Part shown: positions 1 to 55,000 of the stretch, piece by piece | How the letters are laid out: the number at the start of each line of letters is the position of its first letter | Position numbering within the stretch: the stretch's first letter is position 1 | Assembly: GCA_020073005.1 (NCBI GenBank) | Contig: JAIQFX010000018.1 | Location: 1 to 55,000, forward strand | Reading direction: 5' to 3' | From: Terriglobia bacterium | Lineage (GTDB): Bacteria; Acidobacteriota; Vicinamibacteria; Vicinamibacterales; CAVVIG01 | Length of the DNA stretch: 55,000 nucleotides | Made by a program: the position numbers and the translations under genes | Notes under the pieces: model-generated | Seen by the model: only the letters and a program-made list of their open reading frames with translations | Told to the model about the DNA's origin: nothing | The model's database searches: none

Positions 1-57
1 CGGAGCTGGCGCACCAAGGTCCAGACCGACTTGCGTACGGAGGACGGCACGAAGTAA
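1..57 (+). CDS. 3' end of an unidentified gene (partial)
   Basis: An open frame runs in from the left edge and stops at a TAA. Only 18 residues are visible, ending in DLRTEDGTK. This is too little to assign a family. It is followed within 30 bases by two direct repeats, so it could be the last gene of an insertion element whose end is formed by those repeats; that is inference only. Confidence 0.3.
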   Translation, partial: RSWRTKVQTDLRTEDGTK

Positions 58-85
58 AACCTCACCAGTCTCGGCCGTCGCTGAA

Positions 86-529
86 ATGTCGGTTTTGCGG
101 TGTCCACGAATTGTCGGTTTTCACCTGTCCGCCGAGGACAAGGCCAAGGTCCTTGAAGCAAAGGCGCGCCTGCTTCTCGATGCGATTGTCGATGTCGTCA
201 CCAAGGACGTCGCGGACTACTCGGAGCGATTCAAGGGCGACCCGACGCGCAAGGTGGATTTCAACGCGAAGCCCTCCGGCGGCTTCTCCCTATATAAGTC
301 GCACTATCCTGCCGCGAGTCTGGAATGTACGTTGGAGTACGGCAACACTCAGATCAAGGCCTTGTACGCTTTCCGAAACGGCGAAATGTCAGAGGCCATT
401 ACTCGACCCGTGCTTTTGGCGCTTGAAGTCGATGTCAACGACAACGTTTTCGTGCGTGCGTCAGATCGGAATCTGACGACTACGGCGGATGTGTCGCGGT
501 ACTTGATCGAAAAGGTGCTGTTCGCCTAG
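86..529 (+). CDS. Hypothetical protein, probably 5'-truncated
   Basis: Open frame of 147 residues with no family I recognise. The first roughly 15 codons are read from the direct-repeat pair at 87-130, and the host-like protein sequence appears to begin around LSAEDKAKVLEAKAR. No good internal start is visible before residue 100. The simplest reading is a gene that lost its 5' end to a mobile-element insertion and kept an accidental start. The body mixes helix-rich and beta-like segments, with no signal peptide or membrane segment. Its stop overlaps the stop of the convergent small gene by four bases. Whether it is expressed is unknown. Confidence 0.45.
   Translation: MSVLRCPRIVGFHLSAEDKAKVLEAKARLLLDAIVDVVTKDVADYSERFKGDPTRKVDFNAKPSGGFSLYKSHYPAASLECTLEYGNTQIKALYAFRNGEMSEAITRPVLLALEVDVNDNVFVRASDRNLTTTADVSRYLIEKVLFA
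87..130. repeat. Two direct 19-bp repeats, possible mobile-element end
   Basis: TGTCGGTTTTGCGGTGTCC is followed 25 bases later (start to start) by TGTCGGTTTTCACCTGTCC; 15 of 19 positions agree. Multiple short direct repeats at a terminus are typical of IS21-type elements. No matching second end is visible because the window starts just upstream. The start codon of the next gene lies at the edge of the first copy, which suggests that gene was cut by the insertion. Confidence 0.4.
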
Positions 530-690
530 TGGGACGAGGGACGAGGATGGTGTACCGGCTTCGCTCGCTGCTGGCGTAATTCTTCGCGTTCCTCTTGATA
601 CTTCTGTTCTTCCTTGTCGATCTCACGCTTCGGCACGCGCACCAATTTGGTGAGTAGCTCGGTGAACGGAGCCTTCGGACGGTCAGACAT
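526..690 (-). CDS. Small charged protein coupled to the RelE-like gene
   Basis: A 54-residue protein beginning MSDRPKAPFTELLTKL and ending in PRPSSH. Its ATG overlaps the TGA of the upstream RelE-like gene by one base (TGATG), so translation is probably coupled. The middle is a strongly charged helix (KREIDKEEQKYQEEREELR) that could form a coiled coil. I know no named family for it. Its position as third gene of a toxin-antitoxin-like module suggests a role with that module, for example as an accessory or additional antitoxin, but this is inference. It could also be a small unrelated gene. Confidence 0.55.
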   Translation of the reverse strand: MSDRPKAPFTELLTKLVRVPKREIDKEEQKYQEEREELRQQRAKPVHHPRPSSH

Positions 691-977
691 CAATCCTCGT
701 CGTCCTGGTCAAGATACAGCAGATCGACGTGGTGACTGTCACGAATCTCGAACCACACCTGTAAGCGCGGTTTCACCTTGCCGCCTGATCGGACCAAGTC
801 AGTCTTGGCGAGCCGCAACCGCTTGAAGCCTTCAACCACTGGCCATTCTTCAGCGCGGAGGGTGAGCGACCACATGATGCCGCGCAGCCGTTCATCCGTC
901 TCCTGTGCGCCGAGCTTCTCGAGCTGATCGAGATAGTCTTCGCTCTCGATGAGTTCGCGCAGGATTGGCTTGGACAA
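690..977 (-). CDS. RelE/ParE-like putative toxin
   Basis: A 95-residue protein starting at a TTG, 24 bases after the stop of the Panacea-domain gene and in the same frame. The C-terminal half reads FKRLRLAKTDLVRSGGKVKP then RLQVWFEIRD and LLYLDQDD, a strand pattern like the RelE/ParE toxin core, where a basic central strand precedes two hydrophobic strands. The N-terminus is helical and acidic. RelE-type toxins cleave mRNA at the ribosome and ParE types poison gyrase; the sequence does not decide between them. No strong ribosome-binding site is seen before the TTG, so coupling to the upstream gene is likely. Identification rests on pattern and context. Confidence 0.5.
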   Translation of the reverse strand: MSKPILRELIESEDYLDQLEKLGAQETDERLRGIMWSLTLRAEEWPVVEGFKRLRLAKTDLVRSGGKVKPRLQVWFEIRDSHHVDLLYLDQDDED

Positions 978-1001
978 AGCGGCACCGAGCGATGAGGCGC
1001 G

Positions 1002-1592
1002 CTAGGCTTCTTCCCACTTGAACTTGCGATTCAGTTCGTGGGTCCGCGCAATCTCAGCAGCCGTAGGAGGCTGATCAGAGAGGAACGCGGCTTCGTATGG
1101 AATCGAGGCGCCATCTTCTCCGGCAACGCGCCATGCGATGCCGTGCGAGAAGTCGCTGACCTGTTGGCCCGTCGCCTTCCACATGATGTTGATCACTTCA
1201 TCGACCAGCGCAATGTCACTCGCGCTGAGCACGTTGAGATTGGGTTCGCGGAGCGGCACATACCGATGCTCAGCGAACTTGCCAGCAGGAACGATCTGCT
1301 TAGCGAGGTCGCCGCGTTCCTGCATCTGCTCAAGAACTGGCTTCATCTTCCGCGGCACTGGCCCATTCTTCTGGCGCATGTACTCCACACCAGTGATCGG
1401 CTTGCCACGTCGGACAAACGCCGTGAAGTCAGCAAACGCGATGATCTTGTTGAGCTTGATCGCGCCGAAGTGTTCGGCGTCCGCACAACGCGACGTGACA
1501 TAGAGCACGAGTTCACGCAGACGGGCGACGGCCGTCCTCGTGTCGTCGGTGCTATACGTCAGTTCAGGAAGTGCGGGTTTTTTCTTCGCCAT
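1002..1592 (-). CDS. Panacea-domain (DUF4065/SocA-like) protein, putative antitoxin
   Basis: A 196-residue protein with the Panacea signature: IKLNKIIAFADF near residue 45, then RRGKPITGVEYMRQKNGPVPRK around residues 60-80. This domain is known from GepA/SocA-like proteins and serves as a promiscuous antitoxin that neutralises unrelated toxins encoded beside it. The ATG is preceded by a good AAGGGG ribosome-binding site. It is the first gene of a leftward three-gene unit with a RelE-like protein and a small charged protein, so the antitoxin-first order fits. The N-terminal 25 residues (KKKPALPEL...) may be a short partner-binding extension. Family membership is fairly sure; the antitoxin role is inferred from context. 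Confidence 0.75.
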   Translation of the reverse strand: MAKKKPALPELTYSTDDTRTAVARLRELVLYVTSRCADAEHFGAIKLNKIIAFADFTAFVRRGKPITGVEYMRQKNGPVPRKMKPVLEQMQERGDLAKQIVPAGKFAEHRYVPLREPNLNVLSASDIALVDEVINIMWKATGQQVSDFSHGIAWRVAGEDGASIPYEAAFLSDQPPTAAEIARTHELNRKFKWEEA

Positions 1593-1679
1593 GTAAGCAC
1601 CCCTTCGTTCTTGCCGGGGTTGACCTTCGCTGTCTCATCGTACGCGAGGCGCACGAGTCCTTGCACAGATTACTTGACA

Positions 1680-2786
1680 GGGTAAGAAATTTCAACAGAT
1701 GGTGTACGAAGCGTGCAGGGCCACTACTTATGGCCACGGCACTGGCGCGGCTTTCAGGCCGCGCTCTGGGCGTCTGCCTTGCCGATGAGGTCTTTGTAGG
1801 TGAGGCGACGGCCAATCACGCGCTGCGCCATCTCCTCGAAGCGTGCGCGATCTGTCTGCTTGCGCGTGTTGAATCGGAACGCCTGTTCATCGAGATACCG
1901 GAACAAGTGGAAGGGTTCGACGCTGACGTACGTGCCGCGCAGACCGCGCTTGAGCAACGACCAGAAGTTCTCACACCCGTTCGTGTGAATCTGGCCGTCA
2001 ACGTACTTCTCCGCGTGGTCAATGACTTGATGCACGTAGGCCGCGCCGAGGCGGTTGTAGGAATTATTAGCGTCCGTGTAGACCGTCGTTGCTGGTCCCG
2101 GTTCAACGTTGGCCTCGACGCGCGGTTGGAGCGTGTGACGCTTCGTGTCGGCGACGACTTCCAATCGGATCGCGCTGTGCCCGTCCTTCCCGTGACGCTG
2201 TAGCAAGCCCATCACTGCAATCTTCCCGACGATGCCGCCGCGCTTAAGGCCAATCGTTTTCTTGCGACGGTCGGCGTGCATGAAACGCGCACGGCCACCG
2301 ATGAACGTTTCGTCAACTTCGACTTCCCCGGTCAGCTTGCCTTGAAGAAAACTCCGGGTCTGCATGGCGAGGCGGATTCTGTGGAGCATGAACCACGCGG
2401 TCTTCTGCGTCACGCCGATGGACCGTTCGAGTTCATACGAGCTGATGCCGTTCTTCGCGGACGAAATGAGCCAGATGGCGACGAACCACTTGTCGAGCTT
2501 GATCGGGCTGTCCTCGAAGATCGTGCCGACCTTCGCCGAAAACTGCCGCTTGGGATGCTTGCCCTTGCACTGCCATCGGCGTTGCGTGGCGAGGTAGCCA
2601 ACGTCCTTCCGGCCGCACGTCGGACACTCGACGCCATCAGGCCATCGAGCGGCGACTAGTTCCGCTTGGCAGACGTCGAGATCGGCGTAGTGCCGGACGG
2701 CCTCTTGGAGGGTTTGGGGCGAAGCGTTCGTTGCCATGCCCTTAAGATAGGCCAACCAGCCCGATTAGTCAAGTATGTTATTACCC
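1680..2786 (-). mobile_element. IS1595-type insertion sequence (ends uncertain)
   Basis: The element carries one transposase gene. Possible inverted ends are GGGTAAGAAATTTC reading right from 1680 and GGGTAATAACATAC reading left from 2786 (10 of 14 agree). A second inverted match, TACTTGAC, occurs at 1671-1678 and 2775-2768. I could not find a convincing 8-bp target duplication for either pair, so the ends are provisional. Confidence 0.45.
1754..2737 (-). CDS. IS1595-family (ISXO2-like) transposase
   Basis: Transposase of about 327 residues. The N-terminus has an IS1595-type zinc ribbon, CPTCG near residue 40 and a second ligand site around WQCKG. It is followed by KLDKWFVAIWL and a helix-turn-helix-like stretch. 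The DDE-type catalytic core starts with GEVEVDETFIGG, continues with VYTDANNSYN and ends in TNGCENFWSLLKRGLRGTY. The start is taken at MATNASPQTL, which resembles family N-termini; a TTG six codons earlier is the alternative. The stop codon sits in the loop of a hairpin (stems 1745-1751 and 1758-1764). The gene looks intact. It separates the Panacea module from the chromosomal LigD gene. Confidence 0.85.
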   Translation of the reverse strand: MATNASPQTLQEAVRHYADLDVCQAELVAARWPDGVECPTCGRKDVGYLATQRRWQCKGKHPKRQFSAKVGTIFEDSPIKLDKWFVAIWLISSAKNGISSYELERSIGVTQKTAWFMLHRIRLAMQTRSFLQGKLTGEVEVDETFIGGRARFMHADRRKKTIGLKRGGIVGKIAVMGLLQRHGKDGHSAIRLEVVADTKRHTLQPRVEANVEPGPATTVYTDANNSYNRLGAAYVHQVIDHAEKYVDGQIHTNGCENFWSLLKRGLRGTYVSVEPFHLFRYLDEQAFRFNTRKQTDRARFEEMAQRVIGRRLTYKDLIGKADAQSAA

Positions 2787-2825
2787 ATAAAGTACTGCTT
2801 TATCCAAGACCCAAGGCGGGGCACT

Positions 2826-3755
2826 CTAGACGTACCGGGCGAGGTCGAACCGTCCGCGGACCATCAGGAGCGGCCTCCACAAGTCGCCGCGGCGCGCGAT
2901 CCGGCCCGGCGCGCTGGTCATCGTGAAATCCTCGGTCGTCACGCCGCGCGCCACTTCGGTCCACGTGACCGGCATCGACACCGTCGCCTCCGGCCGCGGG
3001 CGCACCGAGTAGACCGACGCGAGCGTGCGTCCCCACGCGTTCTGGTTGTAGTCGACGAGCACGCGGCCCCGCGGACGCCTGGCCACGCGGTACTCGACGG
3101 TCATCAGCGCCGGATGCCGCGCGGCCAGCTCGTGCGCGAGCGCTTTGGCGAACGTCCAGACCTGCTTCTGCCCCGGCCCGCGGACGATCGGCACGTAGAT
3201 GTGCAGACCCTTGGACCCGGTCGTCTTCACGAGCGACGGCATCTTCAGCGCGTCGAGCGCCTCGTGCACCACCAGCGCGGCTTCGCGCACGCGCTCGAAC
3301 CCCGCGCCCGGACCGGGATCGAGATCGAAGTGCACGTAATCCGGCCGGTCGACGTCGTCGCAGCGCGCGTACCACTGATTGAGATCGATGCATCCCAGGT
3401 TGACGACCCACAGCAGCGCGGCGCGATCCTGAATCATCGGAAAGTCGATGACGCCCGCCGACCCGTGATCGATCGAACAGATCTCGATCCACGACGGCCG
3501 GGGCGACGGCGCGCGCTTCATGAAGAAGAACTCGCCGCTCGCGCCGTGCGGATAGCGCTTCATCACCATCGCGCGATCGCGCAGGTGCGGCAGGAGCACG
3601 CCGGCCACGGTCGCGTAGTACTGGAGAAGGTCGCCCTTGGTCAGACCGAGGCGGGACCAGAAGATCTTGCGGAGGTTCGTCAGGCGCACTTCCTTGCCGT
3701 CGACGTCGAGAATCGCGTGGTCTTGATCGCGGGGGATGACGAGAGGCGTTGGCAT
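2826..3755 (-). CDS. Stand-alone LigD polymerase-domain protein
   Basis: A 309-residue primase-polymerase of the LigD PolDom type, which adds ribonucleotides or deoxynucleotides at broken DNA ends during non-homologous end joining. Family motifs are all present: GEFFFMKRAP, DFPMIQDRAALLW, HFDLDPGPG with the two catalytic aspartates, KTTGSKGLHIYVPI, and VLVDYNQNAWG with the third aspartate before YSVRPRP. There is no ligase or phosphoesterase domain, and the length equals one PolDom alone. No ku gene is in the window. The gene ends about 40 bases from the IS end. Whether it acts in end joining or another gap-filling role cannot be told from here. Confidence 0.85.
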   Translation of the reverse strand: MPTPLVIPRDQDHAILDVDGKEVRLTNLRKIFWSRLGLTKGDLLQYYATVAGVLLPHLRDRAMVMKRYPHGASGEFFFMKRAPSPRPSWIEICSIDHGSAGVIDFPMIQDRAALLWVVNLGCIDLNQWYARCDDVDRPDYVHFDLDPGPGAGFERVREAALVVHEALDALKMPSLVKTTGSKGLHIYVPIVRGPGQKQVWTFAKALAHELAARHPALMTVEYRVARRPRGRVLVDYNQNAWGRTLASVYSVRPRPEATVSMPVTWTEVARGVTTEDFTMTSAPGRIARRGDLWRPLLMVRGRFDLARYV

Positions 3756-3756
3756 G

Positions 3757-3836
3757 GCTCGCTCGCCTGAAAGGCTCGCGCTACAGATTGTAGGGCGGGC
3801 TCGCGCTACAGATTGTCGGGCGGGCTCGCGCTACAC
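3757..3836. repeat. Family A repeat with 25-bp tandem units
   Basis: GCTCGCCTGAAAGGCTCGCG leads into a 25-bp unit (GGCTCGCGCTACAGATTG plus TAGGGCG or TCGGGCG) repeated at 3773-3797, 3798-3822 and, partly, 3823-3835. The core motif recurs at 13435, 37848 and, inverted, at 39618 and 39668. The stop codon of the gene at 3831-4463 lies in the last partial unit. Confidence 0.85.
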
Positions 3837-4463
3837 CTTACCGAGGGGCGGCAGCTTCGGCGGACGCGTGCCGTGGCGAACGGCGCCGATCACGGGCCCG
3901 TACTCGAGCTCGGCGCCCTCGTTCGTCTGCCGCAGCAGCAGGCCGCCGCGGCTCATGTCGCCGCGGCCGACGAACGCAAGCGGGAAACACAACCGCTCGC
4001 CGAACACTTCGACGAGCAGGTCCGTGTATTTCGGCGACGCGATGCTGCCGAGCAGCACGACGTCGCAGTCCGGGCCGACGGCCGCGCGGAGCGAGCGCGC
4101 GCTGGTGACCAGCGGCGTGGCGTACTGGGGATTCTCCACATCGACGGCACCCGCCGCGAACGCGAGAAATGCGCTGCGCGTGACGAACGTCTCCGGCGTC
4201 CGCAGACCGGCGGTCGGCGTGATGATGTGGACGCCGGCGCCCGCGCACGGATCCGCGGGGTCCGGCGGCTGCGCGAAGTGCCGCGCGTACGTCAGCTTGC
4301 CGCGGAAGTACAGACCGCTGATGAACGCGAACAGATCGCCGAGCGGCGCTCCGCGGCGCGAGCGCAGCGCCGTGGCCAGCGCGTGCGTCGAGCGCGGCGA
4401 GAGCATCTGTTGGGCGCGGCGGCCGCGGCAGTCCGCCGGAGAGAGCAGGAAGATGCGGCTCAA
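3831..4463 (-). CDS. Conserved-looking hypothetical protein downstream of fabH
   Basis: A 210-residue protein starting at a TTG whose last two bases form the start of the fabH TGA (TTGA overlap), so it is translated with fabH. It begins [19 protein letters not shown] and contains [46 protein letters not shown] and [12 protein letters not shown], all of which look like conserved blocks. I recall no assigned function. No signal peptide or membrane segment is evident. The last codons and the TAG stop are read from a family A repeat. Its place at the end of the yebC-ruvCAB-fabH operon does not by itself suggest a function. Confidence 0.7.
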
Positions 4464-5503
4464 AAACCCCAGCGCAGGAGGACGGTGCCGGCGGTGAACC
4501 CCGCGCCCACCGACGCGAGCAGCACGAGATCGCCCTTCTTCAGCCGGCCCGCGCGCACGGCGTCGTTCAGCGCGAGCGGGATGGTCGCCGCCGTCGTGTT
4601 GCCGAAGCGCTCGATGTTGATGATGACCTTCTCCGGATCGACGCCGAGCTTCTCGGTCGCCGACAGGATGATACGGCGATTCGCCTGGTGCGACACGAAC
4701 AGATCCAGATCGCCCGGCGTCATGCCGTTGCGCTCGAGCACGCGGCGCGCGATTTCTTCCGTCTTGCGCACCGCGAACTTGAAGACCGTCGCGCCGTCCT
4801 GCTTGACGTAGTGCAGACGCTGATCGACGGTCTCGTGCGACGACGGCTTGCGGCTGCCGCCGGCGGGCATGCAGAGCGCGGGCCCGCCGCCGCCGTCGAC
4901 CTCGTGCTCGAAGTCGAGGATGGCGCCCTGGCCGGGGTTCGCGGCCGACAGCACCACCGCGCCGGCGCCGTCGCCGAAGAGCACGCACGTCGCGCGATCC
5001 TTGTAATCGATGATGCTGGACATCACATCGGCGCCGACGACCAGCGCGTGATCGTGCGCGCCGCTCGCGACGAACTGGCTCGCCGTCGTCAGCGCGTACG
5101 TGAACGCCGAACACGCGGCGCTCAGGTCGAAGCCCCACGCGTGGTGCGCGCCGATCCTGTGCTGGATGAGGCACGCCGTGCTCGGAAAGAACATGTCGGG
5201 CGTGACGGTGCCGACGACGATCACGCCGATGTCATCCGGCGTGAGCCCCGCGGCGGCGATGGCGCGCGTCGCCGCCTCGACGCCGAGATCGGATGTCGCG
5301 ACGCCGGGATCCACGATGTGCCGCTCGCGGATGCCCGTGCGCTGCAGAATCCACTCGTCGCTCGTGTCGACGATTTTTTCGAGGTCGGCGTTCGTCAGCA
5401 CGCGCGGCGGGACGTACGTCGCCAGCGAGGCGATGGCCGTCGCGCGGCCCGACATGCGCGGACCACGGAGGGCGTTCACCGGAGCGGTCGATGGATCGGT
5501 CAC
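4460..5503 (-). CDS. fabH: 3-oxoacyl-ACP synthase III (FabH)
   Basis: FabH starts fatty-acid synthesis by condensing acetyl-CoA with malonyl-ACP. The Cys-His-Asn triad is visible: Cys in [12 protein letters not shown], His in [10 protein letters not shown] and Asn in [28 protein letters not shown] near the N-terminus and [11 protein letters not shown] are further family motifs. A GTG at this start overlaps the ruvB stop by four bases. The family's usual length (about 325-335) fits better with the internal ATG at 5455, so the first 16 residues are doubtful. It lies within a cluster of overlapping genes after ruvCAB. Other KAS-III-like enzymes with different primers cannot be excluded. Confidence 0.9.
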
Positions 5504-6528
5504 CACAGTCGGGCATCCCTTCTTCGTTCTTCGGGCGCGACGAGCCCGAAGTAGCCGTACGCGCGCGGCGTCGCGATGCGGCCGCGCGGCGTGCGATCCA
5601 GGAATCCTATCTGGATCAGAAATGGCTCGTAAATGTCTTCGATGGCGTCTTTTTCTTCGCTGATCGCGGCCGCGATCGTGTTCAGGCCGACCGGGCCGCC
5701 GCCGAACTTGTCGATGATCGTCCGCAGCAGCTTGCGATCGATCTCGTCGAAGCCGTGCTCGTCGACCTCGAGCAGCTTGAGGCCGGCGTGGGCGACCTCG
5801 AGCGTGATCGTGCCGCCCGCCCGCACCTGCGCGTAGTCGCGCACGCGCCGCAGCAGGCGGTTCGCGATGCGCGGCGTCCCGCGCGCGCGCCGCGCGATTT
5901 CCGACGCCGCCGCGTCGTCGATCGGCACCGCCAGAATCTTCGCCGAGCGCCGCACGATTTCTTCGAGGTCGGCCGGCGTGTAGAACTCGAGCCGGTGCGT
6001 GATGCCGAACCGGGACCGCAGCGGCGACGTGAGCAGTCCCGTGCGCGTCGTCGCGCCGATCAACGTGAAGCGCTCGAGGCGCATCTTCACCGTGCGCGCG
6101 CTCGGCCCCTGCCCGATGACGATGTCCACTTCGTAGTCTTCGAGCGCGGGATAGAGGATCTCCTCGATCGCCGGCGACATGCGGTGGATTTCGTCGATGA
6201 ACAGGACCTCGCCCGCGCCGAGATTCGTCACGATGCCGACGAGGTCGCCCGGCTTTTCGATCGCGGGGCCCGACGTCGCGCGGATTGCGACGCCCATCTC
6301 GTTCGCGATGACGTAGGCGAGCGTCGTCTTGCCGAGCCCGGGCGGGCCGTGCAGCAGCACGTGATCGAGCGGCTCCTCGCGCTGCTTCGCCGCCGCAATC
6401 GCGACTTCCAGATTCTCGCGGATCCGGTCCTGGCCGATGTACTCGTCGAGGCGGCGCGGGCGCAGGCCGGCTTCGTACTGCGCGTCGTCGTCGACGCGGA
6501 CCGCGGTGATCAGGCGATCGTCGGTCAT
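5500..6528 (-). CDS. ruvB: Holliday junction branch-migration ATPase RuvB
   Basis: A 342-residue hexameric AAA+ motor that works with RuvA to drive branch migration. Visible motifs are [12 protein letters not shown] near the N-terminus, Walker [12 protein letters not shown], Walker [10 protein letters not shown], sensor IGATTRTG and the C-terminal winged helix with [13 protein letters not shown] and [17 protein letters not shown]. Its ATG overlaps the ruvA TGA by four bases, so the two are probably translated together. Length is standard and nothing is missing. Confidence 0.97.
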
Positions 6529-7127
6529 TTGGCGAGTTCTCGCAGGGCCTGCTTCAGCACGCGCTCGAACACGCCGTCGGGCACGGCCTTGATCGCGGAG
6601 TCGACGGCTTTTTCGGCGAGAGGCCGATGATACCCCAGGTTCACGAGCGCCGAGAGCACATCGTCGCGCATCTGGGAGGGCGTCGCGCGCGTGCCGTCGT
6701 CGGCCGCCGCGGCCGCGGCCGGCGCGCGCGGCAGCCGGTCTTTCAGCTCGAGGACGATGCGCTCGGCGGTTTTCTTTCCGACGCCGGGGATCGCGGTCAA
6801 GCGCGCGAGATCGCCGCGCTCGATCGCGCGGATCAGCTCGACCGGCTCGATGCCCGACAGGACGGCGAGCGCGACCTTCGGCCCGATGCCGCCGACGCCG
6901 ATCAGCCGCTCGAAGAGATCCTGCTCGAGCCGCGTCGCGAAGCCGTACAGCAGCAGCGCGTCCTCGCGCACGTGCGTGTGGATGCGCAGCGCGACGTCCG
7001 CGCCCGGATCGCCGAGGCCGTAGAACGTCGAGAGCGGCACGAAGACGTCATAGCCGACGCCATTGACGTCGACAACGATGCGGTTCGGATGTTTTTCGAG
7101 GAGCCGTCCGCGAAGATGCGCAATCAC
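6525..7127 (-). CDS. ruvA: Holliday junction DNA-binding protein RuvA
   Basis: RuvA binds four-way junctions as a tetramer and recruits RuvB. The 200-residue sequence has the N-terminal OB fold ([24 protein letters not shown]), two helix-hairpin-helix motifs ([16 protein letters not shown] and [19 protein letters not shown]), a flexible alanine-rich linker (APAAAAAAD) and the C-terminal RuvB-binding domain ([12 protein letters not shown]). It starts at a GTG that overlaps the ruvC stop (GTGA) and overlaps ruvB at its own end. It looks intact. Confidence 0.97.
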
Positions 7128-7708
7128 AAGGGCGGTTTGCCTCGCCGGAGCGCCGAAGGCGCGGAGGCGTGGCGCAACGTCCGCCAGCTCGTCGCCGTGC
7201 TCCGCGGTGCGGCGGCGAGACTGGCGGCGGCGCGCGCGGGCGGCGCCGAGTGCACGTGGCAGATCGCCACCGCCAGCGCGTCGGCGGCGTCGTGCGGCGA
7301 CGGGACGGCGCTCAGGCCGAGCAGCAGCTTCACCATGTGCTGCACCTGCGCCTTCTCGGCGCGGCCGTACCCGACGACGGCCCGCTTGATCTCCGCGGGC
7401 GTGTACTCGAGGACGGGCACGCCGGCTTCGACGGCGGCCAGCATCGCCACGCCGCGCGCGTGGCCGAGCTTCAGGGCGCTGCGCACGTTGACCGAGTGAA
7501 AGAGGTTCTCGATGGCCACCGAGTCAGGACGGCACTGCTCGAGCAGCGCCGTGAGACGCGCGTGAATCTGCAGGAGCTTCTCGGGAAACGAGGCATGCGC
7601 GGGAGCGGTGATGGCGCCGCAGATGACGACCCGGTGGCGCGACCCGTCGGTTTCGATGCAGCCGTAGCCGGTGCGCTCGGAGCCGGGGTCGATGCCGAAG
7701 ACTCTCAC
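7124..7708 (-). CDS. ruvC: Crossover junction endodeoxyribonuclease RuvC
   Basis: RuvC resolves Holliday junctions by paired cuts. The acidic catalytic residues are in FGIDPGSERTGYG, AIENLFHS, and PHDAADALAVAICH. The start is a GTG that overlaps by four bases the stop that yebC would reach in its conserved frame. The C-terminal tail beyond about residue 165 ([11 protein letters not shown]) is read through a GC-rich palindromic stretch (around 7133-7170) and is not part of the family core. RuvC, RuvA and RuvB are joined end to end by 4-base overlaps. Confidence 0.95.
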   Translation of the reverse strand: MRVFGIDPGSERTGYGCIETDGSRHRVVICGAITAPAHASFPEKLLQIHARLTALLEQCRPDSVAIENLFHSVNVRSALKLGHARGVAMLAAVEAGVPVLEYTPAEIKRAVVGYGRAEKAQVQHMVKLLLGLSAVPSPHDAADALAVAICHVHSAPPARAAASLAAAPRSTATSWRTLRHASAPSALRRGKPPL

Positions 7709-8444
7709 GCGAGCGAGGCCTCGATCTCCTTTTCCGAGATGTCGAAGTTCGACGCGATGTTCTGCACATCGTCGTGATCGTCGAGCGCCTCCATGAGCTT
7801 CATCATCTGCTGGGCCGGCTTGCCTGCGGGATCAACGACACCTTGGCGCTCGCCGGTTCGATCCCGAGCGCCTTGACGGCCTCGTGGACCGCGGCGAACG
7901 CGTCCGGCGCCGTCAGCACTTCCCAGTTCTCGCCGTCGTCCTGCAGATCGTCGGCGCCGGCGTCGAGGACGGCGCTCATCAGCTTCTCTTCGTCGATGCC
8001 AGGCGCCTTCGCCTTCTCGATGACGATGTCGCCCTTCTTGCTGAACATCCAGGCCACGGCGTTCGGCGACGCGAGATTGCCGCCGTGTTTTTCGAGCAGG
8101 TGACGGATTTCGCCGGCCGTGCGGTTCTTGTTGTCGGTCAGGACGTCGATGATGACGGCCGCGCCGCCCGGTCCGTACGCCTCGTACTGCGCTTCTTCGT
8201 ACGACACGCCCGGCTCTTCGCCCGTGCCGCGGCGGATGGCGCGCTTGATGTTCTCGGCCGGCATGTTCGCGGCCTTCGCGTCCGCGATAATCGTCCGCAG
8301 ACGCGGATTCATGTCGGGGTCGCCGCCGCCGGCGCGCGCGGCGACGGTCAATTCCTTGATGAGGCGCGTGAAAATCCTGCCGCGCTTGGCGTCAAGGGCG
8401 CCCTTCTTGTGCTTAATCGACGCCCACTTTGAATGGCCGGACAT
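7705..8444 (-). pseudogene. yebC: YebC/PmpR-family protein, frameshifted near its C-terminus
   Basis: YebC/TACO1-family proteins act as translation or transcription factors. The start MSGHSKWASIKHKKG and motifs GGGDPDMNPRL, YEAYGPGGAA, NKNRTAGEIRH and GGNLASPNAVAWMF are all in place. At about 7824 the frame breaks. The open frame runs on to a stop at 7803 after VSLIPQASRPSR. The expected C-terminus (GKPAQQMMKLMEALDDHD and onward to IEASLA) continues in another frame to a TGA at 7705 that overlaps the ruvC GTG. Comparison with the E. coli protein as I remember it suggests about 19 bases are missing between IPQ and GKPAQQ. The lesion may be real or an assembly error. Without the fix, domain 3 is truncated. 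Confidence 0.85.
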
Positions 8445-8492
8445 GGTGAAAACTCCAGAAAAATCGAGGATAACGGGACCGCAAATTTTACC

Positions 8493-8578
8493 ACACGGCA
8501 GGCCGGAAGGCCTGCGCGACGGCGGCGAGGTCGCGGCGTGTTTCCGCCCGTAGCGCAGGGCTTTGGCCCTGCCGTTCA
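8493..8578. repeat. Two GC-rich hairpin repeats
   Basis: CACGGCAGGCCGGAAGGCCT at 8493-8512 and GTAGCGCAGGGCTTTGGCCC at 8550-8569 each fold into a strong hairpin (GGCAGGCC/GGCCTGC; GCAGGGC/GCCCTGC). They lie between yebC and the methyltransferase; the methyltransferase TGA is at the right edge. They could act as a terminator or an mRNA-end stabiliser, but no T-tract follows. Confidence 0.65.
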
Positions 8579-9439
8579 GCCCTGCGTTCGCCGGGCCAGA
8601 ATGATCCACACGTCCGCGCGGGCGTCCCACGGACGGCCTTGATAGTCGCCCAGCGCGGCCTGCACCTCGAATCCGGCGCGCTCGAGCGCGCGCGTCATCT
8701 GCGGCACGCTCAGCGTGCGGAACGTGAGATCGAAGCAGTGCTCGCGGGTCCGGCCTCCCCGCCGTTCGACGTAGCGCTGCGTGAACGTCGTCAGGCGGCG
8801 GGCGGGATCCTGGCGGACCGATTCGATGAGCGTCAGGTGCGCGCCGTTCCCGGGCCCCGCGAGCTGCACCTTGTTCTTGTACTCGCGCCACTGCGGCACA
8901 TCCGGAACGAGATCGATGCCGAACGTCGCGCCCGGTTTCATCACGCGCGCGACCGACGCGAGCGTCGCCGCGAGATCGCGCGGCCGGGTGAGCGACTGCA
9001 GGATGCCGTACGGCGCGAGCACCATCGAGAACGCGCGCGACCGGAACGGCAGCGCGCGAATGTCGCCGCGCACGAGCCGCAAGCTTGCCCCGCCGAAGCG
9101 CGCGGTCGTCGGTGCGCGACCCGCCTTCGCACCTGCGGTGCGTCGGCGCGCAAGGGCCCGCGCCAGCATCGGCGCGGAACGATCGATGCCGACGAGATCG
9201 ACGCCGGCTTCCGCGAGCGGACGTGAGACGCGGCCGGTGCCGCAGCCCAACTCGAGCACGGGGCCGCCGGCCTGCATCGCCACGCGCCGCCAGAACGGCA
9301 CGTCGCGACGCCCGAGCGTCTGCGCGTTTTCCCAGTCGTAGAAGGGCGCGTACTCGTCCCAGCCGTGCCAGCCTTCACGAGGCGCACTCTTCGGTCGTCG
9401 CCGGTCGGTGGCTGGTGGCTGGTGGCTGGTGCTTCGCAA
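8576..9439 (-). CDS. Class I SAM-dependent methyltransferase
   Basis: A small-molecule-type methyltransferase fold. GGPVLELGCGTGRVSRPLAE is motif I (SAM binding), followed by GIDRSAPML, RGDIRALPF and YGILQSLTR. The substrate is unknown. The conserved body begins around GWDEYAPFYDWENA; no ATG or GTG is in frame just before it. A TTG seven bases after the upstream stop is the best start, giving 287 residues whose first 15 or so (TSHQPPATD) are read from a tandem GGTGGCT repeat. The start is therefore uncertain. It is third in an operon after a nuclease-like gene and a membrane protein. Confidence 0.8.
   Translation of the reverse strand: MRSTSHQPPATDRRRPKSAPREGWHGWDEYAPFYDWENAQTLGRRDVPFWRRVAMQAGGPVLELGCGTGRVSRPLAEAGVDLVGIDRSAPMLARALARRRTAGAKAGRAPTTARFGGASLRLVRGDIRALPFRSRAFSMVLAPYGILQSLTRPRDLAATLASVARVMKPGATFGIDLVPDVPQWREYKNKVQLAGPGNGAHLTLIESVRQDPARRLTTFTQRYVERRGGRTREHCFDLTFRTLSVPQMTRALERAGFEVQAALGDYQGRPWDARADVWIILARRTQG
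9407..9430. repeat. GGTGGCT tandem repeat (family D)
   Basis: Three and a half 7-bp units of GGTGGCT. Similar tracts occur at about 10806-10820, 18062-18077 and 26269-26298. Where read on the minus strand as protein they give a SHQPPAT-type peptide. Confidence 0.75.
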
Positions 9440-9446
9440 GACCGGT

Positions 9447-10151
9447 TCAGTCCGAGACGGCGATCTCGCCGGGGACAATCGGCCGCGTGCGCGGCAGGCG
9501 GCCCAGGCGCGCCAGGTTGCCGACGAAGCCGAGGATCGCGAGGAAGATGGCGAGTTTGAGCGTGTCGCCCGCGCGCGTCTGCGGGACGGCTTTCCACAGG
9601 AGCCAGAGCACGGGCTGCGCCCAGCACACCGCCCACACGGATCCATAGAAGTACCGCCGCTCCGTACCCTCGCCTTTCGTCGACGCCTTCACGCGCGGCA
9701 GTAGTCCGACGGCGCCGAGCAGCCAGATGGATCCGGCGAGCGGAAAATACGCGTAGCGGTAAATCTGTTTCAGATACCAATGACCCGTCACGATGGCGAC
9801 GACGAGGCCGGTGATGTTCAGCACGGCGAACGTCACGACTTCGCTCCACGCGAACGTGTAGCAGACGCGGCGATAGAGCGGGTTCGGCCGATCTTCGGTG
9901 AACCGGATGATGTAGGGCTTCGGCTCGACGCCCGGCAGCCGGCCGCGCAGCCCGGCGATGCCCGTGCCCAGGAGAACCGCGCCGAGCCACAACGCCATGC
10001 GCGAGTCGAACCCGCGTTCGAACAGATCGAAGGTCAGCGGCCCCGGCGCGATGAAGAACACGAAGATCCAGATCGGCCAGTGGTTGACGCGGTAGTACAG
10101 TTTGTTGCGCTCGCGGATCTTGCGATGCGCGGCGTACTCGACAGGAATCAC
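9447..10151 (-). CDS. Unknown integral membrane protein
   Basis: A 234-residue protein starting at a GTG that overlaps the nuclease TGA (GTGA). There are about six hydrophobic segments: WIFVFFIAPGPLTFDLF, MALWLGAVLLGTGIAGL, VVTFAVLNITGLVVAIV, YFPLAGSIWLLGAVGLL, VWAVCWAQPVLWLLW and LAIFLAILGFVGNLA. A soluble loop, KPYIIRFTEDRPNPLYRR, lies between the second and third. I do not recognise the family. An in-frame start further upstream exists but would run antisense to nothing and overlap the nuclease by 145 bases, so the coupled GTG is preferred. Confidence 0.7.
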   Translation of the reverse strand: MIPVEYAAHRKIRERNKLYYRVNHWPIWIFVFFIAPGPLTFDLFERGFDSRMALWLGAVLLGTGIAGLRGRLPGVEPKPYIIRFTEDRPNPLYRRVCYTFAWSEVVTFAVLNITGLVVAIVTGHWYLKQIYRYAYFPLAGSIWLLGAVGLLPRVKASTKGEGTERRYFYGSVWAVCWAQPVLWLLWKAVPQTRAGDTLKLAIFLAILGFVGNLARLGRLPRTRPIVPGEIAVSD

Positions 10152-10747
10152 GTTGGCTGTGTCTTCTTCTTCGCCGCTGGCTTCTTCTTCGAAGAGCGCG
10201 GCGCCCTGGCTCGTGGCGCCTTCGACCGTCCGGCGCCGGCAGGGCGAGTATAACTCGTCGGCGGAACCCGGGGCGACGTGCCCGACGTACCCCACAGGCC
10301 GCGGTGCGACGCCTGGGCCTCGGCCTCGGCGCGCGTCAGCTCCGGCAGCCGCGCGAGCGGCGGCCGCGCCGACACCCGCGCGAGGCCGTCACGCACGAGG
10401 ACGATGTTGACGCACTGTCCGTCCTCCGTCATCACGTAGGCGCCGTGACGGGCGCGGACATCCAGCGTCGGACCATCGGTCTCGAGCCGCACGAAGCGGC
10501 GCAGTACGAGCGAGGTCAACCGGTCGCGCGCTTCTTTGGCGAACGGCGCCGAGGCCGCGCCCCCACGCCCGATCTTCGGCGCGTCGAGGCCGAGCAGCCG
10601 CACGCGGCCGAACGTTTGAACGGTGATCGTGTCGCCGTCGATGACCGACGTCACGAGCACGGACTCGGACCGCGCCGTCGACTGCGGCGACGGCGACATC
10701 GCAGTTATGGCCGCGGCCGAAAGGGCCGCCGTGATCAGAATCTGCAT
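10148..10747 (-). CDS. Exported thermonuclease-like (SNase) protein, one catalytic residue changed
   Basis: A 199-residue protein with an N-terminal hydrophobic segment (ILITAALSAAAITAM) and an SNase fold: VIDGDTITV, RVRLLGLDAPKIG, EARDRLTSLV, HGAYVMTEDGQ and LVRDGLARV. In active SNases the fourth position of the DTPE-type motif is the general-base glutamate; here the motif reads DAPK, so that glutamate is a lysine. The protein may therefore be weak or inactive as a nuclease, or bind nucleic acid only. The C-terminal tail is very basic (SSKKKPAAKKKTQPT). The ATG has a strong GGGAGGAG site. It is first in an operon with a membrane protein and a methyltransferase. Confidence 0.8.
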   Translation of the reverse strand: MQILITAALSAAAITAMSPSPQSTARSESVLVTSVIDGDTITVQTFGRVRLLGLDAPKIGRGGAASAPFAKEARDRLTSLVLRRFVRLETDGPTLDVRARHGAYVMTEDGQCVNIVLVRDGLARVSARPPLARLPELTRAEAEAQASHRGLWGTSGTSPRVPPTSYTRPAGAGRSKAPRARAPRSSKKKPAAKKKTQPT

Positions 10748-10875
10748 ACGCGACTCCTCCCTCAACAAGTTACAAGGATCGGGGACGCGCGCTGCAAACG
10801 AAGGGCCGGGAGCTGGTGGCTGGTAGTCGCTCGACGCTGTCACAGTCGTGCGGAAAAACTGTCTAGAGTATTAAC

Positions 10876-11766
10876 GTGCGATCCTCGGACAATCCTCTCA
10901 CCGACGCTGCGGCGACCGACGGGCAGGATCGTGCGCTGGTCCGGCGCGCCAGGGACGGAAGCCGGGAGGCGCTCGAGCAGTTGATCGCGCGCCATCAGGC
11001 GTGGATCTACAACATCGCGCTGCGGATGCTGTACACGCCTCAGGACGCCGAGGATACGACGCAGGAGATCCTGATTCGACTGATCACGAAGCTGTCGACG
11101 TTCGAGGGCCGGAGCAGTTTCCGCACGTGGCTCTATCGCATAGTCGTCAATCATCTGCTGAACGTGAAGCGTCGCCGGTGGGAGGAGGACGGCCTGACCT
11201 TCGTGCGGTACGGCAACGAGCTGGACGCGGTTCCGGACCTGGACTTCCCGGACCCGAACGCGGTCGCCGCAGACACGCAGCTGATCCTGGACGAGGCCCG
11301 CATCGGGTGCACGAGCGGCATGCTGCTCTGCCTGGACCGCGAGCAGCGGCTGATTTACACCCTCGGCGAGATCTTCGGCGTCACCGATCTCGTCGGCGCA
11401 GAGCTGCTGGAGATCAGCCGCGACAACTTCCGGCAGAAGCTCGCGCGCGCGCGCCGGGATCTCCACGCGTTCATGCAGGACAAGTGCGGGCTGGTGAATA
11501 CCGCGAATCCGTGCCGGTGCGCGAAGAAGACGCGGGGATTCGCCGAAGCCGGCTATCTCGACCCGCAGAAGCCGCTGTTCGCGAAGGCGCGCGTCATTCG
11601 CGTGCGTGAGGTGGCCGAGAAGACGTGCGTCGCGCTCGAGGATCTCGACGCCGCCTACGCCGAGATCCACCGCGACCATCCGTTTCAGGATCCGCCGGAC
11701 TTCGTCGCGGCGCTGCGATCGCTCATCGACCGCAAGGACTTCAAATCAACGTTGGAGCTGGACTGA
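10876..11766 (+). CDS. ECF-type RNA polymerase sigma factor with C-terminal Cys extension
   Basis: Region 2 is clear: EALEQLIARHQAWIYNIALR, then DAEDTTQEILIRLITKLSTF and FRTWLYRIVVNHLLNVKRR. Region 4 follows (LDREQRLIYTLGEIFG, ISRDNFRQKLARARRDLHAF). After it comes an extension of about 90 residues with CGLVNTANPCRCAKKTRGF, whose cysteines may bind a metal. The start is a GTG with no clear ribosome-binding site. The next gene overlaps its stop (TGATG). No anti-sigma gene is adjacent, so the C-terminal extension may supply the control, as in other ECF groups with fused domains. The regulon is unknown. Confidence 0.88.
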   Translation: MRSSDNPLTDAAATDGQDRALVRRARDGSREALEQLIARHQAWIYNIALRMLYTPQDAEDTTQEILIRLITKLSTFEGRSSFRTWLYRIVVNHLLNVKRRRWEEDGLTFVRYGNELDAVPDLDFPDPNAVAADTQLILDEARIGCTSGMLLCLDREQRLIYTLGEIFGVTDLVGAELLEISRDNFRQKLARARRDLHAFMQDKCGLVNTANPCRCAKKTRGFAEAGYLDPQKPLFAKARVIRVREVAEKTCVALEDLDAAYAEIHRDHPFQDPPDFVAALRSLIDRKDFKSTLELD

Positions 11767-12251
11767 TGCGAATCCTCTTTCGACTGGCGGTGTGCGCACT
11801 CGTCGTGGTCACGCCCGCGTGCGCGCGCCAACCCGAACGTTTCACGCCGGACACCATCATCGGGCTCGAGCGCGCGGCGCTGGATCGCTGGGGCAAGGGC
11901 GACCCGGATGGGTACTTCGACATCATGGCCCCTGATGTCACCTACTTCGATCCCACGACTGACGCGCGCGCGGACGGGAAGGAGCGCTTGAAGGCTCTGA
12001 TCGAGCCGCTCAGAGGAAAGATCAGCATCGAGCGCGCGGAACTGGTGAATCCCACCGTCGTTGGCCAGGGCGATGTGGCCGTCCTGACGTTCAATCTGAT
12101 CAGCCACGGCGGGCGGTTGGGCGGCGGACCGAAGAGCGACGTGCGGTGGAACTGCACCGAGGTGTACCGCCGGATCGATGGAGTCTGGAAGATCGCGCAT
12201 TCGCACTGGTCCTACACGAAGCCGGAATTGAAAGGCCCAGCAGGCCCCTGA
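11766..12251 (+). CDS. Exported SnoaL/DUF4440-like (NTF2-fold) protein
   Basis: A 161-residue protein with a lipoprotein-like signal sequence (FRLAVCALVVVTPACARQ; candidate lipidated Cys about residue 20). The mature part fits an NTF2-like fold: ALDRWGKGDPDGYFDIMAPD, VTYFDPTTDARADGKERLK and a C-terminal VYRRIDGVWKIAHSHWSYT, which is the usual SnoaL/DUF4440 ending. Such proteins are ligand-binding or isomerase-like, and no specific reaction can be named. Its ATG overlaps the sigma-factor stop, so it is co-expressed and could be a sensor or target of that sigma factor. Confidence 0.75.
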   Translation: MRILFRLAVCALVVVTPACARQPERFTPDTIIGLERAALDRWGKGDPDGYFDIMAPDVTYFDPTTDARADGKERLKALIEPLRGKISIERAELVNPTVVGQGDVAVLTFNLISHGGRLGGGPKSDVRWNCTEVYRRIDGVWKIAHSHWSYTKPELKGPAGP

Positions 12252-12266
12252 AGGCGTAGGGCTGCG

Positions 12267-13067
12267 CTACGTCCGAAGCGCGTACAGCGCGATTGCGGCC
12301 GCGACTGACAGATTCAACGAGTCGACGTCGGGGCTGATCGGAATGCGGACGCGATAATCCGCGGCCGCCTCGACTGCCGCGGTCAGCCCTTCGCCTTCCG
12401 TCCCGATCACGAGCGCGACGCGCGACGCCCGCGGCCGCCCCGCGAACGCGTCGAGCGATTCCGACGGCTCGCGCGGCGTCAGCGCGACGATCGTGAATCC
12501 CGCGGCGCGCGCATCGGTCAGCACATCGGGCCACGCATCCGCGATCGCGTACGGGACGCGCAGCACCGCGCCCATCGACGTCCGGATCGCCTTGCGGTAC
12601 AGCGGATCGCCGCACGCTGGACTCAGCAGCACACCGCCGGCGCCGAACGCGGCGGCGTTGCGAAACACGCCGCCGACGTTGTCGGGATTCGCGACGCCTT
12701 CGAGAATCACCAGCGTACGCGCGGCGGCGAGCACGTCGCCGGCGGCGCGCGCCGGCGGGCGCTCGACCAGCGCGAGACAGCCGCGATGCACGTCGTAGCC
12801 GGCGATCTCCGTCAACGTCGCGGGCGCGCCACTGAAAACGGGAACAGACGGCGCGAGCGCCGCCAGCACCGGCGCGAGGTCGCGCGACGCGGCGGCGTTG
12901 ACGAGCACGGATCGCACGCGGAAGCGGCCGTCCTCGATCACACGACGGACGACGAGCCGCCCTTCGGCCACGAAGAGCCCGCGCGCGCGGATCAGCTCGG
13001 CGTCTTGTATTCCGCGATATTCGGCGACGCGCGGATCATCCGCATCCGAGAGGCGCTCAACAGTCAT
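12267..13067 (-). CDS. TrmH/SpoU-family RNA 2'-O-methyltransferase
   Basis: A 266-residue SPOUT-class enzyme. The N-terminal substrate-binding domain (RARGLFVAEGRLVVRRVIE) is followed by the knotted SAM domain with all three family motifs: NPDNVGGVFRNAAAFGA, VALVIGTEGEGLT and VRIPISPDVDSLNLSVAAAI. The target (tRNA or rRNA 2'-OH) cannot be read from sequence. It is transcribed away from an Uma2 remnant with which it shares a two-way start region. Confidence 0.9.
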   Translation of the reverse strand: MTVERLSDADDPRVAEYRGIQDAELIRARGLFVAEGRLVVRRVIEDGRFRVRSVLVNAAASRDLAPVLAALAPSVPVFSGAPATLTEIAGYDVHRGCLALVERPPARAAGDVLAAARTLVILEGVANPDNVGGVFRNAAAFGAGGVLLSPACGDPLYRKAIRTSMGAVLRVPYAIADAWPDVLTDARAAGFTIVALTPREPSESLDAFAGRPRASRVALVIGTEGEGLTAAVEAAADYRVRIPISPDVDSLNLSVAAAIALYALRT

Positions 13068-13425
13068 GCTTCAGTCAATTCGCGTCACGCGCTCACGTGA
13101 CGCTTGCTTTTTCGCGCTCGATGATGGCATCGTCGTCGGCAGGGACGGCCATGACATCGTCCGCGATCAGGTCTGGGGCGCGCCCGATCTCGTCGTCGAG
13201 GTGCTGTCGCCGGGGACCGAGCGCTACGATCGCACGGAGAAGCTGGAATGGTATCGCCGATACGGCGTCCGCGAATGCTGGCTAGCGGATTTGATCGAAG
13301 AGCGCGTCGTCGTCATCGATTTGACGGCGGATCCCCCGGCCGAGAAGATCTCGCGCGGCGCGCAGTGCGTGCAGTCGTCGGTGATGCTTGATCTGATCGT
13401 GCCGGCCTACAGGCTGCTCTCGTAA
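13066..13425 (+). pseudogene. Uma2-family (DUF820) endonuclease remnant
   Basis: Only the C-terminal part of an Uma2-like protein remains: GAPDLVVEVLSPGTERYDR, LEWYRRYGVRECWLAD and VVVIDL match the restriction-endonuclease-like core. The usual first 70 or so residues are absent, although an ATG gives a 119-residue open frame. That ATG overlaps the start codon of the divergent TrmH gene on the other strand, so the 5' end was probably lost by deletion. It is unlikely to be a functional full protein. Confidence 0.75.
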
Positions 13426-13434
13426 GTCGATGTC

Positions 13435-13494
13435 GCTCGCCTGAAAGGCTCGCGCCACAAAGACATGTAGGCCGGGTCGTTTCGGACCCGGCTG
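13435..13494. repeat. Family A motif followed by family C hairpin
   Basis: GCTCGCCTGAAAGGCTCGCG (family A, start 13435) and then CATGTAGGCCGGGTCGTTTC with a GGACCCGGCTG arm (family C, 13464-13494). The family C hairpin recurs at 18087-18117. Both sit in the 110-base gap before the permease gene. Confidence 0.8.
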
Positions 13495-13536
13495 CTCCAA
13501 GTCAACCCCATCCGGGCCCATCCCGTCTAACGCCTC

Positions 13537-16149
13537 GTGAAACACCTGGCCCGGGACGTCCGCTACGCCTGGCGCGGCCTGCTCCGCTCTCCCCTTTTTG
13601 CCGCCGTCGCCCTCCTCTCGATCGCGCTCGGCATCGGCGCCAACACCGCGATCTTCACGCTCGTGGACGAAGTGCTGCTGCGCGCGCTGCCCGTCCGGCA
13701 TCCCGAGCAGCTCGTGCTGTTCAACGGCGCGCGCAATCACTACGGCAACAACTCGGGCGGCAACATGCTCTCGTACCCGATGTACGAGGACTTCCGCGAC
13801 AACTTCGTCGATCGCGGCAACGCGCCCGCCCCGCCGCGCGTCAGCCAGACGGTCCCGAATCCGGCGCCGACGCCGAAGATCTTCTCCGGCGTCTTCGCGC
13901 GCCGGCCGATCGCGATGAACGTCGGCGTGGACGGCCAGACCGAGCGCGTGCCCGGCGAACTCGTGTCCGGCTGGTACTTTCAAGTGCTCGGCGTCGGCGC
14001 CGCGATCGGCCGCGTCATCACGCCCGACGATGAGCGCGAGCGCCACGGCAGTCCCGTGGCGGTGCTGAGCTACGACTACTGGCACACGCGCTTCGGCAGC
14101 GATCCCTCCGTCGTCGGAAAGCAGATCACGATCAACAACAACACGCTGACCATCGTCGGCGTCTCGCAGGCCGGCTTCGACGGCGTCGACATCGGCTACG
14201 TGCCGAGCGTGCGCGTGCCGGTGACGATGAAGGCCGAGATGACGCCGAACTGGGACGACATGGACAACCGGCGCAGCCGCTGGGTGAACGTGTTCGCCCG
14301 CCTGCAGCCCGGCGTCACCCAGGACGCCGCGCTCGCGGTGCTGCAACCGTTCTTCCACGGGCTGCTCGAGCAGGAGGTGCTGGCGCCCGCGTTCAGCGGC
14401 GCGACCGCGTACACGCGCGAGCAGTTTCTCAAGGGCGCGATGAGCCTGCTGCCCGCCGCGCAGGGGCGATCGCCGATCCGGCAGCAGCTCTCGCAGCCGC
14501 TGTGGCTGCTGTTCGGCAGCGTCGCCGGGGTCCTGCTCATCGCGTGCGCGAACGTCGCGAGCCTGCTCATCGCGCGCGCGACCGCGCGGCAGAAGGAGAT
14601 GGCGCTTCGGCTTGCGCTCGGCGCGAGCCGCGGCCGGATCATCGGGCAGCTGCTCGTCGAGAGCGTGATGCTCGCCGCCTTCGGCGGCGTGCTCGGACTG
14701 ATCGTGGCGTTCTGGACGACGAGGTTCCTGCTCGGATTCCTGCCGACGTCGGACACGCCGCACGTGATCACCGGCGCGATGGACGACCGCGTGCTCGCGT
14801 TCAATTTCGCGCTCGCGCTCGTCGCGGGCCTGCTCTTCGGCCTCGTGCCGGCGCTGCGATCGACGCGTCCGGATCTCGCGCCGACGTTGAAGGATCAGGC
14901 GGGGTCGGTCATCGGCGGCGGCGTCGGCTTCCGCAAGGCGCTCCTCGTCGCGCAGGTGACGGTGTCGATCCTGCTGCTCGTGAGCGCGGGCCTGTTCATC
15001 CGCACGCTGCGGAATCTGCGGCTGCTCGATCTCGGGATCAAGGCCGAGAGCATGATCGCGTTCAACCTCAGCCCCGCGGTCGCGGGTTACACGAACGCGC
15101 GGATTCCGCCGTTCTACAAGACGCTGGTCGAGCGGATGCAGGCGCAGCCGGGCGTCGAGCGCGTGGCGTTCGCGAGCATCGGGCTGCTCGAGGGCAACGA
15201 GTGGGACAGCACGGTCACCATCGAAGGCTACGAGAAGACGCAGGGCGAGCAGACGAACCCGTACTGCAATTCGGTCAGCCCCGGCTACTTCAAGGCGCTG
15301 GGGATCCCGATGCTGGCCGGCCGCGAGTTCGACGCGCGCGACGAAGGCTCGGCGCCCGAAGGTCCGCCGAACCAGAAGACGGGCGACGGGCACGGCAACG
15401 GCTACAAGTCGGTCATCGTCAACGAGAGCTTCGCGAAGAAGTACTTCGCCGATCGGGATCCGATCGGCCGGCACATCGGGTTCGGCGGCAATCCGGGCAC
15501 GCCGGCGCCGATCGAAATCGTCGGCGTCGTGAAGGACTCGAAGTACACGGGCGTGCGCGACGAGATACCGCGCACGGTGTTCTTTCCCCTGCTCGAGGAG
15601 CGCAGTCCGTCGTCCATCGTCATGTACGTGCGCACGAGCGGCGATCCGAGCGCGACGTTCAGCGCGGCGCGGCGCGTCGTGCGCGAGTTGGACGCGAACG
15701 TGCCGGTCTACAACCTGCGGACCCTCGAACGGCAGATCGATCGCTCGCTGCTCAACGAGCGGTTCGTGGCGACGCTGTCGACGGCGTTCGGCGTCCTGGC
15801 GACGCTGCTCGCGGTGATTGGACTCTACGGCGTGATGGCGTACACCGTCGCGCGCCGGACGCGCGAGATCGGCGTGCGCATGGCGCTCGGCGCGGCGCCG
15901 GGCGACGTCATCTGGCTGGTGATGCGCGAGGTGTTGATCCTGGTCGGCAGCGGCATCGCGCTCGGGCTCGTCTCGGCGTGGGGCGTGAACCGGCTGGTCA
16001 GCAGTCAGCTGTACGGCGTGACGGCGACCGATCCGATCACGATCGCCGCCGCCGCCGCGCTGCTCGGCGTCGTCGCGCTGCTCGCCGGCTACATCCCCGC
16101 CCGCCGCGCGACACGCGTCAATCCCACGCTCGCGCTGCGGTACGAATGA
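13537..16149 (+). CDS. ADOP-type (MacB/FtsX) ABC transporter permease
   Basis: An 870-residue orphan permease. The N-terminal anchor (LFAAVALLSIALGIGANTAI) is followed by a large periplasmic MacB-like core, then an FtsX block of several helices (LWLLFGSVAGVLLIACANVA; LLIVAFW-type segments; a helix near ALLVAQVTVSILLLVSAGL), a second periplasmic domain and a second FtsX block ending in YIPARRATRVNPTLALRYE. This duplicated layout is the acidobacterial ADOP type. Such proteins are thought to work in MacB-like machines for export or envelope stress, but no ATPase gene is adjacent here. Start is a GTG. The substrate is unknown. Confidence 0.9.
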   Translation: MKHLARDVRYAWRGLLRSPLFAAVALLSIALGIGANTAIFTLVDEVLLRALPVRHPEQLVLFNGARNHYGNNSGGNMLSYPMYEDFRDNFVDRGNAPAPPRVSQTVPNPAPTPKIFSGVFARRPIAMNVGVDGQTERVPGELVSGWYFQVLGVGAAIGRVITPDDERERHGSPVAVLSYDYWHTRFGSDPSVVGKQITINNNTLTIVGVSQAGFDGVDIGYVPSVRVPVTMKAEMTPNWDDMDNRRSRWVNVFARLQPGVTQDAALAVLQPFFHGLLEQEVLAPAFSGATAYTREQFLKGAMSLLPAAQGRSPIRQQLSQPLWLLFGSVAGVLLIACANVASLLIARATARQKEMALRLALGASRGRIIGQLLVESVMLAAFGGVLGLIVAFWTTRFLLGFLPTSDTPHVITGAMDDRVLAFNFALALVAGLLFGLVPALRSTRPDLAPTLKDQAGSVIGGGVGFRKALLVAQVTVSILLLVSAGLFIRTLRNLRLLDLGIKAESMIAFNLSPAVAGYTNARIPPFYKTLVERMQAQPGVERVAFASIGLLEGNEWDSTVTIEGYEKTQGEQTNPYCNSVSPGYFKALGIPMLAGREFDARDEGSAPEGPPNQKTGDGHGNGYKSVIVNESFAKKYFADRDPIGRHIGFGGNPGTPAPIEIVGVVKDSKYTGVRDEIPRTVFFPLLEERSPSSIVMYVRTSGDPSATFSAARRVVRELDANVPVYNLRTLERQIDRSLLNERFVATLSTAFGVLATLLAVIGLYGVMAYTVARRTREIGVRMALGAAPGDVIWLVMREVLILVGSGIALGLVSAWGVNRLVSSQLYGVTATDPITIAAAAALLGVVALLAGYIPARRATRVNPTLALRYE

Positions 16150-16156
16150 CGGACGA

Positions 16157-16236
16157 TTAACCGCAGAGACCGCAGAGTTCGCAGAGAAACGCTTTGTACA
16201 TTCCTGCTCTGCGTTCTCAGCGTGCTCCGCGGTTAA
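16157..16236. repeat. Family B palindromic repeat, intergenic copy (B1)
   Basis: TTAACCGCAGAGACCGCAGA at the left and a right arm ending TGCTCCGCGGTTAA form an imperfect inverted repeat of about 80 bases between convergent genes. Its right arm matches the copy inside the VWFA gene in 30 of 34 positions. It may also act as a two-way terminator structure here. Confidence 0.85.
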
Positions 16237-16257
16237 ACGTCGTCTGCCTTCAGTGCT

Positions 16258-16884
16258 TCAGTACTGTCGGAACGTGAGATTGAAACGGCCCGTCAGCTCG
16301 AGCTCCGGCGGCGCCGTACCCGGGATGATCCGCGACACGCCGTGAAAGCGGAGCCGCGAGGGTCCGCCGAACACGAACGCGTCGCCTGATTCGAGCGGCA
16401 GCTTCTCCACCGGATCGCGCCGGCGCAGGCCGCCGAACAGAAACTGCGCCGTGTCGCCGATCGAGATCGACACGACCGGCACGCCCGCCGCGAGCGACCG
16501 CTCGCTCTCGTCCTTGTCCTGGTGCGTGCCCATCCGGCCGTCCGCGTCGTAGTAATTGAGGATGCAGAGGTCGGCCTCGAACGCAATGCCCGTCATGCCC
16601 GCCGCGCGCGCGACATCGCGCGCCAGCGTCTTCCAGTCGTCCGGCAGCGGCGGCGCGGGCAGATCGTCGAAGTCGCTGCGCGCCGGCTCGTACGCGTAGG
16701 TCTTGCCGTTCCAGTGCCGGCCGAGACACAGCATCCGCACGTGCATCCGGCCGCCGCCGCGGACGATGGGCACGTACGCGGGGACGGGACCGTCGGCGAG
16801 CGCGCGGCACTCGGCGACGAGCGTCCGCTGCGCGTCGAGCGACAGATGACGTTTGAAGTGAAACGCGCCGGGCGCGATCTCCAC
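16258..16884 (-). CDS. AlkB-like 2OG-Fe(II) dioxygenase
   Basis: A 208-residue protein with the iron-binding HxD in GTHQDKDE, the distal His in RFHGVSRIIPG and the 2-oxoglutarate arginine pair in GRFNLTFRQY. ILNYYDADGRMG precedes the HxD as in AlkB proteins, and VVSISIGDTAQFLFGG follows it. AlkB enzymes remove alkyl groups from DNA or RNA bases by oxidative demethylation. The start is a GTG; an alternative start is not obvious. It stands alone, divergent from the HupE-like gene 26 bases away. Confidence 0.88.
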   Translation of the reverse strand: MEIAPGAFHFKRHLSLDAQRTLVAECRALADGPVPAYVPIVRGGGRMHVRMLCLGRHWNGKTYAYEPARSDFDDLPAPPLPDDWKTLARDVARAAGMTGIAFEADLCILNYYDADGRMGTHQDKDESERSLAAGVPVVSISIGDTAQFLFGGLRRRDPVEKLPLESGDAFVFGGPSRLRFHGVSRIIPGTAPPELELTGRFNLTFRQY

Positions 16885-16910
16885 ACCCGTACGTTACCAT
16901 TGGCGTCCTC

Positions 16911-18056
16911 GTGAGCAACGAACGACGATCAACGCAGAAACCGCGGAACCCGCAGAGCGATCTTTTCCTATTCCCTTCTCTGCGTGTTCTGCGAGTTCTG
17001 CGTTCCATCGTCGTTCTTCTCCTCGTCGCGACCCCGGCGGCCGCGCATCCTGTTCCGTTCACGTATCTCGACCTGCGGCTGGGCACGGGCGCGATCGAAG
17101 GATCGCTCGTCGCGCACATGTACGATCTCGGCCACGATCTGAAAGTCGATCCGGCCGATCGCCTGCTCGATCCCGCGATCGCGGCGCCGTACGCGACGGC
17201 GATCGCGAATCTCTTCACGAGCCGTCTCACCGTGACGGCCGACGGCCGCACGCTGACGCCGCAGTGGTCGCAGCTCGACGTGCTGGCGGACCGGCAGTCG
17301 CTCCGCATGCACCTGCGCTATGCGCTCGACTCGACGCCTGGCACGATCAGCGTGACCGCATCGCTCTTTCCCTACGATCCGTATCACCAGACATTTCTCA
17401 ACGTGTACGAGGGCGCGGCGCTGACCCAGGCGATCCTCGACAGCGGCCACCCGCGCTTCGACTACTACGCCGGCACGCGGCAGGGCGCGCTCGCCGTCGC
17501 GCGCACCTTCGTCCCGCTCGGCGTCCGGCACGTCCTCACCGGCGCCGACCATCTGGTCTTTCTCGCCGGACTGCTGCTGCTCGGCGCCAGCGGACGCAAG
17601 CTTCTCGCGCTGGTGGCCGCTTTCACGGCCGCGCACGCCTTGACGTTGACGCTGGCGTCGTTCGGTATCATCATCCCGGCGGCGCGGTTGATCGACCCGG
17701 CCCTCGCGCTGAGCATCGTCTATCTGGGCGCGGACACTCTGCTGATGCGCGGCGGAAAGGACGTCCGCGTCTGGATCGCCGGCGCATTCGGCGGGATTCA
17801 CGGGTTCGGCGTCGCGGGCGTGATGCGCGAAATGGATCTGCCGGTGCGGGCGCTCGGCTGGTCGCTCGGCTCGTTTACGGCAGGCGCCGCGGCCGCGCTC
17901 CTGGCCGGCGGCGCCGTCATCACGTGGCTGGTCGCCGGCCTGCGCGCGCAGAGCGACGCGCTCGGTCAGCGGCTGGCGTTCGCCGGATCGATCGTCGTGA
18001 TCGTCGCCGGCACGTTCTGGTTCGTGCAAAGAGTCTTCTTTCCGACGGGGATTTGA
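16911..18056 (+). CDS. HupE/UreJ-like membrane protein with repeat-derived N-terminus
   Basis: A 381-residue protein. An extracytoplasmic domain (PVPFTYLDLRLGTGAIEG onward) precedes a C-terminal HupE/UreJ-type bundle with GVRHVLTGADHLVFLAGLLL, ALTLTLASFGII and GGIHGFGVAGVM; the conserved His residues in these segments may bind metal. HupE/UreJ proteins are linked to nickel or cobalt import, so metal transport is plausible. The first 45 residues are a signal sequence whose codons are supplied by a family B repeat (16921-17015); LRVLRVLRSIVVLLLVATP gives the hydrophobic core. The GTG start follows from the need to include it. No hydrogenase or urease gene is nearby. Confidence 0.82.
   Translation: MSNERRSTQKPRNPQSDLFLFPSLRVLRVLRSIVVLLLVATPAAAHPVPFTYLDLRLGTGAIEGSLVAHMYDLGHDLKVDPADRLLDPAIAAPYATAIANLFTSRLTVTADGRTLTPQWSQLDVLADRQSLRMHLRYALDSTPGTISVTASLFPYDPYHQTFLNVYEGAALTQAILDSGHPRFDYYAGTRQGALAVARTFVPLGVRHVLTGADHLVFLAGLLLLGASGRKLLALVAAFTAAHALTLTLASFGIIIPAARLIDPALALSIVYLGADTLLMRGGKDVRVWIAGAFGGIHGFGVAGVMREMDLPVRALGWSLGSFTAGAAAALLAGGAVITWLVAGLRAQSDALGQRLAFAGSIVVIVAGTFWFVQRVFFPTGI
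16921..17015. repeat. Family B palindromic repeat inside the HupE-like gene (B2)
   Basis: Perfect 9-base outer arms (AACGACGAT and ATCGTCGTT) enclose CAACGCAGAAACCGCGGAAC and a right half CTGCGTGTTCTGCGAGTTCT. The whole element is open in the reading frame and encodes residues about 4-35 of the membrane protein, including much of its signal peptide. Confidence 0.85.
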
Positions 18057-18086
18057 GGGCACGGTGGCGGGTGGCTGGAAGAGCGT

Positions 18087-18117
18087 CATGTAGGGCAGGT
18101 CCCTTCGGACCCGCCTG
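18087..18117. repeat. Family C hairpin in the MBL gene leader
   Basis: CATGTAGGGCAGGTCCCTTC followed by GGACCCGCCTG; second copy at 13464. The hairpin (GGGTCC-type stem) ends about five bases before the ribosome-binding site GGGAGGA of the MBL gene, where it could affect translation. Confidence 0.7.
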
Positions 18118-18127
18118 GGAGGATCAG

Positions 18128-19033
18128 ATGAAGCGTCTTTACGTGTTGGGAATGTTGATCGCGATCGGCGCGGCGTCTATCGGCGTGCGCGCGTACCAGC
18201 AGCCGGCGCAGAACGCGCCGAAAGTCATCGACGTCGACAAGGTGAAGGACAACCTGTTCGTCCTCAAGGGCGGCGGCGGCAACACGGCCGTCTTCGTGAC
18301 GGCGACCGGCGTCGTCGTCGTCGATGCCAAGAACCCGGGCTGGGGCCAGCCGATCCTGGACAAGATCAAGACGCTGACCAACAAGCCCGTGACGATGCTC
18401 ATCAACACGCACACGCATGGCGACCATGTCAGCGGCAACGTCGAGTTCCCGGCGACGATCGACGTCGTGACGCAGGTGAACACGAAAGCCAACATGGAGA
18501 AGATGGACATCTTCAAGCAGAACAACAACCGCGGCATGGCGAAGCGGACGTTCAAGGACAAGATGACCATCGGCAAGGGCGCGGACCAGATCGACCTCTA
18601 TTACTTCGGGCCGGGCCACACCAATGGCGATGCGATTGCCGTGTTCCCCGCGCTGCGCACCGCGCACATCGGCGATCTGTTCGCCGGCAAGAACCTGCCG
18701 CTGGTCGACGCCGACAACGGCGGCAGCGTGCTGCACTATCACGAGACCCTGAACAAGGTCCACGCGGGCATCAAGAACGTCGACACGCTGATCAACGGCC
18801 ACAGCAATACGACGACGACGTGGGCCGATCTGCAGACGTTCGCGGACTTCAACAAGGACTTCCTGACGTGGGCGCAGGGCGCGCTGAAGTCCGGCAAGTC
18901 GGCCAAGGACGCGGCGGGCGACTGGAAGCTGCCGGCGAAGTACGAAGCGCTGGGCTACTCGGGCGCCGTGGCGCCGCTGTTCGGCGGCGTCGAGGGACGG
19001 CTGAACCGGCTGGCCGCGGAGATGAAGAAGTAG
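18128..19033 (+). CDS. Exported metallo-beta-lactamase-fold hydrolase
   Basis: A 301-residue MBL-fold enzyme with an N-terminal signal sequence (YVLGMLIAIGAASIGVRA). Metal ligands are in TNTHTHGDH-like INTHTHGDHVSG (about residues 92-103), the later His in GPGHTNGD (about 164), Asp in HIGDLF (about 183) and NGHSN (about 225). This is a complete zinc-hydrolase set. Related exported MBL proteins are common next to amidohydrolases, but the substrate is unknown and beta-lactam hydrolysis should not be assumed. A good GGGAGG site precedes the ATG. The next gene is a decayed tandem copy. Confidence 0.88.
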   Translation: MKRLYVLGMLIAIGAASIGVRAYQQPAQNAPKVIDVDKVKDNLFVLKGGGGNTAVFVTATGVVVVDAKNPGWGQPILDKIKTLTNKPVTMLINTHTHGDHVSGNVEFPATIDVVTQVNTKANMEKMDIFKQNNNRGMAKRTFKDKMTIGKGADQIDLYYFGPGHTNGDAIAVFPALRTAHIGDLFAGKNLPLVDADNGGSVLHYHETLNKVHAGIKNVDTLINGHSNTTTTWADLQTFADFNKDFLTWAQGALKSGKSAKDAAGDWKLPAKYEALGYSGAVAPLFGGVEGRLNRLAAEMKK

Positions 19034-19042
19034 GAGATTCCA

Positions 19043-19665
19043 ATGAAGCGCGTGCACGTGCTCGGCGTCTTGATCGCGATTGGGCGCAACGTCGATGGGC
19101 GTGCGCGCGTTCCAGCAGCCGCCGGCGGCGCAGGGACCGAAGATCGTCCAGGCGCAGAAGATCAAGGACAACCTCTACATGCTGACCGGTGACGGCGGCG
19201 GCGGCAACACCGCCTCTACATCGGCGCGACCGGCGTCACCGTCGTCGCCGCGAAGAACCCGGGCTGGGGCACGCCGATTCTCAACAAGATCAAGGAGCTG
19301 ACGCCGAAGCCGGTCACGCTTCTGATCAACACGCACACGCACGGCGATCACGTGAGCGGCAACGTGGAATTCCCGGCGACGGTGTGGAGATCGGCGACTC
19401 GCTCGACAAGGCGCACAAGGGCATCAAGAACGTCGACCAGATCATCACCGGCCACAGCACCGTGATGACGTGGGCGGACCTCGCCGAGTACGCGCAGTTC
19501 AACGAGGACTTTCTGCGCGACGTGCAGGCCGCGCTGAAAGCCGGCAAGAGCGCGGACGATGTCGCGGCCAGCTGGAAGCCGGCGGACGAGTACAAGGGCT
19601 ACACTGTCGCCGACGCGCGGCTGAAGACGAACGTCGCGGCGGTGATGAACGAGCTCAAGGAGTAA
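19043..19665 (+). pseudogene. Decayed tandem copy of the MBL-fold gene
   Basis: The DNA begins with an ATG and reads like the upstream gene (MKRVHVLGVLIAI; QQPPAAQGPKIVQAQKIKDN; NPGWGTPILNKIKEL; INTHTHGDHVSGNVEFPAT). It has at least three lesions: one extra G in the run at 19082-19084, one base lost near 19213, and an internal deletion near 19380. The deletion removes the segment matching residues 111 to about 203 of the intact copy, including two metal ligands. The end (HKGIKNVDQIITGHSTVMTW to ELKE) is in a third frame. Multiple independent lesions make sequencing error unlikely. It is a true pseudogene created by tandem duplication. Confidence 0.92.
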
Positions 19666-19677
19666 CCGCGAGCTCTC

Positions 19678-22164
19678 TCATTCGGAACGGAGTGCGTCGA
19701 GCGGCGCGACGCGCGTCGCCCGGCGCGCGGGCAGGTACGACGCGAGCATCGCCGCTGTTGCGAGGACCGCGGCCGCGCCCGTCAGCGCCATCGGATCGAA
19801 CGGGCTGACCTGATACAGCAGACCGCTGACCAGCTTGCCGAGGCCCGCCGCCAGCGGCAATCCGATCGCCACGCCTGCAATCGTCGACCGCAGTCCTTCG
19901 CGCACCATCAGCCGCTTCACGTCGCCGCTCGTCGCGCCGAGCGCGATGCGGATGCCGATCTCGCGCGTGCGGCGCGCGACGTCGTACGCCTTCAAGCCGT
20001 AGACGCCGATGGTCGCGAGCAGCAGCGCGAGCACGCCGAACGCGCTGAAGAGTGTGGCCGCCGCGCGCACGCTCCACTCCGTGAGGCTGCGGTACCGGTG
20101 ATCGGCCATGGTCTTCGCCGAGAGGATCGGCAACCGCGCGTCGAGGCTCTGCAACTCGCGCCGCAGCGTCGCCAGCATCGCGGCGTCGGGGACGCCGGCC
20201 GCGGTGCGCACGTGCAGCGTCATCATCGCGCGGAACATCGACCCGCTCGGCACGAACACGTGCGGCTTGGGCTCGATGTCGAACATGTCGTGCTTCATTT
20301 CCGACACGACGCCGACGACCGTGCGCGTCTGAGCCGGTTCGCCTTCACGACCGCCCACCAGGATCTGCTGGTCGAGCGGATCGCGATCGGCGAACAGCTT
20401 GCGCGCCAGCGGGCGATCGATGATCACGGACTTCGCCGTCGTCCCGAGTTCTTCTTCCGCGCGCGTGAACTCGCGGCCGCGGAGCACGTGCATGCCGAGC
20501 GTCTCGAAGTACTCCGATCCGACGATGTTGAAATCCGCGGCCACGGGATCGTCCGCGGGCTTGAGACGGATCGGCCGTCCTTCCTCGAATTCGCCGAACG
20601 GCACGATCGACGCCACGCTCGCGTGCTCGACGCCTGGAATCGACCGCACGCGTTCCAGCGCGGAGCGGTACAGGCTGGTGGTCCGCGCGGCGTCGTAGCC
20701 GGCGAGACTCGGATCCAGCGAGACGATCAGGTGACGATCGATGGCGAACCCCGGGTCGGCCTGACCCGCCGTGATCGCGGAGCGAACGAAGAGGCCGCCG
20801 GCCGCGACGAGCGCGAGCGAGACGGCGAGCTGGCCGACGACGAGCACCGGTGCGGTGCCGAACCGCCGCGAGAGGCGCGCCGTCGATCCGAGTTCGCCCT
20901 TCAGATCGCCCTGAACCGTCGGCCGTGATAACGACCATGCGGGACCGAGCGCGAAGCACACCGTGCTGAGGATCGCGAAGCCGGCCGACGCCGCGATCAT
21001 GCGCGCGGACGACTCGACCACGAGCTCGATGCCGAGCGGCAGGACGCTCGACAGCCACGCCGAGAGCGCGCCCGTCGCCCACCAGCCAAGGACAAGGCCG
21101 GCGGCCCCGCCGGCAGTCGAGAGCGTGAAGCCTTCGACGAGCAACTGCTGCACGATGCGCGCGCGTCCGCTGCCGAGCGCCTGGCGGATCGCGATTTCCT
21201 TCCGCCGCGCCGCGCCGCGCGCGAGCAGCAGGTTCGCCAGGTTCAGGCACGCGACGACGAGCACGAGCGCGGCCATGAACATCAACAGCACCCCGACAGC
21301 GCTGATCGGGGCGTCGCCCTGCGGCTTCGAGCTGACGCTCATCCGCGGCAGGCCGCTGAGCACGAACGTCTGATCCTTGTCTGTCCCCGGATATTCGGCG
21401 TCGAGCTGCCGGCCGAACGCGTCGAGCGCCTTCTCGGCCGCCTCGCGCGTCACGCCCGGCCGCAGCGCCGCGGCGAGATTCAGCGCGTAGTGGGCCCTAT
21501 CGGTCAGGCCCGTCGCGCGCTGCTTGAACATCTCGTTGACGACGATGTCGAAGCTGCCGAGCGGAAACCACCACTCCGGCGAGAGCAGCGTCATCGTCCC
21601 CGCGAAGCCGCGGGGCGTGACCCCGATCACCGTGTAGTCGGCGCCGTTGGCGCGGATGGTGCTGCCGATGAAAGCCGGATCGAAGCCACCGCGCCGCCAG
21701 ACGGCATACGACGCGATCGCGAGGCGCGCGTTGGCGCCGGGCCGCTCCTCGTCCGGCGTGAACGCGCGACCGGCCGCCATCCTCACGCCGAGCGTGCTGA
21801 AGTAGTTGGCGGACACAATGGCGGCGAATGTCTGTTTCGGGATGCCGTTCGACTGACTGTCGCTGATGCCGACCGTCGAGAACGTGTGGGCCATCACGCT
21901 CTCGAACACGTCCGACCGCGATCGCAGGTCGAGGTACGCCGGGTAGGAGAAGTCGCGGTAGTGATCCGGCTTGGTGCGGTCGCGGCTGAAGATGCCGACG
22001 AGCTGATCGATGCGTCCGGGCCGAGGCTGCAACACCAGCGCGTTCGCCAGCGAGAAGACCGCGGTGTTCGCGCCGATGCCGAGCGCTAAGACAAGGATCG
22101 CGACAGACGTGAACCCGGGCGTCCGCCGGAGAAGCCGAAGGCTGTGCCGGAAGTCCTGGAGCAT
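19678..22164 (-). CDS. ADOP-type (MacB/FtsX) ABC transporter permease
   Basis: An 828-residue permease of the same type as the one at 13537. Segments are FTSVAILVLALGIGANTAVF (anchor), YPAYLDLRSRSDVFESVMAH and IGVTPRGFAGTMTLLSPEWW (periplasmic core), VLLMFMAALVLVVACLNLAN and neighbours (first FtsX block), then a second periplasmic part and LFSAFGVLALLLATIGVYGL, RRTREIGIRIALGATSGDVK and YLPARRATRVAPLDALRSE (second block). No ATPase gene adjoins it. It converges on the MBL pseudogene. Substrate unknown. Confidence 0.9.
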   Translation of the reverse strand: MLQDFRHSLRLLRRTPGFTSVAILVLALGIGANTAVFSLANALVLQPRPGRIDQLVGIFSRDRTKPDHYRDFSYPAYLDLRSRSDVFESVMAHTFSTVGISDSQSNGIPKQTFAAIVSANYFSTLGVRMAAGRAFTPDEERPGANARLAIASYAVWRRGGFDPAFIGSTIRANGADYTVIGVTPRGFAGTMTLLSPEWWFPLGSFDIVVNEMFKQRATGLTDRAHYALNLAAALRPGVTREAAEKALDAFGRQLDAEYPGTDKDQTFVLSGLPRMSVSSKPQGDAPISAVGVLLMFMAALVLVVACLNLANLLLARGAARRKEIAIRQALGSGRARIVQQLLVEGFTLSTAGGAAGLVLGWWATGALSAWLSSVLPLGIELVVESSARMIAASAGFAILSTVCFALGPAWSLSRPTVQGDLKGELGSTARLSRRFGTAPVLVVGQLAVSLALVAAGGLFVRSAITAGQADPGFAIDRHLIVSLDPSLAGYDAARTTSLYRSALERVRSIPGVEHASVASIVPFGEFEEGRPIRLKPADDPVAADFNIVGSEYFETLGMHVLRGREFTRAEEELGTTAKSVIIDRPLARKLFADRDPLDQQILVGGREGEPAQTRTVVGVVSEMKHDMFDIEPKPHVFVPSGSMFRAMMTLHVRTAAGVPDAAMLATLRRELQSLDARLPILSAKTMADHRYRSLTEWSVRAAATLFSAFGVLALLLATIGVYGLKAYDVARRTREIGIRIALGATSGDVKRLMVREGLRSTIAGVAIGLPLAAGLGKLVSGLLYQVSPFDPMALTGAAAVLATAAMLASYLPARRATRVAPLDALRSE

Positions 22165-22222
22165 GCTTACGTGAGACGAGAACCCCCGGCCGGAAGTTAC
22201 GTTCCTTTCTGGCTTCTGCCTT

Positions 22223-22852
22223 CTAACGTCCCACTTTGAAAGCGACAGCAGCCGCGGTCTTGTCCCACATCATGACCAGCTTGCCGCCGGCGTCGCTCAT
22301 GTCGGTGAACTCCCACGACATCTCCTCGACCGAGAACGGCAGCGTGGTGACCGTCATCGGCGCGCGGACCACATCCTTATCCGATGTATAGCCGTAGGCG
22401 CCCCAGATTTCCGCGGTGTTCTTCGGGTCGTATTTCGGCTGCGCCTTCCAGTTCGAGACGATCAGCGTCCAGTTGTCCGGCTTGAGGTCGATGAACACCG
22501 TGTACGTGCCCGGCGCGACCGTCTTGCCGTTGATGACGAGCGGCACTTCCGTCTTCAGCTGCGTCGAGTAGTTCGCGCCGGCTCGCCAGACGGGCGCGTC
22601 GGGATTCGCGACCTTGCCGTAGTTCGCGCCTGTGCCGCCGAAGACGTCGCGGCCGCGCTTGATCGGCCGGCCGTACGTAATTTCGATCCACTTGCCGCCC
22701 TTGTAGACCGGCTCCGCGCCGCTCAAATCGTATTTGCCGCCGACCTGCGCGGCGGAACTTCCGGCCGGGCTCGCGGGCTTGCCGCCCTGGGCCAGGATCA
22801 ATGCGCTCAAACCCAATGCGATTGCACTGCTAAGAATCACGCTGCGGATCAT
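22223..22852 (-). CDS. Exported DUF2911 protein
   Basis: A 209-residue protein with a signal sequence (SVILSSAIALGLSALILAQG) and a DUF2911 body: ITYGRPIKRGRDVFGG, NPDAPVWRAGANYSTQLKTE, VAPGTYTVFIDLKPDNWTLI and a C-terminal MSWEFTDMSDAGGKLVMMW. The family is common in Acidobacteriota and Bacteroidota and has no known reaction. The ATG is chosen because GGAG lies eight bases before it. It is divergent from the kinase gene with only 36 bases between the starts, so the two promoters must overlap. Confidence 0.85.
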   Translation of the reverse strand: MIRSVILSSAIALGLSALILAQGGKPASPAGSSAAQVGGKYDLSGAEPVYKGGKWIEITYGRPIKRGRDVFGGTGANYGKVANPDAPVWRAGANYSTQLKTEVPLVINGKTVAPGTYTVFIDLKPDNWTLIVSNWKAQPKYDPKNTAEIWGAYGYTSDKDVVRAPMTVTTLPFSVEEMSWEFTDMSDAGGKLVMMWDKTAAAVAFKVGR

Positions 22853-22888
22853 ACGTTTCGCTCCATGTGTATCCATTAGAATCCGACC

Positions 22889-25525
22889 GTGGCCAACGCG
22901 CCAGACGACGACGTCACGCTGCCGCCGACCGACGCGACCACGCGCCTCGTGCCGCCGCCCGCCGCCGCGCCGCGCGCGTCCGACGCGGGCCGCTTCACGC
23001 CAGGCGCCATCGTCGCCGGCCGCTATCGCCTCGTCGCCTTGCTCGGCAGAGGCGGCATGGGTGAAGTCTACCGCGCCGACGACCTGACGCTCGATCATCC
23101 GGTCGCGCTGAAATTCCTGCCCGAGGGCGCTCACGCGCGCATCGAACAATTACACAACGAGCTGCGCGTCGCCCGCCAAGTGTCGCACAAGAACGTCTGC
23201 CGCCTCTACGACCTGGGCGACGCCGACGGCCGCCGCTTCCTGACGATGGAGTACGTCGACGGCGAGGATCTGGCGTCGCTGCTGCGCCGCATCGGCCGCT
23301 TCCCGCAGGACCGCGCGATCGAGATCGCGCGCCAGCTCTGCGCCGGCGTCGCCGCCGCGCACGAGCGCGGCGTCATCCATCGCGACCTGAAACCGGCCAA
23401 CGTGATGATCGACGGCGAGGGCCACGTCCGCATCACCGATTTCGGCATCGCGTCCGCGGCGCCCGACACCGACACCGCACCGGCGGGCACGCCGCAGTAC
23501 ATGGCGCCCGAGCAGCTCACGGGTCGGCCGGCTTCGATCAAGAGCGACCTCTACGCGCTCGGCCTCATCCTCTTCGAGATCTTCACCGGCAAGCGCGCGT
23601 ACGACGCGAAGACGATCGGCGATCTGCGGCAGATGCACGACTCGGGCACGCTGACGACGCCGTCGGCGATCGTGCGCGATCTCGATCCGGCGGTCGAGCG
23701 CGTGATCCTGCGGTGTCTCGATCGCGATCCGGATCGCCGGCCCGCGTCGGCGCTCGCGGTCGCCGCGGGGCTGCCCGGCGGCAACCCGCTCGCCGACGCG
23801 CTGGCCGCGGGCGAAACGCCGTCGCCGGATCTGCTCGCCGCCGCGGGCGAGTCCGAGGCGCTCAGCGTGGGGCGCGGCCTCGCCGCGGTGGCGTTCATCG
23901 TCGCGGGCGTCCTCCTCGTCGCCGCGCTCTCCGCGCGCATCTCGCTTGCGGGACTCGTGCCGCTGGACAAGCCGCCAGCGGTCCTCGCCGATCGCGCGCA
24001 GCAGATTGTCGCGTCGCTCGGCTACACGGAGGCTGTCGCGGATTCGGCCTTCGGCTTCACCTCCGGACAGGCGTTCCTGCGGTGGGCGGCGGCGAACGAT
24101 CCGCGGCCGGAGCGGTGGGACATCCTGAAGACGGGCAGCGTGCCGGCGCTCGTCTTCTGGCACCGCACGAGCCCGCGCCTGCTCGTGCCGACCCGCGCGC
24201 AGATCCAGGTGACGTACGCCGATCCGCCGATGACCGTCTCCGGCATGATCTCGCTCCTGCTCGACACGCGCGGCCGGATGATCGAGTTCCAGGCCGTGCC
24301 GTCGCAGTTCGAAACGGATCCCGCGCCAGGCGTCACGCCGCCGTGGGAGAAGCTGTTCGACGCGGCGGGCCTCCCGCTCGCGTCCTTCACGCCGGTCACG
24401 CCGCAGTGGTCGCCGCGCGATTTCGCCGACACGCGCGCCGCGTGGGAAGGGCCGATGCCGGACCATCCGGAGTACCGGCTCCGCGTGGAAGCCGCCGCCT
24501 TTCGCGGCCGGCCGACGTCGATGTTCGTGCTCGGCCCGTGGTCGCGGCCGTCGCGGATGGCGCTCGTCCCGCGCACGACGACGCAAGTCGTGCTCAATTC
24601 GCTCGTCGTCCTCGTCGCGGTCGCGCTCGTGATCGCCGCGCTCCTGCTCGCCCGGCACAACCTGCGCGCGAATCGCGCCGACCGGCGCGGCGCGGCACGG
24701 CTCGCGGCGTTCGTGATGGTGGGGTACGCGGTCAGCTGGGTGATCGCCGCGCACCACGTGCCGGACGTGGCGATCGAGGTCAACGACTTCGTGCGGAGCT
24801 TCGGACTCGTCCTCGTGATCACGGGCGTCATCTGGCTCATCTATCTTGCGCTCGAGCCGTACGTGCGGCGCTTCTGGCCGGACGGCATTCTGGGATGGAC
24901 GCGGCTCATGTCCGGCTACGTCCGCGATCCGCGCGTCGGGCGCGACGTGCTGATCGGCTGCGCGTTCGCGGTGGGCCTCGATCTCGCGGGAGTCTTCTAC
25001 GATCTCCTGCCGCGGTACATCGGACAACCGCCGCCGATTCCGCTGTTTCAGGGGAACGTCGGCGCGCTCGCCGGCACGGCGACCATGCTGAGCATCATGC
25101 TGGACGTCTTCGTCTCCGGCCTCTTCGTCGCGATGATCTCGGTGCTCGGCTTCGTCCTGTTGCGCTTGATCTTCCGCCGCACGTCGTTCGCGGTGGCGGC
25201 GTTCCTCGTGCTGCTGATGGGCGTGCAGGCACAGCAAATCGTGACCAGCGCGGGGCCGGCATGGATCGCGGTGCTCGTCCAGTTGATCGTCATCGCGACC
25301 GTCGCGACGGCCATCGTGCGCTACGGGCTGCTCGTCTGCGCGATCGCCTCCGCGGTCGGCAACATCCTCGAAGACGTGCCGGTGACCATGTCGCTGTCGC
25401 ACTGGACCGCGACGACCTCGAACGTCGCACTGGCGGTTGTGATCGGGCTGACGCTCTTCGGCTTCTACGCGTCGAGAGCGGGTCAGCCGTTGTTGGGACA
25501 CTTGGAAGTGAAGAGAGAACACTGA
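22889..25525 (+). CDS. Membrane-anchored Ser/Thr protein kinase with polytopic C-terminus
   Basis: An 878-residue protein. The kinase domain covers about residues 45-305: glycine loop LLGRGGMGEVYRA, lysine in VALKFL (K75), HRDLKPANV (D166), DFG at 184-186, APEQL and SDLYALGLILFEIFTG. It looks active. A first membrane span (VAFIVAGVLLVAALSARI, about 332-350) leads into an extracytoplasmic region of some 200 residues. This is followed by further spans (VVLVAVALVIAALLLARH; AAFVMVGYAVSWVIAAHH; LVLVITGVIWLIYLAL and several more). This is a sensor-like kinase with a multi-pass tail; its signal and targets are unknown. The last residues (LEVKREH) are read from a family F repeat. Confidence 0.88.
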   Translation: MANAPDDDVTLPPTDATTRLVPPPAAAPRASDAGRFTPGAIVAGRYRLVALLGRGGMGEVYRADDLTLDHPVALKFLPEGAHARIEQLHNELRVARQVSHKNVCRLYDLGDADGRRFLTMEYVDGEDLASLLRRIGRFPQDRAIEIARQLCAGVAAAHERGVIHRDLKPANVMIDGEGHVRITDFGIASAAPDTDTAPAGTPQYMAPEQLTGRPASIKSDLYALGLILFEIFTGKRAYDAKTIGDLRQMHDSGTLTTPSAIVRDLDPAVERVILRCLDRDPDRRPASALAVAAGLPGGNPLADALAAGETPSPDLLAAAGESEALSVGRGLAAVAFIVAGVLLVAALSARISLAGLVPLDKPPAVLADRAQQIVASLGYTEAVADSAFGFTSGQAFLRWAAANDPRPERWDILKTGSVPALVFWHRTSPRLLVPTRAQIQVTYADPPMTVSGMISLLLDTRGRMIEFQAVPSQFETDPAPGVTPPWEKLFDAAGLPLASFTPVTPQWSPRDFADTRAAWEGPMPDHPEYRLRVEAAAFRGRPTSMFVLGPWSRPSRMALVPRTTTQVVLNSLVVLVAVALVIAALLLARHNLRANRADRRGAARLAAFVMVGYAVSWVIAAHHVPDVAIEVNDFVRSFGLVLVITGVIWLIYLALEPYVRRFWPDGILGWTRLMSGYVRDPRVGRDVLIGCAFAVGLDLAGVFYDLLPRYIGQPPPIPLFQGNVGALAGTATMLSIMLDVFVSGLFVAMISVLGFVLLRLIFRRTSFAVAAFLVLLMGVQAQQIVTSAGPAWIAVLVQLIVIATVATAIVRYGLLVCAIASAVGNILEDVPVTMSLSHWTATTSNVALAVVIGLTLFGFYASRAGQPLLGHLEVKREH

Positions 25526-25577
25526 AGAGTACGGAGGCCTCTTCACTTTTCAGTTTTCACTTTTCTCTTTTCAGTTT
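25501..25577. repeat. Family F TTTTCAGTTTTC repeat between convergent genes
   Basis: AGAGAGAACACTGAAGAG and then CTTCACTTTTCAGTTTTCAC and TTTTCTCTTTTCAGTTTCC form a loose inverted repeat. The kinase TGA (25523-25525) and the HrpB TGA (25557-25559) both lie in it. Similar tracts occur at 29696-29711 and 33388-33425. Confidence 0.75.
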
Positions 25578-27932
25578 CCTGGTCCGCGCCGTAGGCGCGG
25601 CGGTCCACGGATCCTCCGGCCACGGATGCTTCGGATACCGGCCGCGCAGTTCCTTCCGCACTTCCGGATACGTGCGATCCCAGAAGCTGCGCAGATCGCG
25701 CGTCACCTGCACCGGCCGTCCGTTCGGCGCGAGGAGCGAGAGCACGACCGGCTCGCGGCGGCGGCCGATGCGCGGTGTTTCCGCGAGACCGAACAGCTCC
25801 TGCAGCTTCACGGACACCGAGACGGTGCCGTCGTCGTTGTAGTCGATCGTCTTGTGCCGGCCGCTCGGCACGAGGAGCGAATCCGGCGCGTCTCGCTCCA
25901 GGTCGCGAGCGACATCCGGCGGCAGCGCGGCCGCGATCCGCACGGCGTCCAGCGATCGCGCGCCGTACGCGGCGGTGCGCGCGAGGTCGGGCAGATCGAT
26001 CTCTCGTCCCGCAAACCGCAGCCGCCGCAGCAGTCGCGCATCGGCTTCACCAGGACCGCGCGCGAGCCACGCGTCGGCCAGCAGCCGCGCGGCGATTCCG
26101 GGATCGGCGTTCACGGGCCGCTCGCTCAGCACGAGCGCGTCGTAGCGATCGACGGCGGCGGCTTTGACGGCGCCGCTTCCCTCGTCGAAGCGATGGACGA
26201 TCTCGGACGAGGTCGGCGTGAGCCACTCGCGCTCGACGCGGCTCGCGAGACGGACGCGAGGAAGAAGCGGTGGCTGGTGACTGGTGGCTGGTGGCTGGCT
26301 CACGTCGAGCGCGACGAGGAACTCGCCGTCGCGGACGCCGCATTCCGGCGCGAGCGTCGCGCCGGCGCCGGATGCGAGCTTGACGTTCGGCGAACCGGGC
26401 TCTCGGCGCTGGGCAACTCGATCCGGATAACCGACAAGAATCGCTCGACGGAACTCGGCCTCGCTCGACAGCGCGGATTGAGGAGTGCGGAATGCGGAGT
26501 TGGAGACCGCTCCTGAATCCGCAATCCGCACTCCGAAATCCGCAATGACATCGGCCACGCGCCTCACGTGGCCCGGCATCTCCGGCCACTGATCAAGCGC
26601 CGACAACAGGTCCGAGCTCGTGGTCGCAGTCCTGGGCGGAAGCAGATGGCGCTCCGAGAGAATCGCGCACGCCTGCGCGATCCGTCGCGCGCCGCCGGCG
26701 GCGACGAGCATGCGCGCGAGGCGCGGATGCAGCGGCAGCCGGCGGACCTGCTCGCCGATCTGGGTCAACCGCGGCGCTTCCCCACCCGCCACGAGCGCGA
26801 GCCGGCGCAGCAACGCGAGCGCGGCGTCGAGATCTTCGTCTCGCGGCTTCTCGAACCATTCGAGCGTGCGCGGATCGCCGCCCCACGCGATCACGTCGAG
26901 CGCCGTGCTCGACAGATCGACGCGACGGATCTCCGGCTCGCGATGCGGACGCAGCCGATCGCGCGCGTCCCACAGTCTGCGCACGACGCCAGGCGCGAGC
27001 CGGCCAGCGCGTCCCGCGCGCTGATCGGCGGCGTCGGCCGTGATGCGCTCGGTCTCGAGGCTGTCGATGCCGCGGTCCGCGTCGTAGCGCGCGACCTTGT
27101 GCAGCCCGGTGTCGACGACGGCCGTCACGCCGGGAACCGTCAGCGACGTCTCCGCGATGTTCGTCGCGACGATGATCCGCCGGCGATCGGACGGACGCAG
27201 CGCGCGATCCTGATCGTCGGCGTCGAGCGATCCGTGCAGCGGCAGGACGTCGACGTCCCTGACACGCGATTGCAGATCGTTCATCGCCCGGCGAATCTCC
27301 GGCGCGCCCGGGAGAAAACACAGCACGTCGCCGCTGGTCGCAGCGAGCAGATCGACGGCGGCGTCGGCGACCGATTGTCCCGGCGCGTACGCGATCTCGA
27401 CCGGATGGACGCGGCCGGGCACGTCGATGACCGGACAGGCGTCCAAGAAGTTCGCTACCGCCGCCGCATCGAGCGTCGCGGACATCACCACGATCCGGAG
27501 ATCCTCCCGTGCGCGCCACGCTTGTCGCGCGAGCGCGATCGCCAGATCGGCATGGATGCTGCGCTCGTGAAATTCGTCGAGGATGATCGTCCGGAAGTCC
27601 GAGAGGAGCGGATCGGTTTGCAGCCGCGCCGTGAGAATGCCTTCGGTGACGACGAGCAGGCGCGTGTCGGCCGTGAACGTGCGATCGAAGCGAATCTGCC
27701 AGCCGACTTCGCGGCCGAGCGTCCAGCCGCGCTCGATCGCGATGCGCGCGGCGATCGCGCGGGCCGCCACGCGCCGCGGCTGCAACAGGATCACGGGGCC
27801 GTCGTCGACGAGCGCCGGCGGTACGCGCGTCGTCTTGCCGGCGCCGGGCGCCGCCGTCACCACCGCCGCGCGCGATCGGCGGACGTGATCGACGATTCCT
27901 GCGACGAACGGGTCGATCGGGAGCGGCGTCAT
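25557..27932 (-). CDS. hrpB: ATP-dependent RNA helicase HrpB with in-frame repeat insertions
   Basis: A 791-residue DEAH-type helicase. Walker A APGAGKTTRVP, DEFHERSIHADLAIAL (the HrpB form of DEAH), MSATLDAAAV, LPLHGSLDADDQ, ATNIAETSLTVPGV and DQRAGRAGRLAPG are all intact, and the C-terminal HrpB domain follows (RDLRSFWDRTYPEVRKELRG, PKHPWPEDPW). Two short stretches do not belong to the family: IADSGAVSNSAFRTPQSALS (DNA 26472-26548, a palindromic repeat) and SQPPATSHQPPLL (DNA 26269-26300, a GGTGGCT tract). Both keep the frame. The last residues RKLKREK come from a TTTTCAGTTTTC repeat. The helicase core is untouched, so the protein is probably functional. The biological role of HrpB is poorly known. 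Confidence 0.92.
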   Translation of the reverse strand: MTPLPIDPFVAGIVDHVRRSRAAVVTAAPGAGKTTRVPPALVDDGPVILLQPRRVAARAIAARIAIERGWTLGREVGWQIRFDRTFTADTRLLVVTEGILTARLQTDPLLSDFRTIILDEFHERSIHADLAIALARQAWRAREDLRIVVMSATLDAAAVANFLDACPVIDVPGRVHPVEIAYAPGQSVADAAVDLLAATSGDVLCFLPGAPEIRRAMNDLQSRVRDVDVLPLHGSLDADDQDRALRPSDRRRIIVATNIAETSLTVPGVTAVVDTGLHKVARYDADRGIDSLETERITADAADQRAGRAGRLAPGVVRRLWDARDRLRPHREPEIRRVDLSSTALDVIAWGGDPRTLEWFEKPRDEDLDAALALLRRLALVAGGEAPRLTQIGEQVRRLPLHPRLARMLVAAGGARRIAQACAILSERHLLPPRTATTSSDLLSALDQWPEMPGHVRRVADVIADFGVRIADSGAVSNSAFRTPQSALSSEAEFRRAILVGYPDRVAQRREPGSPNVKLASGAGATLAPECGVRDGEFLVALDVSQPPATSHQPPLLPRVRLASRVEREWLTPTSSEIVHRFDEGSGAVKAAAVDRYDALVLSERPVNADPGIAARLLADAWLARGPGEADARLLRRLRFAGREIDLPDLARTAAYGARSLDAVRIAAALPPDVARDLERDAPDSLLVPSGRHKTIDYNDDGTVSVSVKLQELFGLAETPRIGRRREPVVLSLLAPNGRPVQVTRDLRSFWDRTYPEVRKELRGRYPKHPWPEDPWTAAPTARTRKLKREK
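26269..26300. repeat. Family D GGTGGCT tract inside hrpB
   Basis: GGTGGCTGGTGACTGGTGGC and another unit, in frame, coding on the minus strand for a QPPATSHQPP peptide. Same motif as at 9407. Confidence 0.8.
26472..26548. repeat. Family G palindromic repeat inside hrpB
   Basis: GGAGTGCGGAATGCGGAGTT and the right arm AATCCGCAATCCGCACTCC make an inverted repeat of about 75 bases, read in frame through hrpB without a stop. Confidence 0.8.
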
Positions 27933-27955
27933 CGGCTCCGGCCACCACGAATATC

Positions 27956-28345
27956 ATGACGAAAGTGCCGGCCGCACAACGCGCGGCGATCGTGTTGAGC
28001 ACCGCGAGCGTGGCGCTGTGCTTCGGCGGCTCCGTCTACGCGGTCCACGTCGTGTTGACCAACGCGCACGCGCTGCCGGGATTCACGGCGTGGATGGCGG
28101 TGCCGGTCGCGGCGCGATCGTGGTTCACGGCGATCACCGCGCCGCTGTGGCTGATCGCGGGCGCGGCGAGCATGGCCGTCATGTTTCTCGCGGCCGACAT
28201 CATCCGTCAGGCGAATGGATACGGTCTCGTGGTCACGCACGCGCCCGCGGTCATCTCCGGCAGCCGGCTGTTCGCCGCCGGGGCATTGGCCATCGCGATC
28301 GCGCACGCGGGACGGTGGATCTGGAGACGGCGAGAGTCCGGCTGA
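27956..28345 (+). CDS. Small three-span membrane protein of unknown function
   Basis: A 129-residue protein with three or four hydrophobic segments (AAIVLSTASVALCFGGSVYA; APLWLIAGAASMAVMFLA; LFAAGALAIAIAHAGRW) and a basic C-terminus (WRRRESG). It begins 24 bases from the divergent hrpB start. I do not recognise a family. It reads as a real gene because of codon-position GC bias typical of the neighbours and consistent membrane topology, but no function can be proposed. Confidence 0.55.
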   Translation: MTKVPAAQRAAIVLSTASVALCFGGSVYAVHVVLTNAHALPGFTAWMAVPVAARSWFTAITAPLWLIAGAASMAVMFLAADIIRQANGYGLVVTHAPAVISGSRLFAAGALAIAIAHAGRWIWRRRESG

Positions 28346-28374
28346 ACCCGGGCACCACACATCAGAAATTGCGT

Positions 28375-29043
28375 TCAGCGGCGGGCGCCCCAGAGGTCGG
28401 TGAGGCGCGCGTCGCGGCCGCAGCCGATACGGTACGCCTGATACGCCGCCGCATGGGTCTTGTAGTAATGCTGATGCACCGGCTCGGCCGGCCAGAACGT
28501 CGATACAGGCTGAATCTCCGTCAGCACGCGCTTGAAGCGGTGCGACGCTTCGAGCGCCGCCTTCGATCGCTCGGCGGCCGCCTTCTGCGTCTCGTCGCCA
28601 TAGAAGATGATGGGGCGGTACTGCGTGCCGAAATCGCAGAACTGACCGGCGGCCGTCGTCGGATCGGTGTTGTGCCAGTAGGCGTCGAGCAGCGCGTCGT
28701 ACGCGATCTTCTTCGGGTCGTAGACGACGCGGACCGATTCAGCGTGACCGGTGATGCCGGCCTCGACCTGCTCGTAGCTCGGACGCTTCGCCGTCCCGCC
28801 CGCATAGCCCGTCGTCACCGAGACGACGCCCGGCAGTTCGTCGAAGACGTGCTCCATGCTCCAGAAACAGCCGCCGGCGAAGATCGCTTCGCGTGTGTCC
28901 TGCGGCGCCGCACTTATCCGCGCCGCCTGTACGAAGAAAAGGAACGCAGAGACCGCGGAGACCGCAGAGAGTAGGAATGTTGATCTTACCCAGCCCACCC
29001 TGCGGTCTCCGCGATCGCTGCGTTCCATCTTCGTCAGCTTCAT
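28375..29043 (-). CDS. msrA: Peptide-methionine (S)-S-oxide reductase MsrA, exported form
   Basis: MsrA reduces methionine-S-sulfoxide in proteins. The catalytic Cys is in IFAGGCFWSMEHVFDELPGV, followed by VTTGYAGGTAKRPSYEQV, GHAESVRVVYDPKKI and QHYYKTHAAAYQAYR. Length and motifs are normal from residue 50 on. The first 47 residues form a secretion-signal-like segment (STFLLSAVSAVSAFLFF then AARISAAP), and most of it is encoded by a family B palindrome (28932-29033). It is probably periplasmic, unlike the second msrA directly upstream. The ATG at 29043 gives the full signal; a second in-frame ATG lies five codons in. Confidence 0.9.
   Translation of the reverse strand: MKLTKMERSDRGDRRVGWVRSTFLLSAVSAVSAFLFFVQAARISAAPQDTREAIFAGGCFWSMEHVFDELPGVVSVTTGYAGGTAKRPSYEQVEAGITGHAESVRVVYDPKKIAYDALLDAYWHNTDPTTAAGQFCDFGTQYRPIIFYGDETQKAAAERSKAALEASHRFKRVLTEIQPVSTFWPAEPVHQHYYKTHAAAYQAYRIGCGRDARLTDLWGARR
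28932..29033. repeat. Family B palindromic repeat inside msrA (B3)
   Basis: CGAAGAAAAGGAACGCAGAG with CCGCGGAGACCGCAG on the left and CTGCGGTCTCCGCGATCGCT with GCGTTCCATCTTCG on the right: an inverted repeat of about 100 bases. It is fully open in the msrA frame and encodes roughly residues 4-37. Confidence 0.87.
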
Positions 29044-29055
29044 ATTCTTCGTCGG

Positions 29056-29697
29056 TCAGACCGTTGTCGCGACTCCCACGGGACAGGTCACGCCCGTGCC
29101 GCCGAGGCCGCAGTAGCCGTCGGGATTCTTCGCGAGGTACTGCTGGTGGTAGTCCTCGGCGTAGAAGAACTCGGGCGCCGGAAGAATCTCCGTCGTGATC
29201 GCGCGGTAGCCCGCGGCCGTCAGCTTTTCCTGAAAGACCGCTTTCGATCGCTCCGCCGCCCGCTGCTGGTTCCCGTCGAAGCAGTAGATGCCCGAGCGGT
29301 ACTGCGTGCCGGCGTCGTTGCCCTGCCGCATGCCCTGCGTCGGATCGTGATTCTCCCAGAACACTTTCAGCAGCGCGTCGTACGAAACCCGTTTCGGATC
29401 GAACACGACGAGGACGACTTCGTTGTGGCCGGTCATGCCGGTGCAGACTTCGCGGTACGTCGGGTTCGGCGTGATCCCAGCCGCGTAGCCGACCGCCGTG
29501 CTGTAGACGCCCTCGAGCGACCAGAACTTTTTCTCTGCGCCCCAGAAGCAGCCCATGCCGACCATCGCTCGCGCGAGACCGTCGGGAAACGGCGCGACGA
29601 TTCTGTTTCTATTGACGAAGTGCGTTTCAGGAACGGACATCGGTGTCGCCCGGCCCGGAAGCGCATCGGCTCTTGACGGGAGGGTCAGTGGTTTCAT
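29056..29697 (-). CDS. msrA: Peptide-methionine (S)-S-oxide reductase MsrA, cytoplasmic form
   Basis: A second MsrA, 213 residues. [20 protein letters not shown] carries the catalytic Cys; [39 protein letters not shown] and [20 protein letters not shown] with its C-terminal Cys are the E. coli-type features. No signal peptide is seen; the N-terminus ([19 protein letters not shown]) resembles cytoplasmic MsrA. The ATG overlaps the stop of the VOC remnant by four bases. It probably shares a message with the exported MsrA 12 bases downstream. Confidence 0.93.
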
Positions 29698-30035
29698 TTT
29701 TCAGTTTTCTGTTCTAACTCTTCGGTCTGTAAATCGCGAACCCCGCGCCCTGCGCCGCTGTGCTTGTTCGGCTGCCAGGCGTGGAAGACGGCGCCGGTCG
29801 GATCCTGCACCACCGCCATGCGTCCCGCGTCCATCACGTCGAACGGCTCGGCGAAGACTTTCGCGCCGAGCGCCTTCGCCTTCTTCACGGATTCGTCCGC
29901 GTTCGCGACGGCGATGTACGAACCCCAGTGCGGCGGCACGCCTTTTTCTTCAGGCCGCTGCGTGCACGCCGCGCAGACGCTCCGTCCGCGCAGCTCGAAC
30001 AAGGAGCCCGGAGGGAGCGAGTCGAAGTCGGGCAT
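29694..30035 (-). pseudogene. VOC/glyoxalase-family remnant (N-terminal half missing)
   Basis: The C-terminal half of a VOC protein is present: PEEKGVPPHWGSYIAVANAD, VKKAKALGAKVFAEPFDVMD, and GRMAVVQDPTGAVFHAWQP. The usual first 40-45 residues, with the first strand and helix and a metal-ligand position, are absent: the open frame starts at MPDFDSLPPGSLFELRG, which matches the middle of the domain. The last residues (EELEQKTEK) come from a TTTTCAGTTTTC repeat. At 113 residues it could still fold as a single module, but loss of the 5' end is more likely. Confidence 0.65.
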
Positions 30036-30044
30036 GGGCGCACC

Positions 30045-30374
30045 TTACGGCGCCACGTGCGCGCGGATCTGGCGGTTCAGCCGGTGAATCTGGCGCCGCG
30101 CGACCTTGAGCGTGCCGGAGTCGTGCGCCTCGACTGCCGCGTCGCGTTTCTTCTTCAGCTCGCGCATCTGCGCTTTGATCCCGGGCTTGTCGATGCCCAC
30201 CACGTCATGATGTTCGTGGATGGCCACGCCGAGCGCCTTGCACAGCGCGGGCAGCAGGTGCTCCTTGTTCATCTGCGAGAAGCCCTGGACCGCCTCCTGG
30301 TTCTCGGCGCCCTTGGCCAGCTCGCGCAATTCCTGAATGGTCTTCTCCTTCAGCTCGTGATAGCTGTACGCCAT
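30045..30374 (-). CDS. Small Rho_N-like domain protein
   Basis: A 109-residue protein. The N-terminus, YHELKEKTIQELRELAKG, followed by FSQMNKEHLLPALCKALGV, resembles the Rho N-terminal/SAP-like helical module that binds nucleic acid. The C-terminal half is basic and helical (GIKAQMRELKKKRDAAVEAH; ARRQIHRLNRQIRAH). The ATG at 30374 has a GGGAGG site eight bases before it. The function is unknown; nucleic-acid binding is a reasonable guess. Confidence 0.65.
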   Translation of the reverse strand: MAYSYHELKEKTIQELRELAKGAENQEAVQGFSQMNKEHLLPALCKALGVAIHEHHDVVGIDKPGIKAQMRELKKKRDAAVEAHDSGTLKVARRQIHRLNRQIRAHVAP

Positions 30375-30526
30375 GAATTTCGCCTCCCGTGAAACCGCCA
30401 GTATAACGCTCCCCGCCGGAATGCGGCCGATCGTCGAGGTGCGCATCTCGCCGGACGGTGAACGCGTGGCTCATGTCCGGTCGACGCCGTCGGTAGCGAA
30501 GAACGGGCACGGCTGGATCGCGTAGG

Positions 30527-31330
30527 TCAGAGATCCCGCCACGCGTAGACCGCGCCCGCGATCGCGGCGGACACGGCGAACATCGCCGTCAGCGCCGCGA
30601 CGTCGCCGATCGCGAGCGTGCGTCCGCCGATCATCGCGAACGAATCGAAGTAGTGAAACGGCGAGATGCGGGACGCCGGCTCGACCGCTTTCCAGAATTT
30701 GCCGGCGTAGTCGAGCACGAACGTCGCGAACGCCAGAAAGCCGCACGCCGTCGCCGCGGTCGCGCGCCGCTTTGCGAACGACGCGAGGCCCAGCGCAATC
30801 CCGCCCCACGCCACGACCAGCAGCGCCAGATTCACCGCCAGTGAAACGACGACGCGCGGCTCCGGAAGCCGCGCGTGCGGCGGCGCGAGCAGCCAGAGCC
30901 AGACGAACGTGGCGGCGAGCAAGGTGCCGACGGCAATCACAGTCGACGTGACGAGCACGACGACCGTGCGGGCGACGACGGTCGTGCGCCGGACCGGGCG
31001 GGCCATCAGCAAATCGACGAACTTCGTTTCGATCTCGCCGACGGGCTCGGTCCCGATGCTGATCGTCAGCGCGACCAGAAACAGCTGGACGATCGGATGC
31101 GAGTACCCGAACAGCACGAAGCCGGTGAACGTCGCCGCCATCATGTTGGTCAGCTGCGACATGAACTGCGGCATCAGCGCGGCCATCACCCTGAAGCCGC
31201 CGGTCCGCTCGTAGTTGCGCGCGGTGAGGACCATGAAGCACTGAAACACGACGAGCATGAGCGACAGGCCCACGAGCAGACCGCGGCGGCGGCGGAGCGA
31301 GTGGCCGACGAGCGCGAGGAGTCCGTTCAC
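30527..31330 (-). CDS. ABC-2 type transporter permease
   Basis: A 267-residue protein with six hydrophobic segments, among them LLVGLSLMLVVFQCFMVLTA, MMAATFTGFVLFGY, VVVLVTSTVIAVGTLLAATF, VVSLAVNLALLVVAWGGIAL and VAALTAMFAVSAAIAGAVYA. VDLLMARPVRRTTVVARTVV in the cytoplasmic loop resembles the coupling region of ABC-2 exporters. Its GTG overlaps the ATPase gene stop (GTGA), so the two form one transporter. Exported substrate unknown. Confidence 0.85.
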   Translation of the reverse strand: MNGLLALVGHSLRRRRGLLVGLSLMLVVFQCFMVLTARNYERTGGFRVMAALMPQFMSQLTNMMAATFTGFVLFGYSHPIVQLFLVALTISIGTEPVGEIETKFVDLLMARPVRRTTVVARTVVVLVTSTVIAVGTLLAATFVWLWLLAPPHARLPEPRVVVSLAVNLALLVVAWGGIALGLASFAKRRATAATACGFLAFATFVLDYAGKFWKAVEPASRISPFHYFDSFAMIGGRTLAIGDVAALTAMFAVSAAIAGAVYAWRDL

Positions 31331-32250
31331 GACCGGACCTCGCGATAGAAGCCGCGCAGCACGTCCTCGAGCGCCGGCTCGGTGATTTCGAGATCGCGCA
31401 CGGGCAGCGCCGCGAGCAGCGGCAGCAGGTCGCCCATCTCCCGCTCGACCCGCACCTGCCAGGTCTCGGCCGTGCGCGAGACGAGCGTCATGTCTGCCGG
31501 CAGCGCGATCGGATCCACCGGCCTCGAGAACCGCACGCGAACGAGGCGCCCGCCCAGCCGGCGCGCTTCGTCGACGGTCGAGAGCAGCACGATCTCGCCG
31601 CTGCGAATCATGCCGATGCGATCGCAGAGCCGCTCGACTTCCGAGAGCACGTGCGACGACATGAAGATCGTCCGGCCGCGCCGGCGCAGCTCGAAGAGGA
31701 TCTCGTTCAGCGCCTGCTGCACGAGCGGGTCGAGGCCTTCTGTGGGCTCGTCGAGAATCAGCAGCTGCGGATCCGATTGCAGCGCCTGGATGAGGCCGAG
31801 CTTGCGCTTCATCCCGGTGCTGTACTCGCGAAGCGTCCGGCGCAGATCCGCGTGCGCGAGCTCGAGCGCGTCGGTGAGTTTCAGTCGATACGCGAGATCG
31901 ATATGCGCGCCGCTCAGACGCGCGAGCAGATCGAGCAGCGCCTGGCCCGTCATGTCCGAGTACAGGCCGAGCTCGCCCGGCATGTACCCGACGAGCGCGC
32001 GCGCCTTCCGGCTGTCGCGATGGCAGTCGATGCCGAACAGCGCCGCCGATCCGCGGCTCGGCCGCAGCAGATCGAGCAACATCCGGATCGTCGTCGTTTT
32101 CCCAGCGCCGTTCAGGCCGAGGAAGCCGAAGATCTCGCCCTGCGCGACGTCGAACGTGATGCCGCGTACGGCGTGGACGGCGCCGTACGACTTCGCGAGA
32201 TCGCGAAGCGCGATCGCCGGTACCGAACCCGCTGGATTACTTGAGGCCAA
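31327..32250 (-). CDS. ABC transporter ATP-binding protein
   Basis: ATPase partner of the adjacent ABC-2 permease. GLNGAGKTTTIRMLLDLLRP is Walker A, REYSTGMKRKLGLIQAL the signature region, LLILDEPTEGLDPLVQQAL Walker B, and SSHVLSEVERLCDRIGMIR the switch His. A C-terminal domain of about 80 residues follows. The start is taken at a TTG giving ASSNPAGSVPAIALRDLAKS; the frame stays open for 30 further codons upstream but these show no family similarity. Confidence 0.9.
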   Translation of the reverse strand: MASSNPAGSVPAIALRDLAKSYGAVHAVRGITFDVAQGEIFGFLGLNGAGKTTTIRMLLDLLRPSRGSAALFGIDCHRDSRKARALVGYMPGELGLYSDMTGQALLDLLARLSGAHIDLAYRLKLTDALELAHADLRRTLREYSTGMKRKLGLIQALQSDPQLLILDEPTEGLDPLVQQALNEILFELRRRGRTIFMSSHVLSEVERLCDRIGMIRSGEIVLLSTVDEARRLGGRLVRVRFSRPVDPIALPADMTLVSRTAETWQVRVEREMGDLLPLLAALPVRDLEITEPALEDVLRGFYREVRS

Positions 32251-32352
32251 TGGCCGTGGGGTGCGAGGGTTGGGACAGACCGACGTCTCCGCCGCCCGGA
32301 CGCTTGAACATTGTCTTTCGACCCCACCGCGCTTCGTCAATCGGCGCGCAGA

Positions 32353-33378
32353 TCATTTGAAAATGCTCTTGGGCATCCTCACGTGGACGCCGTGGTTCGG
32401 TTTGTCGACGAGCTGCGTGACGGCGACGTTGCCGGCGAGGCTGACGAGCTGATAGGCCTGCTGTTTCGACATCTTCCGCGTGGCGGCGATGAAGTCCACC
32501 ATCTCCTGAATCGCGATGGTCGTCGCCTTCGCGAGATCCGGATCGAAGCCCATGGAGATGAAATCGGTCGCGGTTTCCGCGCGCGGGTAGTTGAGCGTCA
32601 TCCCCTTGCGCACCGTGAGCTGCAGCCGTCCGCGGAGCGACGTCTCGATCGCCGTCTGATCGACTTCGCCGTCGCCCTGCGCGGCGTGGCCGTCGCCGAT
32701 CTCGAAGAGCGCGCCCGGCGCGAACACCGGAATGTAGATCGTGCTGCCGGCGACGAGCTCCTTGTTGTCCATGTTGCCGGCGTGGCGGCCCGGCGGATTG
32801 CTGCTGACGCGTCCGAGCTCCGGCGCCGGCGCGACGCCCATGCTGCCGTAGAACGGCTTGAGCGGAATGACGATGCCCGGCAGGAATTCCGCGGTCATGT
32901 TCTTGCGATCGAGCGTGATGATCTTCGACGGCGTCCCGCGCTCGCAGTTCTCTGGCACGAACCCGCTGCAGCCGTTGTAGCCGTAGTCGATCGGCAGATC
33001 GATCGACAGGATCTTCACCTCGAGCGCGTCGCCCGGCATCGCGCCGTCGACGTACACCGGCCCGGTGAGGATGTGGCCGCCGGGCCCGCGCCGATCGCCG
33101 GTGACCTCGGTCACGATCGACTTGAGCGACGCCTGAATCTTGTCGTCGGCCACGCCCGCGCGCGACAGGCCGGTCGGACTGTTCGTGAGCAGCGTGTCGA
33201 CGTCGATGATGTCGCCCGACGCGATGCGCAGCGCCGGCTTCGCGTCCGCCCAGTAGTAGCCGTACGCGACCGTGTTCGGCGTCGCCTCGAGCCGGTGCGT
33301 CTTCGGCGCTTGCCCGGCGAGCGCGACGGTCAGCGCGATGGCCGCAAGAGGGGTAAACAGAGCGATGCGTCTTTTCAT
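32353..33378 (-). CDS. Exported acetamidase/formamidase-family protein
   Basis: A 341-residue FmdA/AmdA-family hydrolase with a signal peptide (LFTPLAAIALTVALAGQ). Family blocks include GHILTGPVYVDGAMPGDALE, EVKILSIDLPIDYGYNG, RHAGNMDNKELVAGSTIYIP and EIGDGHAAQGDGEV, the last containing the typical acidic/His metal region. Cytoplasmic relatives hydrolyse formamide or acetamide; this one is exported, and the substrate is not known. The start ATG is followed by basic residues, as expected of a signal. It is divergent from the DUF3089 gene across a family F repeat. Confidence 0.88.
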   Translation of the reverse strand: MKRRIALFTPLAAIALTVALAGQAPKTHRLEATPNTVAYGYYWADAKPALRIASGDIIDVDTLLTNSPTGLSRAGVADDKIQASLKSIVTEVTGDRRGPGGHILTGPVYVDGAMPGDALEVKILSIDLPIDYGYNGCSGFVPENCERGTPSKIITLDRKNMTAEFLPGIVIPLKPFYGSMGVAPAPELGRVSSNPPGRHAGNMDNKELVAGSTIYIPVFAPGALFEIGDGHAAQGDGEVDQTAIETSLRGRLQLTVRKGMTLNYPRAETATDFISMGFDPDLAKATTIAIQEMVDFIAATRKMSKQQAYQLVSLAGNVAVTQLVDKPNHGVHVRMPKSIFK

Positions 33379-33387
33379 GACCAGGCT

Positions 33388-33425
33388 CTCAACTTTTCAG
33401 TGTTCTCTTTTCAGTTTTCAGTTTC
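33388..33425. repeat. Family F TTTTCAGTTTTC repeat between divergent genes
   Basis: CAACTTTTCAGTGTTCTCTT followed by TTCAGTTTTCAGTTTCAGG, in the gap between the formamidase and DUF3089 genes. Promoters of both genes must lie around it. Confidence 0.7.
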
Positions 33426-33474
33426 AGGTTTTTTCGACCGCCTGAGTATAATCCGCCGCACAGGAGGGTCCGTG

Positions 33475-34707
33475 GTGAACGTCAAACAGGTGCTGCTGTG
33501 TGTCGTCGTGGCCGCAAGTCTGTCGGCAGGAACCGGAATGGTCTCGGCGCAGCAACCCGCGACACCGCCGCCCGCGCAGCCGCAGGCCGCGCCCGCGCCA
33601 CCTCCCTCGCCCAACGACTACAGCGATCCCAGGACCTGGCTCTGCAAACCCGGCCGCAAGGGAGATGCCTGCGACGTGGACCTCGCCACGACGATCGTCG
33701 CGGCCGATGGGACGCTGACGAAGGAAACGTCGAAGGCGAATCCGAACCCGCCGATCGACTGCTTCTACGTCTACCCGACCATCTCCACCGATCGCACGCC
33801 GAACAGCGACATGAATCCTGATCCGGCGGAGATGAACGTCGTCCGCCAGCAGTTCGCGCGGTTCGCGTCGCGGTGCAGGACCTACGCGCCGATGTACCGG
33901 CAGGTGACGCTGATGGGCCTGCAGCGCGTGCTCGCGCAGAACGCCGGCGGAAGTCCGCTGGCGAAGGGCGTGCAGTACGACGATGTGAAGGACGCGTGGA
34001 ATTACTATCTGCAGCACGACAACAACGGCCGGGGCGTCGTGCTCGTCGGGCACTCGCAGGGATCGTTCATCCTCAACCGCCTCATCAGCGAAGAGATCGA
34101 CGGCAAGCCCGTGCAGTCGCGGTTGGTCTCGGCGATTCTCCTCGGCACGGTCATCGCGGTGCCCAAGGGCAAGGACGTCGGCGGCACGTTCCAGCACGTG
34201 CCGCTCTGCAAGTCGGCGACGCAGACCGGCTGCGTCATCACGTACGCGTCGTTCCGATCGACGGTGAAGCCGCCAGCGAACACGCTCTTCGGCAAGGTGA
34301 GCGAGGCCGGCATGGAAGCCGCGTGCACGAATCCCGCCGCGCTCGGCGGCGGCAGCGGCGCGCTGCACGCGTATCTCGACGCGACCGGCAAGACGATCAC
34401 GAGCACGCCGAAGATGCAGCCGTGGGTGACAGGGCCGGCCGATCCGCCGATCGACACGCCGTGGGTCAGTGTGCCTGGCTTGCTGACGTCGCAGTGCGCG
34501 ACGAACGAGAACGCGACCTACCTCGAAGTCACCGTGCACGGCGATCCCAGCGATCCACGCGTCGACGACATCACCGGCGACATCGGGAATCCGCCGAACG
34601 TGCTCGCGAACTGGGGGCTGCACCTGATCGACGTCAATCTCTCGATGGGCAACCTCGTCGACATCGTCGGCCAGCAGGCCAAGGCGTACGCGGCGAAGAA
34701 GCGTTAG
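33475..34707 (+). CDS. Exported DUF3089 alpha/beta-hydrolase-like protein
   Basis: A 410-residue protein with a signal peptide (VLLCVVVAASLSAGTGMVSA) and a proline-rich linker (PPPAQPQAAPAPPPSP). The body has DPRTWLCKPG, DCFYVYPTISTDRTPNSDM, RTYAPMYRQVTL and a nucleophile elbow, VVLVGHSQGSFILNRLI, as in DUF3089 proteins. It is probably a lipase or esterase; the substrate is unknown. GGAGGG six bases before supports the second of two adjacent GTG codons as start. Its stop overlaps the stop of the convergent MetX-like gene. Confidence 0.86.
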   Translation: MNVKQVLLCVVVAASLSAGTGMVSAQQPATPPPAQPQAAPAPPPSPNDYSDPRTWLCKPGRKGDACDVDLATTIVAADGTLTKETSKANPNPPIDCFYVYPTISTDRTPNSDMNPDPAEMNVVRQQFARFASRCRTYAPMYRQVTLMGLQRVLAQNAGGSPLAKGVQYDDVKDAWNYYLQHDNNGRGVVLVGHSQGSFILNRLISEEIDGKPVQSRLVSAILLGTVIAVPKGKDVGGTFQHVPLCKSATQTGCVITYASFRSTVKPPANTLFGKVSEAGMEAACTNPAALGGGSGALHAYLDATGKTITSTPKMQPWVTGPADPPIDTPWVSVPGLLTSQCATNENATYLEVTVHGDPSDPRVDDITGDIGNPPNVLANWGLHLIDVNLSMGNLVDIVGQQAKAYAAKKR

Positions 34708-35780
34708 CGCAGGAACGCGGCGATCTCTTTGTTGATGAACGCCGCGTCGGTCGGATTGCCGCCGCCGCCGGCCGTGTGTCCCCACAGCGACGGAATCGGG
34801 ACGAACTTCACGTTCGTCAGAAACGTGCGCTCGGACTCCGCGTCCGTCACGGGAAAGTACAGATCGGTCGCGCCGGGCATATAAAGCACGCGCGCGTTGA
34901 TCGACGCGAGCGCGTGCTCGATGTTGCCGTCGAAACCCCTGGTCTTGCTGATGTCGTGATCCTGCCAGGTGTGCGCGAGCTGCACGGCGTCGTTGAGGTT
35001 GCGTGAGTGCCAGCTGCGGACGCTGTCGGCGAGCACCTGCTCGACGCTCGCCGAGCGCGGCTTGAAGAGCTCCTGCCGCCACCACTCCTGCGAGTACACC
35101 CACGCCGACCAGTGCTGCGCCCACGCCTTGATGCCGTCCTCGGGCAGCTCGGTGTAGTCGCCGCCGTTCCATCGCGGATCCGCGGTCAGCGCGCTGATGG
35201 CGCTCTCGAGACGGACGCGGCCGTGGCCATAGGTCTTGGCGGTGCCGCAGAGCGCGACAATCGCGTCGACCTCAGCCGGGTGACTCGCGGCCCACTGAAA
35301 CGCCTGCTGCGCGCCCATCGAGAAACCGATCACGGCGCGCAGGTGCTGCACGCCCAGACCATTGAGCACCTTGCGTGACGCCTCGACGTCATCTCGAATG
35401 GCGACGCGCGGAAAGCGAGGTCCGTCGAACGGCGCGGGCGTGTTGCTCGGCGACGACGACGCGCTGCTGCCGAACATCTCCGTCGCGACGATGAAGTACT
35501 TCGCGGGGTCGAGCGCGCGATCCGGACCGACGAGGAACTGATAGCTCAGCGCGCGGCCGCCGTACCACGACGGCAGCAGGATCGCGTTATCTTTGGCGGC
35601 GTTCAGCGTGCCCCACGTGACGTACGTCACGTGCGCGTTGTCGATCGACACTCCGCTCTCGAACGTGAAGCGGCCGAGCGCGAAACTCTTGACCGTCCCG
35701 TCCTGCGCGCGCGCAAGGCCGCAGACGAGCAGAAGCGCGCTGACGATCCACAGACGGAGGTTGAAGCGCCGGACACGCAT
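34704..35780 (-). CDS. Exported alpha/beta hydrolase related to homoserine acetyltransferase
   Basis: A 358-residue protein with a signal peptide (LWIVSALLLVCGLARAQ). HVTYVTWGTLNAAKDNAILL, GGRALSYQFLVGPDRALDP and AVIGFSMGAQQAFQWAASHP (nucleophile Ser) are close to the MetX fold. ARVLYMPGATDLYFPVTDAE holds the likely acid and PSLWGHTAGGG the His. True MetX is cytoplasmic; the signal peptide argues for a secreted hydrolase instead of methionine synthesis. It lies 11 bases after the tannase-like gene and is probably co-transcribed with it. Confidence 0.85.
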   Translation of the reverse strand: MRVRRFNLRLWIVSALLLVCGLARAQDGTVKSFALGRFTFESGVSIDNAHVTYVTWGTLNAAKDNAILLPSWYGGRALSYQFLVGPDRALDPAKYFIVATEMFGSSASSSPSNTPAPFDGPRFPRVAIRDDVEASRKVLNGLGVQHLRAVIGFSMGAQQAFQWAASHPAEVDAIVALCGTAKTYGHGRVRLESAISALTADPRWNGGDYTELPEDGIKAWAQHWSAWVYSQEWWRQELFKPRSASVEQVLADSVRSWHSRNLNDAVQLAHTWQDHDISKTRGFDGNIEHALASINARVLYMPGATDLYFPVTDAESERTFLTNVKFVPIPSLWGHTAGGGGNPTDAAFINKEIAAFLR

Positions 35781-35791
35781 GGGTGGCTCTC

Positions 35792-37345
35792 CTACTTGCA
35801 CGTGAAGTTCGCGGCGTCGTTGGTGTCGCCCGAGCCCTTGTACGCCGCGATCGCCGGATACGGACACAGCGGCCGCGTGCGATCGGCGACGCCGCTATTC
35901 AGGTGCGACGCCTGAATGAGCGTGGGCGTCTTCTTCTGCTCCACCCACTGCTCGAGGACCGTCACGCTGTCGAACGTGCTCGTGCCGTCGCCGCCGGCGC
36001 AGTGCGCCATGCCCGGCACCATGAACAGCCGAATCGAGTCCGCGGCCTTGTCCGCGCCGCCCGACGCCTTCGCGACGCTCGAGTAGTAGTTGATGCTGTT
36101 GCGCGGAGCGATCAGCTGATCGCTCCAGCCGTGATACATCAGCAGCCTGCCGCCGCGGCTGAAGAACGGTTTCAGGTTCGGATCGGTCGCGTTCAGCAGG
36201 ACATCGTCCTGCTCGTCGATCATCGCCACGTCTTTGTCGAAGTCGAGCGTCTTGAAGTCCCAGTCAGGATTCTTGAACACGTCGTACTTGAAGAACGTGT
36301 CCGCGATGCTCAGCGGCGCGGGTCCCGCCAGCCCGGCCCAGCCGAGCTCGCTGCCGGGTTCCAGTCCGGGAAACAGCACCGCGCCCTTCGAGTTTTTCGC
36401 GGGGCTGTAGATCTTCCGGGCCGTCTCCACCTGCGGCGCCGTCAGACACGCCGGCGTATCGTCGCCGGCGCACTGGATCGTCTTCGGATCGAAATGGCAC
36501 TTCCCCGGATCTTCGATCACGCCGTCCTTGACGCCGTCGATCATGTCGCACGCGTCCAGCGCCGCCTTGTGGACGGCCGCGTACTTCTCGCGCGGGATCA
36601 GGCTCGCGGGATCCTTCAGCGACGCCTGCGCGACCCAGATGCTGTGCGTCAGCAGGTGCGTCATGTAGTTCGCCGGCGCGCCCGCGATGATGCCGTCGTA
36701 GTCGGACGGAAACGTCTGCGCCTCTTTCAAGCCCTGACGGCCGCCGGTCGAGCAGCCGTTCCAGTACGACAACGTTGGCGCGCTGCCGTAGTACCTGTTC
36801 TCGATGAGCTTGGCCATCACGGTCATCTCGTGAACGGCGCGATACGCGAAGTCGACGAGCTTCTCGGGATGATCGAACGCGAAGCTGGCATCGCCGCCGT
36901 TGCCGGCGTGACCGGTGTCGGTCGACGCAGTCGCGTAGCCGCGGCGAATCGCGGCGGCCATCGCGGGAAAGGAAATCGCGCCGGCCCATCCGCCGTTGCC
37001 GACCGCTTCGAACTTTCCGTTCCAGCCGGACGCCGGCATCCAGACTTCAATCTTGATGTCGGAGTCACTCGACGGTTCCAGCATCGCCGTGACGCGACAG
37101 AATGCCGGCAGATCGCGAAACAGCTGCGCTGCCGCAGGCGGCGCGGGAGGCCCTTGGGGGGCCGTCGCGCCGGATGCGACAGGAGGCGCGAAGGCCCCGG
37201 CGTCGACGACTCGCGCGGACGTGATCGTCGTGTCACGGAGCATCATCGACTTGAGGCTCTCGCACGACGCGGCCGCGGTCAGAGTGCGGGCGCCGACCAT
37301 CGTTGCGAGGAGAATCGCGCACAGTCCAGCTGCGAGAATCTTCAC
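35792..37345 (-). CDS. Exported tannase/feruloyl-esterase-family protein
   Basis: A 517-residue protein with a signal peptide (ILAAGLCAILLATMVGARTL). The family elbow GCSTGGRQGLKEAQTFPSDY contains the nucleophile Ser, with YDGIIAGAPANYMTHL after it; GGRLLMYHGWSDQLIAP and VPGMAHCAGGDG supply the acid and His. The paired Cys residues next to the Ser and His (CSTGG, HCAGG) are a tannase-family trait. It would cleave esters of plant phenolics. GTG at 37345 has GGAGG before it; a longer form would start inside a family E repeat. It forms a likely operon with the MetX-like hydrolase. Confidence 0.88.
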   Translation of the reverse strand: MKILAAGLCAILLATMVGARTLTAAASCESLKSMMLRDTTITSARVVDAGAFAPPVASGATAPQGPPAPPAAAQLFRDLPAFCRVTAMLEPSSDSDIKIEVWMPASGWNGKFEAVGNGGWAGAISFPAMAAAIRRGYATASTDTGHAGNGGDASFAFDHPEKLVDFAYRAVHEMTVMAKLIENRYYGSAPTLSYWNGCSTGGRQGLKEAQTFPSDYDGIIAGAPANYMTHLLTHSIWVAQASLKDPASLIPREKYAAVHKAALDACDMIDGVKDGVIEDPGKCHFDPKTIQCAGDDTPACLTAPQVETARKIYSPAKNSKGAVLFPGLEPGSELGWAGLAGPAPLSIADTFFKYDVFKNPDWDFKTLDFDKDVAMIDEQDDVLLNATDPNLKPFFSRGGRLLMYHGWSDQLIAPRNSINYYSSVAKASGGADKAADSIRLFMVPGMAHCAGGDGTSTFDSVTVLEQWVEQKKTPTLIQASHLNSGVADRTRPLCPYPAIAAYKGSGDTNDAANFTCK

Positions 37346-37356
37346 GGCCGCCTCCA

Positions 37357-37383
37357 CGGTCCGGCTGAAGCCGGACGCCACTA
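37357..37383. repeat. Family E hairpin repeat
   Basis: GGTCCGGCTGAAGCCGGACG and then CCACTAC; second copy at 46482-46501 (CATCCGGCCGAAGCCGGACG). The trmO stop codon (37381-37383) is at its edge. Confidence 0.75.
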
Positions 37384-37830
37384 CAGCGTCTTCCGCTGCT
37401 CCGCCTCAGCCAGCCAGCCCCGTCGCAGTTGTTCCGCAGGCACGCTCGACAGATACGGCTTGATGTCCAGGATCGGCGTGCCGTCGAGCATGTCCACGCC
37501 GCGAACGAACAGTTTCGGTCCCTCGCGGCGGAGCAATTCTACGATCGTCAGGCCGATCGCGTTCGGCCGCCGCGGCGATCGTGTTGCGAAAACGCCGTGC
37601 GGCTTGGTGTCGGTCGGCGGGCACGCGGTCAAATCGTAACCGGTCACGCGATCGAACAGCCAGATCACGTAGAGATGCGAGAAGCCTTCGATGTCCGCGA
37701 GACCCGCCTCGAATTCAGGCGAAATCTCCAGCACGCCCTCCGCCCGATGCTCCGCGCCGCAGCCTTTGGGAATCTGGGACGTCTCCGCGTACGGACTTCG
37801 GACGACGCCGATCGCCTGCATCGTGACCAT
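37381..37830 (-). CDS. trmO: tRNA t6A37 methyltransferase TrmO (TsaA family)
   Basis: A 149-residue protein of the TsaA/TrmO beta-barrel family, which N6-methylates threonylcarbamoyl-A37 in tRNA. Motifs are IGVVRSPYAETSQIPKGCGA, GFSHLYVIWLF, HGVFATRSPRRPNAIGLTIV and VRGVDMLDGTPILDIKPYL. Length equals the conserved TsaA domain only. It stands upstream of the tannase-like gene on the same strand, separated by a family E hairpin. Confidence 0.9.
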   Translation of the reverse strand: MVTMQAIGVVRSPYAETSQIPKGCGAEHRAEGVLEISPEFEAGLADIEGFSHLYVIWLFDRVTGYDLTACPPTDTKPHGVFATRSPRRPNAIGLTIVELLRREGPKLFVRGVDMLDGTPILDIKPYLSSVPAEQLRRGWLAEAEQRKTL

Positions 37831-37846
37831 GGCGTCATTATCGATC

Positions 37847-37873
37847 AGGCTCGCCTGAAAGGCTCGCGCGACA
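37847..37873. repeat. Family A motif
   Basis: AGGCTCGCCTGAAAGGCTCG followed by CGCGACA, between trmO and the VWFA gene end. Same core as at 3760 and 13435. Confidence 0.8.
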
Positions 37874-37877
37874 ACGT

Positions 37878-39980
37878 CTACTTGCGCACGTACAGCTGGA
37901 AGCGCGGGAACGTGAACGCGGCGGCCGCGTCGTCGACGATGTTGATCTGGCAGGTGTAGAGGCCGGGCGGCAGCGATGACGCGGGCACGTCGAACTGAAA
38001 CACCGCCGTCTTCTTGTCCGATCCGCCGAGCTCCGTCGTCTGGACGACGGGCGTCTCGAACGCGCGGACCTTGCCGCGGAAGAACGCGATGCTCGTCATC
38101 ACCTTGACCGGTTGAGCGGGCTCGTAGACCTCGTAATAGAAGTAGAGATGCTGCCCGGCCGAGACGACGTGCGTCACGTTCGGCACGAGCTCGCGGCCGT
38201 CGCGCACGAGCGGGTTGTCGTTGCCCTTCCGCGCGTTCGGCGTCAGCTGCGTGCCCACGACGACCGAGCTCAGCTTGACGGTGTTCGCCGCATTCTTCTT
38301 CACGTCCGGAACGACCACGTCGGTCTCGTACGATCCGAACGTGCCGATCGCGTTCTCGCGCACGACGACTTTGACGTGATACTTGCCCGGCGGCATCTCG
38401 AATCCCGTTTCGTACTGCACGGTCTTCTTCTTCAGATCGTCTGCAGCATCGGTCGACAGCTTCACCGTGTCGCGGATGCGGCCGACCGGCCGGCGCTGCT
38501 CGTCGCGCACGAGACCGAGCACGTCGATCGACGCCTTGGCCTTGTCGGTCGTCTTCGTGATCGGCAGCTGATACCCGGGCACGACGACCGACAGCGGGAC
38601 GTAGTAGCGGTTGTCGCCGAGGCGGAAGTACGACGTGGAGACGAACGCGCTGAGATCGGTCGCGGACAGATCCGAAATCAGCTGATCCTGCAGTTGCTCC
38701 TCGCGGTCGTCCTTCGTCGAGTGCGCGAAGTCGCGCGGCGCATAGTAGCCGGAGCGATACTCGACCTTCAGATCACTGCGCTTCAGTTTCACGCGAATGC
38801 GCCTGAATCGGCCGTCGCGACTGGGATTGCTGCTGCTGTAGCCCAGCACGTAGTACGCCGACGTGTCGTTCACGACTTTGTCGAACACCTGGCCGAACGT
38901 GTTGGAATCGAAGAACGCCCGCCCGCCGGTGTCCTCCGCCATTGTCGTCAGCGTGTCCTGCGACGCCGCCTGACTGCTGACCTGGTTGCGCTGCGACGCG
39001 CCCGAGAACGTCGACGTCCCGCGGCGGCTGCCCTGCGTCGCGTCGCCGCCGGGCACCATCGCCTGCAGGCCGCGCATGTCGGCCGCGTAGATCGAGACGT
39101 TCGCTCGATTCGCGCGATCCACGGTGCGGCGCAGCTGGACCTGGTTGTCCTGTTGCTGCGTCATGCCGCTGCTGAAGTAGATGACGGACTTCTTCTGCTC
39201 GATGCCGGACAGCTCGTCGGCGAGCGTCTGCAGCGCATCGAGCCGGCGATCGGTGTTGAAGATGTTGAACTCCGTGTCGTCGGCCGCAAACGCGCTGCCG
39301 TTGTCGGCGGTGTCCTCGACGTCGCCGTTGCCGCCGGCCTCGAAGCCGGCGCCGTTCACGCCGCCGAAGCCGTCGATGACCGCGGCCAGCTGCTCGCGGT
39401 CGGCGGTGAAGTCCTGCACGACGTCCAGCGACGTGGAAAACGACGCGACGGCGATCAGATCCGCCGGCGACAGCTTCGTGTCAAGGTAGTCGTGCGCGGC
39501 CTTGACCGCGCGCTCGAGCTCCTCCGGCTGCATCGAGCTGAGGTCGAAGAACAGGACGATGAGCCGGCGTCCGCGCATGTCGATCTTCGCGGGTGCCGGC
39601 GCTTGCGGCTGTGGTCGGGCGAGCCTTTCAGGCGAGCGTGAATTCGGCGGCAGAATCACCGCGGTCTCGCTCGGCTGAAAGCCTCGCGCTACGTCCGCAG
39701 CGGCATCCAGCTTGTCGAGTTCTTCGAAGTCGAAGCTCGTGATCGTCTGCGGCTTGTCGTCTTCGGTGACCGTGAAGTCGTCGCGCGTCAGCGTCCGCAC
39801 GACCGCGCCCGACTTGTCGCGCACGACGACGTTCACGAGCACGAGCTCGGTGCCGGAGCGAAAGACCTGCCGCGGCTGCGCCGGCGTCTGCGCCTGCGAC
39901 ACGATCGACAACAGGAGAACGAAGAGCAGGACGTTTAACCGCGGAGATCGCAAAGAACGCAGAGAGAGATAGGTGCTCAT
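37878..39980 (-). CDS. Exported acidobacterial VWFA-related protein with repeat-derived segments
   Basis: A 700-residue exported protein. FRSGTELVLVNVVVRDKSGA and TRDDFTVTEDDKPQTI form the beta domain that precedes the VWA domain in acidobacterial VWFA-related proteins. The VWA domain starts at GRRLIVLFFDLSSM; its MIDAS is imperfect (DLSSM, where DxSxS is usual). KSVIYFSSGMTQQ and YYVLGYSSSNPSRDGRFRRI follow, then a C-terminal beta region. Role is unknown, perhaps adhesion or a partner of the receptor. Its ATG overlaps the TonB-gene stop (TGATG). The signal peptide is partly encoded by family B, and residues 97-122 by family A repeats. Confidence 0.87.
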   Translation of the reverse strand: MSTYLSLRSLRSPRLNVLLFVLLLSIVSQAQTPAQPRQVFRSGTELVLVNVVVRDKSGAVVRTLTRDDFTVTEDDKPQTITSFDFEELDKLDAAADVARGFQPSETAVILPPNSRSPERLARPQPQAPAPAKIDMRGRRLIVLFFDLSSMQPEELERAVKAAHDYLDTKLSPADLIAVASFSTSLDVVQDFTADREQLAAVIDGFGGVNGAGFEAGGNGDVEDTADNGSAFAADDTEFNIFNTDRRLDALQTLADELSGIEQKKSVIYFSSGMTQQQDNQVQLRRTVDRANRANVSIYAADMRGLQAMVPGGDATQGSRRGTSTFSGASQRNQVSSQAASQDTLTTMAEDTGGRAFFDSNTFGQVFDKVVNDTSAYYVLGYSSSNPSRDGRFRRIRVKLKRSDLKVEYRSGYYAPRDFAHSTKDDREEQLQDQLISDLSATDLSAFVSTSYFRLGDNRYYVPLSVVVPGYQLPITKTTDKAKASIDVLGLVRDEQRRPVGRIRDTVKLSTDAADDLKKKTVQYETGFEMPPGKYHVKVVVRENAIGTFGSYETDVVVPDVKKNAANTVKLSSVVVGTQLTPNARKGNDNPLVRDGRELVPNVTHVVSAGQHLYFYYEVYEPAQPVKVMTSIAFFRGKVRAFETPVVQTTELGGSDKKTAVFQFDVPASSLPPGLYTCQINIVDDAAAAFTFPRFQLYVRK
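39618..39693. repeat. Family A inverted pair inside the VWFA gene
   Basis: GGCGAGCCTTTCAGGCGAGC at 39618 and CGCTCGGCTGAAAGCCTCGC with GCTACG ending at 39693 face each other. The segment is read in frame as VARGFQPSETAVIL to SPERLARPQ, a linker between the N-terminal beta domain and the VWA domain. Confidence 0.85.
39930..39967. repeat. Family B half-copy inside the VWFA signal peptide (B4)
   Basis: ACGTTTAACCGCGGAGATCG with CAAAGAACGCAGAG matches one arm of the intergenic copy at 16157-16240 in 30 of 34 positions. On the coding strand it gives LRSLRSPRLNV in the signal peptide of the VWFA protein. Confidence 0.85.
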
Positions 39981-42900
39981 CAGAACCTGAACCGCAGCTG
40001 CACCTGCACCTTGCGCATCGGACGGACGCTCGTGACGCGGCCGAACGTCGGCGAGTTGACGTTGGTGTCGATCGACGCGAACTGCACCTGGTTGAAGAGA
40101 TTGCTCGCGAGAATCTGGATCGACATGCCGCGCGTCTGGCTGAACGTCAGGTTCTTCGTCAGGCCCATCGACATGTTCGACGTGCCCGGACCGATGATCG
40201 TGTTGCGGCCGGCGTTGCCGAAAGCGCCCGGCGCCGGAATGGAAAACGCCGACGTGTTGAAGAACATCAGCGACGAAGGATCCGCGATCTGGATCGGATC
40301 GCCGTTGTAGTTCGCGCGCAGCGTGCCGTTGACGCCTTTCGCCACGTCGCCGACGTTGCCGAGCACGCGCGCGGTGAACGGCGTGCCCGACGCGAGCGTC
40401 ACCGTGCCGTTCACCTGCCAGTTGCCCAGCAGCGCGTCCATCCCGCCGTCGCCGTTGAACCAGCGCTTGTTCGCGCCGAACGGCAGCTCGTACGCGAAAT
40501 CTCCCGCGAAGCGATGGCGCTGATCGAAGCTCGACAGCCCGCGCTCGGCTGCGAGATCCTGATCGTTCTGCGCGACCGTCCCGCCTCCCCCGCCGCCCCC
40601 TCCAGCAATTGATGACGCATCGTCCATCGACTTCGACAGCGTATACGTGGCGCCCATCCCAAGGCCGTTCGTCATGCGCTTGCGCAGCCGGAGCGTCAGC
40701 GAGTTCATGATCGACGTGCCTTCGGACGATTCCCAGATGAACGGCGCGACGCCGGCGATCAGCAGTCCGCTCGGCCCGCGGTTCGGCGCGCGCAGGATGT
40801 CCAGGTTCGCGCCTTTCGTGCCGGTGTAGCCCGCGCCGAACTGCAGCGTCCGCGTGAGGTCGCGCTGCAGATCGAGATTCCAGATCTGCACGTAGCCGAG
40901 GCGGTAATTCGGATCGACCGCGAACGTATTCGCCGTCGTGCCCGGCTGGACGTTCAGCAGCGCGGTCTCGAGCGGGACAAAGGCCTTCGCGGTCGAGAGG
41001 ACCGTGCTGGTGACGGCGAACGGCGGCTGACCCGCGAGCTGCTGCGCGATCGACTGGTAGACGCTCGAGTTGTAGTTGATGCCGTAGCCCGTGCGAACGA
41101 CGGTGCCCGGCTTCGGCCGCCACGCGATCCCGACGCGCGGCGCGAAGCCGGCGCGGAACGGACGGACGATCGTGTCGGGCAGCGCGCCGGAGTACGGACC
41201 CGTCCCGCCTGCGACGATCGGCACGGCCGCCGTGAATCCGGGCGCCGCGTCGAGCGTGACGAGCCGGTTGCTGGCTTCGGAGATCGGCGAGAAATATTCG
41301 TAGCGCAGGCCGGCGTTGACGGTCACGGTGTCCGTCGCGCGCCAGTCGTCCTGCAGAAACAGATCCCACGATCGCGATCGGAACTGCTCGAGCCCCGGTC
41401 CGTACTGGACCGTCGCCTGCTGCGGCAGGCCGAGCAGAAAGTCCGCGAAGTCCACGCCGCTGTAGAGGCCGGTGAAGACGAAGCTGCCGCGCGCGTTCGC
41501 GTCCGTCCGGCTATCGGCGTGAATGTCGCGATAGTCTCCGCCGAAGCGGACCGTGCTGCGGCCGATCGTCTTCACGATCGTGTCGCCCGCCGACAGCGTC
41601 CGATCGGTGCGCATCGACGGGTTCGTGTCGCGCACGCTGGAGAACGACGAGAACGACAGGCCGGGCGCGCCCCAGTCGAAGGGATCGGCGGACACGCCCT
41701 GCAGCCCCGCGAGGCCGGCGATGTTCTGCGAGCCCGCGTAGAGATTCTGCGTCTCGGCGTGCTGGCGGTTGAAGCCGAACCGCAGTGAGTGCGTGAGTCC
41801 GAGCTTCGTGAACGAATAGTTGACCGGAATGTCCCACGCGCTCGTGTTCGACGTCCCGCCGAGCGTGGGGAACGGATTCGTGTTCGTGTTGTCCGCGTGC
41901 CGATAGTGAATCTGGACGTTGAGGTTCGACACGCCCGCGCGGCCTGGCGCGCCGCCCGGACCGCCGCGCCCGCCCCCGCCGGCGCCCCCGCGTCCGCCTC
42001 CGCGGCCGCCGCCGCGCCCCGCCGCGGCGCCGAACGTCCGCACGAACCGCGCGTTCACGTCGTCCATGTGGCTCGTCGTCGTCGTGACGGTGTGGAAGTT
42101 CTGCTTGTCGCCGGTTTGATTCGGCGCGGGAATCAGATTCAACAGCGCCGCCGCCGCCGGATCGATCCGCTTCGACGGAATCTGATTGTTGACGAACGGC
42201 TGTCCCGTCGCCGGATCGACGATCGTGCGGCCGAGCGTCGACAGATCGCCCGCGCGTTCGGCGAGCGTCGGCACCGTCGAGTACGCGTCGTACGGATTGC
42301 GCGAGTGGTTGCCGGTGTAATTCAGGAAGAAGAACGTGCGCGGGCTGTCGATCACTTTCGGGATGACGAGCGGTCCGCCGAGGTTCGCGCCGAAGCGCTG
42401 CTGCAGGTAGTCCGGCTTCGTCGTCTGCTGACCGTTGAGCGCGTACGGCGCCGCGTCGAGCAGCGACGAGTCCGAGCTCTCGAACACGTTGCCGCGAATC
42501 TGATTCCCGCGTCCGCCGCGGCCGCCGCGTCCACCGAACGGTCCGCCGCCCGGACCGAATCCGCCGCGTCCGCCACCCGGCGCGCCCGGCGGTCCCTGTC
42601 CACCCGGACCACCAAACCCGCCTGGCCCACCTGCCCCGCCCGGCCCGCCCGCGCCGAACGCATCACCGAATCCATCGCCGAACCGTCCCGCGAAATCGCC
42701 GGGACCGTTCGGTCCGAAGAAACCCGCGGTCGCCTGCGACGCGCCGATCGACGTCACCGATTCGGCGGACGTCTCCGGCGAGAATCCGGGCGGCAGCAGG
42801 AGCTGCGCGGCGGAGTCGCCGCCGCCGCCCGCGTCGTCCGGACGCGCGAGGCCCGCCTGATCCGCGAGCAGCTCGAGACTTTGAAACTGCTGCGCCGGCG

Positions 42901-43471
42901 CCGCGCCGCGACCATTCTGTCCGCGGCCGCCCTGGCCGCGCCCCGCCTGGCCCGCGACAGGCGGCGTCGCTTGTCCGCGTCGGCCGACGGTGGCGGCCGC
43001 CAATGGCGCGGGTGTCGTGGGAGTCGCCGTGGACGCGGCCGGCTGCGGCGCGCGCGACGCGAGCGTCATCACCAGATCGACGCGCTGCTGACAACTCGAC
43101 TGATCGATCGTCACGTTCCGCGCGATCGGCGCGAACGCCGTGAGCTCCGCCTTGAGCACGAACTGGCCCGAGCCGGGGACTGTGAGCGTGTACGCGCCGT
43201 CCTGCGCGGATGACGTCACGTCGAGCGTCTGCGCGCCGTCGAGCAGCGAGACGACGACGCCCGGAAGCAGCGTGCGGCCGGAGGTGATCGTGCCGCCGAC
43301 GACACAGCCGGACGGCGCCTGTGCGAGCGGCAGCGCGGGATAGAGCGCCGCCGCGACAAGACAGATCGCCGGGAAAAATGTTCGAATGGCGGCGCGCGAA
43401 GCTCTTCCGGTCAGGCGTGGTCGCACTGTGATTGGAGAATAGCCCACGCCGCGAGTGACACGGTTAGACAA
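39980..43471 (-). CDS. Oar-like TonB-dependent receptor with glycine-rich inserts
   Basis: Up to 1163 residues. After the signal sequence (FFPAICLVAAALYPALPLAQ) comes a carboxypeptidase-regulatory-like domain (CVVGGTITSGRTLLPGVVVS). The region where a plug is expected holds Gly/Pro/Arg low-complexity sequence (GGPGGFGGPGGQGPPGAPGG and continuing, about residues 275-330; a second block RGGGRGGGRGGAGGGGRGG at about 490-520). The outer-membrane barrel follows (RFGANLGGPLVIPKVIDSPR, FLQDDWRATDTVTVNAGLRY, YVQIWNLDLQRDL, ending QVQLRFRF with the terminal Phe). The start TTG is uncertain; a GTG at 43426 is an alternative. It is translationally coupled to the VWFA gene. Ligand unknown. Confidence 0.87.
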   Translation of the reverse strand: MSNRVTRGVGYSPITVRPRLTGRASRAAIRTFFPAICLVAAALYPALPLAQAPSGCVVGGTITSGRTLLPGVVVSLLDGAQTLDVTSSAQDGAYTLTVPGSGQFVLKAELTAFAPIARNVTIDQSSCQQRVDLVMTLASRAPQPAASTATPTTPAPLAAATVGRRGQATPPVAGQAGRGQGGRGQNGRGAAPAQQFQSLELLADQAGLARPDDAGGGGDSAAQLLLPPGFSPETSAESVTSIGASQATAGFFGPNGPGDFAGRFGDGFGDAFGAGGPGGAGGPGGFGGPGGQGPPGAPGGGRGGFGPGGGPFGGRGGRGGRGNQIRGNVFESSDSSLLDAAPYALNGQQTTKPDYLQQRFGANLGGPLVIPKVIDSPRTFFFLNYTGNHSRNPYDAYSTVPTLAERAGDLSTLGRTIVDPATGQPFVNNQIPSKRIDPAAAALLNLIPAPNQTGDKQNFHTVTTTTSHMDDVNARFVRTFGAAAGRGGGRGGGRGGAGGGGRGGPGGAPGRAGVSNLNVQIHYRHADNTNTNPFPTLGGTSNTSAWDIPVNYSFTKLGLTHSLRFGFNRQHAETQNLYAGSQNIAGLAGLQGVSADPFDWGAPGLSFSSFSSVRDTNPSMRTDRTLSAGDTIVKTIGRSTVRFGGDYRDIHADSRTDANARGSFVFTGLYSGVDFADFLLGLPQQATVQYGPGLEQFRSRSWDLFLQDDWRATDTVTVNAGLRYEYFSPISEASNRLVTLDAAPGFTAAVPIVAGGTGPYSGALPDTIVRPFRAGFAPRVGIAWRPKPGTVVRTGYGINYNSSVYQSIAQQLAGQPPFAVTSTVLSTAKAFVPLETALLNVQPGTTANTFAVDPNYRLGYVQIWNLDLQRDLTRTLQFGAGYTGTKGANLDILRAPNRGPSGLLIAGVAPFIWESSEGTSIMNSLTLRLRKRMTNGLGMGATYTLSKSMDDASSIAGGGGGGGGTVAQNDQDLAAERGLSSFDQRHRFAGDFAYELPFGANKRWFNGDGGMDALLGNWQVNGTVTLASGTPFTARVLGNVGDVAKGVNGTLRANYNGDPIQIADPSSLMFFNTSAFSIPAPGAFGNAGRNTIIGPGTSNMSMGLTKNLTFSQTRGMSIQILASNLFNQVQFASIDTNVNSPTFGRVTSVRPMRKVQVQLRFRF

Positions 43472-43496
43472 ATCAATGACAGGAGGGCAGGCCCCT

Positions 43497-43885
43497 TCAG
43501 GGCTGCCGGCCCTCGTTGAAGCGCAGCGCGACGCCGTTCAGGCAGTAGCGCTGCCCGGTCGGCCGCGGACCGTCGGGAAACACGTGACCCAGATGTCCGC
43601 CGCACTTCGCGCAGTGCACTTCGACGCGCGTCATGCCGTAGCTGCGATCGACCGTCGTCGCGACCGCGCCTTCGATCGGCGCGAAGAAGCTCGGCCAGCC
43701 CGTGCCGCTCTCGAACTTCGTGTCGGACGAAAACAGCAGCGTGCCGCAGCCGGCGCACGAGAACGTTCCGGATCGCTTTTCGTCGTTCAACGGGCTCGTG
43801 CCCGCGCGCTCCGTGCGTGCTCGCGCAGCACGTGAAACTGCTCGGGCGCGAGCGAGGCGCGCCACTCGTCGTCGGTTTTCTGCAT
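43497..43885 (-). pseudogene. msrB: Peptide-methionine (R)-S-oxide reductase MsrB, one-base frameshift
   Basis: MsrB reduces methionine-R-sulfoxide. From an ATG at 43885 the DNA reads [20 protein letters not shown] and REH, then loses frame near 43816; the expected [20 protein letters not shown] continues in the next frame to the stop. The zinc cysteines ([15 protein letters not shown]), substrate region and catalytic Cys in [11 protein letters not shown] are all present. Total length is one base short of a whole number of codons, and the break is where GG should be but one G is present (CACGCACG in place of CACGGCACG). An open frame with an unrelated N-terminus exists. The lesion may be real or a sequencing error. 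Confidence 0.88.
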
Positions 43886-43911
43886 CGTGAGAGTACTGTA
43901 GCATTCGCGCC

Positions 43912-44274
43912 ATGACATTTCGCCATCGCTCCCGCGGGGACGCGCCGGTCGCGCGCTACCTGCCCGCGTTCGCGATGTCGGATCCGGACGTCACGCACGA
44001 GATGACGGTGCGCGATCTGCTCGTGCACCGCAGCGGGCTCTGCCTCGGCGCGGGCGATCTGCTGTGGTGGCCCGAGTCTACCTACAACCGGAAGGAAGTC
44101 GCCGATCGCCTGCGCTACATCCCGCTGGCGACGAGCTTCCGCAGCGCGGACGCGTACGTCACGTTCGCGCTGAATCCCGATGGGACGATCGATCAGGTGA
44201 AGATGCGCGCCGTCTCGCCGTCGACGGATTTCAGCTTCGATTTTCAGGACCTGCTGCTGAAGCCGGTCCGCTAG
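43912..44274 (+). pseudogene. Class C beta-lactamase-like serine hydrolase relic
   Basis: A 120-residue open frame joins two parts of one protein. The first ([52 protein letters not shown]) is the segment just after the catalytic SxxK of a penicillin-binding-protein-like hydrolase. The second (YVTFALNPDGTIDQVKMRAV) is the C-terminal beta domain. The SxxK Ser, the YxN Tyr and hundreds of residues between are gone; the join is in frame at SFR/SADAY. Product, if made, cannot be catalytic. Confidence 0.8.
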
Positions 44275-44280
44275 AAAGTC

Positions 44281-46458
44281 TCACTTCGCAAGCGGATCCG
44301 GGCGCAGCTGGAAGTGCAGGACCTTGCTCGTCGTGCCCTTGCCGGTTTCGGTGTGGAACGGCGCGCGCGTCGCGTACGTCGACCACAGGCCCTTCCCCTT
44401 CCACCCGGTCTTCGCATCGTCGATGCGGCCGTCGAGGCCCTTCGCGAAGAAGCCGAGCGGGTACGGCACGCGCAGCACGATCCACTTCCCGTTCTGCAGC
44501 GCGAGCAGCGCGTCCTCGCCGTTGCCGGTCGCGATCGGCGTATTCCTGCCGAGGCCGAACGTGTCGAACTGATCGACCCAGTCGTAGTAGCTCGCTTCGG
44601 CGCTGCCTGAATCGGTCAGGCCCTTGAACTGCGGCGTCGGGAAGGGATAGAGCGTCCAGCCCTCGGGACACTGCTGGCCGGTCGCCGTGGGGCCGTTCGT
44701 GACCGTGCACTTGCGCCGATCGAAGCTCGCGAAATGGCCGCTCGCGACGACGGTCCAGACGATGCCGTTGCGATCGATGTCGAGGCCGCGCGGTGAGAAG
44801 CCCTGCACCGCGGCCTTCGGGTTGTTCCACGGGAGCTCGTAGATTTCCGCCAGCGTCGTCGCCGGCGGATGCGATCCGGGCACCAGCCGCACGATCGATC
44901 CCGGGAAGCCCAGCACGGATCCCCAGATCGATCCGTCGGACGGACTCACGGTCACGCCGTAGAAACCGGCGTTCACGCGCCGATCCTTCGAGGGATCGAG
45001 CGGCTGATCGGGTTCGGTGTACGCGTCGCGTCTGCCGTTGCCGTTCGTGTCGAGGATCAGCGCGGTCCAGCCCTGCGATTTTTCCTCGTCGTGCGTCGCC
45101 TCGTACATCTTCGTGTTCAGCCAGCCGACGACGCCGCCGCCACCGCCGCTGCTGGTCCACAGCGTGTTGTCGGCGTCCTCGGCGAACTGCAGATGATGCG
45201 TGCCGAAACACGTGTCGATGAGCGTGAACTGTTTCGTCTTCGGGTCGTACATCGCAAGCTGGCGGCCGCTGCGCGCGACGGGAAACAACTTCGCCGACGG
45301 ATGACTCGATCCTTCCTTGCAGTAGGCCGGGTTGTCGGGCGGACGGATGACCGACGTGAACCAGACGCGGCCCTTCTCATCGAACATCGGGTTGTGCATG
45401 TTCGCCTGGCTGTCCCAGATCGATTCCTCGCCCCAGTACGGCGACGCCGCCAGCGGCGTGCCCGGCGCCGGCGTCTTCGGATCGCGCACCGGCATCTTGA
45501 TCCGCGTCGCCGTGTGATGCACGGGATCGAGCACCGGCACGAAGTCCGTGCTCAATTCCGGCGCGCCGTACAGCAATCCGTTGGCGTTGAGCGTCGGATT
45601 GCGCTTGTCGGTCGCGATCTCGTCGTGCAGGTACGCTTTCGGCGTCGCCCAGTCCCATTCGGTGATGACGATGTTGCGCTCGACGCCCTGCGGACGAGCC
45701 GGCGCGGGCGGCAGCTCGCCGGCGGCGATGCGGCTCGTCCAGTCGGCGAACATCGCGAGCGCGCGATCCTTGCCGAGGTTCGTGATGCTGCTGAACATGT
45801 TGCCGCCGGCCTGGCCCGACTGAATCCGCCGCTCCCACGCTTTCGACGGCGACTCGATGTCGGCGAACGCCTTCGGAATCTCGCGCGTGGCTTTCGTGCC
45901 GAGCTGGTGACACGACCAGCAGCTGTCGGTCTTGATCGTCTCGAGCCACTGCGCCTGGCTCTTCACGCTGGGAGAAATGCCGTTGCCCGTGGGACCGGTG
46001 CCGGGAAACTCGCTCTTGTCCGGCACTTTCAGCAGCGAATACCAGTAGCTCGCCGGGTAGTACTGCGCCGCGGCGTGCGCGTCCGGCGCGATCGTCGCCG
46101 TGAGGTTCACGATCTTGCCTGGCGCGGCGGTCGTCGGCTTCGAGTCGACGAGTCCGTACCCGCGGACCCACAGGCTGTAGCCGCCCTTCGGCAGATCGGG
46201 CACGACGTAGCGTCCGCGGTCGTCGGTGACGACAATCTTCGCGAACTTCGTCGGCAGGTCCGACGTTTCGGCGATGACCCAGACGCCGGCTTCCGGTCCT
46301 TTATTACTTGTGACCACGCCGCCGATGTCGTCCGCGTCGACGCGAACGTCGGGGGATGCGACCTGTCCCGCGCTCGTCCCCGCGAGCGATGCGGCCAGAA
46401 CGGCGGCGAACGCAGCTGTCGCGACGATGCCCGAGTGCAGCATGCGGGTTGATGTCAT
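44281..46458 (-). CDS. Exported mono-haem c propeller-like protein with regulatory-like domain
   Basis: A 725-residue protein. Signal peptide (GIVATAAFAAVLAASLAG) then a carboxypeptidase-regulatory-like beta domain (GVVTSNKGPEAGVWVIAETS, RGRYVVPDLPKGGYSLWVRG). A single haem-c motif CWSCH lies at about residue 188 in DSCWSCHQLGTK. The rest has repeated WxxD/NG-type blades (NMHNPMFDEKGRVWFTSVIR; LQFAEDADNTLWTSSGG; GLDIDRNGIVWTVVASGHF), typical of a beta-propeller like the virginiamycin-B-lyase or streptogramin-lyase type. It may be a periplasmic redox dehydrogenase; no substrate can be named. AAGGAG six bases before the ATG supports the start. Confidence 0.82.
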   Translation of the reverse strand: MTSTRMLHSGIVATAAFAAVLAASLAGTSAGQVASPDVRVDADDIGGVVTSNKGPEAGVWVIAETSDLPTKFAKIVVTDDRGRYVVPDLPKGGYSLWVRGYGLVDSKPTTAAPGKIVNLTATIAPDAHAAAQYYPASYWYSLLKVPDKSEFPGTGPTGNGISPSVKSQAQWLETIKTDSCWSCHQLGTKATREIPKAFADIESPSKAWERRIQSGQAGGNMFSSITNLGKDRALAMFADWTSRIAAGELPPAPARPQGVERNIVITEWDWATPKAYLHDEIATDKRNPTLNANGLLYGAPELSTDFVPVLDPVHHTATRIKMPVRDPKTPAPGTPLAASPYWGEESIWDSQANMHNPMFDEKGRVWFTSVIRPPDNPAYCKEGSSHPSAKLFPVARSGRQLAMYDPKTKQFTLIDTCFGTHHLQFAEDADNTLWTSSGGGGGVVGWLNTKMYEATHDEEKSQGWTALILDTNGNGRRDAYTEPDQPLDPSKDRRVNAGFYGVTVSPSDGSIWGSVLGFPGSIVRLVPGSHPPATTLAEIYELPWNNPKAAVQGFSPRGLDIDRNGIVWTVVASGHFASFDRRKCTVTNGPTATGQQCPEGWTLYPFPTPQFKGLTDSGSAEASYYDWVDQFDTFGLGRNTPIATGNGEDALLALQNGKWIVLRVPYPLGFFAKGLDGRIDDAKTGWKGKGLWSTYATRAPFHTETGKGTTSKVLHFQLRPDPLAK

Positions 46459-46481
46459 GTGGAACTCCTTCACTGCGCATC

Positions 46482-46501
46482 CGGCCGAAGCCGGACGCCA
46501 C
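46482..46501. repeat. Family E hairpin repeat
   Basis: CATCCGGCCGAAGCCGGACG, near-identical to the copy at 37357-37383, in the leader of the mono-haem protein gene. Confidence 0.7.
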
Positions 46502-46587
46502 GGCTGAACCGGCGACGCGCGCCTCGCGCTGGAACCGCTCGAGCGCCTGGGCGTCCCGACAGTTCCGCGGGGAACGGATTATACCCG

Positions 46588-46755
46588 GTGGGGCTCTACG
46601 CGGTGACCGCGTATGCGGTGGCGCAGCGCACGCAGGAGATCGGCGTGCGGATGGCGCTCGGCGCGCAGGCGTCGCAGGTGTGGTGGCTGATCCTGCGCCG
46701 GTCGCTCGTTCAGTTCGGCTCGCGCTGCACCTTCACGGTCAGGCTCGCGTCGTGA
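46588..46755 (+). pseudogene. FtsX/ADOP permease relic
   Basis: A short frame reading GLYAVTAYAVAQRTQEIGVR and MALGAQASQVWWLILRRSLV, which matches the loop and helix start of the last FtsX block in the two intact permeases of this window. About 50 residues survive; the rest of the gene is gone. The other bases of this 430-base gap (46459-46887) show a family E hairpin and no other gene. Confidence 0.8.
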
Positions 46756-46887
46756 TTGACGACGTGCACTGGCCGGAAGATACTCCCGCGCGAGAGAACG
46801 TCGACGACCTCTCGACGGTTTCGGGCGGCGGCTACACAGGTTCGTGCCTGAGCGCGCCGATGCACGGCGAGGGGCGCCACTCCGCTC

Positions 46888-47454
46888 CTATTTCCTGAGC
46901 GCGGGATTCACGTAGTCGGCCGGCAGGATATGATCCGGATCGACGCGCACGACCAGATAGTTCATGTCGCTCTCGACCGCGCTGAACCAGTGCGCCACGC
47001 CCGGCGGAATCACGATCACATCGCCCGGGCCGACGTGACGGCTCTGGCCGTTGCGAATCGCCGCGGCGTTCGTGCTCGGACCCACGAGAATCTTCACGAT
47101 CGTGCCGTCCGCCGCCGCGGGCGTCCCGTCGACCATCGTCCCGCCGGTCACGAACGTTCCTGAGCCCTCGATGATGTGATAGACCTCGGTCACCTGCGCG
47201 TGCGAGATCGCGCCCTGCCGCGCGGGTTTCGCGGACCGGTGAAGCACGCCGATCGCGACGTTGTACTTGCCCATGTCGACGACGCGAATCTGCTGGTCGG
47301 CGATGCCGTCGGCGGGCGCGAGCTTCGCGATGGCGTGAATCTCAGCATTGGTCACGTCGGTCGCCATCGTGGGCGGCGTGCGCGACTGCGAGAACGTGGC
47401 AGTCTGCGAGACGGTGAACAGGGCGGCCAGCACGCACAAGACGATCCGTCGCAT
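46888..47454 (-). CDS. Exported cupin-domain protein
   Basis: A 188-residue protein with a signal peptide (IVLCVLAALFTVSQTATFSQ) and a single cupin barrel: ISHAQVTEVYHIIEGSGTFV holds motif 1 (His and Glu ligands) and VGPGDVIVIPPGVAHWFSA motif 2 with its His. A metal-binding small-molecule sensor or enzyme is likely. ATG at 47454 is used; a GTG four codons upstream is possible. No operon partner; the ferredoxin oxidoreductase genes downstream are 60 bases away on the same strand. Confidence 0.83.
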   Translation of the reverse strand: MRRIVLCVLAALFTVSQTATFSQSRTPPTMATDVTNAEIHAIAKLAPADGIADQQIRVVDMGKYNVAIGVLHRSAKPARQGAISHAQVTEVYHIIEGSGTFVTGGTMVDGTPAAADGTIVKILVGPSTNAAAIRNGQSRHVGPGDVIVIPPGVAHWFSAVESDMNYLVVRVDPDHILPADYVNPALRK

Positions 47455-47526
47455 GATCGCGCTCACTTTCCGGCGGAGTCCCGGCTCCGCGCGGTGCGTA
47501 CTATACGCGAGGCGGACGCGCGCGAG

Positions 47527-48390
47527 TCAGCGGAGGGCGAACTTCTCGAGGACGCGTTCGCGCGAGGCTCCCGGATCGGTGAGCGCGCGCCGCCGCTCGG
47601 CGACGAGCGCTTCGTACGCGGGCGGCGGTTCGGGATCGCGGTAGAAGATGCCGGTGTAGAGCGACCGCCCGTACTCGGCCGCCAGCTCCATCGCGCGCAG
47701 ACGATTGCCCTCGTCGTGGCCCAGCGAGGCGAGATTCTTCATCGACGACTTGTGCGCCTTGAGTTGCGCGTCCGGAGATCCGTACGTCACGCACGGCGAC
47801 TGCACGTTGATGAACGCAAAGCCCGGATACCGCAGTCCTTCGACGACGAGCTGCGTGAGACCGCTCAGGTCGGCCGGCGTGCCCTGCGCGACGAACCGGC
47901 CGCCGTAGCCGAGCACGTACATCAAGGGGTTCACGGGGTCTTCGAGGCTGCCCTCGGGAGAGGAAACGGTCCGGAACCCGCGCGGCGACGTCGGCGACAG
48001 CTGGCCCTTCGTCAGACCGTAGACCTGGTTGTCCATCACGATGTAGGTCAGGTCCACGTTGCGCCGGATGGCATGCGCGACGTGGCCGCCGCCGATCGAG
48101 AATCCATCGCCGTCGCCGCCGGCCACGAGCACGAGCAGCTCTGGCCGCGCGATCTTGATGCCCTGCGCGATCGGCAGCGCGCGTCCGTGGACGCTGTTGA
48201 AGCCGTAGGCGGTCGTGTAGCCGGGAATGCGGCTCGAGCAGCCGATGCCGGAGACGAACGCGATTTCGTGCGGCGGGCGGCCGATGGTGGCCAGCGCGCG
48301 ATAGATGGCCTGCACGACGCCGTAGTCGCCGCATCCGGGGCACCAGATGGGCTTCAGCTCGCTCTTGTAATCCTGTGGTGTGTACGCCAT
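47527..48390 (-). CDS. korB: 2-oxoacid:ferredoxin oxidoreductase, beta subunit
   Basis: A 287-residue thiamine-diphosphate subunit. KPIWCPGCGDYGVVQAIYRA and IAFVSGIGCSSRIPGYTTAY carry family Cys residues for an Fe-S cluster; VLVAGGDGDGFSIGGGHVAH is the ThDP/Mg site, with VMDNQVYGLTKGQLSPTSP after it. Together with the alpha subunit upstream it oxidises a 2-oxoacid (2-oxoglutarate or a similar acid) to the acyl-CoA and reduces ferredoxin. The symbol is the usual one for this type, not proof of 2-oxoglutarate specificity. Confidence 0.92.
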   Translation of the reverse strand: MAYTPQDYKSELKPIWCPGCGDYGVVQAIYRALATIGRPPHEIAFVSGIGCSSRIPGYTTAYGFNSVHGRALPIAQGIKIARPELLVLVAGGDGDGFSIGGGHVAHAIRRNVDLTYIVMDNQVYGLTKGQLSPTSPRGFRTVSSPEGSLEDPVNPLMYVLGYGGRFVAQGTPADLSGLTQLVVEGLRYPGFAFINVQSPCVTYGSPDAQLKAHKSSMKNLASLGHDEGNRLRAMELAAEYGRSLYTGIFYRDPEPPPAYEALVAERRRALTDPGASRERVLEKFALR

Positions 48391-48410
48391 GCGCTCGCCT
48401 TGCTTTCTCC

Positions 48411-50195
48411 TCAACCCAGCGTCGGCTCTTCCTGGGGCACGCGCTGACGCTGGAACGCCACGACCATCTGGCGCACGCGGTCGAGCACGTCGTGGACCGT
48501 GATGGGATTCGATCCGCTGCGCGCCAGCGACTCGAGGCCGCGCGGCACGTCGACGAACATCCGGATGATGCGGAACAACTGGCCCTGGTGCGACTGCTCG
48601 ATGACGAGTCCCGCGCGCACCGAAGCGAAGAAATCCTCGTAGACCTCTTCGGAGATCGGATAGAGCAGGCGCGGGACGAGCAGCTTCATCTGGATGCCTT
48701 CGCGGCGGGCGACCGCCGTCGCTTCCGACGCCACGCCGGCGACGCTGCCCCAGCTGACCAGGCCGATCGGCGCATCGCGGTCGCCCTCGATCGAAAACAG
48801 ATCGCGCCGCGCCTTGAGCGGGGCGAGCTTGCGAATCCGCTTCTCGTTCATCTGCGCGTGCACTTCGCCGCTGGCGGTCGGAGCGCCGCGCTCGTTGTGC
48901 TCGATGCCCGACGCCAGGAAATTGCCGCCTTCGAGGCCCGGATAGCTGATCGGACTCACGCCCGATTCCGTGATCTGGAATCTGGCGTAGTGCTCGAGCT
49001 CGCGCTCGTTCGGCAGGCGGCGGTCGACAATCGTGAACGCGCGCGGATCGATGGGATCGATCACTTCCTTGCGCTGCGCGATGTCGGCGTCGGACAGCAG
49101 GATGACCGGCGTCTGAAACTGCTCGGCGATGTTGAACGCCTCGATCGTGATCCGGCACGTGTCGGCGACGCTTATGGGCGCGAGCACCGGGCGTACGGCA
49201 TCGCCGTGCGCGGAGAAGGCGGCCTGAAAGAGATCGGACTGCTCGCTCTTGGTCGGGAGGCCGGTCGACGGCCCGCCGCGCTGCACGTTGACGCAGACGA
49301 GCGGCACTTCCGCGATCGTCGCCAGGCCGAGCATTTCCGACTTGAGCGACATGCCGGGGCCCGAGGTCGCCGTCATCGCCTTCCGGCCGGCGAACGACGC
49401 GCCGATGACCGCGCCGATGCCGGCGATCTCGTCCTCCGCCTGCAGCACCGTGCCGCCGTGACGCCAGATCTCGCGCCCGAGGAAATGCATGATCTCGCTC
49501 GACGGCGTGATCGGATAGCCGCCGAAGAACTCGCAGCCGGCGACGAGCGCCGCGGCGGCGCACATCTCGTTGCCGTCGACGAGCCATCGCGGCGACGGCG
49601 GCGGCGCGGTCTCGCACAGCCGGCGATCGGTGCGGAGCGGATGCGCCTGCGCGAAAGCGAGGCCCGCGGCAAACGCGCGCTCGTTGCCGGCGAGAACCTC
49701 AGGACTCTTCCGCGCAAATCGTTTGCGCACGCCGGCCAGCAGACTGTCCGCGGACAGGCCGAGCCAACCGGCCAGCAGACCGAGCACGACGGTGTTCTTG
49801 GCTTTCTCCGTGCCGGCGCTCGTGCGCGCCATCTCGGCGATCGGCGCGGCGACGGCGTCGGCCGGCGAGACGCCTTCGAGCGGAAGCGCGGCGCCTTCCG
49901 CCCCGTCGTGGACGACGGTCGTGCGGCCGCCGACGGGCAGCTCCGCGCCGAAGCGCAGGAAGTCGTCCCAGTTCAGCGCGACGGCGATGTCCAGCATCGT
50001 GCCGGCGTTGAAAATTTCTCCGGTGGCGATCCGTAGGTGGAACGACGATTCGCCGCCGCGAATCTGCGGGCCGTAGCTCTTCGTCATCATCGCGCGGTAG
50101 CCGCTGCGCGCCGCCGCGGTCATCAGCGCTTCACCCGCGGCGATGACCCCGTCGCCGCCCGCGCCCGCCATTCCAATCACGAGATCCGTCGTCAT
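48411..50195 (-). CDS. korA: 2-oxoacid:ferredoxin oxidoreductase, fused gamma-alpha subunit
   Basis: A 594-residue protein. Residues 1-185 are the gamma domain (LVIGMAGAGGDGVIAAGEAL, YGPQIRGGESSFHLRI), and from about 205 the alpha pyrimidine domain follows (GCEFFGGYPITPSSEIMHFL, EDEIAGIGAVIGASFAGRKA, TATSGPGMSLKSEMLGLATI). The transketolase-C-like end is IGLVSWGSVAGVASEAT and LVIEQSHQGQLFRIIR. The gamma-alpha fusion is standard for two-subunit Kor enzymes. It precedes korB by 20 bases on the same strand. Its ATG has no strong ribosome-binding site. Confidence 0.93.
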   Translation of the reverse strand: MTTDLVIGMAGAGGDGVIAAGEALMTAAARSGYRAMMTKSYGPQIRGGESSFHLRIATGEIFNAGTMLDIAVALNWDDFLRFGAELPVGGRTTVVHDGAEGAALPLEGVSPADAVAAPIAEMARTSAGTEKAKNTVVLGLLAGWLGLSADSLLAGVRKRFARKSPEVLAGNERAFAAGLAFAQAHPLRTDRRLCETAPPPSPRWLVDGNEMCAAAALVAGCEFFGGYPITPSSEIMHFLGREIWRHGGTVLQAEDEIAGIGAVIGASFAGRKAMTATSGPGMSLKSEMLGLATIAEVPLVCVNVQRGGPSTGLPTKSEQSDLFQAAFSAHGDAVRPVLAPISVADTCRITIEAFNIAEQFQTPVILLSDADIAQRKEVIDPIDPRAFTIVDRRLPNERELEHYARFQITESGVSPISYPGLEGGNFLASGIEHNERGAPTASGEVHAQMNEKRIRKLAPLKARRDLFSIEGDRDAPIGLVSWGSVAGVASEATAVARREGIQMKLLVPRLLYPISEEVYEDFFASVRAGLVIEQSHQGQLFRIIRMFVDVPRGLESLARSGSNPITVHDVLDRVRQMVVAFQRQRVPQEEPTLG

Positions 50196-50401
50196 CGAAC
50201 GCCTCGCTGTCTCATGGATGGAGGCCCAGGAGCAAGGTTGGTACCGGCCTGCGGATGCGGGAAGCCTCGAAAAAACGCGGGTTTGGGCGGGGTGTGCCGG
50301 ATTTCCGGCATGCAGCGAAGCGTCCCGTCAGCGCGGGGCGGAACGGTCATCATATGAGTGCGCGGGCAGGACGAGCGGGTGGCCGCCCGGGAGGATTCGA
50401 C

Positions 50402-50830
50402 ATGACGCTGGAAATCGTCCGATCGATCTGCCTGGGGTTCCCAGGCGCGACCGAGGACGTCAAATGGGGCGCCGACCTCGCCTTCTGCGTCGGCGGGAAG
50501 ATGTTCTGCGTCGTGTACCTCGAACCGCCCCATCACATGTCGTTCAAGTGTTCGGCTGAGGACTTCGCCGAGCTGGTCGAGCGGCCGGGGTTGCGGCCCG
50601 CGCCGTACCTCGCGCGCGCGATGTGGGTGCAGGAAGAGGCGCTCGGCGAAGCGCTCGAGCGAGTCGAGGTCGACCGCCTGCTGCGCGCGTCGTACGATCT
50701 CGTGGCCGCGAAGCTGCCGAAGTCCGGGCGGTTACAGCAATCCCGCGCGAAGGCGCCGCGCACACGCGCGGGCCGGCCGCGAACGCGCGCATCCCCCGCG
50801 ACAATGCAAAGAGGAAAGCGCGGCCGCTGA
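50402..50830 (+). CDS. MmcQ/YjbR-family protein
   Basis: A 142-residue protein of the YjbR (DUF419) fold: LEIVRSICLGFPGATEDVKW, GGKMFCVVYLEPPHHMSFKC and GLRPAPYLARAMWVQEEAL. The family has a CyaY-like fold and may bind DNA; no reaction is known. A GGGAGG site nine bases before fixes the ATG. The last 35 residues (RLQQSRAKAPRTRAGRPRTR...) are a basic disordered tail beyond the fold. It is divergent from the korAB operon across 206 bases, in which I see no other gene. Confidence 0.83.
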   Translation: MTLEIVRSICLGFPGATEDVKWGADLAFCVGGKMFCVVYLEPPHHMSFKCSAEDFAELVERPGLRPAPYLARAMWVQEEALGEALERVEVDRLLRASYDLVAAKLPKSGRLQQSRAKAPRTRAGRPRTRASPATMQRGKRGR

Positions 50831-50971
50831 GCTGAACGTCATCCGCGGCGCGATTGCAGAATCTTCGTACTCGTCGCTCGTGCGGCATGGAAATCTCTGC
50901 AACATTTCGAGCGCGATCCTGCGGATTTCCTAGGAAACGCGCGTGGCCCTCCGGTTGCAATCCCGCGCGGC

Positions 50972-51757
50972 ATGCTGCCATCCGACTTCGATCGTCTTGT
51001 CGCGCGTGCGTCCGATCCGCGCCTCATTCCCGGCATCTACAACTACTGCGATCGCTGGTGCCAGCGCTGTCCGTTCACCGATCGCTGTCTGACGTTTCTG
51101 GATAACCAGGAGGCGGAATCGGCGCCGGCCGACGCGGAATCGCTCGCGCGCCGCGTGCGCGCGTCGCTCCAGCGCACGCTCGGCACGATTCACGAGATCG
51201 CCCGGCGCGAGAACGTCGATCTGGACGCGATCGAGGCCGATGCGGCATCAGCGGACGCGGCGTCATCGGCGGCCGCGGATGCCGGCGATCGGCATCAGCA
51301 CGATCCGCTCGTCGTGTCGGCGCGGGAGTACGGCGATCTCGCCTGGCGGCTGGCGCGCGCGCTCGGGCCGATCGTGGCGGCGCGCGGCGATCAGACAGTG
51401 ATCGACGCCCTGGACGTCATCGACTGGTTCTCGTCGATGATCGGCACGAAGGTGTATCGCGCGGTCAGTGGAATGGCGTTCGCGAGGGAAGAGGGCGGCG
51501 TGGAGGCGCCGGACGACGTCCAGACGGATTTCAACGGCTCGGCAAAGGCCGCGCTGCTCGGGGTTGCCGAGTCGCGCCGCGCGTGGACCGTGCTGATGGC
51601 GGAGGGCAGGGCGACGGCGGACGGCGTCCCGGCGCAGGCGGTCCGGATGCTCGACGCGCTGGACGGCGGCGTGCGCGCGCGGTTTCCGCGGGCGATGGCG
51701 TTCGCGCGGCCGGGATTCGACGAGGGGAGCGACGTGAACGGCAGGAGGCAGTCATGA
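50972..51757 (+). CDS. Hypothetical protein with a four-Cys N-terminal motif
   Basis: A 261-residue protein. Near residue 25 it has YNYCDRWCQRCPFTDRCLTF, a C-x3-C-x2-C-x5-C pattern that could hold an Fe-S cluster or zinc. The rest is mostly helical, with DQTVIDALDVIDWFSSMIGT and KVYRAVSGMAFA, and an alanine-rich acidic linker at 80-105. No family is recognised. The ATG of the double-ACT gene overlaps its stop (ATGA), so the two are made together. It may be a redox- or metal-linked regulator; that is inference. Confidence 0.7.
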   Translation: MLPSDFDRLVARASDPRLIPGIYNYCDRWCQRCPFTDRCLTFLDNQEAESAPADAESLARRVRASLQRTLGTIHEIARRENVDLDAIEADAASADAASSAAADAGDRHQHDPLVVSAREYGDLAWRLARALGPIVAARGDQTVIDALDVIDWFSSMIGTKVYRAVSGMAFAREEGGVEAPDDVQTDFNGSAKAALLGVAESRRAWTVLMAEGRATADGVPAQAVRMLDALDGGVRARFPRAMAFARPGFDEGSDVNGRRQS

Positions 51758-52143
51758 GAGACGTGTCGATCGAGTTGAAGCCGCATCCGGGAGAGTTGGC
51801 GCGCGTGACGTCGATTCTGGCGCAGCATCACGTCACGCTGAGGGCGGGGACCGCGCTGGTCGTCGGCGGGCGGATCGTCGCGCGATTCGTGCCGAGCAAC
51901 ATCGAGGCGGCGCGGCGCGCGCTCGACTCGGCCAGCGTGCGGTTCGAGGAAGGGGAGATCGTGCCGGTGCTGCTCGAGAGCCGGGCCGGCGAGATGGCGA
52001 TGCTGAGCACGCGGCTGGCCGAGGGCGGCGTCAACGTGCGGGCGATCTATCTCACGGGTACGGCCGGACCGCTGCTGGAGCTCGCGGTCGTGCCGGACAA
52101 CGTGCAGAAGGCGAGGCGGGTCCTCGAACACGCGGCCGTGTGA
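51754..52143 (+). CDS. Double-ACT-domain protein
   Basis: A 129-residue protein made of two ACT-like repeats. The first begins VSIELKPHPGELARVTSILA and has TLRAGTALVVGGRIVARFV; the second has LLESRAGEMAMLSTRLAEGG and VNVRAIYLTGTAGPLLELAV then VPDNVQKARRVL. ACT domains bind amino acids to control enzymes or regulators. There is no enzyme domain, so it is a stand-alone sensor, coupled to the Cys-motif protein. AGGAGG precedes the ATG. It converges on the rRNA operon. Confidence 0.82.
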   Translation: MRDVSIELKPHPGELARVTSILAQHHVTLRAGTALVVGGRIVARFVPSNIEAARRALDSASVRFEEGEIVPVLLESRAGEMAMLSTRLAEGGVNVRAIYLTGTAGPLLELAVVPDNVQKARRVLEHAAV

Positions 52144-52161
52144 GTCGCGGTACACGAAAAA

Positions 52162-52186
52162 GCCCGGCGTCTTTCGACGTCGGGGC
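52162..52186 (-). terminator. rRNA-operon terminator, third (distal)
   Basis: GCCCCGACGTCGAAAGACGC on the minus strand pairs with its right arm (GACGTC core with GAAA loop), followed by a TTTTT tract (plus-strand AAAAA at 52157-52161). Last of three tandem hairpins. Confidence 0.8.
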
Positions 52187-52199
52187 GACAACAAGAAAG

Positions 52200-52225
52200 A
52201 GGCCCGACGTCCGTTGACGTCGGGC
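52200..52225 (-). terminator. rRNA-operon terminator, second
   Basis: GCCCGACGTCAACGGACGTC on the minus strand forms a 10-bp perfect stem with GGGC, followed by a CTTTCTTG tract. Confidence 0.8.
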
Positions 52226-52236
52226 GACAAAAAAAG

Positions 52237-52264
52237 AGGCCCGACGTCTTTCGACGTCGGGCCT
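52237..52264 (-). terminator. rRNA-operon terminator, first (strongest)
   Basis: AGGCCCGACGTCGAAAGACG on the minus strand with CGGGCCT makes a perfect 12-bp stem and GAAA loop, then a CTCTTTTTTTG tract: a textbook intrinsic terminator after the 5S gene. Confidence 0.88.
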
Positions 52265-52274
52265 CAGGGGAATA

Positions 52275-52392
<118 letters not shown>

Positions 52393-52587
52393 AAACTTGC
52401 TGCCTGGGGTCCGGTCCTCGACTGCGCGGCTCACCAGCCGCGCCTACCGTTTCGGTCCGGTCGTCCCAAGCAATATCAAAGAGCTGTCAGCTGTGAGCTG
52501 ACGCACAACTGAATATTCTGCAAACGGTAGTTTCTCAAACCACGTCACGCAGCGGTTTCCGCGTGCATTACGTTGTAGAAACAATTT
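52393..52587 (-). other. 23S-5S spacer
   Basis: About 195 bases with no tRNA. It contains a perfect 7-bp hairpin GTCAGCTGTGAGCTGAC at 52486-52502 and likely RNA-processing stems near both ends. Confidence 0.7.

Positions 52588-55000
<2,413 letters not shown>

What the first reader, a model, noticed from the sequence alone, without database searches (positions are those of the whole stretch)
526..1592. Three-gene Panacea module with a RelE-like gene and a small coupled gene
A Panacea-domain protein (known as a promiscuous antitoxin domain) is followed by a RelE-like small protein and then a 54-residue charged protein overlapping its stop by one base. Panacea modules are usually described as two genes; a coupled third gene could be a second antitoxin, a chaperone or a regulator. 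It lies beside an IS element, as expected of mobile defence or addiction modules.
Basis: partly seen in the sequence, partly recalled or inferred. Interest (0 to 1): 0.62.

Follow-up and report, generated by a model that had tools for sequence, protein, structure and literature searches.

The report
Toxin-antitoxin cargo of IS1595 transposon
The three genes are a two-gene toxin-antitoxin pair plus a small gene that belongs not to the pair but to the transposon (an IS1595-family jumping element) that carries all of them, one of a group of such transposons in Acidobacteriota whose cargo is rich in defence-like genes.

Summary
The pair is real: 37 of 39 related Panacea genes across several phyla are followed directly by a homologue of gene 2, whose model matches RelE toxins (Z 11.7). 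The reading 'three-gene TA module' is not supported. Gene 3 is missing from nearly all other pairs; a small third gene appears almost only where an IS1595 transposase is near (5 of 6 versus 0 of 36). Its family, absent from Pfam and NCBIfam, follows many unrelated genes, and 25 of 32 genome-wide copies lie within 2 kb of an IS1595 transposase, mostly inside units bounded by inverted repeats and 8-bp target duplications. The 'IS beside' the module is the transposase of the transposon that contains it: left end and duplication at 2768-2793; right end, with the same duplication, on another contig of this genome. Sister elements carry restriction-modification, AIPR, Schlafen-like, DUF3800 or the same Panacea pair. 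So: a type II TA pair as transposon cargo, plus an undescribed small transposon-linked protein of unknown function.

The parts
1002..1592 (-). Panacea-domain (SocA/DUF4065) antitoxin PanA, 196 aa
   Evidence: PF13274 E 7.7e-14; 40 relatives; GPV motif
690..977 (-). RelE-fold toxin, 95 aa, TTG start, 24 nt after the PanA stop
   Evidence: homologue follows 37 of 39 related PanA genes; AF2 model pLDDT 93; RelBE2 3g5o Z 11.7, rmsd 1.8 over 80 residues
526..690 (-). small basic 'VPK' protein, 54 aa, transposon-linked gene, TGATG overlap with the toxin gene
   Evidence: family in IS1595 elements; absent from Pfam and NCBIfam
1754..2755 (-). IS1595-family transposase, 333 aa (DDE_Tnp_IS1595 + zinc ribbon)
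   Evidence: PF12762 1.6e-36, PF12760 8.8e-8; NF033547 6.6e-55
2768..2785 (-). left terminal inverted repeat GGTAATAACATACTTGAC (similarity to the right end extends about 45 bp inwards)
   Evidence: matches ends of elements C90 and C136 and the right end on contig C136
2786..2793 (.). 8-bp target-site duplication CATAAAGT; the second copy is at G000:C136:52157-52164
131..529 (+). 3' part of convergent cargo gene X (listed as ORF 86-529), interrupted by a nested IS; the 5' part probably lies at the end of contig C136 (L110 about 1557-1715)
1..130 (.). end of a nested, different insertion sequence (TGTCGGTTTT repeats at 83-130), which splits the transposon over two contigs
   Evidence: repeat D7; related repeats at the end of C136

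Best explanation
A type II toxin-antitoxin pair (Panacea antitoxin + RelE-fold toxin) is the cargo of an IS1595-family transposon. Shown: the transposase, cargo genes and small third gene lie between two inverted repeats with an identical 8-bp target duplication (the right end on another contig); the same layout (transposase, exchangeable cargo, small basic 'VPK' protein, often a convergent second cargo gene) recurs in the same genome and in other Acidobacteriota; the Panacea pair recurs as cargo in two further bounded elements (L048, L064). Inferred: PanA binds and silences the toxin, which would otherwise block growth; loss of the element would free the toxin, so the pair would stabilise the transposon (addiction) or act against phage. 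The third gene is not part of the TA switch; its small basic protein probably binds nucleic acid and serves the transposon or the expression of its cargo.
For: Pair. Ends and target duplication of the window's element. Two sister elements in the same genome with the same layout. Elements elsewhere: 12 of 13 loci that hold the small gene, plus L048 and L064, and 19 of 26 transposases chosen without regard to the small gene, have exact 8-bp duplications and 17-24 of 24 matching repeat bases; all of these are 1.9-4.6 kb, so all hold cargo. Small gene: 15 of 24 transposase-selected loci; 25 of 32 genome-wide hits within 2 kb of the transposase; with Panacea pairs a small third gene is found almost only where a transposase is near (Fisher p 7e-6).
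Against: The window's right end is on another contig and the join runs through a nested IS that is not assembled, so the unit is inferred, not read through. Seven of 32 small-gene hits have no transposase nearby, and for those examined no bounding repeats were found. L045 and L120 have a transposase and the small gene but no recognisable ends. Growth inhibition, neutralisation and transposition are untested. The fused PanA-toxin model was poor in the toxin part, so binding has no structural support here.
Confidence: 0.8

Rival explanations
1. A true three-gene TA module in which the small protein is a second antitoxin, chaperone or regulator of the toxin.
For: One-base TGATG overlap suggests co-translation; the small gene is under purifying selection; three-gene Panacea loci are reported as a minority (PMC8832971).
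Against: Absent from nearly all other pairs; present after many unrelated cargo genes; tied to the IS1595 transposase.
Confidence: 0.06
2. The small gene is an independent selfish or protective cargo gene that hitchhikes in these elements, not a transposition accessory.
For: Not every IS1595 locus of the sample has a recognisable copy (9 of 24 without), and some copies lie away from transposases.
Against: It is the one cargo-independent gene shared by elements with different cargo, often abutting the transposase 3' end; C-terminal motifs such as GPKPxSSASGR are shared between elements with different cargo.
Confidence: 0.25
3. Gene 2 is a RelE-fold protein without toxicity.
For: The family has no conserved cluster of basic residues and ends about three residues after the last strand, so the C-terminal residues that canonical RelE uses for cleavage seem to be missing.
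Against: Tight pairing with a Panacea antitoxin in 37 of 39 loci; RelE/ParE/HigB structures fill the top of the match lists; ParE-type members also lack RNase residues (established knowledge).
Confidence: 0.15

Closest known systems
PanAT toxin-antitoxin systems (Kurata et al. 2022, PMC8832971; 2023, PMC10440598)
   Same: Panacea antitoxin with GPV motif followed within 100 nt by a small toxin gene; third genes noted there as accessory and present in a small fraction of genomes
   Different: Here the third gene is explained by the carrying transposon and is shared with non-TA cargo
IS1595 insertion sequence family (PMC8101967; Siguier et al. 2009, not held here)
   Same: DDE_Tnp_IS1595 transposase with zinc ribbon, ends starting with GG, 8-bp target duplication
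   Different: 1.9-4.6 kb elements with defence-like and TA cargo and a conserved small basic protein; that some IS1595 elements carry passenger genes is known (recalled from memory), the small protein family was not found in any library searched
TA modules in Tn3-family transposons (Lima-Mendez et al. 2020, PMC7157771)
   Same: A toxin-antitoxin pair carried by a unit transposon, possibly stabilising it
   Different: Different transposase family; here TA is one of many exchangeable cargoes rather than part of the transposition module

Membership tests
Panacea (PanAT) type II toxin-antitoxin | Panacea/SocA domain in the antitoxin | tested here: met
   PF13274 7.7e-14, 53 bits against a 25.7-bit cut-off; GPV motif
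[quoted passage not shown]
   24 nt; 37 of 39 loci
Panacea (PanAT) type II toxin-antitoxin | toxin inhibits growth and PanA neutralises it by binding | not testable with these tools
   needs expression; fused model poor in the toxin part
RelE/ParE superfamily | RelE fold | tested here: met
   model pLDDT 93; 3g5o_C Z 11.7, rmsd 1.8, 80 residues; the best rows are all RelE/ParE/HigB/YoeB/YafQ-type toxins
RelE/ParE superfamily | catalytic residues of ribosome-dependent RelE RNase | tested here: inconclusive
   no conserved basic set in 29 homologues; residue-by-residue mapping to RelE not made
IS1595-family transposon | DDE_Tnp_IS1595 domain with N-terminal zinc ribbon | tested here: met
   PF12762, PF12760, NF033547
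IS1595-family transposon | inverted repeats starting with GG | tested here: met
   left end GGTAATAAC..., sister elements GG at both ends; the window's right end starts GA
IS1595-family transposon | 8-bp target-site duplication | tested here: met
   CATAAAGT on both sides, right side on another contig; exact duplications in sister elements
Three-gene TA / TA-chaperone module | third gene conserved with the pair | tested here: not met
   VPK relative after 3 of 42 pairs only

The most novel reading that the evidence does not exclude
A group of IS1595-family unit transposons works as a small vehicle for defence genes: an exchangeable cargo slot filled with TA pairs, restriction-modification, AIPR/AbiU-type, Schlafen-like and DUF3800 genes, with an undescribed small basic protein needed for transposition or for control of the cargo.
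Probability: 0.4. Interest if true: 0.75.

Novelty: new variant of a known kind. Interest (0 to 1): 0.55.

Why it matters
It explains why some toxin-antitoxin pairs seem to have a 'third gene': the extra gene can belong to the mobile element rather than to the pair. It gives a simple marker (the small basic protein plus the ends GGTAAYAATATACTTGAC) for finding further transposon-borne cargo, much of it defence-like and much without any known family, in a phylum whose defence genes are little studied. It also makes testable whether a small cargo-independent protein helps an IS transposase move long cargo.

Tried and rejected
Close relatives of gene 2 in viral contigs, plasmids and phages: none; distant DNA matches of the locus in plasmids: none. 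The right end was first sought inside the window and not found; it turned up on contig C136. Bounding repeats around small genes without a nearby transposase: none above background. Fusing PanA and toxin by reading the in-frame TAG as Q to model the pair: a first alignment misplaced the toxin rows, and the second gave a poor toxin part; no interface claimed. The small-protein family matched nothing convincing in Pfam, NCBIfam, PDB sequences or plasmids. A stop-codon readthrough reading of the in-frame TAG between genes 1 and 2 was considered and dropped: only some pairs are in the same frame, others overlap in another frame. Two automatic end calls in the transposase-selected sample (L158, a microsatellite; L170, running along a contig end) were discounted.

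Full report
Observation. The three ORFs are real and lie on the minus strand: a Panacea gene (1592-1002, 196 aa, PF13274 7.7e-14), a 95-residue protein from a TTG codon at 977, and a 54-residue protein whose ATG shares the last base of the preceding TGA (TGATG, 690). Genes 2 and 3 match no family in Pfam, NCBIfam, PADLOC or PHROGs. The origin is an Acidobacteriota genome: locus L006 (same phylum as the window, contig of 8,901 bases) carries the same genes as L039, contig of 8,901 bases, titled Acidobacteriota.

The pair. A search of GTDB species genomes with the Panacea subfamily gave 40 relatives in Alphaproteobacteria, Acidobacteriota, Chloroflexota, Verrucomicrobia, Firmicutes and others. 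In 37 of 39 of them a homologue of gene 2 follows directly, by a leave-one-out HMM. The AlphaFold2 model of gene 2 from 29 homologues has pLDDT 93.1 and starts E-H-H followed by strands. RelE, ParE, HigB, YoeB and YafQ structures fill the top of the structural match lists; the best is RelBE2 3g5o at Z 11.7, rmsd 1.8 over 80 residues. So the pair is a Panacea/RelE-fold TA system in the sense of Kurata et al. (PMC8832971). The family lacks a conserved basic cluster, and the chain ends about three residues after the last strand, so the target need not be that of RelE.

The third gene is not part of the pair. An HMM of its family, built without Panacea-linked members, finds it after 3 of 42 pairs: window, L045, L048. 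A second type of small gene follows L033, L064 and L035. A tblastn with the window's transposase finds IS1595 transposases near L045, L048, L064 and L035, as in the window, and otherwise only a fragment in L071. The association of a small third gene with the transposase is 5 of 6 against 0 of 36 (Fisher p 7e-6, the L071 fragment not counted).

The third-gene family belongs to transposons. Two further copies in the window's genome lie in IS1595 elements: C90, 2,349 bp, target duplication GAAGTAAG, order transposase, 98-aa gene, small gene, convergent DUF3800; C136, 3,135 bp, duplication GCTTTACC, order transposase, 170-aa gene, small gene, convergent 85-aa and 276-aa genes. In a sample of 297 genomes the small-gene profile has 32 hits at E up to 1e-3; 25 lie within 2 kb of an IS1595 transposase, although only 22 of the 297 genomes have such a transposase at E 1e-60. 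To avoid choosing loci by the small gene, transposases were also taken by similarity alone (26 in 24 loci). Nineteen have exact 8-bp duplications and 17-24 of 24 matching end bases (exact-duplication matches elsewhere in the same scans reached at most 14), all these elements are 1.9-4.6 kb and so hold cargo, and 15 of the 24 loci hold the small gene. dN/dS of 0.11-0.50 in the six gene pairs with measurable dS shows that it is a real, constrained protein.

The window's own element. Its left end GGTAATAACATACTTGAC is at 2785-2768, next to CATAAAGT at 2786-2793. The right end is not in the window, which begins at a contig edge. A pattern search for CATAAAGT followed by the end sequence, with up to three mismatches, gives one match in the whole genome, at C136:52157-52182, 343 bases from that contig's end, and none for the reversed control. 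The similarity of the two ends continues for about 45 bp. Both contig edges show the TGTCGGTTTT-type repeats of another insertion sequence, which apparently sits inside convergent gene X and broke the assembly.

Cargo. Pfam and PADLOC scans of cargo proteins found DUF3800 (in L107, L113, L156, L168 and L169), an N6/N4 methylase fused to an Mrr nuclease (L119), a C5 methylase (L048, in the same element as a Panacea pair), AIPR (L157), Schlafen AlbA_2 (L111), DUF4145 (L120), a weak HNH match (L161) and, in PADLOC, one AbiU-type hit at 6.5e-155 and type II/III methyltransferases; many cargo proteins match nothing. The enrichment for defence is an impression; it was not tested against a background.

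Mechanism. Shown: pair, fold, co-location, element ends, conservation of layout. Inferred: PanA binds and silences the toxin; the pair stabilises the element or defends against phage; the small basic protein (pI 9.3-11.3) binds nucleic acid and helps the transposon or controls its cargo. The last step is the weakest.

Known and new. PanAT systems, IS1595 elements with 8-bp duplications (PMC8101967) and TA pairs in transposons (Tn3 family, PMC7157771) are known; passenger genes in IS1595 elements are known to me from Siguier et al. 2009, which is not held. New here, as far as the libraries searched show, is the small-protein family, its tie to cargo-bearing IS1595 elements, and the recurrent carriage of a Panacea/RelE-fold pair by them.

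Noticed in passing
L048:712-5102: A bounded IS1595 element (24 of 24 end bases, duplication CTAATTTG) carries a C5 DNA methylase, a 339-aa protein with no family (possibly its restriction partner), a Panacea/RelE-like pair and the small gene together; its transposase reading frame appears broken near the end.
   Followed up: partly
L064:4825-4962, L033, L035, L211-L214: A second type of small protein (AARELECD...KKIAK) fills the third-gene place in alphaproteobacterial Panacea loci and elsewhere lies near PIN-like and ATPase-like genes; it may be a distant relative of the VPK family.
   Followed up: partly
window 1-130 and G000:C136 end (L110 about 1715-1843): Ends of an unidentified insertion sequence with repeated TGTCGGTTTT tips, inserted in gene X and splitting the transposon over two contigs.
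   Followed up: partly
window 1002-1004; L033, L036, L041, L062: In several pairs the Panacea stop codon is TAG and the toxin follows in the same reading frame; probably chance.
   Followed up: no
L112, L115, L125 (G084, G121): Copies of the small gene with no transposase or recognisable ends nearby: next to a DUF3800-like gene (L115) and a PIN-like gene (L125), and L112 with no clear neighbour; perhaps remnants or other carriers.
   Followed up: partly
window 2826-3755, minus strand: A gene resembling the LigD-type DNA polymerase/primase ends 33 bp from the transposon's target duplication and is left intact by the insertion (recognised by eye, not searched).
   Followed up: no
L109 (G000:C89:35766-36665): A fourth, more distant IS1595 transposase (39% identity) of the genome, with no recognisable ends in the scan.
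   Followed up: no

Follow-up and report, generated by a model that had tools for sequence, protein, structure and literature searches.

A dispersed palindromic repeat lies within predicted signal peptides at 13 of the roughly 54 places that it occupies in this genome (G000), 11 of these signal peptides being called by a home-made score and two by eye. Comparison with orthologues makes it quite probable that the palindrome invaded export signals that already existed, was tolerated there, and in some lineages came to stand without its left arm. Signal peptides evolve fast and seldom reveal their origin; here, many in a single genome lead back to one repeat.

Copies in the window and their host genes

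Four copies lie in the window, that is, the whole 55,000-nucleotide stretch analysed (Table 1). An earlier sequence-only reading had placed copies at these four sites, and each is confirmed by a match to the family model or, for the single arm, to the arm pattern. It had also taken the copies for one family and proposed that three of them overlap the signal peptides of unrelated exported proteins. Both points are upheld by the genome-wide search, which adds ten further predicted signal-peptide places, and the peptides that it quoted are present in the translated N-termini of all three proteins. These proteins likewise pass the home-made Sec signal score (basic n-region, hydrophobic core, cleavage motif), signal-peptide scoring being one of the checks that the reading had proposed.

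Table 1. Repeat copies and associated genes in the window
Feature	Position	Strand	Evidence or remark
Intergenic two-armed copy	16157..16236		model match 72.4 bits; hairpin z -5.0
Genes flanking the intergenic copy (convergent)	13537-16149; 16258-16884	+; -	
HupE/UreJ-like gene	16911..18056	+	PF13795, E 8e-28
Predicted HupE-like signal peptide	16911..17045	+	GTG 16911 to ...VATPAAA, then HPVPFTYL; translation, heuristic score
Two-armed copy in HupE-like N-terminus	16928..17007	+	model match 71.5 bits; inverted repeat 85% complementary
Arms of HupE-like copy	16931-16957; 16978-17004		
MsrA-1 gene	28375..29043	-	PF01625, E 5e-58
Two-armed copy in MsrA-1 N-terminus	28940..29027	-	model match 71.8 bits; inverted repeat 93% complementary
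VWFA gene	37878..39980	-	TIGR03436, E 9e-86
Single arm in VWFA predicted signal peptide (LRSLRSPR)	39940..39964	-	pattern match, 1 mismatch; translation

In the HupE-like protein the right arm encodes LRVLRVLRS of the predicted signal peptide, and from the preceding stop up to the mature region the GTG at 16911 is the sole in-frame ATG, GTG or TTG. By translation and heuristic score, the repeat encodes the signal core SAVSAVSAFLFF of MsrA-1, whose start is more likely ATG 29028, at the repeat's edge, than ATG 29043.

The repeat family

The family arm is 27 nt long and consists of three 9-nt units, CGCxGAGNN; an element is two arms flanking a loop of 11 to about 50 nt. A covariance model trained on 16 copies gave 76 matches genome-wide, which reduce to 41 distinct places, mostly because the same palindrome is read on both strands. 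A further 14 one-arm places were hand-picked from the whole-genome pattern list, and a weak model match at C18:81894 was taken as chance and excluded from the count. With at most one mismatch, the arm pattern matched 37+32 times in the whole genome versus 4+8 times for the reversed control, so that some matches at this stringency are accidental; any judged to be chance or to resemble ordinary coding sequence were not counted. Within the window, the two-unit pattern (16 nt, up to three mismatches) matched 14 times against an expectation of 1.77 and a maximum of 6 in 100 shuffles, while the three-unit pattern matched 12 times against 1.71 expected, five of these lying outside the four copies with three mismatches each. 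No sibling repeat of the CACRRAGG type was found in the window, and a search of 15500-40500 at the Rfam gathering score gave no match to a known RNA family.

Arms are free of stops in an average of 5.7 of the six frames and are thus able to sit in reading frames, where the three frames of the Leu-rich strand give LCG, SAV or LRS repeats (in general LCx, SAx and LRx). In 38 window genes, N-termini and gene middles could not be told apart by a lag-9 score, which the two free bases of each unit probably blur.

The three two-armed window copies fold as hairpins (z = -5.0, -9.4 and -7.3) and the single VWFA arm does not (z 0.08). Covariation pair by pair is weak, with 84.5% of cells paired versus 83.2% after shuffling, the observed value being reached by 53 of 500 shuffles; the covariation score was reached in 2 of 500 shuffles, and further pair types are rarer than in shuffles. 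The strong hairpins at the HupE and MsrA-1 starts, together with the mRNA hairpin roles known for other repeats (reviewed in excerpts of PMC2229807), might suggest that the element is retained mainly as an RNA structure tuning translation or mRNA stability of exported-protein genes, its peptide being incidental. This is unlikely, given that one-armed copies unable to form the hairpin also lie in predicted signal peptides (VWFA, C18:28618, C55:9948, C175:2988 and C140:44757) and that intact copies also stand upstream of non-exported genes.

Signal peptides and gene starts across the genome

On the Leu-rich strand, each of the three frames is represented among the predicted signal-peptide places. 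Among gene starts near copies, the repeat lies within the reading frame of 13/18 exported genes and of none of 14 others (p 3e-5; 11/16 versus 0/14, p 9e-5, when restricted to tabulated rows), the repeat itself contributing part of the score by which export is called. In G001 the corresponding counts are 10/14 and 1/15 (p 0.0005), and the cases judged by eye include two in that genome and Tat-like genes. Exported genes adjoining copies are moderately enriched (18/32 versus 36.5%, p 0.018).

Nor is the repeat restricted to gene starts: numerous copies stand between genes, and about nine occupy the reading frame within other genes. In alanine racemase, the repeat-encoded residues 209-235 occupy the position of three residues in a solved racemase (25 genomes compared, two of which lack the motif used); other in-frame interior hosts include DNA polymerase III alpha and ComEC-like genes. 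C118:32717 and C118:33428 were left out of the clear interior cases. Further afield, copies were classified in G002 (6 of about 26), G015 (the best-scoring 23 listed) and G019 (the best-scoring 45 listed); none of the 23 in G015 lies in a predicted signal peptide. A cross-taxon test of 80 named loci from other taxa found 5 of 105 arms positive, most of them doubtful.

Might the copies instead be untranslated leaders, with the real starts downstream and the N-termini artefacts of annotation? Di Nocera et al. 2013 (PMC3733652, in the text available) judged the majority of N-terminal REPs in other bacteria to be extragenic, and in G000 14 non-exported genes and five exported genes with signals of their own do begin downstream of a copy. 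For the genes discussed here, however, the idea is very improbable. The next HupE start (M at 17118) would cost the conserved HPVPFTYLDLRL common to orthologues, the VWFA ATG (39980-39978) has one base in common with the stop codon that closes the receptor gene upstream at 39980, and orthologues lacking the repeat carry signal peptides at the equivalent position. Misannotated starts were accordingly rejected for the window genes: in HupE no conventional start codon follows the repeat before the mature part begins, and a later in-frame start of MsrA-1 would lie within the conserved enzyme. N-terminal repeats, which are commonly blamed on start-site errors, may thus be coding.

Orthologues in related genomes

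Extending the search to relatives, as the sequence-only reading had advised, identified five signal loci at which same-genus genomes carry the repeat in the same position: HupE, MsrA, the C106 VWA protein, the C119 protein and the C77 receptor. Arms are present in 7 of 19 HupE orthologue N-termini (19 of the 22 genomes with matches, three partial ones being dropped), and the readable remainder have plain signal peptides. Among the best eight full-length MsrA matches (24 genomes with matches, a partial one in G012 dropped), three have clear and three decayed arms, the readable remainder again having plain signal peptides; matches beyond these eight are more distant and for the most part seem to represent the second paralogue. 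The nearest VWFA orthologue (G004, 72% identity) has a plain signal peptide and no repeat, in a set comprising 13 of 19 match rows, of which one was not anchored and one was masked. In two orthologue pairs, one species has no left arm and the remaining arm opens the predicted signal peptide, the one-armed forms being HupE in G002 and C18:28618 in G000.

Length differences between orthologues are multiples of three at all seven loci with the repeat in an ORF (MsrA, HupE, C119 and C106 in signal peptides; C60, C29 and alanine racemase in gene interiors) versus two of seven intergenic loci (one-sided p 0.010, two-sided 0.021). This test omits the G000/G002 HupE pair, C77:23041 and C18:28618, where the left arm is either absent or read in a different frame; C77 contains some gaps that are not multiples of three. 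Within in-frame copies no clear residue constraint is seen, with 51, 51 and 66 substitutions by codon position over 250 codons.

Origin of the repeat-containing signal peptides

The comparison with repeat-less orthologues bears directly on the proposal of the sequence-only reading that the palindrome is a ready-made export signal. Where the repeat is absent, orthologues of HupE, MsrA and VWFA carry ordinary signal peptides in front of the same mature region, so the repeat invaded existing export signals and did not create export. Although numerous unrelated genes contain the repeat and each of the three Leu-strand frames is used, a mobile signal turning cytoplasmic proteins into exported ones is hardly credible, given these orthologues and the many downstream proteins that match families which are usually exported. 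Tolerance of the encoded peptide, the other suggestion of that reading, agrees better with the open frames and the LCG, SAV or LRS repeats, without a clear constraint on residues; in the absence of such constraint, tolerance followed by trimming is the sequence-based account that fits best.

Under tolerance and trimming, a palindromic repeat, mobile at least formerly, would have inserted into and next to genes, its almost stop-free arms allowing it to occupy reading frames and be translated. One strand would supply LRxLRxLR as a basic n-region and SAxSAxSA or LCxLCxLC as parts of a hydrophobic core. Insertion in the signal-peptide segment would then have replaced n-region or core and left the cleavage region and mature protein intact, and the product would still be exported. 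Such copies would have survived because a signal peptide is constrained less in its sequence than in its composition. The hydrophilic left arm, presumably lost rather than never gained, is missing in some lineages, where the Leu-rich arm would begin the signal. The coexistence of orthologues with no repeat, a whole palindrome or one arm makes the origin of new signal-peptide sequence testable. More broadly, it is possible, though doubtful, that several families of 9-nt-unit palindromes form a standing source of signal-peptide parts in this lineage, with repeated overwriting followed by selection for loss of the hydrophilic arm, such that repeat turnover drives signal turnover.

Comparison with known repeats

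Use of a repeat in signal peptides, which the sequence-only reading considered unusual, is indeed so, but precedents exist. Available portions of PMC2759123 and PMC2229807 describe repeat-derived signal peptides for the enterobacterial repeat units RU-1/RU-2 (Yersinia YPO1552 and others) and mention other loci where signal or membrane segments are predicted. As there described, the RU-1/RU-2 loci are few and mostly putative small proteins, whereas here there are 13 places in one genome, many known protein families, three frames, several orthologue states and one-armed forms. The present case is a far more regular version of a phenomenon known from few cases.

Rickettsia palindromic elements (about 100-150 bp) lie in frame in protein genes and are tolerated by the product, according to the parts of PMC2229807 and PMC10969869 compared. 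By behaviour, and on description only, the present repeat resembles them in its in-frame insertion into otherwise conserved protein genes such as that of alanine racemase; it differs in its host, in its arms of three 9-nt units, and in a clear signal-peptide subset, none being described for the Rickettsia elements in those parts.

No arm lies in the available flanks of the 20 PF01797 (Y1 tyrosine transposase) loci checked, among which is a single one of the four such genes in G000, whereas in REP/RAYT systems (REPtrons) repeats stand next to a gene of this kind; PF01797 matches occur in 26 of 40 genomes. CGTC-tagged REPs, as far as PMC3733652 was available, share this lack of copies adjoining the tyrosine transposase genes checked, and are likewise palindromic, with some copies within genes, including DNA polymerase. 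Unlike their stems of 8-9 bp and loops of 4-5 nt, the arms here are 27 nt and the loops longer. Their mark is an unpaired CGTC tag near one end; in the present family a CGTC begins 3 or 4 nt beyond the arm at 31/69 ends in G000, 15/67 in G001, 35/90 in G019 and 17/46 in G015. In some copies the CGTC belongs to a longer pairing.

Predicted repeat-encoded N-termini in the window

The sequence-only reading held that a palindromic repeat family contributes the signal peptides of three unrelated exported proteins, and the repeat does lie in the N-termini of all three, each with arm-encoded residues.

Window genes carrying the palindromic repeat at the N-terminus
Gene	Coordinates	Strand	Start	Start context	Repeat-encoded residues
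HupE-like	16911..18056	+	GTG 16911	sole conventional start ahead of conserved HPVPFTYLDLRL	residues 6-32; LRVLRVLRS immediately ahead of hydrophobic core
MsrA-1	28375..29043	-	probably ATG 29028 (or ATG 29043)	ATG 29028 at repeat edge	core SAVSAVSAFLFF, an arm translation
VWFA	37878..39980	-	ATG 39980	one base shared with stop of upstream receptor gene	LRSLRSPR from a lone arm, then core

MsrA-1 adjoins a paralogue (29056-29697), and only the N-terminus of the first holds the repeat. The outer edge of several copies (GCGTTCCAT or GCGTTCAT) yields an ATG on the opposite strand, as at 29026-29028, and a copy can thus supply its own start codon.

The element and its distribution

Each arm comprises three 9-nt units, CGCxGAGNN, around a loop of 11 to ~50 nt; CGCTGAG is frequent as the middle unit of one arm, which would make the element directional. 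In the genome holding the window (G000; 5.86 Mb, 179 contigs), a model built on 16 copies gave 76 matches at 41 distinct places, the arm pattern added 14 one-arm places, and 31 of 69 ends carried CGTC 3-4 nt beyond the arm. Matches at E <= 0.001 occur in 26 of 40 relatives' genomes, G000 counted among them, and under stricter filters in 48 of 198 genomes sampled across the phylum. Among the matches listed, exact arms also come, by record title, from cyanobacteria, planctomycetes, deltaproteobacteria, verrucomicrobia and others. The VWFA protein's match to TIGR03436 (acidobact_VWFA) points to Acidobacteriota for the host. The copies seen in two relatives, G015 and G019 (L145-L204), have nearly invariant arm ends and are in the majority intergenic, as if their spread were more recent than that of the G000 copies. 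Another repeat, in frame as SPATSPQP or SHQSPATSHQP, adjoins the copies at L062:3028-3113, L062:7218-7293 and L098:3050-3074.

Signal peptides and other coding sites

With genes called by a simple gene finder and signal peptides by a home-made score, 11 of the 20 G000 places classed as open into the downstream gene fall within predicted signal peptides. Inspection by eye contributed C50:22824, whose GTG start itself lies within the arm, and C175:2988, for a total of 13 of ~54 places. The repeat is not limited to signal peptides: ~nine copies are in frame within other proteins. These hosts are a DNA polymerase III alpha-type protein, alanine racemase, a ComEC-like competence protein, a radical SAM protein, a spermidine synthase-like membrane protein, a TPR membrane protein and a phospholipid methyltransferase-like protein, with one-arm copies in a methyltransferase and an FAD-binding protein.

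If signal-peptide DNA makes up some 2.7% of the genome, a rough figure of our own, 13 of 54 places is a high count (p 2e-9), an excess that insertion preference together with copy loss from other coding sites can explain. Exported genes are themselves moderately over-represented beside copies (18/32 vs 36.5%, p 0.018). Among G000 gene starts with a nearby repeat, the repeat lies within the reading frame in 13 of 18 exported genes, assigned by score plus eye (two Tat-like genes by eye, for example), vs none of 14 others (p 3e-5); in the relative G001 the figures are 10/14 and 1/15 (p 0.0005), the lone exception being a membrane protein. All three Leu-strand frames (LRx, SAx, LCx) are in use in signal peptides. 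One-arm copies in signal peptides all take the Leu sense (5/5), those inside soluble proteins the Ala-Glu sense (2/2; p 0.048). The downstream proteins include VWA-domain proteins, one outer-membrane receptor, one M28 peptidase, one NHL protein, CarboxypepD_reg proteins and one amidohydrolase with PD40 repeats; some gave no family match.

Elsewhere, the score puts 8 of 37 G001 copies in predicted signal peptides, or 10 if two judged by eye are included. For the relative G002 the count is 2 of 6 classified copies; among the best-scoring copies of G019 it is 5 of 45, of which one or two are doubtful, and among those of G015 it is 0 of 23. A sample from other taxa gave few cases (5/105 arms).

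Orthologues

Same-genus genomes share the repeat position at five loci (HupE, MsrA, the C106 VWA protein, the C119 protein and the C77 receptor). Across the family, arms occupy the same position in 7 of 19 HupE N-termini (one decayed, one partial, one one-armed), and among eight MsrA N-termini the repeat is clear in three, decayed in three and absent in two. Repeat-free orthologues have plain signals, both in HupE (for example MKRLAGLGLFAALASAAPAAAHPVPF; two of the 19 are ambiguous) and in the nearest VWFA orthologue (G004, 72% identity). The G002 HupE lacks the left arm and its signal peptide begins with the coding arm; C18:28618 in G000 does the same, its G002 counterpart being a full copy.

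Length differences between anchors are divisible by three at 7/7 in-ORF vs 2/7 intergenic loci (one-sided p 0.010). Substitutions within in-frame copies number 51, 51 and 66 at first, second and third codon positions (250 codons), so the encoded residues look nearly free. In alanine racemase, residues 209-235 take the place of just three residues in a solved racemase; at this loop (L071:2371-2452; family orthologues L440-L464, of different genera) G000, G001 and the relative G007 hold full repeats, the others remnants, other inserts or nothing (empty in 8 of 25 genomes).

Relation to known repeats

The in-frame copies inside other proteins, alanine racemase included, resemble published descriptions of Rickettsia palindromic elements. 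N-terminal REPs were noticed by Di Nocera et al., who judged most extragenic (PMC3733652). The present case stands out by its regularity, with many loci and known proteins involved, three frames in use, orthologues that differ in state, and one-armed forms. The repeat is filed as a variant of in-frame palindromic repeat insertion, with putative mobility, translation and export.

Other 9-nt-unit repeats also occur in N-termini. The MKPRRTRRTRRG N-terminus of L433, a VWFA paralogue (G000:C77:17844-19832), and of L426 (G001) comes from a different one, ACCACGGAGGACACGGAGGACGCGGAGG, whose Arg-rich frame serves as the basic n-region; in L428 (VWFA of the relative G016; N-terminus MHRMFCVLSFVSFVSFVVAAQQ) a third, of TCCTTTGTG type, forms almost the entire hydrophobic core.
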